Shown here: one piece after another, positions 1-64,000 of the stretch | How the letters are laid out: every line of letters begins with the position of its first letter | How positions within the stretch are numbered: position 1 is the stretch's first letter | Assembly: GCF_032854445.1 (NCBI RefSeq) | Contig: NC_088296.1 | Coordinates: 14,638,623 to 14,702,622, forward strand | DNA length: 64,000 nt | DNA from: Liolophura sinensis | Taxonomy: Eukaryota > Mollusca > Polyplacophora > Chitonida > Chitonidae | Direction: 5' to 3' | Notes under the pieces: generated by a model | Database searches by the model: none | Seen by the model: only the letters and a program-made list of their open reading frames with translations | Told to the model about the DNA's origin: nothing | Made by a program: the position numbers and the translations under genes

Positions 1-739
1 ACAGTTATTTATTTCCCTGTAATGAGCGTATGACTAGGTGGTGGGATATTTAGCTGCTGCACCGAGAGAATAGAGAGGAATTTCCTATACAGGCCTTTTT
101 TCTAGCACACAGTCAGTTTTTACTCCCACGTGTATAGTTTTAAAGTTTGACCTTTATGCAAATATATGTTAATTATTTTCCTTCCTCTTTTGTTTTAAAC
201 TCAAAGTAATTTAATTAACAGTTGCACCAATAACCTTTCCTTGTCTCCAATGATCGACTTATGTTTGTCAGGCCACCCATGAATACGTGAAACAAGCCAG
301 CGATTGCTATTTTGTCTACGTGCACAAGTTCTCGAACATCTCCTTTTCTAGACTGTCACATACATGTACACCTGAATCTATACGTACACATACACGGATA
401 TATGTATATACGGGCCTATTCACAGATGAGAATAGCTGTCCGAGAAGTCATATAAAGAAGAAAACAAAAGAATACAAATAACTGACCATATCTAGCAAGA
501 AAAGCACTGGAGCATGGCAGCTTGTGCCTTTACATTTTAACTGCAAACTGTTTTTTTTTTCAGAAGATTTAAAAGTCGTAAAATGGCAACAGGCACTCAC
601 TAAACACTGCATATAAGTGCCAAAGCTCAGGCCGGAAAGCTCGATTCGAATCTGAGTCTTTGAACCAGATAGGCTAAGCATTGGTGTGACGTCGGGCATA
701 GTAGAACGACCCTAGCACTGGTACTGGTCTTCATGTTGT

Positions 740-1039
740 CAGTGCACGGTATTATGTGACAGTATAAAGTACGCAGTGTTATGTGGCTGTATATATATAC
801 ACAGTATTGTGTGATAGTATATGTGTATACAGTATCAAGCAACGATAAATATGTATACAATATCATGTCACAGTATACGTGTATACAGTACCGTGTGACA
901 ATGTGTGTGTGAATGCAGTATTAGGTAACATGATATGTCTATACGATATCGTGTTACAATGTATGTGTACACCGTACTAGGTGACAATATGTGTGTATAC
1001 ATTATCGTGACAATATATGTTTATACAATATCACGTGAT

Positions 1040-1126
<87 letters not shown>

Positions 1127-1680
1127 GTGTGTGTGTTTACAGTATTATGTGGCGGTTTATTTGTATGCAGTATTATGTAACGGCATATGTGCATAAATTA
1201 TCATGTAACGGTATATACGTGTATACAGTAGTATTTGACAGCATATGTATAGTATTATCTGAAGGTAAATGTGTGTACAATGTCATAATACAGTTTATGG
1301 TATACAGTATTGTGTGACAATATATGTTTATACAGTATGACGTGACTGCATGTGTGTTTACAGTATCGTGTTGCAATATGTGTGTTTAGGTGTATACAGT
1401 ATTATATGACAATATATATTTATACAGTACAAGGTAAATGTGTATACAGTATTATGTTACCATATATGTGTATAGAGTATTCTGTGACGGTAAATGTGTA
1501 TACAGTATCATGTGACAATATATGCGTGTACAGTATCGTGTGACCGTATATGCATATACAGTGTTATGTGACGGTAAGTATGTATACAGTACTATGTGAA
1601 ATGTAAATGTGTATACAGTGCCATGTAACAGTATATGTGTATACAGTATCATGTGACAGTATATGTGACATGCACATGCA
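740..1680. repeat. 28-bp minisatellite (unit A)
   Basis: Degenerate tandem repeats of about 28 bp built on GTATACAGTATCATGTGACA, with variable spacing units. A long (GT)n tract interrupts the array at 1039-1136. The matching array in unit B is at 12620-13255. Short open frames over it are repeat artefacts. Confidence 0.9.
1039..1136. repeat. (GT)n microsatellite
   Basis: Nearly pure TG dinucleotide repeat of about 98 bp inside the 28-bp array. Unit B has only a few TG repeats at the matching place (about 12920), so the tract expanded in A or collapsed in B. Confidence 0.97.
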
Positions 1681-1924
1681 CAAATCGTATTGATACAAGA
1701 CTACACAAACAAATTCATGAGCGCCTTTGATAGCTTATTGCCCTCAAGGCCGGGGGAAGAAGGGCGAAGGAGTTACAAATCCACAAGTTCACAGTGTAAC
1801 CTTATATGGTTAAAAGGGTCAATATTCTCATACCGGAAGAAGCCTAGTAAAACTCAGTGGCCAGGCAGCACCATGTGGCTCTATTTACATCCCAACACCG
1901 AAAACGTGAACTTGTGGACTCGGT

Positions 1925-2092
1925 GTTCAATGCCGGGATTTACTCCACCCCTGGTGTTCATCGTGGTCAGATTCCTTACCTGGTATTCATCGTGATCAGA
2001 TTCCACTCTTGGTTATCGTGGTCAGATTCCACATCTGGTGTTCATCTTTGTCAGAATCCAAACCTGGTGTTTATCGTGGTCAGAGTAGCACA
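1925..2092. repeat. 29-bp minisatellite, A1 copy
   Basis: About five to six degenerate 29-bp units of the type CAGATTCCACACCTGGTG plus TTCATCGTGAT. Directly upstream of the CACCTCAGTCAACAGCG anchor shared by A1, A2 and B. Confidence 0.85.
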
Positions 2093-2810
2093 CCTCAGTC
2101 AACAGCGTTCCTCTCTTTTTCTTAACCAGCAGAGAAGTCTGGTATCACAATGTATTTGTATGTGTGATCAGAACGGCCATTTACCACCCTATATGTACAT
2201 CTGTCTTCAGTCTTAGCTGGTGTTTTGATGAACATTAAGCGAACTAACATTTTGATGAATAATTTCGTCAAATATATATCACAGATGACAGCAATATTCC
2301 ACGATAACTGCTCTTATGTAATACAGTTGATTGCTACTAATGAAAAACAAATACTCCAGGTACCACATGTGTAAATGAAAAATATATTTTAATGTTTGCT
2401 TTTCTCCCGTGCAGTTATTTCGTGTTGCAGGCTTTGCCATTTATGACTTTCCGAAGGGCACGTGTTATATTAGTCCCTGACTGGAATCATGTGTATTGTC
2501 TGAAAAATGAATGCAGCTGTAGGTTAGGCCTACCTCATCTTTCATCCTGGTGACGGATTCGATATTCGTACCTAGTTTAGTTGTCAAATATCTGTCATAG
2601 CTTGGACATCTTCCCCACGGGCAAATGGTAAATCGCCCCTACGTGCTCAGTATGTAGGGTGATGTGACTGAATCTAATCTCACTTTGATCGTGTGTAGAT
2701 ATCTACGCTACAACGACCTAAAAGAACAGCAACACCCTTAGGAGCACTGGCTTCAAGTATCAGGCCATGTCTCAAGCCTTAGAGGCTTGTCTGAAAAATT
2801 GTTGAGTACG

Positions 2811-3235
2811 ACGTTAACCCGCAAGCACTCACTCACTCAAGCCTCAGAGGGTCATGGCCTTTCTCCCTTTTTCAAAGGCTCACAACAGCGGTCAAACTAA
2901 CTATAGCTAAAGCGCCATGCTACTTTACCGGCACCAAATCCGTATACGGTTCCGTGGCCGTGGTTGATGCAATTATCGAAATCGCCATATTGGCGACGTT
3001 AAACCGCAAGCACTCACTCACTCAAGCCTCAGAGGGTCATGGCCTTTCTCCCCTTTTCAAATGCTCACAACAGCGGTCAAACTAACTATAGCTAAAGCGC
3101 GATGCTACTTTACCGTCACCAATTCCTTATACGGTTCCGTGGCCGTGGTTGATGCGATTAGCGAAATCGCTATATTGACGACGTTAAACCGCAAGCACTC
3201 AATCATTCAAGCCTCAGAGGGTCATGGCCATTGAC
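2811..3235. repeat. 185-bp tandem repeat in A1
   Basis: Two full 185-bp units start at 2811 and 2996, and a partial third starts at 3181. Each begins with ACGTTAAACCGCAAGCACTC, the 3' tail of SINE family 2. A further unit without the SINE tail lies at 3546-3690. A2 has one full unit at 6481-6665 plus a partial (and 7030-7170). B has only the partial. Confidence 0.85.
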
Positions 3236-4369
3236 CAATCAGATGCGCTTCTTACTGTGGAATGTTGTCCAATGAGAAAGGCATTTTCCACATCTACCCA
3301 CAAGTTAAACCTAATTTCCAGAAGACCCGACGACCAATGCCGGAATTGAAAACCACAGTGTCTCTTGATTAAAATTTTTATGATCACACCGCGTCTACTG
3401 AAAACTATAATACCGAAAAAGGTGGCTGTAAAATGTGCTTTATGTCATACTGTGACCTGTATGTCTTAAATGCCCGTATTTGAGGCGGTACATGTGGGGG
3501 TCATGTTGCACCTAGACTCCTCCGAGACTAAATAACAACAAAACCTTTCTCCCCTTCTCAAAGGCTCACAACAGCCGTCAAACTAACTATAGCTAAAGCA
3601 CGATACTACTTTACCGGCACCAATTCCTTATACGGATCCCTGGCCGCGGTTGATGCGATTAGCGAAATCTCCATATTGACGACTTGTCGAACACACGTCT
3701 AATTTGCATAACAGTGTAACGCTTGATAAATTTACTCTATGCATCTGAACTGAATCTGAACACAGATCAGCCCAGCAGTGAAGAAGTTTCCACTAAATAT
3801 AGGCGCTGTGTAGGCCTACTAATTTACAGATAGTACAGACTGTGGGAAGGGATATGAGGAATTGTCAGCTCGAGAGAAGTGATATTCAACGAGTTACACA
3901 ATTCCAGATATCGCATCACACAATTATTACGTTGAAAACTGAGCTTCACATCGTCTTGTTGTTTTCTTTTAACATAGGCCTACAAAGATGTGAAGGAACA
4001 CACAAAGGGAGATAACCACTGTACAAATATCGCTCCAATCGAATATCAGGGTGAGATCGTTGACTATTGTGTCGTCAACGTGAGATATTTACCTTGTTTG
4101 TTTTGCTCGAGCGCGTTATTATTCTAAATGAACATCATGGTTTGTGAAATAGCATGTGACGTAGTATAAGCCAATGGGGAACCAAGAATCACTCCATTAA
4201 TTAAAGTATGCGTAAATCTATGACCATTGGAAAACTTCTGTCGTAGATACACATAGTCACGTGGTGTACAAACATAAAATACATGTCACTTGAAACTATT
4301 GAAGTAAATTCATCATTTATGGCAAAACGATCGTATCCAACAGGTGTTCCCCTCTTGTTCCCCTTGTTC

Positions 4370-4371
<2 letters not shown>

Positions 4372-4459
<88 letters not shown>
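4372..4459. repeat. (TA)n microsatellite
   Basis: About 88 bp of pure TA. It sits where A2 and B have about 390 bp of ordinary sequence, so the array marks a deletion or replacement in A1. Confidence 0.98.
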
Positions 4460-4464
<5 letters not shown>

Positions 4465-4612
4465 GTATTAAATATAACCATTTTTACATTCCTTGAAAAC
4501 AACATGCAGTTCGAAACTGCAGTTGGAATATAACAGAAAGTTGAGAAGGCGTTTTATTATTTTCTTCCTATGTAAATTCTCCTAACCAGGGGATCTTTCT
4601 CTATTTCTAATA

Positions 4613-4822
<210 letters not shown>

Positions 4823-5237
4823 TACATGGTAATTATTAAGTTGCAATGCCATAAAGTGAACCATTAAACAGAGCCCATTAGCAGAGCTTCCAAAAGTTTA
4901 TAGGTTACATGAAGTAATTATAATGACAATCCCGCACAGGAGAAACCCGCGCAGGCGCATTAATTAATAAGCATTCTGCTCACAGACGGGTATAAAAACA
5001 ATATAACGTTTAATAAAACATAAACATATCGTAACTTTGCATCTGTGGAATCCATAGCCCTAAGGGTGGTGCAATTTTATCTTCAATATCTCCAACTACT
5101 TTTCCGCTTTTTTGATGCACCACAGTGCCATACAGAAAGAGAATATAAAAAGACAAATTCTCAAGATTTTTTCTTTATAACGTATGATATTGCTTTTATA
5201 CACTTTATATAATTTAAAGGCCATATTATTCTTAAAT

Positions 5238-5277
5238 AGGTAGGTACAACCACCACCCGATAATCCGATCCTTATAT
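5238..5277 (-). pseudogene. Relic of receptor last-exon start, A1
   Basis: On the minus strand a splice acceptor ending TTGTAATTTTACAG is followed by about 40 bases that align with the start of the last exon of gene 2 (exon max 45807). The first bases after the acceptor, ATATAAGGATC, are identical in both. In the phase-2 frame the relic reads YKD and then loses similarity, with a stop after 14 residues. The intronic flank is also homologous, but here it is shortened. No further exon sequence is present, so this is a decayed or truncated copy. Confidence 0.6.
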
Positions 5278-5347
5278 CTGTAAAATTACAAGTCCAAAAG
5301 ACTTTTCACTTACACGATGGCAGTCATTGTATGGCTATAGGAGCCCA

Positions 5348-5762
5348 GATTCCACATCTGGTGTTCATCGTAATCATATTCCACACCTGGTGTTTATGGT
5401 GGCCAGATTCCACACCTGGTGTTCATTGTCGTCAGAGTAGCACACATGGTGTCCATGGTGATGAGATTCCAAACCTGATGTTTATCGTGGTCAGATTCCA
5501 CACCTAATGTTCATGGTGATCAGATTCCTTACCTGGTGTTCATTGTCGTCAGAGTAGCACACATGGTGTCCATGGTGATGAGATTCCAAACCTGATGTTT
5601 ATCGTGGTCAGATTCCACACCTAGTATTCATGGTGATCAGATTCCTTACCTGGTATTCATCGTGATCAGATTCCACTCTTGGTTATCGTGGTCAGATTCC
5701 ACATCTGGTGTTCATCTTTGTCAGAATCCAAACCTGGTGTTTATCGTGGTCAGAGTAGCACA
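5348..5762. repeat. 29-bp minisatellite, A1/A2 junction
   Basis: About 14 units of the same 29-bp family at the A1/A2 breakpoint. A block containing GTCGTCAGAGTAGCACACAT occurs twice in it, so there is also a larger internal duplication. Its position makes it the likely site of unequal exchange. Confidence 0.9.
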
Positions 5763-6480
5763 CCTCAGTCAACAGCGTTCCTCTCTTTTTCTTAACCAGC
5801 AGAGAAGTCTGGTATCACAATGTATTTGTATGTGTGATCAGAATGGCCATTTACCACCCTATATGTACATCTGTCTTCAGTCTTAGCTGGTGTTTTGATG
5901 AACATTAAGCGAACTAACATTTTGATGAATAATTTCGTCAAATATATATCACAGATGACAGCAATATTCCACAATAACTGTTCTTATGTATTACAGTTGA
6001 TTGCTACTGATGAAAAACAAATACTCCAGGTACCACATGTGTAAAAGAAAAATATATTTTAATGTTTGCTTTTCTCCCGTGCAGTTATTTCGTGTTGCAG
6101 GCTTTGCCATTTATGACTTTCCGAAGGACACGTGTTATATTAGTCCCTGACTGGAATCATGTGTATTGTCTGAAAAATGAATGCAGCTGTAGGCTAGCCC
6201 TACCTAATCTTTCATCGTGGTGACGGATTCGATATTCGTACCTAGTTTAGTTGTCAAATATCTGTCATAGCTTGGAAATCTTTCCCACGGGCAAATGGTA
6301 AATCGACCCTACCTGCTCAGTATGTAGTGTGATGTGACTGAATCTAATCTCACTTTGATCGTGTGTAGATATCTACGCTACAACGACCTAAAAGAACAAC
6401 AACACCATTAGGAGCACTGGCTTCAAGTATCAGGCCATGTCTCAAGCCTTAGAGGTTTGTCTGAAAAATTTTTGAGTACG

Positions 6481-6720
6481 ACGTTAAACCGCAAGCACTC
6501 GCTCACTCAAGCCTCAGAGGGTCATGGCCTTTCTCCCCTTCTCAAAGGCTCACAACAGCGGTCAAACTAACTATAGCTAAAGCGCGATGCTACTTTACCG
6601 TCACCAATTCCTTATACGGTTCCGTGGCCGTGGTTGATGCGATTATCGAAATCGCCATATTGACGACGTTAAACCGCAAGCACTCAATCATTCAAGCCTC
6701 AGAGAGTCATGACCATTGAC
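6481..6720. repeat. 185-bp repeat in A2
   Basis: One full unit (6481-6665) and a partial second unit of the repeat described at 2811. The tail-less related unit is at about 7030-7170. Confidence 0.82.
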
Positions 6721-8395
6721 CAGTCAGATGCGCTTCTTACTGTGGAATTTTGTCCAATGAGAAAGGCATTTTCCACATCTGCCCACAAGTTAAACCTAAT
6801 TTACAGAAGACCCGACGACCAATGCCGGAATTGAAAACCACAGTGTCTCTTGATTAAAATTTTTATGATCACACCGCGTCTACTGAAAACTATAATACCG
6901 AAAAAGGTGGCTGTAAAATGTGCTTTATGTCATACTGTGACCTGTATGTCTTAAATGCCCGTATTTGAGGCGGTACATGTGGGGGTCAGGTTGCACCTAG
7001 ACTCGTCCGAGACTAAATAGCGACAAAACCTTTCTCCCCTTCTCAAAGGCTCACAACCGCAGTCAAACTAACTATAGCTAAAGCACGATGCTACTTTACC
7101 GGCACCAATTCCGTGTACGGTTCCGTGGCCGCGGTTGATGCGATTAGCGAAATCTCCATATTGACGACTTGTCGAACACACGTGTAATTTGCATTATAGT
7201 GTATCGGTTGACAAATTTACTCTATGCATCTTAACTGAATCTGAACTCAGATCAGCCCAGCAGTGAAGAAGTTTCCACTAAATATAGGCGCTGTGTACTA
7301 ATTTACAGATAGTGCAGACTGTGGGAAGGGATATGAGGAATTGTCAGCTCGAGAGAAGTGATATTCAACGAGTTACACAATTCCAGATATCGCATCACAC
7401 AACATGCATCATATCGTTTATTAAACCGGAAAACTTCTCAGTTTAATTACGTTGAAAACTAAGCTTCACATCGTCTTGTTGTTTACTTTTAACATAGGCC
7501 TACAAAGATGTGAAGGAACACACAAAGGGAGATAACCACTGTACAAATATCGCTCTAATCGAATATCAGGGTGAGATCGTTGACTATTGTGTCGTCAACG
7601 TGAGATATTTACCTTGTTTGTTTTGCTCGAGCGCGTTATTATTCTAAATGAACATCATGGTTTGTGAAATAGCATGTGACCTAGTATAAGCTAATGGGGA
7701 ACCAAGAATCACCCGGTTAATTAAAGTATGCGTAAATCTATTACCATTGAAAAGCTTCTCTCGTAGATACACATAGTCACGTTGTGTACAAACATAGGAT
7801 ATACATGTATGTCACTCGAAACTATTAAAGTAAATTTGTCACTTAGGGCAAAAAGATCGAATCCAACAGGTGTTCCCCTTGTTTATTGTCGATTACTTAG
7901 CACAAAACACATTTATTTGAATGTAATAAATACAACATATACAGTATTATAGTTACCATGCATTTATTATCAATATGTATTTATGTAATCCTTACAATCG
8001 ATTTTTATTTATTGGCATGGACAATAGATATAGTTGTTACACTTTTTTGATGATATTATTCAACTTCTCTTTAACAAATTTAATACAATTTATCTAACAC
8101 CGTAATGACATTTAAACACATTTAGTACTGGCCATTTTTAACACATAAAATCACGCTGAAGCTCACAGGCACTAGGCAATAACTAATAAAAGCGAAAAAA
8201 CAATAAATGAAAATGAATTGAAGATTATATGCCTTACACTCTAAGAGTATTATATATAACTATTTTCATATTCTTTGAAAACAACATGAAGTTTGAAACT
8301 GCAGTTGGAATATAACAGAAAGTTGGGAAGGTGTTTTATTATTGTTTTCCTATGTAAATTCTCTTAAACAGGGGGATCTTTCTCTATTTCTTCAA

Positions 8396-8419
8396 ATATA
8401 TATATATATATATATATAA
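8396..8419. repeat. (TA)n microsatellite, A2
   Basis: Short TA run, the homolog of the 185-bp array in A1. Confidence 0.95.
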
Positions 8420-8864
8420 TTAGCGACATGGTAAGTATAAAGTGAACCATTAAACAGAGCCCATTAGCAGAGCTTCTAAAAGTTGATGGGTTAAATGAAG
8501 TAATTATGATGACAATCCGCGCCTTAAGCTACAGGCCGACTGCCCCCAAGGTGTGTTATAGGTATAGAGAAACTCGCGCAGGCGCATTAATTGATAAGCA
8601 TTCTGCTCACAGACTGGTATAAAATAATATAACGTTCCATAAAACATAAACATATCACAACTTTACATCTGTGGAATCTATAGCCCTAAGGGTGGTGCAA
8701 TTTTATCTTCAATATCTCCAACTACTTTTCCGTTTTTGATACACTAAAGTGGCATACAGAAAAAGAATATAAAAAGGCAATTTCTCAAGATTTTTTCTTG
8801 TCTTTAAAAAAGATGATATTGTTTTTTATATATTGTATATAATTTAAAGGCGATATTATTCTTA

Positions 8865-8907
8865 AATAGGTAAGTACAACCACCGGCCGATAATCCGATC
8901 CTAATAT
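8865..8907 (-). pseudogene. Relic of receptor last-exon start, A2
   Basis: Same relic as at 5238, with about 245 bases of homologous intron upstream on the minus strand (8908-9155 against 45808-46085). After the acceptor the phase-2 frame hits a stop at once (TAT TAG). A shifted frame retains DYRPVVVL, similar to VHRPLVIP at the start of the last exon of gene 2. This supports descent from coding sequence followed by decay. Confidence 0.6.
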
Positions 8908-9630
8908 CTGTAAAATTACAAGTCCAAAAGATACAATAGTAAATATGTTTGGTAACATACAATTCTGAGGACAATCCAATATGTAAGAGTCCAGGGGTTG
9001 ATTCAGAAGATTATCCAAGATTAATTGAAAAGTTAATCCCCTTAAAAAGAAAATGATGATGTATATGTTGACTGATGGATTGATTTTTGCTCAAAGTTTT
9101 ACTCAAGACTTTTTCACTTACACAATGGCAGTCATTGTATGGCTATAGGAGCCCATATTATTCAAGAAAACCACAGACATGGAGCTAATCTGTGACGAAC
9201 GTTCTCATATTTGATGTGTAGATATGCACAATATATTAATAAAAGACTAGTGATCGTCAATAACACAAATAAATCAACAAAAAAAAAAAAACCCCAAAAA
9301 ACAATCCTCTGTCAAAGGCCAGGCTGAACCCATACGATGAGACACAGCAACTTAACATGCTGTGAGTTCAAATCCAGCTCATGCTGTTTTCTTCTCTGGC
9401 CATACGTGGGAAGGTTTTCTTGGCATCTTGAGTACATGACGAAAACTACGGCAGCCATGGGTATACAGCATTTTCACTATATGAAATCAGATCCAGTAGA
9501 TGTACTCTACAAGACTACAGTGTACACTGACTTGTCGCTTACCATGTAAATCTCAAACATAGCATGAGCTGAAAGCTCACCGGTTGACTGTTTTTTGAGT
9601 AGAAATGTCAATCATTTGCACGACCCGGGA

Positions 9631-9896
9631 TTTATTTATCTGATTGGTGTTTTACGCCGTACTCAAGAATATTTCACTTATACGACGTCTGCCAGCATTA
9701 TGGTGGGTGGAAACCGGGCACAGCCCGGGGGAAACCCACGACCATCTGCAGGTTCCTGGCAAACCTTCCCCCCACGTACGGTCGGAGAGGCAGCCAGCAT
9801 TAGCTGGGCTTGAACTCATAGCGACCGCACTGGTGAGAGGCTCCTAGGTCATTACGCTGCGCTACAGCGCTAACCGACTGAGCCACGGAGGCCCCC
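9631..9896 (-). mobile_element. tRNA-derived SINE family 1, unit A
   Basis: Near full-length element read on the minus strand. It has a tRNA-like head with an A box in TGGCTCAGTCGG and a B box-like GAGTTCAAGCCC. A conserved body follows (CGTACGTGGGGG, CTGCAGATGGTCGTGGG, CCACCATAATGCTGG), then a tail matching TACGGCGTAAAACACCAATC. The duplicated copy is at 17411-17673. The body resembles the conserved central region of molluscan SINEs, but the exact family name is not verifiable here. Confidence 0.9.
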
Positions 9897-10079
9897 ACAT
9901 GACCCAGGAGAATCGTTTCAAAGTTCCCACATAAGTGAAAGATTTCACGTCAGTACACAAAGTACGAAAGCAAACATTTTTGCGATCTAAAAGAGGACAG
10001 TCTATAAGAGCCAGTGTTTGCTCAGATATCATTAGCGACAAATCATGAAATATAACAGACTGGTATTTTGTCGTGTACT

Positions 10080-10208
10080 TATATGATTTGCGCTTTACGC
10101 CGTACTCGCCATGTAGGAATGAAAACGGGCAGAGCCCAGGGGAACCTATGGCCATCCGAAAGTTGCTGACAGATCTTGCCGCGTACGACAAGAGCGAAAG
10201 GCAACATG
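10080..10208 (-). mobile_element. SINE family 1 fragment, unit A
   Basis: Degenerate 3' portion of SINE family 1 (TTTACGCCGTACTC on the plus strand, then ACGGGCAGAGCCCAGGGG). The copy in unit B is at about 17861-17988. Confidence 0.75.
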
Positions 10209-11305
10209 GTTAGCACCACTCTTACAACATAATTTCTATAAAAAGTAACATAGTAATTATTTCAGTGTAATAATGTCTGCGTTTTATCTCAAAGATAGAG
10301 AATCTCTTGGCATATAGTGATAATGGACGTAAAAAAAATCGTGCATTTTTGGTGTTCATACCACAGAATTTCCAATTATACACCCATTATGCACATGTAC
10401 TAATATCACCATGATTTAAAGACCTTGTGATGTAGTAAAAAAAAACAAACAAACGAAGAAACAACAACAAAATAATAATGTCAATATATCACTGCGTATA
10501 AAGTTTTCTATGATATAGGACGTTAGATTAGATGTTGACAAGAGCACTCTAATGTTCTACTCCAGCTAAGTGCTTATTTAAACTTTTAAATAATATTTTA
10601 ACAGAAAAGCCAATCAGTACATCGAATTTTCATCATTTTATACATAGCTACAACAACAAAAGAGAAAAAAAAAACGTAACACGCAAAACAACAAACAATG
10701 ACATGAACTTTTACACTTACAATGTTAGTTTCATACCATTTGTATAAGGCAGTGTGAGTATGTCACAGGCAAACGATTAAAAAGCACCGTCCTCGGATGA
10801 GTTGACATAAACCATTGACATACTGTCATCTTCAACCACATATACAAATACACATGTACATCAGAAGTGATTATACAGGCATACAGCATGATGAAATTGA
10901 GGTTGTTATTAAAAGACCCGTATTCGTTTTAATGTTCAATAATCCATGTACATTATGCCATTCGATCAACAGCGCCCGCATTCGACAACATAAATATATT
11001 ATATTACACATATAGAACGGATATACGTAGGCCTCCATGTATTGGTAGCCAACCCCAGACCTATCAAAACAGAAGAAACTATGTGGTTGTTTTTTTTTCT
11101 TTATTACCGTTCCTCCACCTTTTCCTATCGATTCCACTACCGGCATTGCGGATAGGCAGGCACGCTACCTGAGGCAGTGGTATCAGTTGTAAAATCCGCC
11201 ATAATATCTGTAAAGAGAGAAAACAACACACGTGACAATTTCCAAGTCTTACCAAAGCTGCTATTGTCAAAGGGCCATAATGTATTGTGGCCTAAACGGA
11301 TTCAT

Positions 11306-11459
11306 GTATTTATTTGGTTTGTGTTTGACGCCTTACTCAAGAATATTTCACATATGCGACAGCAAGAAGCATTATGGAAGAAGGAAACCATGCAGAGCGG
11401 GGAGGAAACTCACGACCATCCGCAGGTTGTTGAAGACCTTCCCTCGTTCAGTACGACCA
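11306..11459 (-). mobile_element. SINE family 1 fragment at duplication end
   Basis: Old, diverged SINE family 1 body (TATTTATTTGG, then GACGCCTTACTCAAGAATAT). The homology between units A and B ends inside this element at 11459 (unit B 19237). The copy in unit B is at 19084-19237. Confidence 0.8.
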
Positions 11460-11594
11460 GAAAGGATATTGTAGTCTATAAAAGACTTAAATTCATGGCG
11501 CTGGTTTAATTTATTATTTTGTCATTTAGCGCTGTGCTTGTGTCAATTTCTGCAGTTTTGTCAATTTTTGGTGAAGTGAATCATGATGAAATAG

Positions 11595-11819
11595 CGTTAC
11601 TCGTGTCCAGTTAATTATAATGAATTAACGTTACTCGTGTCCAGTTAATCATGAAGAATTAGCGTTACTCGTGCCCAGTTAACCATGAAGAATTGCCGTT
11701 ACTCGTGTCCAGTTAATCATGAAGAATTGCCGTTACTCGTGTCCAGTTAATCATGAAGAATTGCCGTTACTCGTGTCCAGTTAATCATGAAGAATTGCCG
11801 TTACTCGTGTCCAGTTAAT
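11595..11819. repeat. 34-bp minisatellite
   Basis: About 6.6 tandem units of 34 bp beginning CGTTACTCGTGTCCAGTTAA. The last four are almost identical. Lies in the spacer between duplication units A and B and is absent after unit B. Confidence 0.96.
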
Positions 11820-12619
11820 GGTTGCACAGCGTTGTGTGCATTCGCACCGGTTCGTTAGGCGTTCGTTATTCTGACAAAGACAGTTATTTATTTCCCTTTA
11901 ATGAGCATATGACTAGGTGGTGGGATATTTAGCCACTTAGCACCGAGAGAATAGAGAGGAATTTCCTATTCAGGCCTTTTTTTCTAGCACACAGTCAGTT
12001 TTTCCTCCCACGTGTATAATTTTAACGTTTGACCTTTATGCAAATATATGTTAATTATTTTCCTTCCTCTTTTGTTTTAAACTCAAAGTAATTTAATTAA
12101 CAGTTGCACCAATAACCTTTCCTTGTCTCCAATGGTCGGCTTATGTTTGTCAGGCCACCCATGAATACGTGAAACAAGCCAGCGATTGCTATTTTGTCTA
12201 CGTGCACAAGTTCTCGAACATCTCCTTTTCTAGACTGTCACATACATGTACACCTGAATCTATACGTACACATACACGGATATATGTATATACGGGCCTA
12301 TTCACCGTTGAGAATAGCTGTCCGAGAAGTCATATAAAGAAGAAAACAAAAGAACACAAATAACTGACCATATCTAGCAAGAAAAGCACTGAAGCATGGC
12401 AGCTTGTGCCTTTACATTTTAACTGCAAACTGTTTTTTTTAGAAGATTTAAAAGTCGTAAAATGGCAACAGGCACTCACTAAACACTGCATATAAGTGCC
12501 AAAGCTCAGGCCGGAAAGCTCGATTCGAATCTGAGTCTTTGAACTAGATAGGCTAAGCATTGGTGTGACGTCGGGCATAGTAGAACGACTCTAGCACTGG
12601 TACTGGTCTTCATGTTGTC

Positions 12620-13255
12620 AGTGCACGGTATTATGTGACAGTATAAAGTACGCAGTGTTATGTGGCTGTATATATATACACAGTATTGTGTGATAGTATA
12701 TGTGTATACAGTATCAAGCAACGATAAATATGTATACAATATCATGTCACAGTATACGTGTATACAGTACCGTGTGACAATGTGTATGAATGCAGTATTA
12801 GGTAACATGATATGTCTATACGATATCGTGTGACAGTGTATGTGTACACCGTACTAGGTGACAATATGTGTGTATACATTATCGTGACAATATATGTTTA
12901 TACAATATCACGTGATGACGTGACTGCGTGTGTGTTTACAGTATCGTGTTGCAATATGTGTGTTTACGTGTATACAGTATTATGTGACAATATATATTTA
13001 TACAGTACAAGGTAAACGGTATACAGTATTATGTTACAATATATGTGTATAGAGTATTCTATGACGGTAAATGTGTATACAGTATCATGTGACAATATAT
13101 GCGTGTACAGTATCGTGTGACCGTATATGTATATACAGTATCATGTGACGGCAAGTATGTATACAGTACTATGTGAAATGTAAATGTGTATACAGTGTCA
13201 TGTAACAGTATATGTGTATACAGTATCATGTGACAGTATATGTGACATACACATG
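12620..13255. repeat. 28-bp minisatellite (unit B)
   Basis: Copy of the 740-1680 array without the long (GT)n insertion. It has the same GTATACAGTATCATGTGACA-like units. Confidence 0.9.
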
Positions 13256-13544
13256 CACGAATCGTATTGATACAAGACTACACAAACATATTCATGAGCG
13301 CATTTGATAGCTTATTGCCCTCAAGGCCGGGGGAAAAAGAATGGAGGAATTACAAATCCACCAGTTCACAGTGTAACCTTATATGATCAAAAGGGTCAAT
13401 ATTCTCAGCATACCGGAAGAAGCCTAGAATTCAGTCACGTGGTAAAACTCAGTGGCCTGGCAGCACCATGTGGCTCTATTTACATCCCAACACCGAAAAC
13501 GTGAACTTGTGGACTCGGTGTTCAATGCCGGGATTTATTCCACC

Positions 13545-14010
13545 CCTTATGTTCATCGTGATCGGATTCCACACCTGGTGTTAATCGTAATCAGATTCCA
13601 CACCTGGTGTTCATCGTGGTCAGATTCCACACCTGGTGTTCATCGTGATCAGATTCCACACCTGGTGTTCATCGTGATTAGATTCCACACCTGGTGTTCA
13701 TCGTGATCAGATTCCACCCCTGGTGTTCATCGTCGTCAGATTCCACACCTGGTGTTCATTATGATCAGATTCCACACCTAGTGTTCATCGTGGTCAGATT
13801 CCACACCTGGTGTTCATTGTCGTCCGAGTAGCACACATGGTGTTCATCGTGGTCAGATTCCACACCCTGTGTTCATCGTTATCAGATTCCACACCTGGTG
13901 TTCATCGTGATCAGATTCCAAACATTGTGTTCACCTTTGTCAGATTCCACACCTGGTGCTCATCTTGGTCAGATTTCCCACCTGGTGTTTATCGTGGTCA
14001 GTGTAGCACA
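13545..14010. repeat. 29-bp minisatellite, B copy
   Basis: About 16 units of the 29-bp family, the longest and most regular array of the three. Overlapping short ORFs with recurring residues such as FIVIRFHTWCSS are artefacts of the repeat. Confidence 0.92.
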
Positions 14011-16139
14011 CCTCAGTCAACAGCGTTCCTCTCTTTTTCTTAACCAGCAGAGATATCACAATGTATTTGTATGTGTGATCAGAATAGCCATTTACCACCC
14101 TATATGTACATCTGTCTTCAGTCTTAGCTGGTGTTTTGATGAACATTAAGCGAACTAACACTTTGATGAATAATCTCGTCAAATATGTATCACAGATGAC
14201 AGCAATATTCCACAATAACTGCTCTTATGTAATACAGTTGATTGCTACTAATGAAAAACAACTACTCCAGGTACCACATGTGTAAAAGAAAAATATATGT
14301 CAATGTTTGTTGTTATCCGGTACAGCTATTTCGTGTGCAAGCTTTGCCATTTACTACTTTCCGAAGGGCACGTGTTATATTAGTTTCTGACTGTAATCAT
14401 GTGTATTGTCTGAAAAATGAATGCAGCTGTAGGCTAGGCCTACCTAATCTTTCATCCTGGTGACGGATTCGATATTCGTACCTAGTTTAGTTGTCAAATA
14501 TCTGTCATAGCTTGGAAATCTTCCCCACGGGCAAATGGTAAATCGCCCTTACCTGCTCAGTATGCAGTCGAATGTGACTGAATCTAATCTCACTTTGATC
14601 GTGTGTAGATATCTACGCTACAACGACCTAAAAGAACAACAACACCCTTAGGAGCACTGACTTCGTGTATCAGGCCATGTCTCAAGCCTCAGAGGTTTGT
14701 CGTCATATGACTGAAAAATTGTTGAGTACGACGTTAAACCGCAAGCACTCACTCACTCAAGCCTCAGAGGGTCATGGCCATTGACCAGTCATATGCGCTT
14801 CCTACCGTAGAATGTTGTCCATGAGAAAGGCATTTTCCACATCTACCCACAAGTTAAACCTAATTTCCAGAAGACCCGACAACCAATGCCGTAAATGGAA
14901 ACCACAGCGTCTCTTAATTAAATTTTTTATGATCACACCGCGTCTGCTAAAAACTATAATACCGAAAAAAGGTGGCTGTAATAATGTGCTTTATGTCATA
15001 CTGAATCTGAACTCAGATGAGCCCAGCAGTGAAGAAGTTTCCACTAAATATAGGCGCTGTGTACTAATTTACAGATAGTACAGACTGTGGGAAGGGATAT
15101 GAGGAATTGTCAGTTCGAGAGAAGTGATATTCAACGAGTTAGGCAATTCCTGATATCGCATCACACAAAATGCATCATATCTATTATTAAGCGCTAAAAA
15201 TTGACAGTTTAATTACGTTGAAAACTGAGCTTCACATCGTCTGGTTGTTTGCTTTTCACATGCACAGATGTGAAGGAACACACAAAGGGAGATAACCGCT
15301 GTACAAATATCGTCGTAATCGAATATCAGGGTGAGATCGTTGACTATTGTGTCGTTAACGTGAGATATTACCTTGTTTGTTTTGCTCCAGCGCGTTATTA
15401 TTCTAAATGAACATCGAGATTTGTGGAATAACATGTGACCTAGTATAAGCTAATGGGGAACCAAGAATCACCCGGTTAATTAAAGTATGCGTAAATCTAT
15501 TACCATTGAAAAGCTTCTCTCCTAGATACACAGTCACGTTGTGTACAAACATAGGATATACATGTATGTCACTCGAAACTATTAAAGTAAATTTGTCATT
15601 TAGGGCAAAAAGATCGAATCCAACTTTGTTCATTGTCGATTACTTAGCACAAAACACATTTATTTGAATGTAATAAATGCAACATATACAGTATTATAGT
15701 TACCATGCATTTATTATCAATATGTATTTATGTAATCCTTACAATCGGTTTTTATTTATTAGCATGGACAATAGATATAGCTGTCACACTTTTTTGATGA
15801 TATTATTCAACTTCTCTTTAACAAAATTAATACAATTTATCTAACACCGTAATGACATTTAAACACATTTAGTACTGGCCATTTTTAACACATGAAATCA
15901 CGTTGAAGCTCACAGGCACTAGGCAATAACTAATAAAAGCGAAAAAACAATAAATAAAAATGAATTGAAGTTTATATGCCTTACACTCTAAGAGTATTAT
16001 ATATAACTATTTTCATATTCTTTGAAAACAACATGAAGTTTGAAACTGCAGTTGGAATATAACAGAAAGTTGGGAAGGTGTTTTATTATTGTTTTCCTAT
16101 GTAAATTCTCTTAAACAGGGGGATCTTTCTCTATTTCTT

Positions 16140-16142
<3 letters not shown>

Positions 16143-16193
<51 letters not shown>
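16143..16193. repeat. (TA)n microsatellite, B
   Basis: TA run of about 51 bp, the homolog of the arrays in A1 and A2. Confidence 0.95.
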
Positions 16194-16197
<4 letters not shown>

Positions 16198-16639
16198 GCG
16201 ACATGGTAAGTATAAAGTGAACCATTAAACAGAGCCCATTAGCAGAGCTTCCAAAAGTTGATGGGTTAAATGAAGTAATTATGATGACAATCCGCGCCTT
16301 AAGCTACAGGCCGACTGCCCCCAAGGTATGTTATAGGTATAGAGAAACTCGCGCAGGCGCATTAATTGATAAGCATTCTGCTCACAGAGTGGTATAAAAT
16401 AATATAACGTTCCATAAAACATAAACATATCACAACTTTACATCTGTGGAATCTATAGCCCTAAGGGTGGTGCAATTTTATCTTCAATATCTCCAACTAC
16501 TTTTCCGTTTTTGATACACTAAAGTGGCATACAGAAAAAGAATATAAAAAGACAATTTCTCAAGATTTTTTCTTGTCTTTAAAAAAGATGATATTGTTTT
16601 TTATATATTGTATATAATTTAAAGGCGATATTATTCTTA

Positions 16640-16682
16640 AATAGGTAAGTACAACCACCGGCCGATAATCCGATCCTAATAT
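16640..16682 (-). pseudogene. Relic of receptor last-exon start, B
   Basis: Third copy of the relic, with flanking intron homology to 16930. It is the copy nearest the 3' side of gene 1 and has the same immediate in-frame stop (TAT TAG) as A2. If gene 1 still splices into it, the protein would end after one added residue. That is inference only. Confidence 0.55.
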
Positions 16683-17410
16683 CTGTAAAATTACAAGTCC
16701 AAAAGATACAATAGTAAATATGTTTGGTAACATACAATTCTGAGGACAATCCAATATGTAAGAGTCCAGGGGTTGATTCAGAAGATTATCCAAGATTAAT
16801 TGAAAAGTTAATCCCCTTAAAAAGAAAATGATGATGTATATGTTGACTGATGGATTGATTTTTGCTCAAAGTTTTACTCAAGACTTTTTCACTTACACAA
16901 TGGCAGTCATTGTATGGCTATAGGAGCCCATATTATTCAAGAAAACCACAGACATGGAGCTAATCTGTGACGAACGTTCTCATATTTGATGTGTAGATAT
17001 GCACAATATATTAATAAAAGACTAGTGATCGTCAATAACACAAATAAATCAACAAAAAAAAAACCCCCAAAAAACAATCCTCTGTCAAAGGCCAGGCTGA
17101 ACCCATACGATGAGACACAGCAACTTAACATGCTGTGAGTTCAAATCCAGCTCATGCTGTTTTCTTCTCCGGCCATACGTGGGAAGGTTTTCTTGGCATC
17201 TTGAGTACATGATAACCCACGAAAACTACGGCAGCCATGGGTATACGGCATTTTCACTATATGAAATCAGATCCAGTAGATGTACTCTACAAGACTACAG
17301 TGTACACTGACTTGTCGCTTACCATGTAAATATCAAGCATAGCATGAGCTGAAAGCTCACTGGTTGACTGTTATTTGAGTAGAAATGTCAATCATTAACA
17401 CGATCCAGGA

Positions 17411-17673
17411 TTTATTTATCTGATTGGTGTTTTACGCCGTACTCAAGAATATTTCACTTATACGACGGCTGCCAGCGTTATGGTGGGTGGAAACCGGGCA
17501 CAGACCGGGGGAAACCCACGACCATCTGCAGGTTCCTGACAGACCTTCCCATGTATGGTTGGAGAGGAAGCCAGCATGAGCTGGGCTTGAACTCATAGCG
17601 ACCGCATTGGTGAGAGGCTCCTAGGTTATTACGCTGCGCTACAGTGCTAACCGACTGAGCCACGGAGGCCCCC
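17411..17673 (-). mobile_element. tRNA-derived SINE family 1, unit B
   Basis: Duplicated copy of the element at 9631-9896 with a few substitutions and a small deletion. It was inserted before the segmental duplication because it is shared. Confidence 0.9.
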
Positions 17674-17860
17674 ACATGACCCAGGAGAATCGTTTCAAAG
17701 TTCCCACATAAGCGAAAGATTTCACGTCAGTACACAAAGTACGAAAGCAAACATTTTTGCGATCTAAAAGAGGACAGTCTATAAGAGCCAGTGTTTGCTC
17801 AGATATCATTAGCGACAAATCATGAAATATAACAGACTGGTATTTTGTCGTGTACTTATA

Positions 17861-17988
17861 TGATTTGCGTTTTACGCCGTACTCGCCATGTAGGAATGAA
17901 AACGGGCAGAGCCCAGGGGAACCCACGGCCATCCGAAAGTTGCTGACAGATCTTGCCGCGTATGACAAGAGAGAAAGGCAACATGGTT
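17861..17988 (-). mobile_element. SINE family 1 fragment, unit B
   Basis: Duplicated copy of the fragment at 10080-10208. Confidence 0.75.
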
Positions 17989-19083
17989 AGCACCACTCCT
18001 ACAACATACTTTCTATAAAAATTAACATAGTAATTATTTCAGTGTAATAATGTCTGCGTTTTATCTCAAAGATTGAGAATCTCTTGGCATATAGTGATAA
18101 TGGACGTAAAAAAATCGTGCATTTTTGGTGTTCATACCACAGAATTTCCAATTATACACCCATTATACACATGTACTAATATCACCATGATTTAAAGACC
18201 TTGTGATGTAGTAAAAAAAAACCCAAGAAAAAACAACAACAAAATAATAATGTCAATATATCACTGCGTATAAAGTTTTCTATGATATAGGACGTTAGAT
18301 TAGATGTTGACAAGAGCACTCTAATGTTCTACTCCAGCTAAGTGCTTATTTAAACTTTTAAATAATATTTATAAATAACAGAAAAGCCAATCAGTACATC
18401 GAATTTTCATCATTTTATACATAGCTACAACAACAACAACAACAAAAAAAAACGTAACACGCAAAACAACAAACAATGACATGAGCTTTTTCACTTACAA
18501 TGTTAGTTTCATACCATTTGTATAAGGCAGTGTGAGTATGTCACAGGCAAACGATTAAAAAGCACCGTCCTCGGACGAGTTGACATAAACCATTGACATA
18601 CTGTCCTCTTCAACCACATATACAAATACACATGTACATCAGAAGTGATTATATAGGCATAAAGCATGATGAAATTAAGGTTGTTATTAAAAGACCCGTA
18701 TTTGTTTTAATGTTCTATAATCCATATACATTATGTCATTCGGTCAACAGCGCCCGCATTCGACAACATAAATATATTATATTACACATATTGAACGGAT
18801 ATACGTAGGCCTCCATGTATTGGTAGCCATCTCCAGACCTATCAAAACAGAAGAAACTATGTGGTTGTTTTTTTTTCTTTATTACCGTTCCTCCACCTTT
18901 TCCTATTGATTCCACTACCGGCATTGTGGATAGGCAGGCACGCTACCTGAGGCAGTGGTATCAGTTGTAAAATCCGCCATAATATCTGTAAGGAGAGAAA
19001 ACAACACACGTGACAATTTCCAAGTCTTACCAAAGCTGCTATTGTCAAAGGGCCATAAGGTATTGTGGCCTAAACGGATTCAT

Positions 19084-19237
19084 GTATTTATTTGGTTTGT
19101 GTTTGACGCCTTACTCAAGAATATTTCACATATGCGACAGCAAGAAGCATTATGGAAGAAGGAAACCATGCAGAGCGGGGAGGAAACTCACGACCATCCG
19201 CAGGTTGTTGAAGACCTTCCCTCGTTCAGTACGACCA
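19084..19237 (-). mobile_element. SINE family 1 fragment, unit B end
   Basis: Copy of 11306-11459. The segmental homology ends within it. Confidence 0.8.
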
Positions 19238-19323
19238 TTCAGGTTACTGGAAAGTTTACGATTTAAAACCTGGAAACGAGGAACACATAGCTAAACACAT
19301 TCAACCGGCTAAATTTAACACCG

Positions 19324-19338
19324 CCCCCCCCCCCCCCC
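19324..19338. repeat. Poly-C tract
   Basis: Fifteen consecutive C just beyond the end of duplication unit B. A likely place for sequencing or assembly error. Confidence 0.9.
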
Positions 19339-19531
19339 TAGTTTTTGTAACTGTCGTTTGACGGCATTATCTCAAAAGGTACATGTAGCTCTGCTTAAAG
19401 TGTAAATTTTTCTAAAATATTAAATTACTTGTCATTGTTGACATAACATTTCAACCCTTGCCTGTTGTCTCCGTGGCAAACACATTCATGGGAAGTAACT
19501 CACATATATCGGTAAGTTACTGGAGGTTTAC

Positions 19532-19639
19532 CTTGTAGGGTCTTCTCCCCTCAGTCCGTACGTTTCGGCCGATCGAGAAGTAAAAGCTCTGAGTCCGTGG
19601 TTGAGTCTTTCGGGCCGTAGCCGGTATGGTCGCTGTAAC
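19532..19639 (-). CDS. Candidate exon downstream of gene 1 (uncertain)
   Basis: Minus-strand segment of 108 nt with an acceptor (ACTATAG) and a donor (ACAAG, then GTAAAC). It is open in the phase 2-2 frame that matches the upstream gene 1 exons. The phase-2 frame ends TYGLRGEDPTR, which resembles YFVGEDTR in the 60144-60233 exon of gene 2. A second frame is also open. About 14 bases (GAGAAGTAAAAGCTC on the plus strand) recur at 24912-24925 in a different reading frame, so both places may instead be copies of a non-coding dispersed repeat. Treat as a hypothesis. Confidence 0.25.
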
Positions 19640-20121
19640 CTATAGTAAAAACATCTCCAGCATCAGTTTCCGTCTAACCACTACTTCATATTAAAAACAA
19701 AAAGACAAAAAAAATAAAATTGCAGTTGCGAAACCAAATAAATTACTTGTAGTCGTTTCATAGATTGGAAATGTTTAATCGAAGGCATTAGTACCCGAAG
19801 CGTGTACCTTATTCCCGAGAAAAATGTAAACAGTATTATTATGACAAAAAAGAAGTAATGATACTTCCAGGTAAATGTTAAACGTTTACCTCAGCTCGAT
19901 CCCCTCGTACCAAGACATTTATCCAGCGAATTATACCATTTATTTTAAATTTAAAAAATGAATGTGTATGTATAGATGGTGTAGTCTATTTCACTAGGCG
20001 AGTCGCTACCCAAATTGCCTTGCTTTATTAACACGTAAAAATACAGCTCTACACATTGATATGCTCTTCCTCTATGTTATTGCTAAGAAAATGCAGTTGG
20101 AATACCTTTCCTAATCTACAA

Positions 20122-20344
20122 TGGGGCTCAGCGCAGAGTAATGACCCAGGGGTCTCTCATCAAAGCGGTCGCTGTGAGTTCATGTCCATCTTATGCTGGC
20201 TTCCTCTCCGACCGTACATGGGAAGGTCTGTCAGCAACCTGCGGATGCTATGCCCGGTTTCCACCCACCATAATGCTGGCCGCCGTCGTATAAGTGAAAT
20301 ATTCTTGAGTATGGCGTAAAACACCAAATAAATAAATAAATAAA
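20122..20344 (+). mobile_element. SINE family 1 (5' truncated)
   Basis: Plus-strand copy missing the first part of the tRNA-like head and a short piece of the body. It retains TAATGACCCAGG, ACCATAATGCTGGCCGCC and a tail ending in AATAAATAAATAAATAAAT. Confidence 0.9.
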
Positions 20345-20398
20345 TCTACAATGTTACATGCTGGGCCATGGGTGTGGAGAGTAATTTGTTTTACAATA

Positions 20399-20470
20399 CA
20401 TGACCGGCCCGGATATCACAGCTGAACAATTGTTGAGTACGACGTTAAACCCCAGGCACTCACTCACTCA
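20399..20470 (+). mobile_element. SINE family 2 tail fragment
   Basis: Only the 3' tail remains: TTGTTGAGTACGACGTTAAA followed by CCCCAGGCACTCACTCACTC. Confidence 0.75.
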
Positions 20471-21285
20471 CAATACATGTAGCTCCCCCAACATGCGGTT
20501 AGAACAAACTCCGCGCTGTAACATAGCCACACGACTGTCTCAGCGAATATGCTACATTTTTATCTAACAGAATTTCCTAACACGCAACTCTACTGCTGTG
20601 AGATCATATCCCACAAGTGATCAAATAAAACTCCTTTGTGAAGGTTATATTAAACTAAAACGTGAGGGCAGTGTCAAATATGGCAGTGTCATAAACGGGG
20701 TTTAAATTTAAGTCGATAGCAGTTTGGGTGACTGGTGTTGCCCTTCTTTCAAACTCCGTCTAATATCCAGGATGCCACTGGTTTCTGAATAATTGGTATG
20801 TCACCGGAGGCAATGCATTCTTGGTGCCGAAAAAATGCTCATTGAATTTCACATTATAAATTAGAAAAAGTGTTCTAATTTCATTTTTTTTTCAATAATA
20901 TGGAATTCCAACATACTGATGTGCAAAGCTTATAATGTTTCGTGTCACTGACTAAAGGCGATTTTGGTTGCGGGTACAGACAGTTGAATATAGGCGACTG
21001 GTTGGAACAAATAGACAAAAGTAGGCATGTCTTTACTTCTTTATTACCACTGTTACCATACTTGCATTTAATCTCACCTAATCATAAACAAAAGATTAGA
21101 GAGTTAGGCCTATTTAAACCATAAGTTGGTGAATGCTGGAAGAACACGATGCAAACTGTAGGTAATGCAGGCATTTTAAAGGGCACATGCTCTGCTGATA
21201 ATCAGGTACCTTTATAACAAAGTTTTAGCAAAAGACGCGGGGAGTCAAGCATGCCATGTACAAATTGATTCAATCTCTCACTTAC
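20471..21285. other. No feature recognised
   Basis: AT-rich sequence between a SINE fragment and the gene 1 exon at 21286. A 60-residue plus-strand ORF at 20942-21124 has no recognisable domain and no splice context. I consider it chance. Confidence 0.5.
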
Positions 21286-21540
21286 TCGTAGGCCTCTTCG
21301 AGCATGCGCACTCTGCTCGGTCGGCCATATTCCTCGAACATTCTCACGGCGTTAGTGACCGGAAGTCTTCTGTCATCTAAATCCCTCTGCGGGTGATCAG
21401 AACGGTTCACATAGTCACGGGTGTCGCCACGGAGGTCATCCACGGGCCCGCCAGTGTATAGCGTGTCATAACCCATCGAAGGCCTCACATCGAGACCATT
21501 CCTGTCAACAGGTCTATAGTTTGAAGCAACAGTTAGTGGG
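21286..21540 (-). CDS. Gene 1 cytoplasmic exon (Tyr-rich tail)
   Basis: 255-nt exon between acceptor CTCTCGCCACAG and donor TACGA/GTAAGT, phase 2 in and 2 out, encoding about 85 residues. The product is hydrophilic, rich in Arg, Asp and Tyr, and has no predicted fold that I recognise. It contains GYDTLYTGG near residue 22 and ends SRVRMLEEAYE. That end aligns with ARERMDQLAYE at the end of the 60744-60968 exon of gene 2, so the two exons are probably orthologous positions in the paralogs. A shorter form could start at a second acceptor, AACTATAG, about 27 nt downstream. Role inferred: intracellular tail that could present phosphotyrosine motifs. Confidence 0.7.
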
Positions 21541-23114
21541 CTGTGGCGAGAGTAAATAGTACTACAGTACCGATAAAAAAGAATCCCGTTACTTACTTAA
21601 TTGCTAGTTTAAACACTGCTCTTTAGTTATCGTTGGCGGCACCAGCTTAACATCGTGTTCTTTTGAGGAGTGCCACAAGTGAAAACTATTCTCAGAAATT
21701 GTCCCGCACCATGATAGGCACAGCGCCATCTGGATGTTTTCTAAGGAATGATAACTCAGTGTTATAATTCAGTAAGCTAAACCATAAAGCTAGATCGCTT
21801 AATTCTATGTGCTGAAATAACACCCTATCTCTGCTGAGATAACATCATATTGTTTTCGTATCACACAGCCGTTAGTCACCCCAAAAAACTCAGACATGGT
21901 TAAAAACTGCGAAGCATTAACATATTCGGCCTCAAAGACTGTCACAAGTACGACTGAAATCTCCTAGCATTGTTCTTTGACCAGAGTAATATGTTACGCA
22001 TTTGCCAAAAAAGCGCCATTGCAAAGGCAGCGGTTAAAGATGCACTTCACCGATTAAGCTTGAATTACTGTAGACATAAATCATTCTCACTGGCTAAACC
22101 TTTAATTTCAATGGACTTTGCTCGGTAAGGCGGATACTAAAAAAGTGCAAATTTCAAAATCCCAGCACAATTCTGAGAATTTTCAAATCAGAAGTATAAG
22201 TCTCCAGAAAAGAAGTGGTTACTTAGCAATAACCCGCCAAAAAAGCGCTCTCGATCAAAAAAGTGAATTTTTCGTTCAAACGAGGCACTGCGTTTTTAGT
22301 TTGCAGTATGAAGGTCAACGTTACATAGAACATTATCTTTATTGAAAATTTCATGTGTGCATTTTTTTCGAGATGTCAAAGCTTCGCTTTGGTTATCGTT
22401 TGTCTTAATATGTAAAACATAAACTTTATAATGTGACCAGTTTTGTCATATTTTGGCTAGTTTAATGTCCGCTTGTCCGCCATATTAACTCAGGCATCTT
22501 CCACTGTACAGTGAACTAACGAACTCGCTTTGAGAACAGGTTGCACCTCGGGGAAGAGTTCGAATATTTGTGTCTTTTCGTTCTTCTTTTGGAGCATGCT
22601 TTTCTGTGAGTAAAGATAGAGGCAGTGTTGCCTTAAACAAATGTTATCATGATCTAGAATGATTAGGCTATGGTATTGCATAAGATTTGGCAACTAGACC
22701 CATAGCTGTCATTAACATTCACATGTTATGCGTAGCTAAAGTGTGCTCAGCAGCTTCCAGTTGCATACATTCGTTTACAGCTGGTTCTGTGAAAGACCCC
22801 AGTGTCAGCCCGTAGTAAACTATCACAGAGCTCGGTCCACACCTTCGATAATTAGTTGATAAGTGTGAAATTATGCCGGTTATACTCTGTACAAGGCAGG
22901 TATTAGCAAGGGGAGGTAACTGTAGCAGTTACCGAGAACATTCTATCACTGCAGCTGTTTATGAGAACGTGAAGCCAAAGTTTAGCCTAAAACGTCGATG
23001 ATGTATGTTTACACGGTGTTTGGATGACTAATGTAAGACTACTCCCGTATTATTCGAGTTTCTCCACACCTTTATAAACCAACTCATACATCTTCAAAAA
23101 TAAACTAGAAGATC

Positions 23115-23335
23115 TTAAACAAAGTCGCCATTCAATCGTAGAAGTGCACGGGTGTGTCAAATGCCCATCCAAAGGCTGTGAACATAATTTCTTTGTAATC
23201 CATACATAATCATTAAAGGTTGCGTGCTTTAGCCGGTAAAAAAAACCTAAAAAAGGGTTTTGAAAAGTGTGAAAGCCAATTCTTATCATGCACCGATGCG
23301 CGTGAATTTTACTGCTTTTTAGTCTACCATGGTAC
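23115..23335. repeat. Diverged direct repeat, copy 1
   Basis: Matches 23553-23765 in direct orientation with a spacing near 440 bp. Shared landmarks are AAGTGCA..GGGTGTGTCA, TTTGAACATAAT, AAAACCTRAAAA and TTTTGAAA. Old tandem duplication; function unknown. Confidence 0.7.
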
Positions 23336-23552
23336 CTGTACGTCGTTTTAAGTTCTATAACGATTGGGTACTTGATGACTGTTAAAGGTGTGATCTGTTA
23401 AAGGGGTGAAGGCTGTGAAGAATTCTCATTAAATAGATCATTCCAAATAGATCCCTTTTTCACGACTTAAGCTGTCCAAGGCTTAGTTAATAGCCTCTAT
23501 TTCCCGTGTAAACTGAAGTGCCATATCTCTTTAATGGGACAGTGGGCGATCG

Positions 23553-23765
23553 ATAACAAAGGCGGCACAATCTATCCAAAAAGTGCATGGGTGTGTCAGA
23601 TATCTATAAATAAGCTTTGAACATAATAATTCGTAAATCATAATTATATATACAAAAGATTGGCATCGGTTGCCTGTAAGGAAAACCTGAAAAGGCTTTT
23701 GAAAGATCTGAAAGTCACTGAAATCACGGGTATCGCCTTGTGTGCGTTACCCTACTGTGTTGTAC
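23553..23765. repeat. Diverged direct repeat, copy 2
   Basis: Second copy of the repeat at 23115-23335. Confidence 0.7.
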
Positions 23766-24876
23766 ATCTTAGTACTTAGTTAAATTGTAACAGCTGGATA
23801 GTTGATTTCATTTAACAAAGTGAAAGCTGGGAGATGCCCACTATATCAAGGTCGTTGCCCAAAATCGTGACTAAAACTGTTCTAAGTTTTTAAAGTTAGT
23901 AAATAACATCCCTTTTCATCGACCGAAATGGCTGTCTTTAAAAACTTGTGTTAAAGAGATGAATTTAACCCGGTTTTCTTTTTTTTTTTTTTGATTGGTA
24001 AAACTAATTCTTTTATAATTATTGCAACGAAGAACAATCATAAATTGTGTAATCGTGCATGGAATCGTTTTAGGTATGATATATTACCTGTTAAGGCCTG
24101 CACCTGTAACCAAACCACATTTACACCTTTACACGTGTCACCCCCCACCCCAACCCCCCCAACCCCACCACACACACACAAACCCTTTGCGAGATTATGG
24201 GTTAGCGCAATCTTGGAGTACTACAAGCAATCTCACCTTATAGCGCGACTATTAGAGTGTCGTGTGACATAGCTGTCAAGTCAAGCTTAGTTCATAGAGA
24301 GGAGCAAGCTCATTACATACACTTCAAAACTGTGATATCACTGGTCGCCTTCCACCAAAAAAATTTATAAGAAAGCTGCGACTCGAGATGTAGCTATATT
24401 GATCTTCCTGTGAATCCTTGAAAGAGATACTCTGTGGATTTATGTGTTCACTTTCAACTTTTATAAAGGAGTATACATGTAGACTAAACTGAACTATAAA
24501 CGTATCATTTGCAGGCGAGTTAGCAATATTGAAGAGAAACATGAGCTAAAGTCACCAGAAACACAACATGGTATGACAAAATCTGTATAAACGGTGATTT
24601 GAAATATAGTCGTACTTTTATGTCATGATGCCTGTGTCAGATAGCTCCACACTACTGTTGGTCCTAATTAAATGATCTAATTATTTGGAGTAGGTAAAAA
24701 AGCGAACCAATTGCCCAGTTTGAAGTCAGTGATCCGCATTGCTATAACCTTTTTCACCAATTCACACATTGTGTTGTTATTAAACGTGAAACGAACCCTA
24801 CTCTGTAGCAGATTTTCTGCAAGACGCGGGATAAGGTGAATTTGCCTGTGGTTTTGCAAGACAAATGTTAGCGTAC

Positions 24877-25020
24877 TTTCTGCGCATGCTCCTCGGGAAC
24901 CTCCGGTTGGAGAAGTAAAAGCTCGGGTGGAACACAGGGTACCTAACTGGAGTTCTGAGCCTTCGCCCCAAACCGTAAGATCTCGGGGGCAAGCTGTCCA
25001 CGTGCAACACTTTTCTGTGA
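24877..25020 (-). CDS. Candidate gene 1 exon (uncertain)
   Basis: 144-nt minus-strand segment with a good acceptor (TTTCTAAAATCCAG) and a weak donor (CGCAGAAA/GTACGC). It is open in the phase 2-2 frame expected between gene 1 cytoplasmic exons. The product is strongly basic and includes LPPRSYGLGRRLRTP and HPSFYFSNRRFPRSMRRK. The ORF continues past the donor to a stop at 24798. The central bases around AGAAGTAAAAGCTC recur at 19579 in another frame, which argues for a shared non-coding repeat. Low confidence. Confidence 0.3.
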
Positions 25021-26464
25021 CTGGATTTTAGAAAGCAAATTACATTAAAAAACCTTAATAAAGCAATGAAGCAAATGGCGAAAACCGCCCTGCATTCCAT
25101 TTACAAAATGAAGCGATTAACGCTTGCTCTGCACAGTTTTTAGACTGTAGTATGCATTGATGGCGCTATCCTCGTATTAATTCCCATGAGGTTAGGTAAA
25201 AGAAATACCCAAAATACTGTCATACTGTCAAAAATACTGGAAATACCACAGAATGCTCTATCAAAATCTAGCTTTATTTTTTGTTGATTGTAATTTTTTT
25301 TTAAATGAGGCGTAGTTTGCATTGGCTCATTTATTCTAGGCATAACCAAAAGAATTACATTCCAAAGGCGGAAGTTCCAAAGCCCAATTCACTTCAGTCG
25401 GTCCAAAAACTCCACAATAGAAATAATTTTAAAAAATATATTTCAAAAAAGTAGTTTTGGATACACTTTACAGTGGTATTTCCATAGACTCTGCGTTTGG
25501 TTTTCTTCTTACATTTTAAGATTTTTTACGTCTTTAGTTATAGCTATTAAAAACAGAGCTTTTCGAAACAACATAATTGTTAGCATATTAGGAATTTAAC
25601 ATGATTAGTTCTAGCAGAAATGCCCCCCTCAACACGATGAGGAATATCACCACATTCTGTTATACATCTAGGGGCCACCAGAAAGTTAATAATCAAGAGT
25701 CAGTAGGCACTTCAACAAAGACATGGAGATATTAGACTTTAACATCCTTCCATCAGAAGACCATGAACTGAAGGATAATAAATTTTTGACCTGAACCCCA
25801 GCCCAAGATACAAAGATAATTATTCCGTACAGGAACTTAACATGTGTAAAATAAACGTACACCACAGATAAAAAAGGAACAGAGACATTTAACCAGAAAT
25901 AATTTTGATAATTTGTTTTTTCTTTTTTCTTATGAAAAAATCAAACAATAACAGTGTTTTCTTACGTTGTTGGTTTTTACTGCCAAGTTTTTCACATTTT
26001 TGGCGCAATTGAAAATCATCAATATTGATAAGAACGATCTTTAGGCATTTTTTCAGAGATGACTTTACTGACTTAAACACTTTTCCAAAATCTTTTGCCG
26101 ACAAAAAAGTGAGAAACGATATGACGTCACATCATTTACATATAATGCGAAAGGCTACTTTATGCTACTATAATTCAAATGCCTTACGCATTAAAATAGT
26201 GATGATGACAGCTTTGCTTAGGGCTTAGAATGACACTTGCATCGTTTCATCGTTCATATTCATTTGAATATGAGAAACAAATCACGCGGAATATGTACTA
26301 CAATAGCTTTGTACATTTATCAAAGAAATAAATGCACAAAAATGCTTTTTAATATTATCAACAGAAGATGACAAATGGTGCTTAAAAATAATAAAGACAA
26401 TATAAAAATACTTCAGATCTTTACAAAAGCGATTACAAGCAAAATAGTTTTGGAATGAACTGTC
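25021..26464. other. Intron or 3' flank, nothing recognised
   Basis: AT-rich sequence. Small ORFs at 25140-25349, 25889-26104 and 26025-26228 have no coding signature. An ATTAAA polyadenylation-like hexamer lies on the minus strand at 26348-26353, about 115 bases beyond the stop of the exon at 26465. Confidence 0.5.
26348..26353 (-). terminator. Possible polyadenylation signal
   Basis: ATTAAA on the minus strand, about 115 bases after the TGA of the 26465-26591 exon. Common by chance in AT-rich DNA, so weak evidence. Confidence 0.25.
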
Positions 26465-26591
26465 TCACATTTCTCTCACGTATTCCATCCTTGGATCCGC
26501 AATGTCAAGATCCTGGCGATAGTTCGGGTTCCCGATACCTCGTCCGTAGTCACCATTCCGGAAGTCTTCGGCGTAAATGTACGGATAGCGT
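26465..26591 (-). CDS. Gene 1 possible alternative terminal exon
   Basis: On the minus strand, acceptor TTTGTTTATCCAG is followed by an open frame in the right phase (2) to continue the 27439-27516 exon. It encodes about 41 residues beginning RYPYIYAEDFRNGDYGRG, containing GNPNY, and ending MEYVREM before TGA. NPNY fits the NPxY motif used by PTB-domain adaptors and clathrin endocytosis. A donor-like TAC/GTGAGA at 26480 would leave phase 0, which does not fit any downstream candidate except the second frame of 19532-19639. The simplest reading is a short-tailed isoform ending here, with ATTAAA at 26348. Alternatively it is an ordinary internal exon with an unrecognised partner. Confidence 0.5.
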
Positions 26592-27438
26592 CTGGATAAA
26601 CAAACAAACAAACAAACAACAACAACAACGTCATCTTGTAGAACGCTTTCGTGTGACTGACATATCGTGATGTTAAAGCAACTAGGCCTTCACTTCTGGA
26701 CACACCCACTCCCACCACCCTCATAGCCCTACCGTGGTGTGTGTTATACCCTACATTTCGCAATGTAAATTCTGTGTAACTATTGCATGTACTGGTAACC
26801 ACAGGGGAAGGGGATGCCATACATACGAGATATGTCGTAAACTTGCGCTGTGACAAAGGAGATTGACTGCGTATGTCAGATACGAGGCATCTCGTAGCAG
26901 ATTCTTTGAGAAATAAATGTTGCAGTTGGCATGCACGGAACCAAACTACGAAATAACTCGTATGAAAAGTAAATCCCTCAATGTTTATAAATGTTTTTTT
27001 TTTGAGAAATACAAGAAATTAGCTCTTTGTCTCATTCAAAACCAAAGAAATAGCAAACGAGAACAAAAAAAATCTCGTTGCCTTTTACATTTAAACATAT
27101 ATTTTGAAGACGGGGCATACTACATTTCTTTTTTTTTTTTTGTCTATTCTCTTGATAAGTAAATATGTAAGTAAATATGTATCCAAACGGATTGCAATCC
27201 GTTCTCAAAGAAAACTGAAACCGTGATTGGCTAAGCAAAGGAAAACTGACGTTAACAAACCAGGATATTAAAACGAGGCTGAAGTTGAACAAACCTGATT
27301 TACCAAACCAAACGTCAACCTTTTTATCAAAAACGAACCAAGTTGGCATGAACAAATCGAACTGATATACTTCAGTTCAAAGGTAGTGTAAACAGACCAT
27401 GTTGATCATGTAACTGTTAGCACCACTGTGCTACTTAC

Positions 27439-27516
27439 TGTGGATAGTCCGTGATTTCCCCCAACACCCTGGGATCCAACGTTCCGTCACTGCTTATCTC
27501 CCCCTGTCTAGTTTTT
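27439..27516 (-). CDS. Gene 1 first cytoplasmic exon
   Basis: 78-nt exon with acceptor ATCACTACAACAG and consensus donor CCACA/GTAAGT, phase 2-2. It follows directly from the transmembrane exon in frame. Encodes about 26 residues including KTRQGEISSDGTLDPRV and GEITDYP. It sits at the same place as the 87-nt exon of gene 2 (61546-61632), with similar size and identical phases but little residue identity. No fold or motif recognised; intracellular by position. Confidence 0.75.
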
Positions 27517-27838
27517 CTGTTGTAGTGATAGAATGTATAACAAATACAATGGCCGACAATTTACCGAATTTTATTTTCAGGAGACTCGCTAGTCCACGTA
27601 GGTCGATGGGGATAACATGGGAGATGTCACAAACCAACCCGGCCAAACCCGACAAAAGGACGCTATTTTACAGCAGATTCTAGGGACGCAAATCTGTCAA
27701 AACCAGTGTGAAATAGCTGGACTGTCCATTTGGTATGCAAATGAAGAAAAAAAATACACTTTAAAGAGGTGAATGCTTTTTTTCATTCTTTTGCCATCGT
27801 CTTTTTGTTTTTTTGTTTTTTTTTTTTGTTTTTTTTTT

Positions 27839-28005
27839 ATTTGATTGGTGTTTCACGCTGTACTAAAGAATATTTCAACGGCCAACATTATGGTGGTGGC
27901 AGGCTGCTGGCAGACTTCCACGGCCGGGGAGGAAGCCAGCATGAGCTGGACTTAAACTCACAGCGACCGCATTGGTGAGAGACTCCTGGGTCATTACGCT
28001 GCGTC
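27839..28005 (-). mobile_element. SINE family 1 (internally deleted)
   Basis: Minus-strand copy inside the intron between gene 1 exons 27439-27516 and 28672-28819. A T-rich run precedes TTGATTGGTGTTTCACGC. Part of the body around the CCGGGC motif is missing. Confidence 0.88.
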
Positions 28006-28671
28006 TGCTTTTCTGTTGGCCCACTGGACAATTGAGCCTAACAAAAAACTATATAGTGGGAAGCACATTTTGTTCTGCATATCTATATATTTAAACGATT
28101 CCTGTAATGAAACTCTAAAGCGATGATTATGGTTTTAGGGCAAATGAAAAATGTTATGCAATAAACCAAAAAATGAATAAATAAGTACATTAATTTAAAA
28201 AAAAAATCAAATATGAGTACATTGTATATCTTTTATTCTCTTCTCTATTGTATACCTATTGTCCTTTTTCCCAGCTTAGCGCCCCATTCGGATTCCACCG
28301 AGTGGTTTTGACAGCTATCATTTGACCTAACTACATAATTTTCGAACTGACACCTGGGACCTTAGAGAAAAAGTAGCTTAAAGCCATTTTCACGCCTCAC
28401 GAGGAAAGTTGAGTCAGTCTTTCGTACTTGTACATGTTCATACAAACGCTAAACGGAGCCTTAAGAAACAAAAAGCAATAGCCTTATGTACATTTTAAAT
28501 AGCACTACCATTGATATTAGCAAAACCACTAGAGATCCTGAATAAGTACATGTATAGCGTTTATCGTTTTTCAGGTAGACTAACAATCGTTCCAAAAGTT
28601 AGATGATTTGCTTCCCTTTGCTGTGGACTAGTAATCCGTATGTAGTGATATTTACCAGATTGTTTTCTCAC

Positions 28672-28819
28672 CTGTCTTGTGACCTTTTCTTCAGACAAAT
28701 GAGGATGGTCATAACAATGAGGATAATGAGAACGAGTCCTCCAACTCCTCCACCTACACCCAGGATGATCTTTTGTTCCTCAGTAAGAGTCGAGAATACC
28801 GCAGGTTTCACAGGGGGCA
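28672..28819 (-). CDS. Gene 1 transmembrane exon
   Basis: 148-nt exon, phase 1 in and 2 out, donor ACAG/GTGAGA. It completes the Cys-Val junction with the upstream sushi exon, then gives a short stalk (PPVKPAVFSTLTEEQK), a glycine-rich entry GVGGGVGG and a hydrophobic helix (LVLIILIVMTILICL). The stop-transfer residues are KKRSQDR. This is a single-pass type I topology. The exon aligns closely with the transmembrane exon of gene 2 (62800-62965): both have TL..EQ, GG.GG and IIL before a basic end with RS..R. An alternative acceptor upstream (TATGTAG) would leave the wrong phase. Confidence 0.9.
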
Positions 28820-28892
28820 CTAGGTATTCAACAACATCAACAGCACTACATATTATGTAAAATAACATTTGTGAAGCCTAAAACTGAGCGTA

Positions 28893-29542
28893 CACTCAAA
28901 AAATTAATCTGTTGCTGTTCTCAGAAATTCTGTCGCCTGCGTGATGTATTCTGCTATTGCTACAGAGTACACTGTTAAATATAACACACATATACTACTA
29001 ATGCAACATGAAGAATAACAAACGGGCCCAGTTGGCTCCGTTGGTAGAGCATCCGCTTCGGGGTTGGGGTCAATCCATGGTCTGGTCACACCTAAGACTT
29101 TAAAAGAGGAATCTGCAACTTCCTGGTTTGGCGTTCAACATTTAGGGGATGGTGGAACCATTGGTTGGCTCGTATCAGTATAATGGCTCGGTAAAGGCGG
29201 CTTACTTGTTTTCGGTAAGCCGCTCTCCGTGAAGCGGCAGTAGATAAAAGAGGGGTGGAAATCCAGCAACAAGGAGGCATATTACACGTACATGCACTCT
29301 AAGAGCTCCTCCATCGTCATATGACTCGATAACTCGATAACTTAAGTATGACGTTACCACCTAAGCACTGACGTGGCCACCTAAGCACTCACGTTAACAC
29401 CTAAACACTCACTCACTCATTAAACATTAACAGGATTCTATGTTGAATACGACAGAATATGATGCTATAATAACACAATGCACTCTACCACCACTAACAC
29501 AAGAGGCTTTCTGTTAAAACCGGTAGATTAATTTTTCCCGTG
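28893..29542. mobile_element. MITE (family M1) split by a SINE
   Basis: Left end ACTCAAAAAATTAATCTGTT and right end TTTCTGTTAAAACCGGTAGA form diverged terminal inverted repeats, matching the better preserved element at 61924-62150. A SINE family 2 element sits in the middle (29024-29419). No transposase is present. Non-autonomous DNA transposon by structure. Confidence 0.7.
29024..29419 (+). mobile_element. tRNA-derived SINE family 2, near full length
   Basis: Begins GGGCCCAGTTGGCTCCGTTG (A box-like) with GGTAGAGC and a weak B box (GGGTCAATCC). A body with TCACACCTAAGACTTTAAAA follows, and the 3' end carries TCGTCATATGACTCGA, a TATGACGTTA motif and ACTCACTCACTCA. The tail is partly repeated. 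Inserted into the MITE at 28893-29542. Confidence 0.85.
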
Positions 29543-29749
29543 TAATGTATATGGAAAAAAATAAACGATCAACGTTTAGACAATCGTGGATGAAAGAGCA
29601 AACAAATAAATCCTCCAGCATACGCTCGTGTTAATGCACATGGTGTTCTTCTGCGATCCTTATGCGCGCACTTACTTATACGTGCGTGTACTTATACGCG
29701 CATGTATTTTTACGTGCATGTACTTATACGTGCATGTACTTTAAAAACA

Positions 29750-30015
29750 GGGGCCTCCGTGGCTCAGTCGGCTAGCGCGCTAGCGCAGCGTAATGACCCA
29801 GGAGCCTCTCACCAATGCGGTCGATGTGAGTTCAAGTCCAGCTCATGCTGGTTTCCTCTCCGGCCGTAAGTGGGAAGGTCTGCCAGCAACCTGCGGATGG
29901 TCGTGGGTTTCCCCCGGGCTGTGCCCGGTTTCCACCCACCATAATGCTGGCCGCCGTCGTATAAGTGAAATATTCTTGAGTACGGCGCAAAACACCAATC
30001 AAATAAATACATAAA
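29750..30015 (+). mobile_element. tRNA-derived SINE family 1, full length
   Basis: The most complete plus-strand copy. It has a head GGGGCCTCCGTGGCTCAGTC with intact A box, a B box-like GAGTTCAAGTCC, the full body and a tail ACACCAATCAAATAAATAC. The flanks ACTTTAAAAAC (29738) and ACTTTTAAAAC (30015) form a probable target-site duplication. RNA polymerase III promoter boxes are internal, as expected for a tRNA-derived SINE. Confidence 0.93.
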
Positions 30016-30574
30016 CTTTTAAAACTGTCGGCAAGGCTGCGTATAAGCAGACTTGATTCACTGGTAGCTGTTTAAGATGTATTTCACAGCACAATCCGTT
30101 AAGCACCGTGGGGACAAGGTTGTACTCGTCATGTATGTGATTTTTTTTGTTCAGTATAAAATACACTTGAAAATGTACTGAAATATGTGAATTTAGGAAC
30201 TAGTCATTCTGGAATAATAATTGATATGTAGCCTACATCATCGGCACTCGTATTTTGTGCACACTGCTAATGTGGTAAGATTTTAAAAACCCTGGTATTT
30301 TTTAAACCATGAGTTTAATTGTAATTATTGTCATAAAATAGTTTTTAAAGGATGAAACTTTTCACTATATGTGTCTTCTACATGACGTTTTTCAATGTCG
30401 AAACCCGGAAACATAGTATTTAAGAAAACCCGTTACAGATAAAAGCTAACGGATGAGGTACTCCATGGATGAGCTTCATGTGCAAAATGTTTGGATTTAA
30501 TAACAAATTATTGTGAAAAGATTTCAACCTTTGACCATGCTGACCAAACCTATATGTTGCCACCCTTAAGAATA

Positions 30575-30896
30575 CCGGAGCAGGAATGAATGGATCAAGG
30601 GATACCTGGAGATTAACGTCATGCTTTTGTCAGCTATATGGCGACGATGACTCACTAGATTTGTGTATACATACTGTGTCTCCTTGTGGCAAAGTCCATA
30701 GTGCTGCCATAGTGCTGCCGCTACCCGAAGTAACACGCCGAAGACACCAGACATACCACCCCACCCAGTCACATTATGCTGACACCAGGCCAACCAGTCA
30801 TGTTTCCTTACTCTAAACTCTCTGCACTGAACGCCAATCCAGGGAGCAAGAGGTACCATTTTTAATGTCCCTGGGAGACACCCCGGAGCAGGAATG
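30575..30896 (-). mobile_element. SINE family 2 with perfect target-site duplication
   Basis: Minus-strand element (about 30589-30882) with body motifs CATAATGTGACTGGGTGGGG and GGTGTCTTCGGCGTGT. The 14-bp direct repeat CCGGAGCAGGAATG flanks it at 30575-30588 and 30883-30896. The 97-residue ORF across it is not a gene. Lies between the gene 1 sushi and transmembrane exons. Confidence 0.85.
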
Positions 30897-30984
30897 TCTA
30901 CAGCTACATCCGCAACAAGTAAATATAAAATTATTTTTGTTATCAGGCTTCTTTCTAGAGATTCCTTTATTCAGCCAGACTTAC

Positions 30985-31188
30985 CACACTTTGGTTTGGT
31001 TGTAAAGTTCCACTGTTGGTTTTCCTGGCACACGACTGTCTCACTCTCTGCCTGAAGGGTATAATTGTATAGACATCGCAGCTTTACGACTGTGCCCACA
31101 TCTGTTTGACCCTTGGACACTTGGAGTGTAGAGTTGTTTGTCAGAACGTTATTGACCAAGGAATATGGAGGAACGATCGATTCACACT
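30985..31188 (-). CDS. Gene 1 sushi (CCP) domain exon
   Basis: 204-nt symmetric exon, phase 1-1. The acceptor is TGTCTATTTCCTCACAG and the donor is TGTG/GTAAGT. It encodes one complement control protein (sushi) module of 68 residues. The four expected cysteines lie in ECES, LRC, VVC and PKC, with the conserved Trp in QQWNF before the last Cys. Sushi modules are extracellular and bind proteins or glycans. Their exons are typically phase 1-1, as here. Four N-glycosylation sequons are visible (NNS, NST, NYT, NFT). The last Cys joins directly to the stalk in the transmembrane exon, so this is the membrane-proximal domain. More sushi exons probably lie upstream, but I did not find them. Confidence 0.9.
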
Positions 31189-34100
31189 CTGTGAGGAAAT
31201 AGACAAGAGAAACCACTTATCATTGAGCTGTCTTTGACCTTAGTAAAAATTCAAAACTTCGTAGGGTTGCTTATTTTTGATACTATGGAAGGATTTGTTT
31301 TAAACAATGTCGATGAGGTGGTCAAAATTTTAATTTTTTAGGATCTAACAAGAAATTGAAAAATTGTTATTCAAAATTTGACTGAAGAAAGGATCCGCGG
31401 GTAGAATTGGTGTCGGGGTCCGGTTTCAGGAAACTCTACAAGATTGTTTGCCTACACAAAACCGTGTTGCCAAGAAAAATGACAGCTTACTCATGCTATG
31501 TTTATGTTTTGTTTTCTAACGTAAGCAATATACTGAAAAATATAGGGAAGTTCCATGAAACCTGGCTTTTGGGGGAAAAATGGTATGTGAATACTGATTC
31601 AAAACTTCACGTAGAACATGTCTTGCGCCTGTACAACATCATTGAAAAGTGCTGACTGCTTCTATTTGTATGATTCCATCATATATTCTTCCGTTGCATT
31701 TACGTTTTCATGTCATTAAAATGTGAGGACAATACAGATTTTGAGTACGTCTATCACGCTGTCGTCGTGGCTCTGTTTTTAACCTCTGTGCTGTACGTCT
31801 ATCACACTGTCGTCTTTGCTCTGTTTTTACTCTCTGAGCTGTACGTATTTTACTACATTTCTGTACATTCTTAGTTCTTTAGAGATTTGTGACAAACGTC
31901 GATTTGGGAATTGGCCTCGCAATTATTGACATGGAACGTTTATTTTGGTTGATGGATCGTACACGAATGTCTGTTTCGAGACATAGATGTGAAGTGTAAC
32001 TGTTCAACTTCTTAAAAAATGATGAAAAAGGAACAAAAAGAAAAACACAATAATTTGGTGTAACTGCTAGATATGTTGTAGAGCAGGAGCTTACCACAGA
32101 AAGAGTAGAGTTTTGCTGATGGAAGAAAGCACAGTTCCTGTGACAAATCAGCAGCCTATAGTAATTGACAGACGATTTGCCCCACGTGCAACGTTAAGAT
32201 GCAATTATTGTTGAAAGACACGCGGATTTCGACGGATATCAGACAATGAAAATGGGCGTAAGAGAGCCTTCGACCGTTAATTGACCCCAGAAACCGTGAG
32301 AGGTTTGAAATCCAGAAGCCCACTCTGTAAAACTACTTATGGATATGCATGGACTATAATATAATGCTTGTTTATACTATGTGGTATATTGTAAAATATT
32401 AGCTTTGCAGAGAAATTGTTTAATTGCTTGTTAATTGTTTACCGGATAGCTTCGTTGATTTTATAATTTAGTCATTTGTCCAACGTTTACTTTGAGTAAG
32501 GCAAATGTTCTGTTAGGCGTGTAATTTAAGAATAAAGGACGGATTATCTGAATACATGTATGCCTTCCGAGTTTCCCCACAACATTTCACCAGATAAACT
32601 CCGTACGTGCCTCGTGCATTGCAGAGGGAGCAAGGAACTATATCCTCGAGTACGGGGGAAATTTCCTTAAGGTTTATGCAGATTAGGCAATGAATATCAT
32701 CACACATCTTACGCAGTGTCACAGATACAAGTCAGTTTAACTATTTATTTATTTCATTTTAGTCAGTAGTAGGAGTGGAGAAAGCCGCAGTACGAGAGAT
32801 AAACCACTGAATATAGACAAGTTACTTGACCGCTTTCCTAAGACTGCCTTACATCTGCAGACTAGCGTATGAACACCGTAATGGTAAAAGACAAAGAGCC
32901 TTCAACAAAGTCGACAAGGCTCCAGTCTTCAAATTCCCTGCCTAAGACCGAGATTTAAACTCATGTCGTGTGTGCTCCATCGGTTAAAAGGCAAACACCT
33001 TAATGTCCCCTAAGATTTAATTTCAGCGGGTAATGCACAAATGTAAGAGACACAATAAAGTACAGGATATCGTGGAGGATTATGGCTGGCGGTACAAGTT
33101 CTGTTTGTTACTCATATGGGTGTGGGTTTACACATGGCCAGACATTATCATATCATTTACTCTCCAACAGGCACTTAGCAGGAAAGCATAATTTGAATGC
33201 TATCTATTTGGTACATGTATCGCTCGGCTTGCCCCACATAATATACACTAAACACTCAACAATTTCGACCATAGACGTAAGGCATGTTTTGACATATTAC
33301 AGGAAAGTTTTCTGATCATGACATGTATTTTCTTTCCTTAACTTCTCACCAGTTCACGTGTCCCCATATCTGAACAAACCTTTAAAGCAGAAGAAAATTT
33401 TAGTTATCAATCAAATACGATTGAAAAGAGTATACATTTCCTCGCAGGTGCATGCCATAAAAAATTTCTAGTATGTACCTCAAGTTGAAAAATTATAAAT
33501 AAAATCAGCGCTAGAATCCGCTGTGGGCGACTCCATTTTGCTTAAGAACTAGTCCTGATGTCCTTTGTGTTAGGAGGAGAATTGCCGTCGGAAACCGCCG
33601 AAGGGCGGTTCGTACATTTCCGGTAGAACTCTTCTTTGCACAAGGTAGTGAACAGTACAGTTAGCTTTCTGCTTGACGATCGGGAAACCGGAATGTTGGA
33701 CGTTGGTTCCTAGTTTACACAAACAAGTCGGCAGTTTAAACGACTCTCATTGGCTGAGAGGCAACACACTCCCAACGTAAATTACAGGGTGTTAAAGATG
33801 GAGAACGCGATGCACTCGGCGATTATGCCAGCTTTGCCGTTTTCAGGTTTCCGTGTATTTTGAGGAAAACTCGAAAAATTATGCAGCAGGTACCATCAGA
33901 TAGAAAAAAATGTGCTGTTTTCAGCCTGTAGTGCCATATTTTAAAGTTTTCTTCTCCTTTAAGTTTTCAGATCTTGTAACTTGTGAATTTTAATTGCATC
34001 TACATGTAGGTAAAAGAGTGCTTCACCGGTCAAATTTATTGAGGATTGGGCGCAAGCGTGAGCAAAGATGGAAGTCTTGCAAATTATTAAAGGCATACTG

Positions 34101-36190
34101 GAAAAAGTGAAGCACCGCCGTATACAGTGACATACTGTACAACTATTCCAGTATTTTATTTGGCGACATTACACAATGTATGAATTTTAAGGCAAAAGAA
34201 CGAATAATATTATGTGAAGAAAGGGTTTCACCCTACGTTATAATGGATCTACTAGGCACTTTTGTTAAAAGGGAAAGCACTCAATTGTACGAAAGTAATT
34301 ATACGAACTGTAAACATTGCATTTTGAAGAAATCATGTGAGTTGTTGTGTCGTACCCAGAGAGTTCCTTGGCAATATGATATTCCAATGTACTTCAACAC
34401 AAATCACGAATAATGCTTTGATTTTGTTTGATAAAGGCCTTCGAACAGTATTTTATTTTGTTTTGTCTTTTTTGTGAGAAAACGGTCTTAATGCAAATCA
34501 AGAACATCATTTTTGCTAGAATGGCAACACTCTCAAACATGTACAGATTCAAAACACGGCACATCTGTAACCTTAGACAACAGACATAATGATAGAATAA
34601 TCGCTGAAGAGGTACTCATTCAAGGAAAGAAGAAAACAAATACAACTAATCAAGTGGTTTGAAGGAACAAAATTTTCAGAAACCAACATCTGTTGGGAAA
34701 ATGTAGTTCCCAGATTTACATACGGTCTCAGATACATGGGCAACTAATTGTATCAATTGCTGAACGGAAAAAAGCAGTTCTCTCAATGTGATGACGGTTG
34801 TGTTTTAGTTTTAAACCAAAGTAATAAATTTACACGATATTTAGTTCAGGGGACACGTGTCAATTACATGATTATTTGTATGTTAATTTGATTTTTAAGG
34901 CTTTTTTGAAAAAATTGTATATGGCCGTTGTCATGTTCATGGCTGGGGCAAACTAGAGTGCCCAGAGAACCTTTCATCACGCACTTCAAATCCACAAGCG
35001 CCGTCAGTTATTCTTTACGAATTGCACGTTAAAGGGATAGAGAATCGATTCTGATTAGCTAGTGTGAGAGAGCGGCAAATCCAGGCTATGCCTTGTGTAT
35101 GCTGAACATTTAGCATGGAACGTTTATTCAAGCGTTACCAAGGCTGAAAGATTTAACCTAGGATATCCTATCTCCACCTTATCAGCCAAGCATTAACCAA
35201 TGCTGATTATAGCTGCTAGGCGGCCACCTCTTAGTGCTTCTATACCCATTTTTTTTTTTAAGAAAATGTTTAAGCCAAACATGATTCAGACTGGTGTAAG
35301 TACGTATACGTGGGTGTGAGCCGGTGCATGGCAAAAAAGCCTGCACAAAATTTCAACACAATTGCACTATACACTTCCAATCATGATGAGTAAGTGGGCA
35401 TGTATTAGGCTTACATAAAAGGTTGGAATAGATTGGTGTATGGGAGCCGGATACGGCCTTCAAGTCTACGTAACATAATGAACATCACCAATCCTTACCT
35501 TTAACCCTCCGAACACACATACACACCAGGCATACGTTCTCTTTAGGGTAGATAGCTTCGAAAGGCGAGTTTATTGTCCTATGAGGCGAAATTTTGCGGA
35601 TAATGGTTTTATATCACTTCAAAATAAAGTTGCGCATGACAGGTTCTTTTCATTCAAAAACCCCAGTTTTCATGCAGACGCTCTAAACGCTGTTTGTAAA
35701 ATAAGCAGCCCATTCCCTCCTTTATCCTTGCATATGATGTATACTACCGGCTGATTGTTACATGCACATTGCCATCAATGATAAATCATCTGTAAGATGT
35801 TCAAAAATTTGTACTCCGTGATAGATATAATGACTTATTGGAGATCTTTGCACCACAATACTAGTATATACCGACGTGCGCTTCAAGCATAGCATGTAAG
35901 CATCGACGCATGTGCGTTTTATTCGCCATATGGTGCAATTTTCTTTTTGGTATTTTTACCCTCTAATAAATTGTATAAACTTTAGTATACGTCTGCCACA
36001 GTCTGTCAGACAATAGAGGTACATAACCAAGTCCACATTATTACATATTTCTATGTCAAAATGTACCCTCATCGTACGGTATCTCTTCAATCTCTAACCT
36101 ATCCTTGTTTCATTTTCAACGTTTAAACAGTAAATTTGTTACTGATTACCTGTCAGAATCTGTAACTTACCTTATATGTATTGCCTGTAT
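31189..36190. other. No supported gene; probable gene 1 intron or 5' region
   Basis: AT-rich DNA. ORFs at 31407-31655, 31879-32097, 32513-32722, 33082-33315 and 34180-34413 have no domain, splice context or conserved partner. A 48-bp doublet occurs at 31745-31840. The segment 32755-33010 may be an old dispersed repeat. Upstream sushi and signal-peptide exons of gene 1 are expected somewhere above 31188, but I could not identify any. Confidence 0.5.
31745..31840. repeat. 48-bp tandem doublet
   Basis: Two 48-bp units beginning GTACGTCTATCAC at 31745 and 31793, followed by GTACGT at 31841. Confidence 0.85.
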
Positions 36191-36242
36191 ATATAAGGTG
36201 ACGTAATCACAGGATATATGCTGTATATACTATTATACATAC

Positions 36243-36519
36243 TGTTGTATGTTATATACGGTGACTTAACTATAACTGATGTATGTTACATACGGTGACT
36301 TAACTATAACTGGTGTATGTTATATACGGTGACTTAACTATAACTGATGTATATTATATACGGTGACTTAACTATAACTGATGTATGTTATATACGGTGA
36401 CTTAACTATAACTGATGTATGTTATATACGGTGACTTAACTATAACTGATGTATGTTATATACGGTGACTTAACTATAACTGATGCATATTATATACGGT
36501 GACTTAACTATAACTGATG
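36243..36519. repeat. 34-bp minisatellite
   Basis: About eight units of 34 bp, core GTTATATACGGTGACTTAAC. Degenerate units extend to either side (36190 and about 36600). Confidence 0.95.
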
Positions 36520-36599
36520 GAGGCATTCACTTTCCGCATACAGCGGTTTAACAATAAATCCTGTATGTATTTACTCCCTGCATACAGTGACTTAATTAT

Positions 36600-39500
36600 A
36601 AAGTACTCATCATAGGCTGCATTTATTCTTTATACTCAAGCCTTGATATAATTACACGTGGCATGACACATATAACTTACATGATGGATATAATATTTTC
36701 TCCTCCACACAGCCTATTAATATACCGAAATGTTGTTGATCGTTTTATGATTGGCTGAACACAAAACTTACGGCATTTCATATAGAGAAGTGTCAATCCA
36801 CGATATGTTTCATTCGCACACTGTGTAGTTTTCACATGCTCCTAATTGTGCGTTTCATTTTTTTCTAGTATTATAGACTGGTTGCAATGATTCCACTTTA
36901 CCAATGGTTAATTCGAAAGAAAACTGATGCTCTACTGGATTAGACATACAAGCATAACTGCATATCTTACTGCCAGACGCTCATGTTACCTCCTTCAAAG
37001 GAATATTTTGTTCTATATATATATATGCACCTTAGTAATCTTCATTCTTAACACAATATATAAAAGGACCACTGCAGTTCCAAACTTACAGTTATACTTA
37101 CTTTTCGACATAGCAAATGGTAGGGTTAATCGTCCTGCTTGATCTGTTACTTCCAAATATTCGACTTCTATAGGGGCTTAGGTCATCCACGGTTACCATA
37201 TACCCGATACATGTACACTCCTTATTTACACCTTCAGTACGTGTAACGGCTCTCAATGAAAAAAAAAAGGTAGCACCTAACACAAGTTTCAGGCTTTCCT
37301 CTCATCGCAGGCCACCTATAAATAGAAGAAAAAACTCCGCGATTTCTACAACGGACTACTTTTTAAATGAGTCACAGAATGCATTGAACTCCTGTCAGTA
37401 TATGTTTGGAATAGGGTTGTCTTTGTGGAAAGATTAGTCAGCTAGTTCTGCGTGTGCCCTGCACGTGTTTGGCATGTACCTGTTGACGGTTGGTGTTTTT
37501 TCTCGGGCACTCCGCTTTCTCCTACCGAGAAATCTGACTGCCGCTGAAAAAGTGAAAATTTCTGAGGTATGGCATTAGACAACAACCGAATACATAAATA
37601 CATTGTACACAGTGATTTCTTATTTGAGCGTATGGCGACAAGTCTATAATCATGAAAGAAAAGAAAATAGATCTCGCCTAATCTGTAGGGACAGATCAGT
37701 AGCTAAAAATGTATTAACTAAAAAAAGTTTTCATCTCTTTCTTAAATATTCAGAGTGAAATGTATGCTACTGTTGTCTCCCACACAGTGATGATTACGTC
37801 AACCGATCTGTACAATCCGCCACGTGCAGTCTAGTAGCAGCAGGTCAGTCCTGATTCAACATGGATTTACACAAAATCTAACCGCACTGCTGATGTGACT
37901 ATCATGTATGTATTCTTCCGCGCAGACGGCAGAGATTGAGCTCGGGCTCTGTGAGTAGAGACAGCTTTCTGTGGTTGAAGCCAAGCGCGTCAAAGCAGAA
38001 ACCGCCCCTTTGCTTTCTGCTACTACGCGAACCGGTACACATAAGGTAGTGGTTTGCTCAAAAACCGAGCTACACCCGAGGGAGGAGACGGGCTGGGTTG
38101 GGGGATGGAATGGCAGTTTACTGTCACGGGTGACTGCCATCAGTCAACACAAGATTCAATGAAAACCAGGGCTTTATGAAAGGAAGGGAAAAGGCGTGCC
38201 TGAAAGACAGGCATGTCAATGAAACATATAAATATATAAGATATAGCGCATGCGTGTGGACACTAGGCATCAGAATAAAAACTTAAGGTATTAGCTACAC
38301 CTGTATAAATATATATGATTCTTTGTTATTTCAACAGCTTTCCAAATCACTGAATTATTTTCTGTAACCTTTTACGCCTATGTAAATATTGATAAAAGAA
38401 CACACATGCATGTATCGAGTTTTAAAAAAGAACGTTGCGTTTTAGATGGCGGTTTGGGGTATTTATTGAGAGGGAGTTTTAAGTTATTTTTAATTTGAAT
38501 GCAAGTATATAACATAACACACGTCAAAAGATCCCTTATACTTTACATCTATAACACCACGTGACGTCAACTTTTCTCATGCTTCAAGTACAATCAAGCA
38601 ATGATCTCACAGGCACAACATTTTAAATAACTTATAAAGAGTTTACATCCGTGTGGGCTTTTATAGAGACGTTCGCATATGTTAGTAAATTCTCAGGGTG
38701 TTCCACATGCGTACGTGGGCAGGATGTACCCTTGAAAGTAACATGTATTGTTTTGTTTGTGGTACTCGAATTCTATACTACTTTCAGAATCACAATTCCC
38801 ACCATTTATCAGAATTCTACACTAGATATCCTGGACAATTGTTACTTTCAGACATTTACTTTATGAATCATTTGTTTTGCAAAAATATTACCACTGAGCG
38901 GTGTTTTTTTTTTTTAATATTACAAAATTTAAAAAAATATAGAATATTATAGCAATTCTGTGACTTAATAATTACAGAAGTAAACTTACAAAAGCAGATT
39001 GCAGATAAAAAGTAAATGTGATCAGCCTATTTTATGGCCGCAATATCTCTAGATTCAAATTCAGTTTTAGATAAACTTTATATGTTCGATATGCCACATG
39101 CTCTTGGTAAACAATTCCCTGTAGGGTCTTGGGCGCCATATTGGTGATACTTCATCCAAACTGGGCAATGGTTTCCTTTTGCAGTGTTAACATTTTCTTA
39201 ACTGTTAAATACTAATTTGTATTATTCTAGATCAGTTATGTCTAATACATTGATATTAACATAATTACACCTCCACCCCCCACCCCCACCCCGTCTCTCT
39301 CACCCCCTCCACCCGGCTTCTGCTTGAGCCATGGTGCCGGGGTGGTGTGATAAAGATTATACCTGTGAAATTAGAATAGATCCCTAAAAAATGATAACAG
39401 GTCTTGTTTCAATGGCCACGCCTTATCATTCACCAACCGTTTTACTGTCGTATCTACTCTGCTTTACACTCGCCATGCCGCAGTATCTCATGTTCTTCTG

Positions 39501-40900
39501 GTTGTCACGCATTGCGCGAAACCATAACATACATGTAGCATGTCGGCCAAGCGTTTAGTTTGAATGCGCATAAATTGTGTCAATATGGTGATACTAACTG
39601 AGCCGCTATATTTCATGTCAGAGTCCAAATTTAAAAGAAATGCTACATTATGTATTTAGTGTTGATGCACACTACTACAGAAGAGCTGGGGCGGTGGAAA
39701 GGGTACTTTTGAACAATGCGTAAACCAAACCGCGACTGCTGGAATTGAATTTGCGAAAAATATTAAAATGCTTTAAACCTAAGGCGAATTAAATGGAATG
39801 TGTGGACAGCGCATGGCAATGGGATCTCGCATGTACCACATGCAACAAAAAAAAACTAAAACAAAGAAGGTAAATATTGTTTTGTTTTTTCAATGTGTTT
39901 AATTGGTATATTAGAGACACATGACGATTACAACATTAAAATACATTAAAGTATTGCCTACACAGTACAATAGGAAAAAAGATATTTATTAAAAATTACA
40001 CTCCAGATATACTTGTCTCTAAGGCAAATGAACTACTGGCAGACAATCTGGCTTGAAATAGTTGTTTTCAAAATGTTTATGAAAATGAAACTAAAAATGA
40101 AAAAAAAAGAGTTATAACGAAGAAAATCTTATACACGTAGAACACAATGACTTATTAAACTCTCATTAATGGGGTCTACGTGAGTGCCAGTCGAGCATTT
40201 TTAGGGGAGATCTTGGAGAGTCCTGCCAGCAACTGGCAAATGTTCGGTGGTTGTCTGCCATGAAAATGCTGTCGTGAAATTCCAATCAAATGAACACATT
40301 AACAAATATTTACGTAGATTGGGCACATTGTCACCCCACCCATCCCTTCTCCCCCACCCACCCATCCCGATCCGTCTGATTCCCCAAGAACAGTTACAAA
40401 AGTAGAAAAGACAGAAGACATGATTGTCCACAGGGCATTTGGTAAAACCCACCCAGTTCAGGAGCACAACGTTAAATAGCAATCACGCATATGCATAAAT
40501 AGTGCCAATGAGGTGTATTTTGCCATACAGGGTTGTCTCACCTTGAAAATACATACAGAGAACTACTTCCCCAGTCTTTGTACAATATGCCTGTATAGTC
40601 CTTTTTTATTGATACAGCTTTTATAATATAAGAATATCGCCTCCACAATTGTAAGCCAAGCAAGTGACATCGCCCAAAACACACCCTTTTCACATCGATC
40701 TATTTTTGCATGCGCTGTCAGACTGTGACGTATTTCTGTTCCACAGATGTTCATTTCCTTCCCTATAGAAACCAAGTAGCAATACTCGAAATGCTTAATA
40801 AAATATCACCCACACACAGGCGTGGTTTTATGTCTTTCATAAATGCTTCAAAAGATATCCTACAAAGTCCTCTCGCCGTGATATGACTATATTATGGTTA
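36600..40900. other. No supported gene
   Basis: Mostly AT-rich. A minus-strand open segment (about 37098-37250) ends in a good donor, GAAAA/GTAAGT, but its acceptor and phase are unclear. A GC-richer patch at 37900-38160 is open on both strands (37856-38140 minus, 37971-38162 plus), without a signal peptide or known domain. A C-rich strand occurs at 39267-39318. Confidence 0.45.
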
Positions 40901-40904
40901 AAGA

Positions 40905-41065
40905 GTGCGTGCGTGCGTGCGTGCTTGAGGTTTAACGTCGTACTTAACAAGTTTTCAGTCATATGACGACGAAGGAATCCTCAGAGTGCACGCAATGTGC
41001 TTCCTTGTGGCACTACAGATTTCCACGGCTCTTTTACATAGTGCTGCTTCACTGAGACGCCTTAA
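40905..41065 (-). mobile_element. SINE family 2 fragment
   Basis: Minus-strand 3' half. On the plus strand it shows a GTGC run, TTGAGGTTTAACGTCGTACTT, CAGTCATATGACGACGAAGG and TTCCTTGTGGCACTA. Confidence 0.82.
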
Positions 41066-43080
41066 CATATAACAGAGATATCATAACAGCTCTTTTTGTC
41101 ATGCAACAAACCCTGTTTTTTCTAGTCGCCAAAGACAAATCTTTCCTAACCTACTCAGAACACATCAGTGTAGAATGCTAAAAATCCTACTCTTTCCCCA
41201 GTATTTCTATGTGTACTTGTGTGTAGTCCGCATTTTATTGTTAATAACATTTGTCGCTTCGCTTCACTGACGTCAAGCAATAGGTTATACATGTAATATA
41301 GTTTTATAGACGTCAAAGATTCCCATCTACACTGAGTGATACAGTGGTATACAGATTTTACCCAGATCAGTGACCCGTTACCAAAGTAGTTCTTTTAAAT
41401 GTTAAGCTGATATCTGAACTCAAATATAACAAAATAAACACAAACTTTGAATACAAACAAATGTAGACAAAGTGGATTCAAAATGAATCTAGTATATAAT
41501 ATCATTCGCTTTATTGTTGTTTTGGTTGAGATGGTTGGTGGTTTCACATTATACATTACAACCACCATGTAACCATATGCCAGTCCAGGGAAATACCGAT
41601 TCGAACTTGGGAACTTTTCATATCTACAGCAATTCTTCCACATCTCAGTGTTAACGATAAGGCCATCACCTTACACTTCTGTCTTCTCACATTTCGATCT
41701 TATGTATTATCTCACGATTCCACAATAGATGAGGAAGAGAAATTACTTTGTAACCGTCTCCAAATGACGTTTCAAGTAGTGTCATAATGTACATTTTATG
41801 TAACCTCCGATTGTCTATGAATACCCTCTGAGCTCATTAACAAGTGTTGCTCATATAGTGATTTCCTTGATTGCTATCGGTGTCTGTTTTCCGTACAATA
41901 GTGTTTTTGTTTGATTTTAATTCAAAACTTCTGTATGTTATTTCATTATATTTTTGTTTCAGATTCGAAAATCAACTTGATCATTGTCTAGGTTTTGCAA
42001 TTTTCATTTTGCAGTCTTCCATCGTACTAATGTCATTTAGACATGAATGACTGTGTCAAATTTAAAGCGGAGAAGAATGAAGTGGAGCAATAAGGACACC
42101 ATTGCACGTTGTCAGCTAAGCCAAAAAACTCTTTACCTTAAAGGAAAAGAATACTTTTTAACAAAGTCCAGAACATCCAGAAGGTCAGTTCCTGCTGATT
42201 CCAAATATGGTCTTCCTGATCATTCTTCTTTTTCAATTTTACATTGTAAAATGCAAGTAAATACTGAGTTTCTCGTGGGGTATTTTGAACCTTATTGAAC
42301 ACATATTCTTCGTCGCTGATGAACACTCTGATAGCGTTTATTTCGCATCCAGCATAAACATGCATATACACGTAGTACTGCCTCTCTGTCTGTTTTTAAT
42401 GTGGAAACATCACCTTTTAAGTCTTTTCTGAACCAAAACAGATTTCATGACAGCGTTTACTATTTGGATGTGGCAATGTTTATTTAGCAGCAGAAATGGA
42501 GATTGTGGCGTCTACGTGTTCCCGTATGTTCAGTATGGCCAAACAAGGCCACCGTAGAATCATAATATTTATTTACATTTTAATGACGCTAAAAACGTCA
42601 ACAAGAAATTGGAATCATATTTGAATTCTGTATGAATTTCTCTGCCATATTGTGCGTGTTTTACTTCGTTGGCGTGTAATTCTAGGTATGACCTCTGTCG
42701 TTCCATGTATGGTTTTTATGTGTTATAAAAAATGTCAGTCAGGCCGGCTAGGTCGGTATGACCCTGAACTTCACGCCCACTGATCAGTCTTACTTTTCCT
42801 ATTCATTGAACCATGGTCACTTACACATTGTCTGATATCATTTGGCGAACTCCCTAAAAATTGAAGACAGGGACATGGGTCATTGCGCAGGTCATTTATG
42901 TTCGCAAACATTGTGTTTATCTACGCTGAACATGACCACTGTGTTGGTGGAATGTATAAATCAGTTATTGATTAAGTAAGTCATTTACGTTTACTCCTCC
43001 TATCACAACTATCGTTGTTATTGTTTTGTTTTTATGACTCATGTCTCCTGGCTACTTTGAGACGTGTATTTCTACTTGTT
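41066..43080. other. No gene recognised
   Basis: AT-rich intergenic sequence. Short ORFs at 41395-41643, 42047-42298 and 42138-42371 (the last two on opposite strands of the same DNA) show no coding evidence. Confidence 0.5.
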
Positions 43081-43337
43081 GATATTTATTTATTTATTTA
43101 TTTGATTGGTGTTTTACGCCGTACTCAAGAATATTTCACTTATGCAACGGCAGCCAGCATTATGGTGGGAGGAAACCTGGCACAGCCCAGGGCAAACCCA
43201 CGACCATCCGCAGGTTGGTGGAAGATCTTCCCGGTTACGTCCGGAGAGGAAGCCAGCATGAGCTGGACTTGAACTCACTGCGACCGCATTGGTGAGATGC
43301 TCTTGGGTCAAAATGCTGCGCTAGCGCACAAACCAAC
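43081..43337 (-). mobile_element. SINE family 1, near full length
   Basis: Minus-strand copy. On the plus strand a TTTA-repeat tail precedes GATTGGTGTTTTACGCCGTA, then the whole body and most of the tRNA-like head. Confidence 0.92.
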
Positions 43338-43575
43338 TCTGTTACAGAATGTCTCCATTAATACCAGGAAGCGTCATTTACCCACATGGATGATTTCCGA
43401 CTGACTTGATGTCTCAGTTTGTAATCCAGCTCTCGCTTGTTCGGCTGCAGTTTTAAATCAGGAGGTTTGTCAGATGCACAAGGAAGACCTATTTGTACCC
43501 GGGAATGTCGGCATCTTCCACTGTTACACTTTTTGTCCTCACATGTCCCGCGAGCCATTCTTTAGTACAAAGCAA
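43338..43575 (-). mobile_element. Possible third tRNA-like SINE (uncertain)
   Basis: Read on the minus strand, ATGGCTCGCGGG resembles an A box, and CCCGGGTACAAATAGG about 50 bases later resembles a B box. A 66-residue ORF covers it. It abuts a SINE family 1 copy. No second copy is present in the window to confirm it, so it could instead be unique sequence or an exon. Confidence 0.25.
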
Positions 43576-44629
43576 AAAAAAAATGAATAAATACTGAGTG
43601 ACTCCCGGCAAACGCACAGAACAACGAGAAAAATAAAACCGTCTGTTGCAGAGTGAAAGTAGTTCTTATTATTCATTTGTCTGTGTTTAGGGTGGTAATC
43701 AGTAATTGGCAACAAACGATGCATCGTGCATCGACCGTTTTACGGAGGAAGGAAACCGGAATGCTCAGAATAAAACCATGGACCTTTGGTATGTTAATAA
43801 CGAATTCTCTGATATGTGACATACTTTACACTCAGTGGTGGAAGGCAAATGTTCTGAAGCACGAATTGTGAGAAAAGCCCAAAGAACAATTGACGCCGGG
43901 AAATCCCGAGACTTCTCTTTGTGGTCTCGTTTGACCAAGTGATTTAATCAGTGAAAACAGAGCTGGATTAAAACTCACCAAACCTTACTCTAACAAGAAT
44001 TTAAGCCAAGTCAGTATTTGTTCTGAATAAGTTGTACATGCTGATAATGACTATATAAATCACGTCATTTAATAACGTGCAGATATGCAATGTTCAGTAC
44101 AGATATACAATGAGGCTGAAATCATTTGACAGAATCACATTTAAATCACTCTGCAACGGTTAAAGGATATCGCTTTGCTTTAGTAAATATGAAATGGTGG
44201 CAAAACGCTCTGAAAACACAAACGTTATACACGGACTGTAAAATTATAACTTCTTATTAACTAAACGTAATATTTAAGTTTTGGACCGAAACTAATTCTA
44301 CACACAACCTGAAGGCAAAAGTCATACACTGTACACGAGAGACTAAAGGCTTCTTTAAAATGCACTAAAAGGGCTAACCCTTTGTTTTCAAATGGAACCC
44401 TTTTACATGGGTTCATTAAAGAAACCTGTGCAATAGTTTTTTGTTCAAACGTTTGAACATATAAGAACTGAATGTGGCCCTTGTGTCGGCTATTAGCTGT
44501 TGTTTTAGTTCATTTTTCATGAACCATGAACCTTTCTTACGAGAATTAATACGGTTAAGAACTGAGCTTCCATTCAGGATTCCGTATTCTACGATTTTAA
44601 TACCAACCTCCAGTTGTTTTTTTTTCTAC

Positions 44630-44700
44630 AGATCTATATACCGACCCCTTATGACTCCTTGTCATTACGTAAGTACGACGTTGAACCCCAAACATAAATA
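44630..44700 (+). mobile_element. SINE family 2 tail fragment
   Basis: Plus-strand remnant with TAAGTACGACGTTGAACCCC and a degenerate tail. It lies 345 bases below the stop codon of gene 2. Confidence 0.55.
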
Positions 44701-45013
44701 GATGCCGATATCTCCATCAAGGGTAAAAATAACCTGTTTCCTCTCGCCAGTCTGGAGCTTTATAATGGTTTACCTATATGCATCCATTCCTTTTTATATT
44801 TTTTTTATATTTTATATTTTTTTAAAATTTCTTATGATAATGATGCATGTGTGATCTACCAAACACATCTTAGAACAGGAAATGCGAAAAAATCTGTAAC
44901 GTCAAATAAAACTGCATGACGGACTTGCTGCGACAGGCGTCTCTCTCTACATGGCTTTACATGTCTTTAGCGCTGACTGAGCTTCCTACAGTTGTTGTTT
45001 CGAAGTCATTCGG

Positions 45014-45019
45014 TTTATT
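45014..45019 (-). terminator. Polyadenylation signal candidate for gene 2
   Basis: AATAAA on the minus strand, 26 bases beyond the gene 2 stop codon. Very close to the stop, which would give an unusually short 3' UTR. A downstream signal could be used instead. Confidence 0.4.
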
Positions 45020-45044
45020 CTGCAATTGGGTCCAGATTGCTATT

Positions 45045-45807
45045 TCATCGTTGGTGGTAATCATGCGACACCGGTGCGTCACTCCGGCCATCAGGCGGTT
45101 GGCGAACGTAGTTTAAATATTTGGGTTGTAGTTGATGTTGGTTTTGTCTGGGAGCAGCATTTGCACTCCTTAAATGCTGTAGATGGCCTGTAGCACGGGG
45201 TGGCTGAGGTACCAAATGTGATTCTTTATAGTCTTCTTTGCGCACCGCAACGTCTTTCGCATATGATGACGAGTTGATATCCGCTGCCCCTGCGCCTGCG
45301 CCATAAACCAAGTCGCTTTTCTTCTTCTTTTTCTTGACGTCTTTTCTGACTGGATACTTCTTCAATTCTTTGCTCATGTCCACGAAGGTAGTGAACGGGG
45401 CACCCCCTACGCTGACCGGAAGAGAACCTTGTACTTTTTTGCTAGTGAGGCCTTTGCGCTGTTCCTGGTTTTGAATAATGGTTGTGCCGCCCTGCAGATG
45501 ATTTGCTGTTGTGTTGTGGATATCCTGTTGGGTGGTCCCTACAGACCGCGGAGCCTGGGGGACGTCATAGCCAAGACGTGTCTGGGCATTCGCCGTTTTT
45601 GATGACATGCCTTCAGCGTAAAACTGCCTTTGTGGATGTGCTGCGTAAGGTTGCGAAGGACTCAAAGGTACGTACTGATGTCTGTTATAAGAACAAGTCG
45701 CTGGTCCATAAGACGGCCCAGGGCTTTTTACACTGGGCTGTCCGTGTATATCCCCAAGAGACGGCCTAGGTATAACCAAGGGCCGATGAACTCGGTGATC
45801 CTTATAT
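45045..45807 (-). CDS. Gene 2 terminal cytoplasmic exon
   Basis: 763-nt last exon. The acceptor is TTGTAATTTTACAG and phase 2 in is completed by one base, giving 253 residues and TGA. The product is hydrophilic and probably disordered, rich in Gln, Ser, Pro and Tyr. It has tyrosine sites such as YVPL, SYGP and YLNY. A central stretch GGAPFTTFVDMSKELKKYPV is the only part that looks folded, and it runs into VRKDVKKKKKKSDLVYG, a polybasic run resembling a nuclear localisation or phosphoinositide-binding signal. No known domain recognised. This is by far the longest open frame in the window (244 codons counted from an internal TTG), with clear codon-level coherence. Diverged copies of its acceptor lie at 5277, 8907 and 16682. 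Confidence 0.88.
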
Positions 45808-46085
45808 CTGTAAAATTACAAGTCCAAAAGAAAAACCAGTAAATATGTGTGATAAAATGCAATGCTGAAGATAATGCAAGGGATTGATTTCAGAACATTG
45901 TGCAAAACTAATTTACGAGTTAATTTTATAAAAAAAGAAAACAATTAGCATAATTGTTAATTGTTTAATTGTTATAAAAGTTAATTACTAAAGTATTGGC
46001 AGTATGATGTCTGGTTGACTGATTCTTGCTCAAAATTTTACTCAAAAATTTTCACCCATTTTATGGGTATAGGAACCCTTACAGG
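45808..46085. repeat. Intron segment shared with the duplicated region
   Basis: The last 275 or so bases of the intron before the terminal exon align with 8908-9155 and 16683-16930, and partly with 5278-5347. Shared landmarks are ATCTGTAAAATTACAAGTCC, AGTAAATATGT, GGTTGACTGAT, TTTTACTCAA and TATAGGA.CCC. Divergence is much higher than among A1, A2 and B, so this is an older relationship. Confidence 0.8.
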
Positions 46086-46374
46086 TGGATTTCACAGGCT
46101 ATACTTGTGACCGTTTGCCAAACATTACGCCCTCGTCACTGCTATGGCTTTGCCTGACTCCTTCCTGATTTTGTTTTTCATGTTCTTTCTTGGTTCTTTC
46201 GTATTTATGGTAACGTCGCTATTGGAATTGGTTTTGTTATTATTGACCTGGAAAGTCCATATTGGTTGACAAAAACTTCAAAATGGGCCCAGTTTGGGTC
46301 ATACGCTGCACATTAATATGTAGATTATTATTTATTGACTGAAGTGGAAAAGTGAAAAGGTTTTAGATAAATAC

Positions 46375-46656
46375 ATGTTATATCTCTTTCTCTGTCTCTC
46401 GGCGTTGTCCCACTTCTCCTCGAAGAGTCTCTGTAAGACGATTCTCTGGTTCTCTGGACGATACACTGGGTCATCTCTGGGAAGCCGCCCAGCCAAAAAC
46501 TCCGTCACATGGCGCAGCCGTTCCCCGGTAAATGGAGTCGATTCGTAGATGGGGTTTTCAAATATCTCTACTCTGGAACTTCTTTCCGTGTTTCGAGAAA
46601 GTTCTTCCGCCAAAGTTGTTGGTTGTCTTGAATATGCCATGTTATCTAGATGACTT
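46375..46656 (-). CDS. Gene 2 cytoplasmic exon with NPIY motif
   Basis: Exon of 282 nt (or 252 nt if the acceptor TTCAAG at 46627 is used), phase 2-2, encoding 84-94 residues. It contains VEIFENPIYESTPF, an NPxY motif of the kind bound by PTB domains or endocytic adaptors. A predicted helical, charged end follows (QRLFEEKWDNAERQRKRY). Both acceptor candidates have weak pyrimidine tracts. The donor AACAT/GTATTT is non-ideal, but its phase fits the terminal exon exactly. Reading on past the donor reaches a stop at 46332, so a terminal form is conceivable. Confidence 0.72.
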
Positions 46657-46696
46657 CTTCAGTCCTGTTCGAATGGCAATAGAATATCATTTTTTG

Positions 46697-46861
46697 TTTA
46701 TTTACTTTATTTATTTGTTTATTTGATTGATGTTTTTAAGCCGTATTTATTTCAATTAAATACGACGGCGGCCAGCATTATGGTAGGAGGAATGCGGGCA
46801 GAGCCCGGTGGAAACACACGACCACGCGCAAGCGGTTGGCAGGTCCTCCCTATGAGGTAGG
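46697..46861 (-). mobile_element. SINE family 1 (truncated)
   Basis: Minus-strand 3' part with a TTTA-rich tail and the GCCAGCATTATGG body. It breaks off at about 46861 before the tRNA-like head. It lies just upstream of the 46375 exon. Confidence 0.88.
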
Positions 46862-47271
46862 ATTGTGTATAAATTCCTTTTCCACATGTAATTCTGCAAA
46901 CAGAAAATGACATCTAAAGAATGCCTTAACAATGTTTGTGTTGTTGTTGCTTCTATACTAGTATAAGGCGTTTCCTTTCTGGGAGGCACTTGTTTTCGTG
47001 TTCACTGATTTAGAAAGACATATTTATCCCCGTACTCAGTATTTTGCCCTTTTCTTACAGTGAGGTTTTACTGTTGTGGAAATGAACAAAGACCGTTCCC
47101 TTGGCAAAAGGTCTTCGTGTATTTGCATACTGCACAGGAGCGTATGGTCACAATAAGTGAATATAAGGAAATATGAACTTTTCACGTAAATTTTAAAAAA
47201 GATACTATTCAGACCTAGGAAATAACGTTGAATGTCGTGTTGAGCATTGCAGACAGGCCAAATATATACAA

Positions 47272-47665
47272 TTGTGTATGGATTGGATACTAGGCATGTA
47301 AAATCCCCAAACATACTGATTAGACTGTAGGTCTGTAAAATCCCATATAAAGCGATTAGATTCTAGGCCTGTAAAATCTCCATATAAACTGATTGGATTC
47401 TCGGCCTGTAAAATTGGCACATAAACTGATTAAACTCCAGGCCTGTAAAATCTCCATATATACTGATTAGATGCTAGGTCTGTGAAATCCCTATATAAAC
47501 TGATTAGACACAAGGCCTGTAAAATTCCCATATAAACTTATTATACTCCGGGCGAGAAAAATCTCCATGTAAACTGATTAGACTCCAAACTTGTAAAATC
47601 CCAACATAAACTGATCAGATCCCAGGCCTGTAAAATCCCCATGTAAACTGATAGAATCTAGGCAG
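47272..47665. repeat. 37-bp minisatellite
   Basis: About ten to eleven degenerate 37-bp units with core CCATATAAACTGATTAGA followed by GGCCTGTAAAATC. Directly precedes the 34-bp array. Confidence 0.92.
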
Positions 47666-47707
47666 GACGCCCTATAAACAATCGTTTATGTCATTCTCAT
47701 AAGTCTG

Positions 47708-50312
47708 TAAGCTATGTGATACCCTCATTCTCACCATTCCGTGAATTATGTTATACCCTCATTCTCACCACCCTGTAAGTTATATTATACCCTCATTCTC
47801 ACCACCCTGTAAGTTATGTTATACCCTCATGCTCACCATCCTGTATGTTATGTTATACCCTCATTCTCACCACCCTGTAAGTTATATTATACCCTCATGC
47901 TCACCATCCTGTATGTTATGTTATACCCTCATTCTCACCAACCCGTAAGTTATGTTATACCCTCATGCTCACCATCCTGTATGTTATGTTATACCCTCAT
48001 TCTCACCAACCTGTAAGTTATGTTATACCCTCATTCTCACCACAATGTAAGTTATGTTATACCCTCATGCTCACCATCCTGTATGTTATGTTATACCCTC
48101 ATGCTCACCATCCTGTATGTTATGTTATACCCTCATTCTCACCAACCCGTAAGTTATGTTATACCCTCATTCTCACCAACCTGTAAGTTATGTTATACCC
48201 TCATTCTCACCAACCTGTAAGTTATGTTATACCCTCATTCTCACCATCTTGTAAGTTAAGTTATATCCTCATTCTCACCATCCTGGTGGTTAAGTGATAT
48301 TCTCTTTCCCACCATCCTGTAGGTTATGTGATACCCTCATTCTCACCATCCTGGTGGTTAAGTGATATTCTCTTTCCCACCATCCTGTAAGTTATGTGAT
48401 ACCCTCATTCTCACCATCTTGTAAGTTAAGTTATATCCTCATTCTCACCATCCTGGTGGTTAAGTGATATTCTCTTTCCCACCATCCTGTAGGTTATGTG
48501 ATACCCTCGTTCTCACCATTCCGTGAATTATGTTATACCCTCATTCTCAACATCCTGTAAGTTATATTATACCCTCATTCCCACCAGTCCGTAAGTTATG
48601 TTATACCCTCATGCTCACCATCCTGTATGTTATGTTATACCCTCATTCTCACAATCCTGTGATTTGTGTTATACCCTCATTCTCACCATCCTGGTGGTTA
48701 AGTGATATTCTCTTTCCCACCATCCTGTAAGTTATGTGATACCCTCATTCTCACCACCATGTAAGTTATGTTATACCCTCATGCTCACCATCCTGTAAGT
48801 TATGTTATACCCTCATACTCACCATCCTGTATGTTATGTGATACCCTCGTTCTCAATATAGTGTAAGTTATGTTATACCCTCATTCTCACAATCCTGTGA
48901 TTTGTGTTATACCCTCATTCTCACCAACCTGTATGTTATGTGATACCCTCATTCTCACCATTCCGTAAGTTATGTTATTCCCTTCATTCTCACCATCATG
49001 TTAGTTATGTTATACCCTCATTCTCACAATCCTGTGATTTGTGTTATACCCTCATGCTCACCATCCTGTATGTTATGTTATACCCTCATTCTCACCACCC
49101 TGTAAGTTATGTTATACCCTCATACTCACCATCCTGTATGTTATGTGATACCCTCATTCTCAACATCCTTTAAGTTATGTTATACCCTCATTCTCAAAAT
49201 CCTGTAAGTTATATTATACCCTAGTTCTCACCATCCTGTAAGTTATGTAATACCCTCATTCTTACTATCCTGTAAGTTAAGTTATACCCTAATTCTCGCC
49301 ATCCTGTAAATTATGTGATACCCTCATTCTCATCAGCCTTAAAGTTAAGTGATACCCTCATTCTCACCACCCTGTAAGTTATGTTATACCCTCATTCTCA
49401 CCAACCTGTATGTTATGTTGTACCCTCATTCTCACCATCCTGTAAGATATGTGATACCCTCATTCTTACTATCCTGTAAGTTAAGTTATACCCTAATTCC
49501 CACCGTTCCGTAATTTATGTGATACCCTCGTTCTTACTATCCCGTAAGTTATGTGATACCCTTATTCTTACTATCCCGTAAGTTATGTGATACCCTCATT
49601 GTCATCAGCCTGTAATTTAACTGATACTCTCATTCTGATAATCTCGTAAGTTATGTGATACCCTCATTCTTACTATCCGGTAAGTTATGTGATACCCTCA
49701 TTCTCACTATCCCGTAAGTTATGTGTTACCCTCATTCGTACTATCCCGTAAGTAATGTGCCACCCTCATTCTCACTCTCCCTAAAGTTATGTGATACCCT
49801 CATTCTCACTATCCCTTAAGTTATGTGATACCCTCATTCTCACTATCCCGTAAGTTATGTTGTACCCTCATTGTCACCAGCCTGTAATTTAATTGATACT
49901 CTCATTCTGACTATCCCTTAAGTTATGTGATACCCTCATTCTCACTATCCCTTAAGTTATGTGATACCCTCATTCTTACTATCCCGTAAGTTATGTGATA
50001 CCCTCATTCTCACTATCCCGTAAGTTATGTTGTACCCTAATTTTCACTATCCCATAAGTTATGTGATACCCTCATTCTCACTATCCCATAACTTATGTGA
50101 TGCCTTCATTCTTACTATCCCGTAAGTCATGTGCTACCCTCATTGTCACCAGCCTGTAATTTAATTGATACTCTCATTCTGACTATCCCGTAAGTTATGT
50201 GATAACCTCATTCTTACTGTCGCGTAAGTTATGTGATACCCTTATTCTGACTATCCCGAAAGTTATGTGTTACCCTCATTCTGACTATCCCGTAAGTTAT
50301 GTGATACCCTCG
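47708..50312. repeat. 2.6-kb array of 34-bp repeats
   Basis: About 76 tandem 34-bp units, core TTATACCCTCATTCTCACCA, inside the large gene 2 intron. The left part favours CACCATCCTGTAA/T variants and the right part CTTACTATCCCGTAAG variants. Higher-order structure is visible: a five-unit block (170 bp) repeats at 48241 and 48411. A marker variant with GCCTGTAATTTAA recurs at about 49601, 49872 and 50144, exactly eight units (272 bp) apart. Overlapping ORFs of 66-89 residues are artefacts of the repeat. Confidence 0.97.
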
Positions 50313-50466
50313 GTCTAACAGCTGGACTGTGGCACGAGTGATATACCATCCTGTTTAACTGTGATTTATTTTTTACTTCCACCTCATGTCATGAAAGAAG
50401 AAAAAGTACATTTATGTGTTTTCAAGCTAACTGAAACTAACTGAAATAACCATAATCAATCTACAC

Positions 50467-50865
50467 CTAACTTGAAAATAGGTGCAAATATACAGCTGAC
50501 GGTAAATATTTGATGAAACTAGTGACATACTTACTCGAGGCTTGTGAATCAAGGCGCCATTTTGGAAAGTGTTTGATCTCAAGAAAAGATTCAAGAAAAG
50601 ATTTATCTTGCAAGATGAAACTATTCAGATGTTTTAAAATAACACGGTCTTTTCCCTCACCATTGAACGTACGCAGAAACTTGTTGATTATGAATATGCG
50701 CAAGGATTCTATAAAAGTGGCTGACATTTTTGTATCGTTGAAAACCCCATTGTCGGTTTTAGCAAGACGAATATTTGAGCACAATTGGCAGGGCGAATTG
50801 TCACGTGTCACTATGGCAACGGTCGAAGGGCTGTAAAGTCGTTTTGTCCGTATTTCTCCCCACAA
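50467..50865. other. Unassigned segment open on both strands
   Basis: A 132-codon minus-strand ORF and a 108-codon plus-strand ORF overlap almost fully. Neither has a recognisable domain. The minus strand has a donor-like CTCGA/GTAAGT near 50532, but in a phase that does not fit gene 2. Possibly a decayed gene fragment or chance. Confidence 0.25.
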
Positions 50866-50869
50866 ATGG

Positions 50870-52460
50870 CCACTTTAATAAAAATGAAATACTCGCATCT
50901 CTCACTGTATGTGAATGTGAATATATACGTTGGTGTATTAGATTCACACGTACACCATATGAATGATATAGGACAACACTGTAAGCATTTAACCTGATTT
51001 ACTATGATCCTACGTTGTACAAAACATCCAAGTAGCTCCTTGTGATAACCCTAGCGATTCTAGCATTACTGACTAGGGTGAAAACATTCAATACATACAT
51101 GTCTATTGCGCGGAGAAAACTTTATATCTTTAGAGTTATCGTGGAATACTTTTAACAGGCGTGTACATGTACAGATCTGTGATTACTTCGCCAAGTGACA
51201 CAGGGATGTTCCATTTCATTACAAATCCTCCTCCAGGTGCACCTTGTCCTATAAGTCGTGATAATGCAACGCTTTGTTTTAAATCAACACGTAATAGGCT
51301 TATAAAAGTTTTTGCAAAGGAGCGTTTAAATCAGATTTGAAATTCTAAGTCGAAACCAGCGTTGTGGAATAAACCGAAAACAGCATACACCCGACCTTCC
51401 GCCTACCCCACCCCCACTACGATCCTCAAAGCACTGAACTTTGACGATACACATATACACATTGAAAGCCGACCGCGAAAAAGTTGATTCCGCGAGATAA
51501 TTTAGTCTGCTCAGTATAGCGCTTTTGCGACACGGGCCAACTGTGTGTGCAAAAACAACAACACAAAAAAAATGAGGCCAAACATTGCCACATACATTAG
51601 TCTGTTTATTACATGTAAACTATATAGACAATTTAATAATTTACGGTGCAATTATTTGTAAAGAATCGCATTTACATGTACAGTAAAATGTATAATATTT
51701 CAAAACATTAACACAGCAGGGTTTACACATGTATATCTAGATGAGTAAATATATATAACACTAAGTGATGCACTAGTGTACCATTATAATTGCAACAGCA
51801 TCTAAGATATTGATTTACACAGCATATCATTACACGCTATGGAAACTAACACGTGTACCAACAACAACCTCCGTAATGCGAGATAGCGAGTATGTAACTT
51901 GCCACATACTACAACAATATAGTCGACCAGTAATGCATCAGCAACGCCATAACCAATGCCAGATAAAGAGTTGACATATCTAGACTTTTTCAACACTATC
52001 ACACTTTATGTGAGTATTGTGTTTGTATAAATTACACAAATGAATTTCACATATCTATACATACACGCATTAACAATATTACAATTCATGCAAGATACCA
52101 AGTTTGTGCATACAGAGTATTTTAACCCATCTACGCGTATGTGAGCACCAACAATATCACCTGTTAATGCGAGATACATGTAAATCCACTGGTGACTGAT
52201 TTGTCGTTTAAAAACATTTTCGCCCCATATACATTCGCATGTGCCAAAAACATCACAATTTACCTCTAAAGGCGTGATTTACATTTTAAAGCGACACGTG
52301 TGTCAATGCAACAACAAGATCATCATTATTGTGAGATATGCAGTATGTTTGCGCATAATCCATAATATCACATTTAGCATGGGATACACATACCACACAG
52401 AGGCTTAACACACCTTTGACTATATCCACAAAGTTATTTATAATGTGAAGTGCCGAGTTT
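50870..52460. other. Intronic DNA, nothing recognised
   Basis: AT-rich sequence within the 12-kb intron of gene 2. No repeats with partners elsewhere in the window and no splice-flanked open frame. Confidence 0.5.
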
Positions 52461-52738
52461 GTATGTAAACATTATTTATTTATTTATTTGATTGGTGTTT
52501 TACGCCGTACTCAAGCATATTTCATACGACGGCGGCTAGCATTATGACGGGTGGAAACCGGGCACAGCCGGGGAAAACTCACGACCATCTGCAGGTTGCT
52601 GGCAGATCTTCCCACTTACGGCCGGAGAGGAAGCCAGCATGAGCTGGACTTGAACTCACATCGACCGCATTGGTGAGAGGCTCCTGGGTCATTATGCTGC
52701 GCTAGCGCGCTAACCGACAGAGCCACGTATGTTAACAT
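52461..52738 (-). mobile_element. SINE family 1 with target-site duplication
   Basis: Full-length minus-strand element (about 52473-52726). The flanks GTATGTAAACAT (52461) and GTATGTTAACAT (52727) differ at one base and form a 12-bp target-site duplication. The head, body and TTTA-repeat tail are intact. Confidence 0.93.
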
Positions 52739-55482
52739 CGATAAATGTATAGCTCTGTACAAATCGTACTTACAGTAAATTTTTATGACTGCATATCTGC
52801 ATGTACTGTACAAGTAAACTTGATACATACATATATTTGACAACAGTACCAAGTTACATACACATTCAATAAAATGGAAAATTATGAACATATAATAAAA
52901 GAAGAAATTTTAATGTTATAACCTAATTTATAATTACGCTTGACACTGGGCCTAATTGTGCTGACTGTAAGAGAAATACAGTTTAAGCTGTACACATCTA
53001 TAAATATATCAACAACACTGTTCTACTACAAGCATTTTGTTTTGTATAACCTTTACAAAATAAATTCATAAAATGTTTCCATCACTGGCTCTAAAACACC
53101 ATTTTTTAGCTGACACAAGCGTGCTTAAATTTATCTAGTATGAGAGGCCATTAATGCATAGGTATGAATTGAGATGGCATTGTAAAATATCTAAATCACA
53201 TTTTAACATCGTCATTACGCTTCCCATATACTCATATACTAATGAGCTTTTTATACTTGTAATTAACAAAACTGAACTCTACAAAGTAAACAAACTAAAG
53301 TTATCAACAGTAAAAATGACGTCATTAAACATCCACATTGCACAATGGGCGAATCAAAGTATTGAATAACCCTGGTTACATTGCAATCAAATAGATATAT
53401 TTTGGAGTAAATAAATATGAAGATGATTTACGATGCCATAAATACTGTAAAAAAGACACGTAAACTTGTCATCACATTTTGACGCTGGAATTATGCAAGC
53501 GTAAACTTGATAAATGTTAGTCTAAAATAAGTGTCATGCGTATTTTTTTTGATTGGTGTTTAAAGCGGCAGGTAACAACTTTTCAGCTGTACAACTGTGA
53601 CCATGTTTATGTATGCAGTATAAACCATCGCTCTTCTTCAGATAAATTCTCCTCTTAACGATTTCACGTCACAGCTAACAGAACTAATTTAAGCCTGTGA
53701 ACCTCAAATAATGCAAGTGCTGATAAATTCATTAAGTTAATAAGAATAAGTTAAACAATGTTTAACTCCCCATTCTATTGTAAAAAAAAATCCAAACATC
53801 CAAATAAATGAAAATTTGAATTTAGTGGTAAATGTGATAAGATCCGGACTTTAAGCTTTAAATTTAAAACCTTTGGTTTATAAATAAGAGGACACCACTA
53901 CGTCTCGGGAAAACATCTTGTTAAGACAAAGACAAGCGCCTTTGGTTGATGACTATTTTATATAACACTGTTCACGGGTAGAAGTAAAACAAGAACAACA
54001 CAGGTAGCTAGATCATTCACAAACACAATTTGATGACGTTCTGTTCATTATATGCGATGTCGTTGTATCTCCTCGCCACCTACTTCGATTGTCCAGTATG
54101 GAAGGAAGTCAGAGCAATATGATCTTAAGATTGCCTTGCCAGTGTTATCTGTGTCTGTTGTTGGTGTAATGCGTTTTCGTGCTGTACAACAAAGACGAAA
54201 ATGAAATAAATATGAAGTCAAGGAAATGATTTAAACATATAAGGCATATTAAATGAGAGATGATTAAACAGTATGCATTATGTCGATCCAAAAATCAAAC
54301 AAAATCCTAGGCAAAAAAAAACCCACAAAATATAAGCGCATATTTCATTTTCATAGCATAGATATAAAATGAACAAATATGGGTGGAGATAAAGAGATGA
54401 ATTTAACAGCTAAACATATTAGTAAAATGCAGAGAAATGATGAATTGAGCTTATTTGTTTAATTGCATTCAAAAATCTTTAACTGGTTTTGGGTGAAACA
54501 AAAATGGAGCACCCTGATTAAAAATGCCAACTCCCGTGATGAAAGTTATAAACATATGACCCGAAGCTCCGATGATTACAGGGCAATGAGAAGGTATGGC
54601 GAACCGCGGGTCAAGAAATGGGAATGCGTGATAACGAGAATGGTATAAGCAAAGGAGATGTGTAATATATAACGTCAAGAAGATAAATTCATTAGTTTTC
54701 TATTTAGGATTTAAGCGGATTCTCTGATTTACACTGGTACCACGTGGAGAGCGGAAAACCAGAAGTTGGGGGTGGGGGTAACATAGCGGTTTTCAAATGG
54801 TAATTGCTTTGTGTGATCTAATTAAACTTTTGAAATCTGAAACTTTGAAACCTATCTCCTGTGCACAAAAAGTATCCAAACACTCCAAGAGAAAATAAAT
54901 GGTTCAAAAGTTAAAAGTTGCACATCCGGTTTTTGATAAAAGTAGAACCTCCCCGCACGACCTTCCAAACTGCATATAGATGCCCCTATGTTCTCCGAGT
55001 CGACCTCGATCGTTTAAAACATTGAAAACGGAAGAAAAAACGGTAGAATTTGGTGATCAAACATCAAAAAATCTACTCCACTACGATGGAGACACTGTTG
55101 GCCTTGTCACACTACGACGGTACATTCCTGGCAGGAATTGTGAGGCCTCTCTTTGAGTATAACACAGACCACAAGAGAGTAGTTGTGTAAGACTTGCTAA
55201 TTCAGCCTGACCTACTAAAATAAAACGCCAATGGACGAGGCTTATATCCCTCCAAAAAGCCACAAGAAAAAATTCCATATTTTCACAGAATGTTTCGGGT
55301 TGAGCCTGCAGCGGTAAACCTTAACATTGTCGGTTATGGAAAATTAATGGGGGTCTGTGGCCACGGTAAGCCAGTGTGAAACTTACAAAACGAGTACAAG
55401 AAGCTGGCACAAACATTTGCTGGCATAAAGGCGGCATCTACAGCAAGCAAAGAACAACAAGCTAAAATAATGTTTGCTCTAT
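52739..55482. other. Intronic DNA, little recognised
   Basis: AT-rich sequence. A bare tail of SINE family 1 (GATTGGTGTTTAAAGCGG) sits at about 53541-53566. Short ORFs at 53154-53369, 54463-54648 (with an opposite-strand ORF) and 55081-55278 have no domain or splice support. Confidence 0.5.
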
Positions 55483-55580
55483 GCTCAAAAAAAAGGAATC
55501 TGTTAATTTTAAAAGAAAATATGTTGTTTGAGTGATGTGAGATCATATTCTGCCTTTGCAACAGAATATTCTGTTAAATG

Positions 55581-55673
<93 letters not shown>

Positions 55674-55812
55674 ATTAATTCAACATAAAAATTACTAGAC
55701 TAACAGAATATCATGCTTAATGTGACACAGTATTACGTTAGAATAACAATAACCATTCTAGCATCACTCAAAGAACATACTTTCTGTTAAAATCAACAGA
55801 TCACTTTAAGTG
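55483..55812. mobile_element. MITE (family M1) containing (TA)n
   Basis: Left end GCTCAAAAAAAAGGAATCTG plus TTAATTTTAAAAGAAA and right end TTTCTGTTAAAATCAACAGA are inverted. Inner GAGTGAT and ATCACTC are also paired. A pure (TA)n array of about 87 bp (55585-55671) sits inside. Confidence 0.75.
55585..55671. repeat. (TA)n microsatellite
   Basis: Pure AT/TA run inside a MITE. Confidence 0.97.
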
Positions 55813-56261
55813 TCCAGAGACATGAGGCCTTTCTACTCTCTGCGCGTGGTGTTAAGAAGTGGAGTCAAAAACTAGTCACGACCATAATCAATGGAAGCCA
55901 AGAGAGCGTGATATGATGATATGGTATTTACAAGCATGTACACTGTGTGAGGGCCATAATATACACGTCCATCTTGAAAAAAAGCGCTATTATTTGGTTA
56001 GGATAAGAGTAATGCGGATAAGAAAGACTTTTTAAAGATCTTTATTGTGAGCGTATGAAAAGCAGAAAGCTAAATTACTTTGCAAGCGGCGGTGGGGCAG
56101 GTATAAGGGAAGCGGGGTGAGGGTACTTTTGAAGATTCCTTATTGTGTACATGGGTGTGAATGTGACGAGTAAAGCGTCGTCAATACCTGCAGGTGTGAA
56201 AATATGAAGTCTTGAAAACGCCGAGAATGATTAACGCAAACTTACATGTAAATAAAAGGGT

Positions 56262-56700
56262 CTCTCAAGGAATAAATAATAATAACTAATCTGTTAAATT
56301 GAACAGATAAGCTGTTGTTTAGATGATAGTAGAATATATTGCCTTATGGAACCAGATTGTTACGTTATTGCAGCAGCCTATGAGGTAAAGAATATCGGTC
56401 TGTCAGCAACCTGCGGATGGTCGTGGGTTTCCCCTGGGCTCTGCCCAGTTTCCTCCCACCATAATGCTGGCCGCCGTCGTATAAATGAAATATTCTTGAG
56501 TACGGCGTAAAACACCAATCAAATAAAAAAAATAAATAAATAAAGTATATTACACATATTCTATTAATTCAGCATGCGGAAGTCGACTAACAAGATATAC
56601 TGAATAAGATACCGCATCACTTTATAAGATTAGATATATTCTCTCATCATTCAATTAACAGACTTCCGTTTTGGATTAACATAATGTTTTATTGAGTGTG
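56262..56700. mobile_element. MITE (family M1) split by a SINE
   Basis: Diverged ends CTCAAGGAATAAAT...CTGTTAAATTGAACAG and CAATTAACAG...AATGTTTTATTGAGTG are inverted. A SINE family 1 fragment occupies 56393-56543. Confidence 0.6.
56393..56543 (+). mobile_element. SINE family 1 3' half
   Basis: Plus-strand copy from TCTGTCAGCAACCTGCGG to a tail ending AATAAATAAATAAA. The head is missing. Nested in the MITE at 56262-56700. Confidence 0.9.
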
Positions 56701-57341
56701 TGATTGTCTCCAATGATCCTCTTATTCGTTTGCGGGCTGTGTCACTTCCGCTTAACTGAATTTCCCGTACTGTATCTACTTACTTTGGTCGCCAGTGACT
56801 TGCACTGGATTCCAATTCCGGACCTGATTGAGAGCCATGCCTGGAAATGCGTTAAACCATAGCAATCAATTAGTCTGGGCTGAAGTGTGGATGAGAGGGT
56901 GAAGGGGTGATGTGTGGGTGAGGGGTGAGTGGTTGAGATTGTCGTCTTAATTTGCAAGATTGGTTACAGGTGCTTGTAGAGAAAAAAAAAATTGGTTGAG
57001 TCAAAACCACGATCTACTGGTATTGGGAAAACTGTCGTCATGTGGAGTTAACAAAACCGTTGAAACTTTGTGTAAACGCTTAGATTTCATTCTTCGTTGA
57101 CACACTGCTTGGTCAAGCCTAAGTCCTCAAGACGCCATCACACTGACACATCGGTTGGTTAAATGAAAATAATGCAAGCCTTTTTTCATACCTGCGATGT
57201 TTTGTAAGTTGAATATTCTCATGTTTACGAGTCAGTGCTTGGAGTTCTCAGGTTTATGGCGGTGGAAGAAAACCAGAGAACCCACAACCATCACAATTTT
57301 CCGGCATACATGTACCTACCCATACCTACCTATACCCCACC

Positions 57342-57652
57342 AGAGGTCTCTTACCAATGCGGGCGCTAAGAGTTCAAGCCCAGCTCATGTTGGCTTCCTT
57401 TCCGGTCGTACGTGGGAATGTCTGTCCGCAACCTGCGGATGGTCGTGGGTTACCCCCGGGCTCTGCACGGTTTCCACCCACCATAATGCTTGCCACCGCC
57501 ATATGAATGAAATATTCTTGAGTACGGCATAAAACAATCAATCAAATATATAAATAAATATACGCGACCGGAGAGGTAGCCAGTGTGAGCTGCGCTTCCT
57601 GGGTCATTGTGCTGCGCTGGAACGCTAACCATAAGGCTACAGAGACCACCTA
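57342..57652. mobile_element. Two SINE family 1 pieces in inverted arrangement
   Basis: A plus-strand copy (57342-57557) runs to its tail. It is followed at once by the 5' part of another copy in minus orientation (57562-57652: ACCGGAGAGGTAGCC to AACGCTAACC). The second piece lacks its own body and tail, so this is a composite insertion or a rearrangement. Confidence 0.8.
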
Positions 57653-58157
57653 CAGACTTTCCAAATCTGATCACTGGCGCTTCACCATAACCCTCCTGGT
57701 GATATCCGTTATTTAAGCATATACGTACGTACCTATATGTGAAATAACTAACACATGTACCTTTCATACATCATACAACACTACATTTGAGGAAACTTGT
57801 TCATCCCTTTACAAAAAGCAGATAATGGTTAGGTCGGAGTGTCTACGTCTATCTAAATGGTAACCTAAACAAAATCTACCCATATTATTCAAACCCTGAG
57901 ATGTGCGTGTGGCGACTTGGATACTATGCCCCAAAAAGACTAAAATCAAGGACATAAAGTTATCTACGTGATCTCGATTATCGACTTTCATGGCCACTGC
58001 TCAACTGACCCGCTGCGGGTAGATTTTTAACCATGTCAGATTTTATTGAAAGTATTGTCCTAAAACTCGTCTATGCCTTCTACCAAGGGGCAAATAAGAC
58101 ATACTATAGGCGACACCGGTTTCTGGATCACACCAGTAATGCTTACACAAACATATA

Positions 58158-58262
58158 TTTATTATTTTAATTATGCTTTAAGACATGTTCAAGAATTTTT
58201 CAGTTATACGTTGGTGGCCATTTTTATGGGTAGAAGAATCCGACTTGCTAAGGGCAAATAAC
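58158..58262 (-). mobile_element. Degenerate SINE family 1
   Basis: Weak minus-strand similarity: GTTCAAGAATTTTTCAGTTATACG, then GTGGCCATTTTTATGGG and AAGGGCAAATAACC. Old copy. Confidence 0.5.
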
Positions 58263-58852
58263 CAAAGTTTGGCCGTTTCCCACATATATGCACGCACGAC
58301 ATACATACACACACAATATATGTGTTAGCCGGATAGCTGTTTTAACTGGTGCATCAATGCGCATGGGCAAAACTAGTCATGAGTAGGATAAATAATAGCA
58401 TGCGGTCAGTCATGCCAGAGCTACAAGATTGCATACTTAGACAAAGGCAAATGTTCAGCCCATACAAGTGTAAATTGTATGTAAATTTTTGTCTCATTTC
58501 GGCTTGAAACTATGTTTGAGCCCATTTAAAGTCTTTGTTCTCGCAAATTCTCGCTTAAAATGCACAAAACTTGCTGAAATGTGTGTGACTGCCGAGAGTG
58601 AAAAGCTATAGTTTAGCAGCGTGATCTTGTTTGTCACACACCAAAGAAGTCTCGGTCATGCGCAAGGAAAATAGCTATCTAGCTTATTGGTGAATAACAA
58701 GTAGTCTTAAAAGACATGGTAAGCGCCACAAAAAGTCAGCACTGTTGTTAAAAGTCGGAACCAACACTTTCCTGGAAATTTATCGATTTTTTGATTGATT
58801 AATTAATATAACTGAGTATTACTTAACACCATACACAAGCATTTTCACTTAC

Positions 58853-59161
58853 CCGGATAAATCATATCTGTCATAACCTCTGTGGATATTAGAAGAACCA
58901 CGATTATCTGGGTATCCTGGATAACCTTGCGCAAGTTCAAGAGGGTTGCTAAAGTAACGGTGCGGACTGTAGTTGCCAGGGTAACGACCTCTGCTACGCG
59001 AGTCGTCAAGGTAACGGTCAAGGCTCCTGGAGCCGTCAGGGTAAATTGTGGATTTGTCATCGTATCGTCCTTGACCTAAATACGACGGCTCAGGAGACCC
59101 GCTGCTATGTTCCTCCACGTACTGAAGAGTTCTCTGAGCTCGGGTAACGGCTTCCGGTGAT
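58853..59161 (-). CDS. Gene 2 cytoplasmic exon, RY-rich
   Basis: 309-nt exon, acceptor TTACTATCTTCAG and donor TCCGG/GTAAGT, phase 2-2, 103 residues. Opens with a probable helix (SPEAVTRAQRTLQYVEE). A disordered Arg-Tyr-Gly-Ser stretch follows, in which RY recurs within short units such as DRYLDDSRSRGRYPGNYSPH. This unit-like structure is visible in the DNA as repeated CGTTAC. The helix resembles LPVTNAVRMFEEY in the 21286-21540 exon of gene 1. Cytoplasmic by position. Function unknown. RY/G-rich disordered segments often self-associate or bind nucleic acid, but that is only an analogy here. Confidence 0.85.
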
Positions 59162-60143
59162 CTGAAGATAGTAAATTGTTACTAGCAGTTTGAAAAGAGC
59201 TATAAGGTACAGTGGAACTCGTTCTTATTGATCAATAGGAGGCAAAAAAAAAAACAAAAACAAAAAAAAAAAAACATTCACACAAAGGTCATTACTACAG
59301 CCCTGAAATTTTCAGAATTATAACAACTAAATTTCAGCCAATGTACCCGTGCTCATTACTCCAGTAGTTTGATTCCAGTAGTGGTTCAATGTCTTGTACT
59401 TAATTAGTATATGGACTTCATATGACACGTCCCATTTCATCTAAAGCAAACCTTAAAATAATAAGAATTGATAGGTAAGAAAAACAATAATCAGAGAAAT
59501 ATGAAATTAAATGTAAGGGTGAGATAATGTTGGATAAATAAAAAAATTACAATTAAAGGGATTATGAGGACTATCGCGGACTATGAAATGTTTTCTAGTT
59601 TTAAAAAGCACCCAGTAAAACCGATGCAACGTGTCGTAGCTGTACGAATATTTGCAAGTCTGATTAGAAGTCAAATTACAAACCATTCTTAACATTTACA
59701 TTTACATTTACAATGTTAAACAACACGAAACAACACCCAAAACTGCTCATTTTACATTAAAACACTGTTAAATGAATAGCACTGTCAAACATTTTGTAAA
59801 ACACATTTTGTAAACAACTGCCAAGTTTTACATTAGGACACTGTTAAATGACCAGATCCTCAACCGTTTGTAAAACGCTTTAAATGGTTTTAATCTAATA
59901 GCATTTTCTTTCTCTCCTCCATCTCTGACAAAAGTTTGGATTTTACATTATGGAAGTGATGTATAAGATTTGAGGTTTTAATGGTGTTCGATTCCACAAT
60001 TACATTTGTCTCGAGACAAAACAATCTGTTTTCAAAAAGCCACTCAGGCATTCTGTCACTCTATATATAACCCCTGACATTCCAAAACAAAAAGTGGAAA
60101 AACCTCACAACGTAATTAAAAACTGCTTTACGGAAATAATTAC

Positions 60144-60233
60144 CTTGGTCCTCTTTTGGCGAAACGTTTGCCATGAGCTCTGGTGTCTTCGCCAACAAAA
60201 TAGTCAGGGCGGGGATATTCCAGTGACCGGAAC
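60144..60233 (-). CDS. Gene 2 cytoplasmic exon, short basic
   Basis: 90-nt exon, acceptor ATTTCCTTCAG and donor CCAAG/GTAATT, phase 2-2, about 30 residues: FRSLEYPRPDYFVGEDTR followed by AHGKRFAKRGP. It has tyrosine sites at EYPRP and DYFVG and a basic C-terminal half. Fits in frame between its neighbours. No domain recognised. Confidence 0.8.
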
Positions 60234-60295
60234 CTGAAGGAAATACCATAAACATGTTATTGGACAGTTCATTCGTATGTGTCAGAAAGTATGTA

Positions 60296-60540
60296 TCCTC
60301 ACATGTATCAGGAGCACCTCACATGAATGAGGAAACACCTCACATGTATCAGGAGCACCTCACATGAATCAGGAAACACCTCACATGTATCAGGAAGCAC
60401 CTCACATGAATCACGAAACACCTCACATGTATCAGGAAGCACCTCACATGTATTAGGAACACCTCACGTGTATCAGGAAACACATCACATGCATCAGGAG
60501 CGCCTCTCATTATCTAGAACACCTCACATGTATTTGGAAG
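60296..60540. repeat. 20-bp minisatellite
   Basis: About twelve units of CACCTCACATGTATCAGGAA and close variants (20-21 bp), in the short intron between gene 2 exons at 60233 and 60744. Confidence 0.95.
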
Positions 60541-60743
60541 CCGCTCGACTTAGTCTTACTTTTTATGCGTAATTATCAGTTCGGAATACCTCTTCCACAC
60601 ATTGTGAGGCAAACTTGGCCTTCGTCATTCCTTTGCAGGTCAAAGCAGCATATCGCAAGCCTTGAAACTTGATCAAACTTGAAATTTGAAAACTCGGTGA
60701 ATTGTCTACTTTACTAACATAGGAATAGGGAATGTATACCAAC

Positions 60744-60968
60744 CTGTCCTTTTCGTAAGCCAGCTGATCCATTCGCTCCCTGGCGATGACGTCAAGAACA
60801 TCGTCTCGTGATGTGAGGTCACGCTCGTCAGGATCCAGGCGAAATGATGGGTTGTTATACACGTCATATCCTGAAGTCGCAGTTGGTAATGCCATCGAAT
60901 GGTATGTTTGTCGGGTGTGTTCTGGGTAATAGTCATGTGACGTAAACGAAGGGTAGGCCGAGTACCCT
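60744..60968 (-). CDS. Gene 2 cytoplasmic exon with NPSF motif
   Basis: 225-nt exon, acceptor CTGATCACCCACAG and donor GACAG/GTTGGT, phase 2-2, 75 residues. The first half is Tyr/His-rich (GYSAYPSFTSHDYYPEH). The middle has GYDVYNNPSFRLD, an NPxF variant of the PTB-binding motif. The second half is a charged probable helix ending ARERMDQLAYEKDR, which aligns with SRVRMLEEAYE at the end of the 21286-21540 exon of gene 1. A chance ORF continues into the intron to 60563. Confidence 0.87.
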
Positions 60969-61545
60969 CTGTGGGTGATCAGGGAGAATGGAATGGAAGA
61001 ACATTAAGTGGTTTTTCTTGGGAGATTAGAAACAAAATTAAATGTAGGTCACTGTGAACATAATCAGCTGTGTATATTCACAGCTTTATCTGTTTGGAAA
61101 CAACTTTAGGTGGTAAGAAACAAAAATAGGTGGTAGGGAAGCTAGCAAAATAAGGCTATTAGAAACATATTTATGTGGTTGAATTTATTTCTAGAAACAA
61201 TAAAAAGGTCGCTATGAGCAAAATTAAGTCCCGGGAACATTAATCTTTGTGCAACAGGAAACCGTTTTGTGGTTAAAGAGGGCAAACTGCTACTTAAAGA
61301 TCTACAATAGATTTGCATGAAGGTATTTTTTTATCTATTATTAGAACTTAAAAGTAAAGAAGTTCAAGCAAATGTGCCTGAAAATACATTTTGAACGCTA
61401 TTCCCTACAAGCCGTGAAGGTAGGATAATTCGCGAAAAGTAGGCGAATTAAAGTTCGAGGCAGGATCAATTTCGTCAAGTAGGCGAAATTAAGTTTGAGA
61501 CATATGAATTGAGACAAACAGGAGAAAAAAAAGAAAACAAATTAC

Positions 61546-61632
61546 CTCACAGCACGGGTGTCCAGTGGATGCACGGTAGTTAGTGACGTCACATCCGTTC
61601 CGGCCGGACGTACAACTGTTTTGTCCGCTCGC
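61546..61632 (-). CDS. Gene 2 first cytoplasmic exon
   Basis: 87-nt exon with a strong acceptor (TATTTTCTGTTTCCCAG) and donor GTGAG/GTAATT, phase 2-2. It encodes 29 residues including RADKTVVRPAGTDVTSL and HPLDTRAV. It occupies the position of the 78-nt exon of gene 1 (27439-27516). No motif recognised. Juxtamembrane linker by position. Confidence 0.82.
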
Positions 61633-61923
61633 CTGGGAAACAGAAAATAGCCAAGATTATGTTAGCTGTGTTTAAGTTTAAATCAAAATACCTTATAGAT
61701 GTAGAAAAATGTAGAAATGAATGAATGTAAACAACCAGCCAAAATAGGTTTATTTTTTGTATCTTTTTTTTCCTTTTCCTCCTGAGTAGTAATTTCAATA
61801 AAAAATTACAAACGCACACGTAGAACAAGGTGGCCCTGAAAAAATGCTTGTAAATTAAACAGGGTGGACAACTAATGATTTATTGAAATGTGAATCTACA
61901 AGGTAAAAATTACCAAACAACAA

Positions 61924-62150
61924 ACTCAAAAAATTAATATGTTAATTTTAACAGAAAGCCTGTTGTCCGAGTGATTGTATTCTACTATTGCAACAAATAA
62001 ACTCAGCATAAAGGTTCTTTTAGACTAACACATTAATATGTTCAGTATGACAAAATACTGTGTTATACATGTAGTATCAGAATACATCCTTGCATCACTC
62101 AGACAAGACTCAGACTTTTCTGTTAAAATTAACAGGTTAATGTTTTGAGT
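61924..62150. mobile_element. MITE (family M1), best preserved copy
   Basis: A 227-bp element with 34-bp terminal inverted repeats, left ACTCAAAAAATTAATATGTT and right AACAGGTTAATGTTTTGAGT. They differ at three positions, and an inner GAGTGAT/ATCACTC pair is also present. No coding capacity. Lies between the first cytoplasmic and transmembrane exons of gene 2. Superfamily not determined because a clear target-site duplication is not visible. Confidence 0.82.
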
Positions 62151-62799
62151 GCATGTGTATAATTTAGCGCAAAATAAATGTATACATGTAAGCCGATGTA
62201 TATTGACAGGTATTTGCCTTTTTCTTACTTCTAACAAATACTTTACGTGTTTCCAAATGTTGTTATATTAGCACAGGTGAAAAGCTAGGTTTATGTTTAT
62301 TGCTTTCGTCAAGTCGCTATAGAAAGTTAAAGCAAAAACTTTGAAAGATAAAATCCAGTTCAACTGAACAAACAATCGCAAAAAAAATCTTAGTTTTGGG
62401 CCCAGTTATGTTGTTAAATGTTCTCACGGCAAGAGATCATTGAAACAAATATCCATGGTGTAATATTCGTGATTTTAAAAAGAGAAAACTTTCAAAACAT
62501 TTGAACTTTTAAAGAAAACACAACTTTTCATCTTATTGTGGATTTTAGCACGATTTTTTCCTGGGGAGTAATAGCAGACTTAACACAGTATTAATACTTG
62601 TAATAATTAATATTATTAAACGTGTATATAGCTTTTGTTGCACAGAGAGGTCCGAATTAGACTCCACTTGACGTTTGGTAACAAATCTAAGAATATCATT
62701 TTTTAAAGTTTGAATGAAACATGTTCGATTTCAATTAAAATTTTCCTTTACTTTTAATTTTAAAGAACCACTTTTCATTTAAAAGACTTGTAATCTCAC

Positions 62800-62965
62800 C
62801 TTGTGCGTGAACGATTTTGCATAATACAAATACAGACGATGAGGGCAACAAGGATTATGAGTATAAATCCTCCCACTCCTCCAGTAATGCCGACAATGGT
62901 TACCTGCTCCTGCGAGAGGGTCGGGACAGGGGAACTTCGGGGAGGGGTCGTGGCGGCAGATACCC
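62800..62965 (-). CDS. Gene 2 transmembrane exon
   Basis: 166-nt exon, acceptor CTTGTTCCCAG, donor ACAAG/GTGAGA, phase 1 in and 2 out, exactly as in gene 1. It encodes a Thr/Pro/Ser stalk (TTPPRSSPVPTLSQEQ), a glycine-rich entry (GITGGVGG), a hydrophobic helix of about 22 residues (FILIILVALIVCICIM) and a basic anchor QNRSRTR. Type I single-pass topology with the long tail inside. The helix and flanks align closely with gene 1 28672-28819, establishing paralogy. The upstream phase-1 exon, expected to encode a sushi domain, is not found before the window ends. Confidence 0.9.
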
Positions 62966-63842
62966 CTGGGAACAAGTGATGCAGAGCAATGCTAAAGAAA
63001 CTGTAACGAAGATTCCTTGCCGAAAAAAGTCAGTGGATTCGCATTTTCGTTATTATTTTAGTAAAGCCTAGATAATTACCTTACACATAAATGCCAGACT
63101 CGCCTGTGCACGCTTTACTGTTCAATACCCGTGATGAAATTCTTCAAAATTTATAATGTGGGCGGCTTTATAACTTTTCTTTTTCAAATTTTAGAATAAT
63201 TTCAATTATATTAGTACATGCCGTGTATGTTCGAATATCATGTTCTGAAAGGCAGTAACCCGAACTATTCCTGGTAAATGGTTTTTTCTTAAATGAGGGA
63301 AGCATAAACTGGAAAAATTTCCTTCCGGAAATATCGCGTTTGCCCTCATTACTCGTAAATTTTTTTTTCATTTTTAAAAAATAAAAAATGCCAGAAATAT
63401 TGCATTTGCCCTCATCATTCGTAAAAAAAATGTCTGCACCAAATCATGATGATAAGATAGAAGTGTTTGTATCAAATCTTCCCTTTATTCCGGTTGGGGA
63501 TTAACCTGTCCTTCACACACAAACCTCAAAACACTTTTCTAAAACGAAGTCTACTACATAATGAGAAAGAGTCATGGGTGGAGCGGGACATGGGAGTCAA
63601 ATACATTACTTGTCACCTAATCTGCATAGTTCTTGTGACAGGATAAGCCCTTGCCAGCAAGTTTGGCCATTTGCGATGACATCTTGAGGTAATAGTTTAC
63701 TGATCAATTCGGATATGGCCCGAATGTGCCCGACTCTGAGGCTGCTGGCTCGATACCCGCAGTTGCCTCAGGAAGTATTTTAACCAGTAGAATGTGTGCT
63801 ATGCCTAGAACGACCACTATAAATAACGAATAGGAGTGTTTT
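62966..63842. other. Intron of gene 2, nothing recognised
   Basis: AT-rich sequence with no sushi-like exon on the minus strand. The ORF at 63168-63371 lacks cysteines in a sushi pattern and splice signals. Confidence 0.5.
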
Positions 63843-63998
63843 CCCCAGTGCGGTCGCTTTGATTTCAAGTCCAGCTCCTGCTCGAAACCTCTCCTGTAGT
63901 ATGCTGGAAGGGGTTCCATCAACCTGCGGACTTGGTCGTATAAGCAAAATATTCTTGAACACGGTTGAAAACTCCAATCAAAAACACAAAACAAAACA
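63843..63998 (+). mobile_element. SINE family 1, degenerate
   Basis: Plus-strand copy: GTGCGGTCGCTTTGATTTCA, TCAACCTGCGGA, TCGTATAAG.AAAATATTCTTG and a tail CTCCAATCAAAAACACAAAA. Part of the body is deleted. Confidence 0.85.
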
Positions 63999-64000
63999 AA

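Follow-up and report, generated by a model that had tools for sequence, protein, structure and literature searches.

A group of putative sushi-domain receptor genes with NPx[YF] motifs in divergent cytoplasmic tails on one contig of the chiton Liolophura sinensis

Results

Exon structure of genes 1 and 2

The window analysed here is a stretch of 64,000 nucleotides of the L. sinensis genome (contig NC_088296.1), and it carries exons of two genes on its minus strand, gene 1 and gene 2. Codon and splice scoring and the motif tests relied on small models that were built by hand and trained on the exons described here (codon scores were leave-one-out).

Gene 1 has a sushi (CCP) exon of phase 1-1 at 30985..31188, with a long spacing (37) between the first and the second Cys. 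It matched Pfam family PF00084 with an E value of 4e-7 and 30.8 bits (cut-off 20.7), which bears out an earlier note on this DNA that had placed an extracellular sushi domain of gene 1 next to the membrane. Between 28830 and 45040 it was the only phase 1-1 candidate on the minus strand with at least four Cys at the thresholds used. The best PDB matches (phmmer) were complement receptor type 2 (CR2; whole-sequence E 1.2e-5) and CD55, both by whole-sequence score, and no individual stretch passed alone. Seven stretches of CR2 were matched, i.e. that protein has many sushi domains, whereas here there is one, with a longer first loop. AlphaFold, given the exon by itself, returned a mean pLDDT of 64.5.

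The transmembrane (TM) exon of gene 1 lies at 28672..28819 (minus, phase 1-2) and has a GTGAGA donor and a weak acceptor (−0.7). Two cytoplasmic exons of phase 2-2 follow on the same strand. The first (26469..26591; acceptor 5.5, donor 2.5) contains the motif IGNPNY, and its codon score was reached by none of 641 background stretches. The second (21286..21540; acceptor 3.9, donor 3.5) is rich in Tyr, Arg and Asp; its codon score was reached by 0 of 224 background stretches, and a search against the species' own genome returned the self-match only. A possible extra exon at 19532..19639 (minus) can be read as internal with phase 2-2 or as terminal from 19632 in another frame, and these two readings of the 3′ end at 19.5–19.6 kb score alike.

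In gene 2, the TM exon at 62800..62965 (minus) has the same phase 1-2 and the same GTGAGA donor. At first the sushi domain of this gene was taken as unproven, which was overturned by the flanking sequence: the sushi exon is located on the minus strand at 64260-64469 in extended window coordinates, i.e. 260-469 bases past the window end, and its Pfam Sushi score of 20.9 bits is barely above the cut-off of 20.7. Four cytoplasmic exons of phase 2-2 with good splice sites were recognized downstream, all on the minus strand. These are a 28-residue exon at 61546..61632 (acceptor 6.4, donor 3.9), whose codon score was reached by 6 of 1293 background stretches; an exon with the motif YNNPSF at 60744..60968 (0 of 223); an exon at 60144..60233 (acceptor 3.4, donor 4.3; 10 of 1199); and a Tyr/Arg/Gly-rich exon at 58853..59161 with a strong GTAAGT donor (0 of 223).

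The ectodomain is followed by one TM segment and then by basic residues, as in a type I protein, and none of the tails matched a Pfam family above its cut-off. The description of both genes as tandem type I sushi receptors with Tyr-rich tails and no recognised domain is supported, although crude scans for a signal-peptide exon gave no convincing candidate in either gene. A 42-residue frame near 38.7 kb resembled D8C_UMOD (Pfam E 0.046), and we dropped this match because no splice donor was seen downstream of the frame. Scanning the window for Rfam families and tRNAs gave no matches.

The 3′ block at 45045-46656

A tail of about 585 residues had been proposed for gene 2, with two additional minus-strand stretches at its 3′ end. 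Both stretches are indeed open and coding-like. The terminal one (45045..45807) ends with a stop and has an AATAAA at 45019; its open frame of 256 codons exceeds the maximum of 207 across 60 block shuffles of the window, and its codon score was reached by 6 of 224 background stretches. A second copy was not found in the own genome, nor, for 45048-45806, a PDB match up to E 1. The other stretch (46375..46656; donor −1.7) contains FENPIY and has a codon score reached by 4 of 224 background stretches; three PDB matches were obtained for 46376-46655 (best E 0.19).

The joining of this block to gene 2 is doubtful. The in-frame acceptors for 46375-46656 score −5.3 and −9.4, compared with 1.7 to 6.9 in 10 of 11 other correctly placed exons and −0.7 in the remaining one, the TM exon of gene 1. 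Because about 347 of the 585 residues depend on an exon for which no in-frame acceptor is usable, they may fall outside gene 2, leaving 236. We regard it as an even question whether the block is a separate intracellular gene, or the product of an alternative promoter, that starts from the ATG at 46641. Gene 2 would then end earlier, perhaps via the sole good AG (46664; score 1.6), from which the frame runs for six codons to a stop, giving a tail ending in TEEVI. The acceptor scores are in line with such an arrangement, as are the context of the ATG (A at −3, G at +4) and the in-frame TGA upstream of it. Against it, the strong donor at 58853 needs a partner and no convincing terminal exon for gene 2 was found in 46000-58850; moreover, FENPIY is a motif of the type carried by the other tails. 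This question concerns the long tail only and is compatible with any of the explanations considered below.

Genes 1 and 2 as probable members of a larger set

Between genes 1 and 2, the TM exons agree at 22 of 51 residues, and none of 2000 segment-preserving shuffles aligned as well. In a search of the own genome, the sole significant match of the gene 1 TM exon was that of gene 2 (E 2.9e-6). We conclude from this sequence comparison that the two exons are homologous; their common phases, donors and alignability had been pointed out in the earlier note. No homology is claimed for the cytoplasmic exons of the two genes, since among 42 exon pairs the TM-TM pair alone passed the shuffles.

A genome search yielded 13 matches, of which two were gene 2, two gene 1 and nine others; loci were given for eight of the nine, five were inspected and two proved to be sushi-TM genes. 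The proposed tandem pair holds, with the corrections given above, and more genes than these two are involved: the TM-exon phases are common to four further genes on the same contig, and the sushi exon scores above the Pfam cut-off in three of these four (gene 4, 25.1 bits; 5.1-Mb gene, 25.6; 1.2-Mb gene, 31.0). The Cys pattern and Trp of a sushi domain are present on a phase 1-1 exon with four Cys in genes 1, 2, 4 and the 1.2-Mb gene and with six in the 5.1-Mb gene. These five loci also share TM phase 1-2 and entry into the tail in phase 2. A purpose-built sushi profile run over 164 kb found one convincing exon apiece for genes 1, 2 and 4. In gene 3, TM and tail exons were identified and the regions scanned contained no sushi exon.

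Taken alone, similarity between TM segments says little in favour of genes 3 and 4, because GG-type TM segments recur in the genome: six controls, themselves best matches of gene 1, match genes 1 and 2 with scores as high as those of genes 3 and 4. Membership of genes 3 and 4 on TM similarity alone was therefore rejected. In the own genome, six genes of this build were found on this one contig of 28.4 Mb, two of them assigned by architecture and position only, and genes 1 and 2 are probably members of a group of about this size. The earlier note had raised an expansion in this lineage; the six genes counted here all come from the one genome. The tail of gene 4 was judged on two exons and that of gene 3 on one, and later exons may exist. 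For the 1.2- and 5.1-Mb genes, the tail exons were selected by eye among all open frames of at least 30 residues, on the grounds of phase and position and ahead of the motif test, a choice that may carry bias.

Genes 1, 2 and 3 are arranged head to tail on one strand, so that their sushi-TM-tail blocks might serve a single larger gene as alternative 3′ cassettes behind a common N-terminus, for which the lack of a convincing signal-peptide exon 5′ of genes 1 and 2 in the crude scan could also speak. We consider this highly improbable, as gene 4 is on the opposite strand, the 1.2-Mb and 5.1-Mb genes are 9 to 13 Mb distant, and no shared upstream exon was apparent among the 41 matches listed in an open-frame comparison with many-match rows filtered out.

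Neighbouring single-pass genes of strongly diverged sequence are also what would be expected of immune recognition receptors resembling the polymorphic transmembrane clusters of snails (PTC, GRC), in which variation is relevant to parasites. The available text of PMC7494358 describes clusters of this general kind (PTC2, GRC TM1). According to the same text, PTC2 proteins have the TM segment as their only known domain, whereas the genes described here have sushi domains, and we consider an immune recognition role of this kind improbable.

NPx[YF] motifs in the tails

The motif NPx[YF] was found in five of the six genes, above composition shuffles, and is absent from the tail exon of gene 3. The first four tails contain 4 copies (0.37 expected; 0 of 2000 shuffles). 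With the doubtful exons excluded there are 3 (0.24 expected; 12 of 5000 shuffles), and in all 3 the position two before the Asn holds an aliphatic or aromatic residue (0.067 expected; 0 of 5000). The two later loci, which had been found by sushi/TM similarity, have SEINPMY and TEQNPLF. Both tails were positive in 34 of 10000 shuffles (the sushi controls of this test covered 7 of 8 loci, L006 being left out), and in neither of them is the residue two positions ahead of the Asn hydrophobic. A second background, the non-exon open frames of the region, contains 10 NPx[YF] per 103263 residues, corresponding to 0.08 expected in the 840 secure tail residues, in which 5 are present.

The Tyr form occurs in gene 1 (NPNY), in the 5.1-Mb gene (NPMY) and in the doubtful exon of gene 2 (NPIY); the Phe form makes up 3 of the 5 secure motifs (YNNPSF, YANPGF, TEQNPLF). 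Scored separately in the first four tails, NPxY gave 2 (0.24 expected; 114 of 5000 shuffles) and NPxF 2 (0.12 expected; 32 of 5000). The Phe form is not phosphorylatable. NPxF is accepted by PTB domains, for example those of Dab or Numb; a paper on PTB domains consulted here contains no mention of it.

Other motifs were not enriched in the first four tails, YxxPhi being found 7 times (11.6 expected) and ITIM-like motifs once (2.0 expected). PPxY, a NEDD4-type motif, is present once there (0.44 expected). The 5.1-Mb tail contains PPPPPY. With regard to the suggestion of a signalling or scaffold receptor, the enrichment of NPx[YF] points to docking of PTB adaptors or to endocytosis, and finds no counterpart in YxxPhi or ITIM-like motifs.

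These counts bear on the alternative that the genes encode ordinary surface or complement-regulator-like sushi proteins in which function resides in the ectodomain and the tail serves as a disordered anchor, NPx[YF] reflecting composition and luck or generic endocytic signals. The tails of genes 1 and 2, diverged beyond detection and free of Pfam families over cut-off, would suit such proteins, as would the PDB proximity of the sushi exon to CR2 and CD55. We nevertheless consider it rather unlikely: the NPx[YF] counts lie above composition shuffles both in the first tails and in those found later, and above the open-frame background, and the phase pattern and the Tyr content (4.2 to 10.0% in the first four tails) are broadly kept.

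Discussion

The sequence shows the sushi and TM exons with their common phases, the homology of the pair and, in five of the six tails, more NPx[YF] than chance would give. The earlier observation is confirmed in part, and its interpretation is supported in part. As the best explanation we propose, with moderate confidence, that genes 1 and 2 encode sister type I sushi receptors whose NPx[YF] couples them to endocytosis or to signalling via adaptors. Each would consist of a membrane-adjacent sushi module, a single TM segment that follows a Gly-Gly motif and an intracellular tail in which no known domain was recognised. At the cell surface, the sushi module may bind a putative extracellular partner, and the Asn-Pro-x-Tyr/Phe of the tail may dock a PTB-domain adaptor. 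Binding outside the cell would thereby be coupled to endocytosis or adaptor-based signalling, and the remaining tail tyrosines could be phosphorylated, adding partners. Several findings speak against this reading: the crude scans gave no signal-peptide exon for genes 1 or 2, gene 3 has neither a sushi exon in the regions scanned nor NPx[YF] in its tail exon, most of the secure motifs are of the Phe form, and the tails of genes 1 and 2 do not align with each other above shuffles.

SEZ6 has, as stated in the available text of PMC7396870, three CUB and five CCP domains and an NPxY in its cytoplasmic domain, which is removed by deletion of the last 39 residues. The SEZ6 family (SEZ6, SEZ6L, SEZ6L2) resembles the genes described here as CCP/sushi membrane proteins, and the NPxY of the SEZ6 tail recurs here. 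It differs in that each of our genes has one sushi exon within the scanned regions and a longer tail spread over several exons. The plan of three CUB and five CCP domains was not found here, with Pfam covering 7 of 67 upstream frames of gene 1 for CUB. The common NPxY is a likeness of motif and no proof of descent. The SUSD family is described in the available part of PMC9083331 as having at least one CCP domain and, except in SUSD1, a TM segment; by this description SUSD2, SUSD3, SUSD4 and SUSD6 are similar in build to the present genes. The same source links SUSD4 to ubiquitin ligases of the NEDD4 subfamily. The first four tails here have a single PPxY. Literature searches on the present architecture returned nothing matching by title or by the start of the abstract.

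We tentatively suggest that the genes may form a chromosomal receptor family whose members retain an elongated sushi domain and the TM segment, with rapid remodelling of the intracellular part about a docking site of the NPx[YF] type. A single kind of ectodomain would then be combined with interchangeable adaptor hubs. In better-studied animals, sushi-domain membrane proteins have roles at synapses and in complement control (available text of PMC7396870 and PMC9083331). A group with sushi domains and NPx[YF] tails would allow a connection of complement-type recognition with endocytic or adaptor signalling to be tested. With tails that are otherwise unrecognisable, it would also be an example of receptor tails diverging past recognition while a docking motif stays.

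Gene models and coding support

Genes 1 and 2 share one phase pattern, with sushi exons in phase 1-1, transmembrane (TM) exons in phase 1-2 and internal tail exons in phase 2-2. In gene 1 (minus strand), the sushi exon (31188-30985) and the TM exon (28819-28672) are followed by phase 2-2 cytoplasmic exons at 26591-26469 and 21540-21286, the latter being the last clear exon. A possible exon at 19532-19639 (minus strand) has two overlapping readings, one internal and one with a stop, whose codon scores are nearly equal. Gene 2, also on the minus strand, has its TM exon at 62965-62800 and phase 2-2 cytoplasmic exons at 61632-61546, 60968-60744, 60233-60144 and 59161-58853; as first modelled, it continued into 46656-46375 and 45807-45045. 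Coordinates beyond 64000 carry the window numbering on into flanking sequence, and the joins of the first flanks were checked.

When the minus strand of the window was scanned with a self-trained score, the top four phase 2-2 candidates were the exons starting at 59161, 21540, 60968 and 26591. With leave-one-out training, fewer than 3% of background frames reached the codon score in seven of ten core exons. Codon use sets apart neither TM exon, nor the sushi exon of gene 1 (background 40/303, 56/432 and 51/224); for all three the case rests on homology.

Just beyond the 3'-most clear exon of gene 1, tandem segmental duplications occupy 1-19240 at offsets of about 3.5-3.7, 7.8 and 11.9 kb; for example, 7234-11459 is 95.8% identical to 15000-19237. 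An interspersed repeat of about 260 bases, presumably of the molluscan SINE-like type, occurs in both orientations at 9630-9895, 17410-17672, 29750-30015, 43086-43337 and 52472-52727 (87-93% identity among the pairs listed).

A tandem pair with sushi domains and related TM exons

The gene 1 sushi exon scored 30.8 bits in Pfam. Its best PDB match was complement receptor type 2, with a whole-sequence E of 1.2e-5 that sums several weak stretches, none of which passes singly. The gene 2 sushi exon lies outside the window (64469-64260, minus strand, phase 1-1, donor GTGAGA); it was located through its likeness to that of gene 1 (E 8e-4) and scored 20.9 bits against a Pfam cut-off of 20.7. Each gene has one phase 1-1 candidate with at least four Cys, namely its sushi exon.

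The earlier note had proposed a tandem pair, and the TM exons bear this out: 22 of 51 residues are identical, and the score of 106 compares with a shuffle mean of 38.4 and maximum of 79 (0/2000 shuffles keeping three segments apart). We searched the species' own genome (609,464,459 bases, 632 contigs), in which the window occupies C2:14638623-14702622, scoring the best candidates alone. The gene 1 TM exon had 11 listed matches up to E 10; besides itself, these were gene 2 (2.9e-6) and nine with E of 0.15 or higher. The 13 listed for gene 2 sushi plus TM were itself twice, the gene 1 TM exon (1.3e-5), matches at 0.0165 and 0.10, the gene 1 sushi exon (0.29) and seven weaker ones; the match at 0.0165 falls in low-complexity frames. 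Among 42 exon pairs between genes 1 and 2, some of them alternative readings, none besides the TM pair came at or below 25/500 shuffles.

Further genes on the contig

Gene 3 (minus strand; TM 83141-82976, tail 82480-82118) and gene 4 (plus strand; sushi 123036-123188, TM 123653-123824, tail exons 124446-124514 and 124859-124975) have TM and tail phases as in genes 1 and 2. The scan for phase 1-1 exons with at least four Cys gave no candidate at gene 3 and four at gene 4, the sushi exon ranking first. The Cys1-Cys2 distance is 37 in gene 1, 38 in gene 2 and 21 in gene 4. The TM exons of gene 3 and gene 4 are alike (0/1000 shuffles), and their similarity to those of genes 1 and 2 is reached in 2 to 18 of 1000 shuffles. 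Because six other GG-type TM segments, picked from the genome by gene 1, do as well against genes 1 and 2, we count genes 3 and 4 as members by architecture and position alone.

The genome search with gene 2 sushi plus TM added two loci on the same contig, at 5.119 Mb (E 0.10) and 1.209 Mb (E 0.37). Both have a phase 1-1 sushi exon, with a Pfam score of 25.6 bits at 5.119 Mb and 31.0 bits at 1.209 Mb, together with a TM exon in phase 1-2 and a tail that starts in phase 2. The sequence read covers about 6.6 kb per locus, and the sushi exons there may be more numerous. Compared with the gene 2 sushi exon, these two reach 79 and 80, and their mutual score is 69; among seven other sushi exons, the highest score with gene 2 is 53. 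One of those seven, L004, nevertheless reaches 79 with the 1.2-Mb exon, and its score of 61 with gene 1 exceeds that of the 5.1-Mb exon (54). Sequence likeness of the sushi exons thus supports the gene group without separating it cleanly from others. The genome holds at least 150 sushi exons above the Pfam cut-off (150 of 239 candidates scored), many of them clustered, e.g. at C7:37.41-37.43 Mb, C13:7.49-7.92 Mb and C6:70.94-70.96 Mb.

Extent and relations of the tails

The long Tyr-rich tail ascribed to gene 2 held in part. Its secure portion comprises 236 residues (Tyr 9.3%), whereas the join to 46656-46375 fared poorly: the in-frame acceptors score -5.3 and -9.4, against 1.7 to 6.9 in 10 of 11 other exons and -0.7 at the gene 1 TM exon, in a comparison that leaves out the gene 3 TM exon. 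An AG at 46664 scores 1.6 and meets a stop six codons on, an ATG at 46641 has an in-frame TGA ahead, and the end of a SINE-like tail lies about 40 bases upstream. The open frame 45045-45815 spans 256 codons against a longest of 207 in 60 window shuffles. The block 45045-46656 probably codes for protein; the chances that it is part of gene 2 are about even. The 12-kb gap between the gene 2 exons at 58853 and 46656 contains a minisatellite of 34-base units (47550-50400, about 75 register positions), and the plus strand of 48001-52000 has a strong C over G skew.

No Pfam match above cut-off was obtained for the tails of genes 1, 2, 3 and 4 (both exons) or of the 1.2- and 5.1-Mb loci; for gene 2 this agrees with the earlier description of a tail without a recognised domain. 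Against the own genome, the gene 2 tail (555 residues) matched itself five times, the next listed match having an E of 1.53; the gene 1 tail matched nothing beyond itself, twice, among the best candidates scored; and gene 4 from sushi to first tail exon matched itself three times, with the next listed match at 0.43. Two of 21 tail pairs came at or below 12/400 shuffles: gene 2 with gene 3 (10/400; the match carries SFxSHDYxPxxT) and gene 2 with the 5.1-Mb locus (6/400). Given the number of tests, both suggest kinship weakly. What the tails have in common is composition and NPx[YF], a motif of the PTB-adaptor type.

NPx[YF] motifs and proposed function

The motif occurs as IGNPNY in gene 1, YNNPSF in gene 2 (with FENPIY in a doubtful exon), YANPGF in gene 4, SEINPMY at the 5.1-Mb locus and TEQNPLF at the 1.2-Mb locus; it is absent from the gene 3 tail. 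The Phe form may serve too. Tails of genes 1-4 hold four against 0.37 expected (0/2000 shuffles), and their secure parts three against 0.24 (12/5000). Sorted by their final residue, the motifs in the full tails of genes 1-4 comprise two NPxY (114/5000) and two NPxF (32/5000). The 1.2- and 5.1-Mb tails, found later, were both positive in 34/10000 shuffles. Regional non-exon open frames, a loose control of mostly non-coding DNA, contain 10 per 103263 residues, giving 0.08 expected where 840 secure tail residues hold five. In the first four tails, neither YxxPhi (7 seen, 11.6 expected) nor ITIM-like motifs (1 seen, 2.0 expected) were enriched; Y.N. was seen six times against 2.7 expected (109/2000).

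Among open-access papers, judged by title and the opening of the abstract, no description of an invertebrate family with sushi domains and NPx[YF] tails was found. Each of six SUSD proteins contains at least one CCP domain, and only SUSD1 among them has no TM segment (PMC9083331). The structure and motif of the gene group described here are fairly solid. Past the sequence motif, we infer by analogy that the sushi module would bind a partner and that the tail may tie the bound partner to uptake or adaptor signalling.
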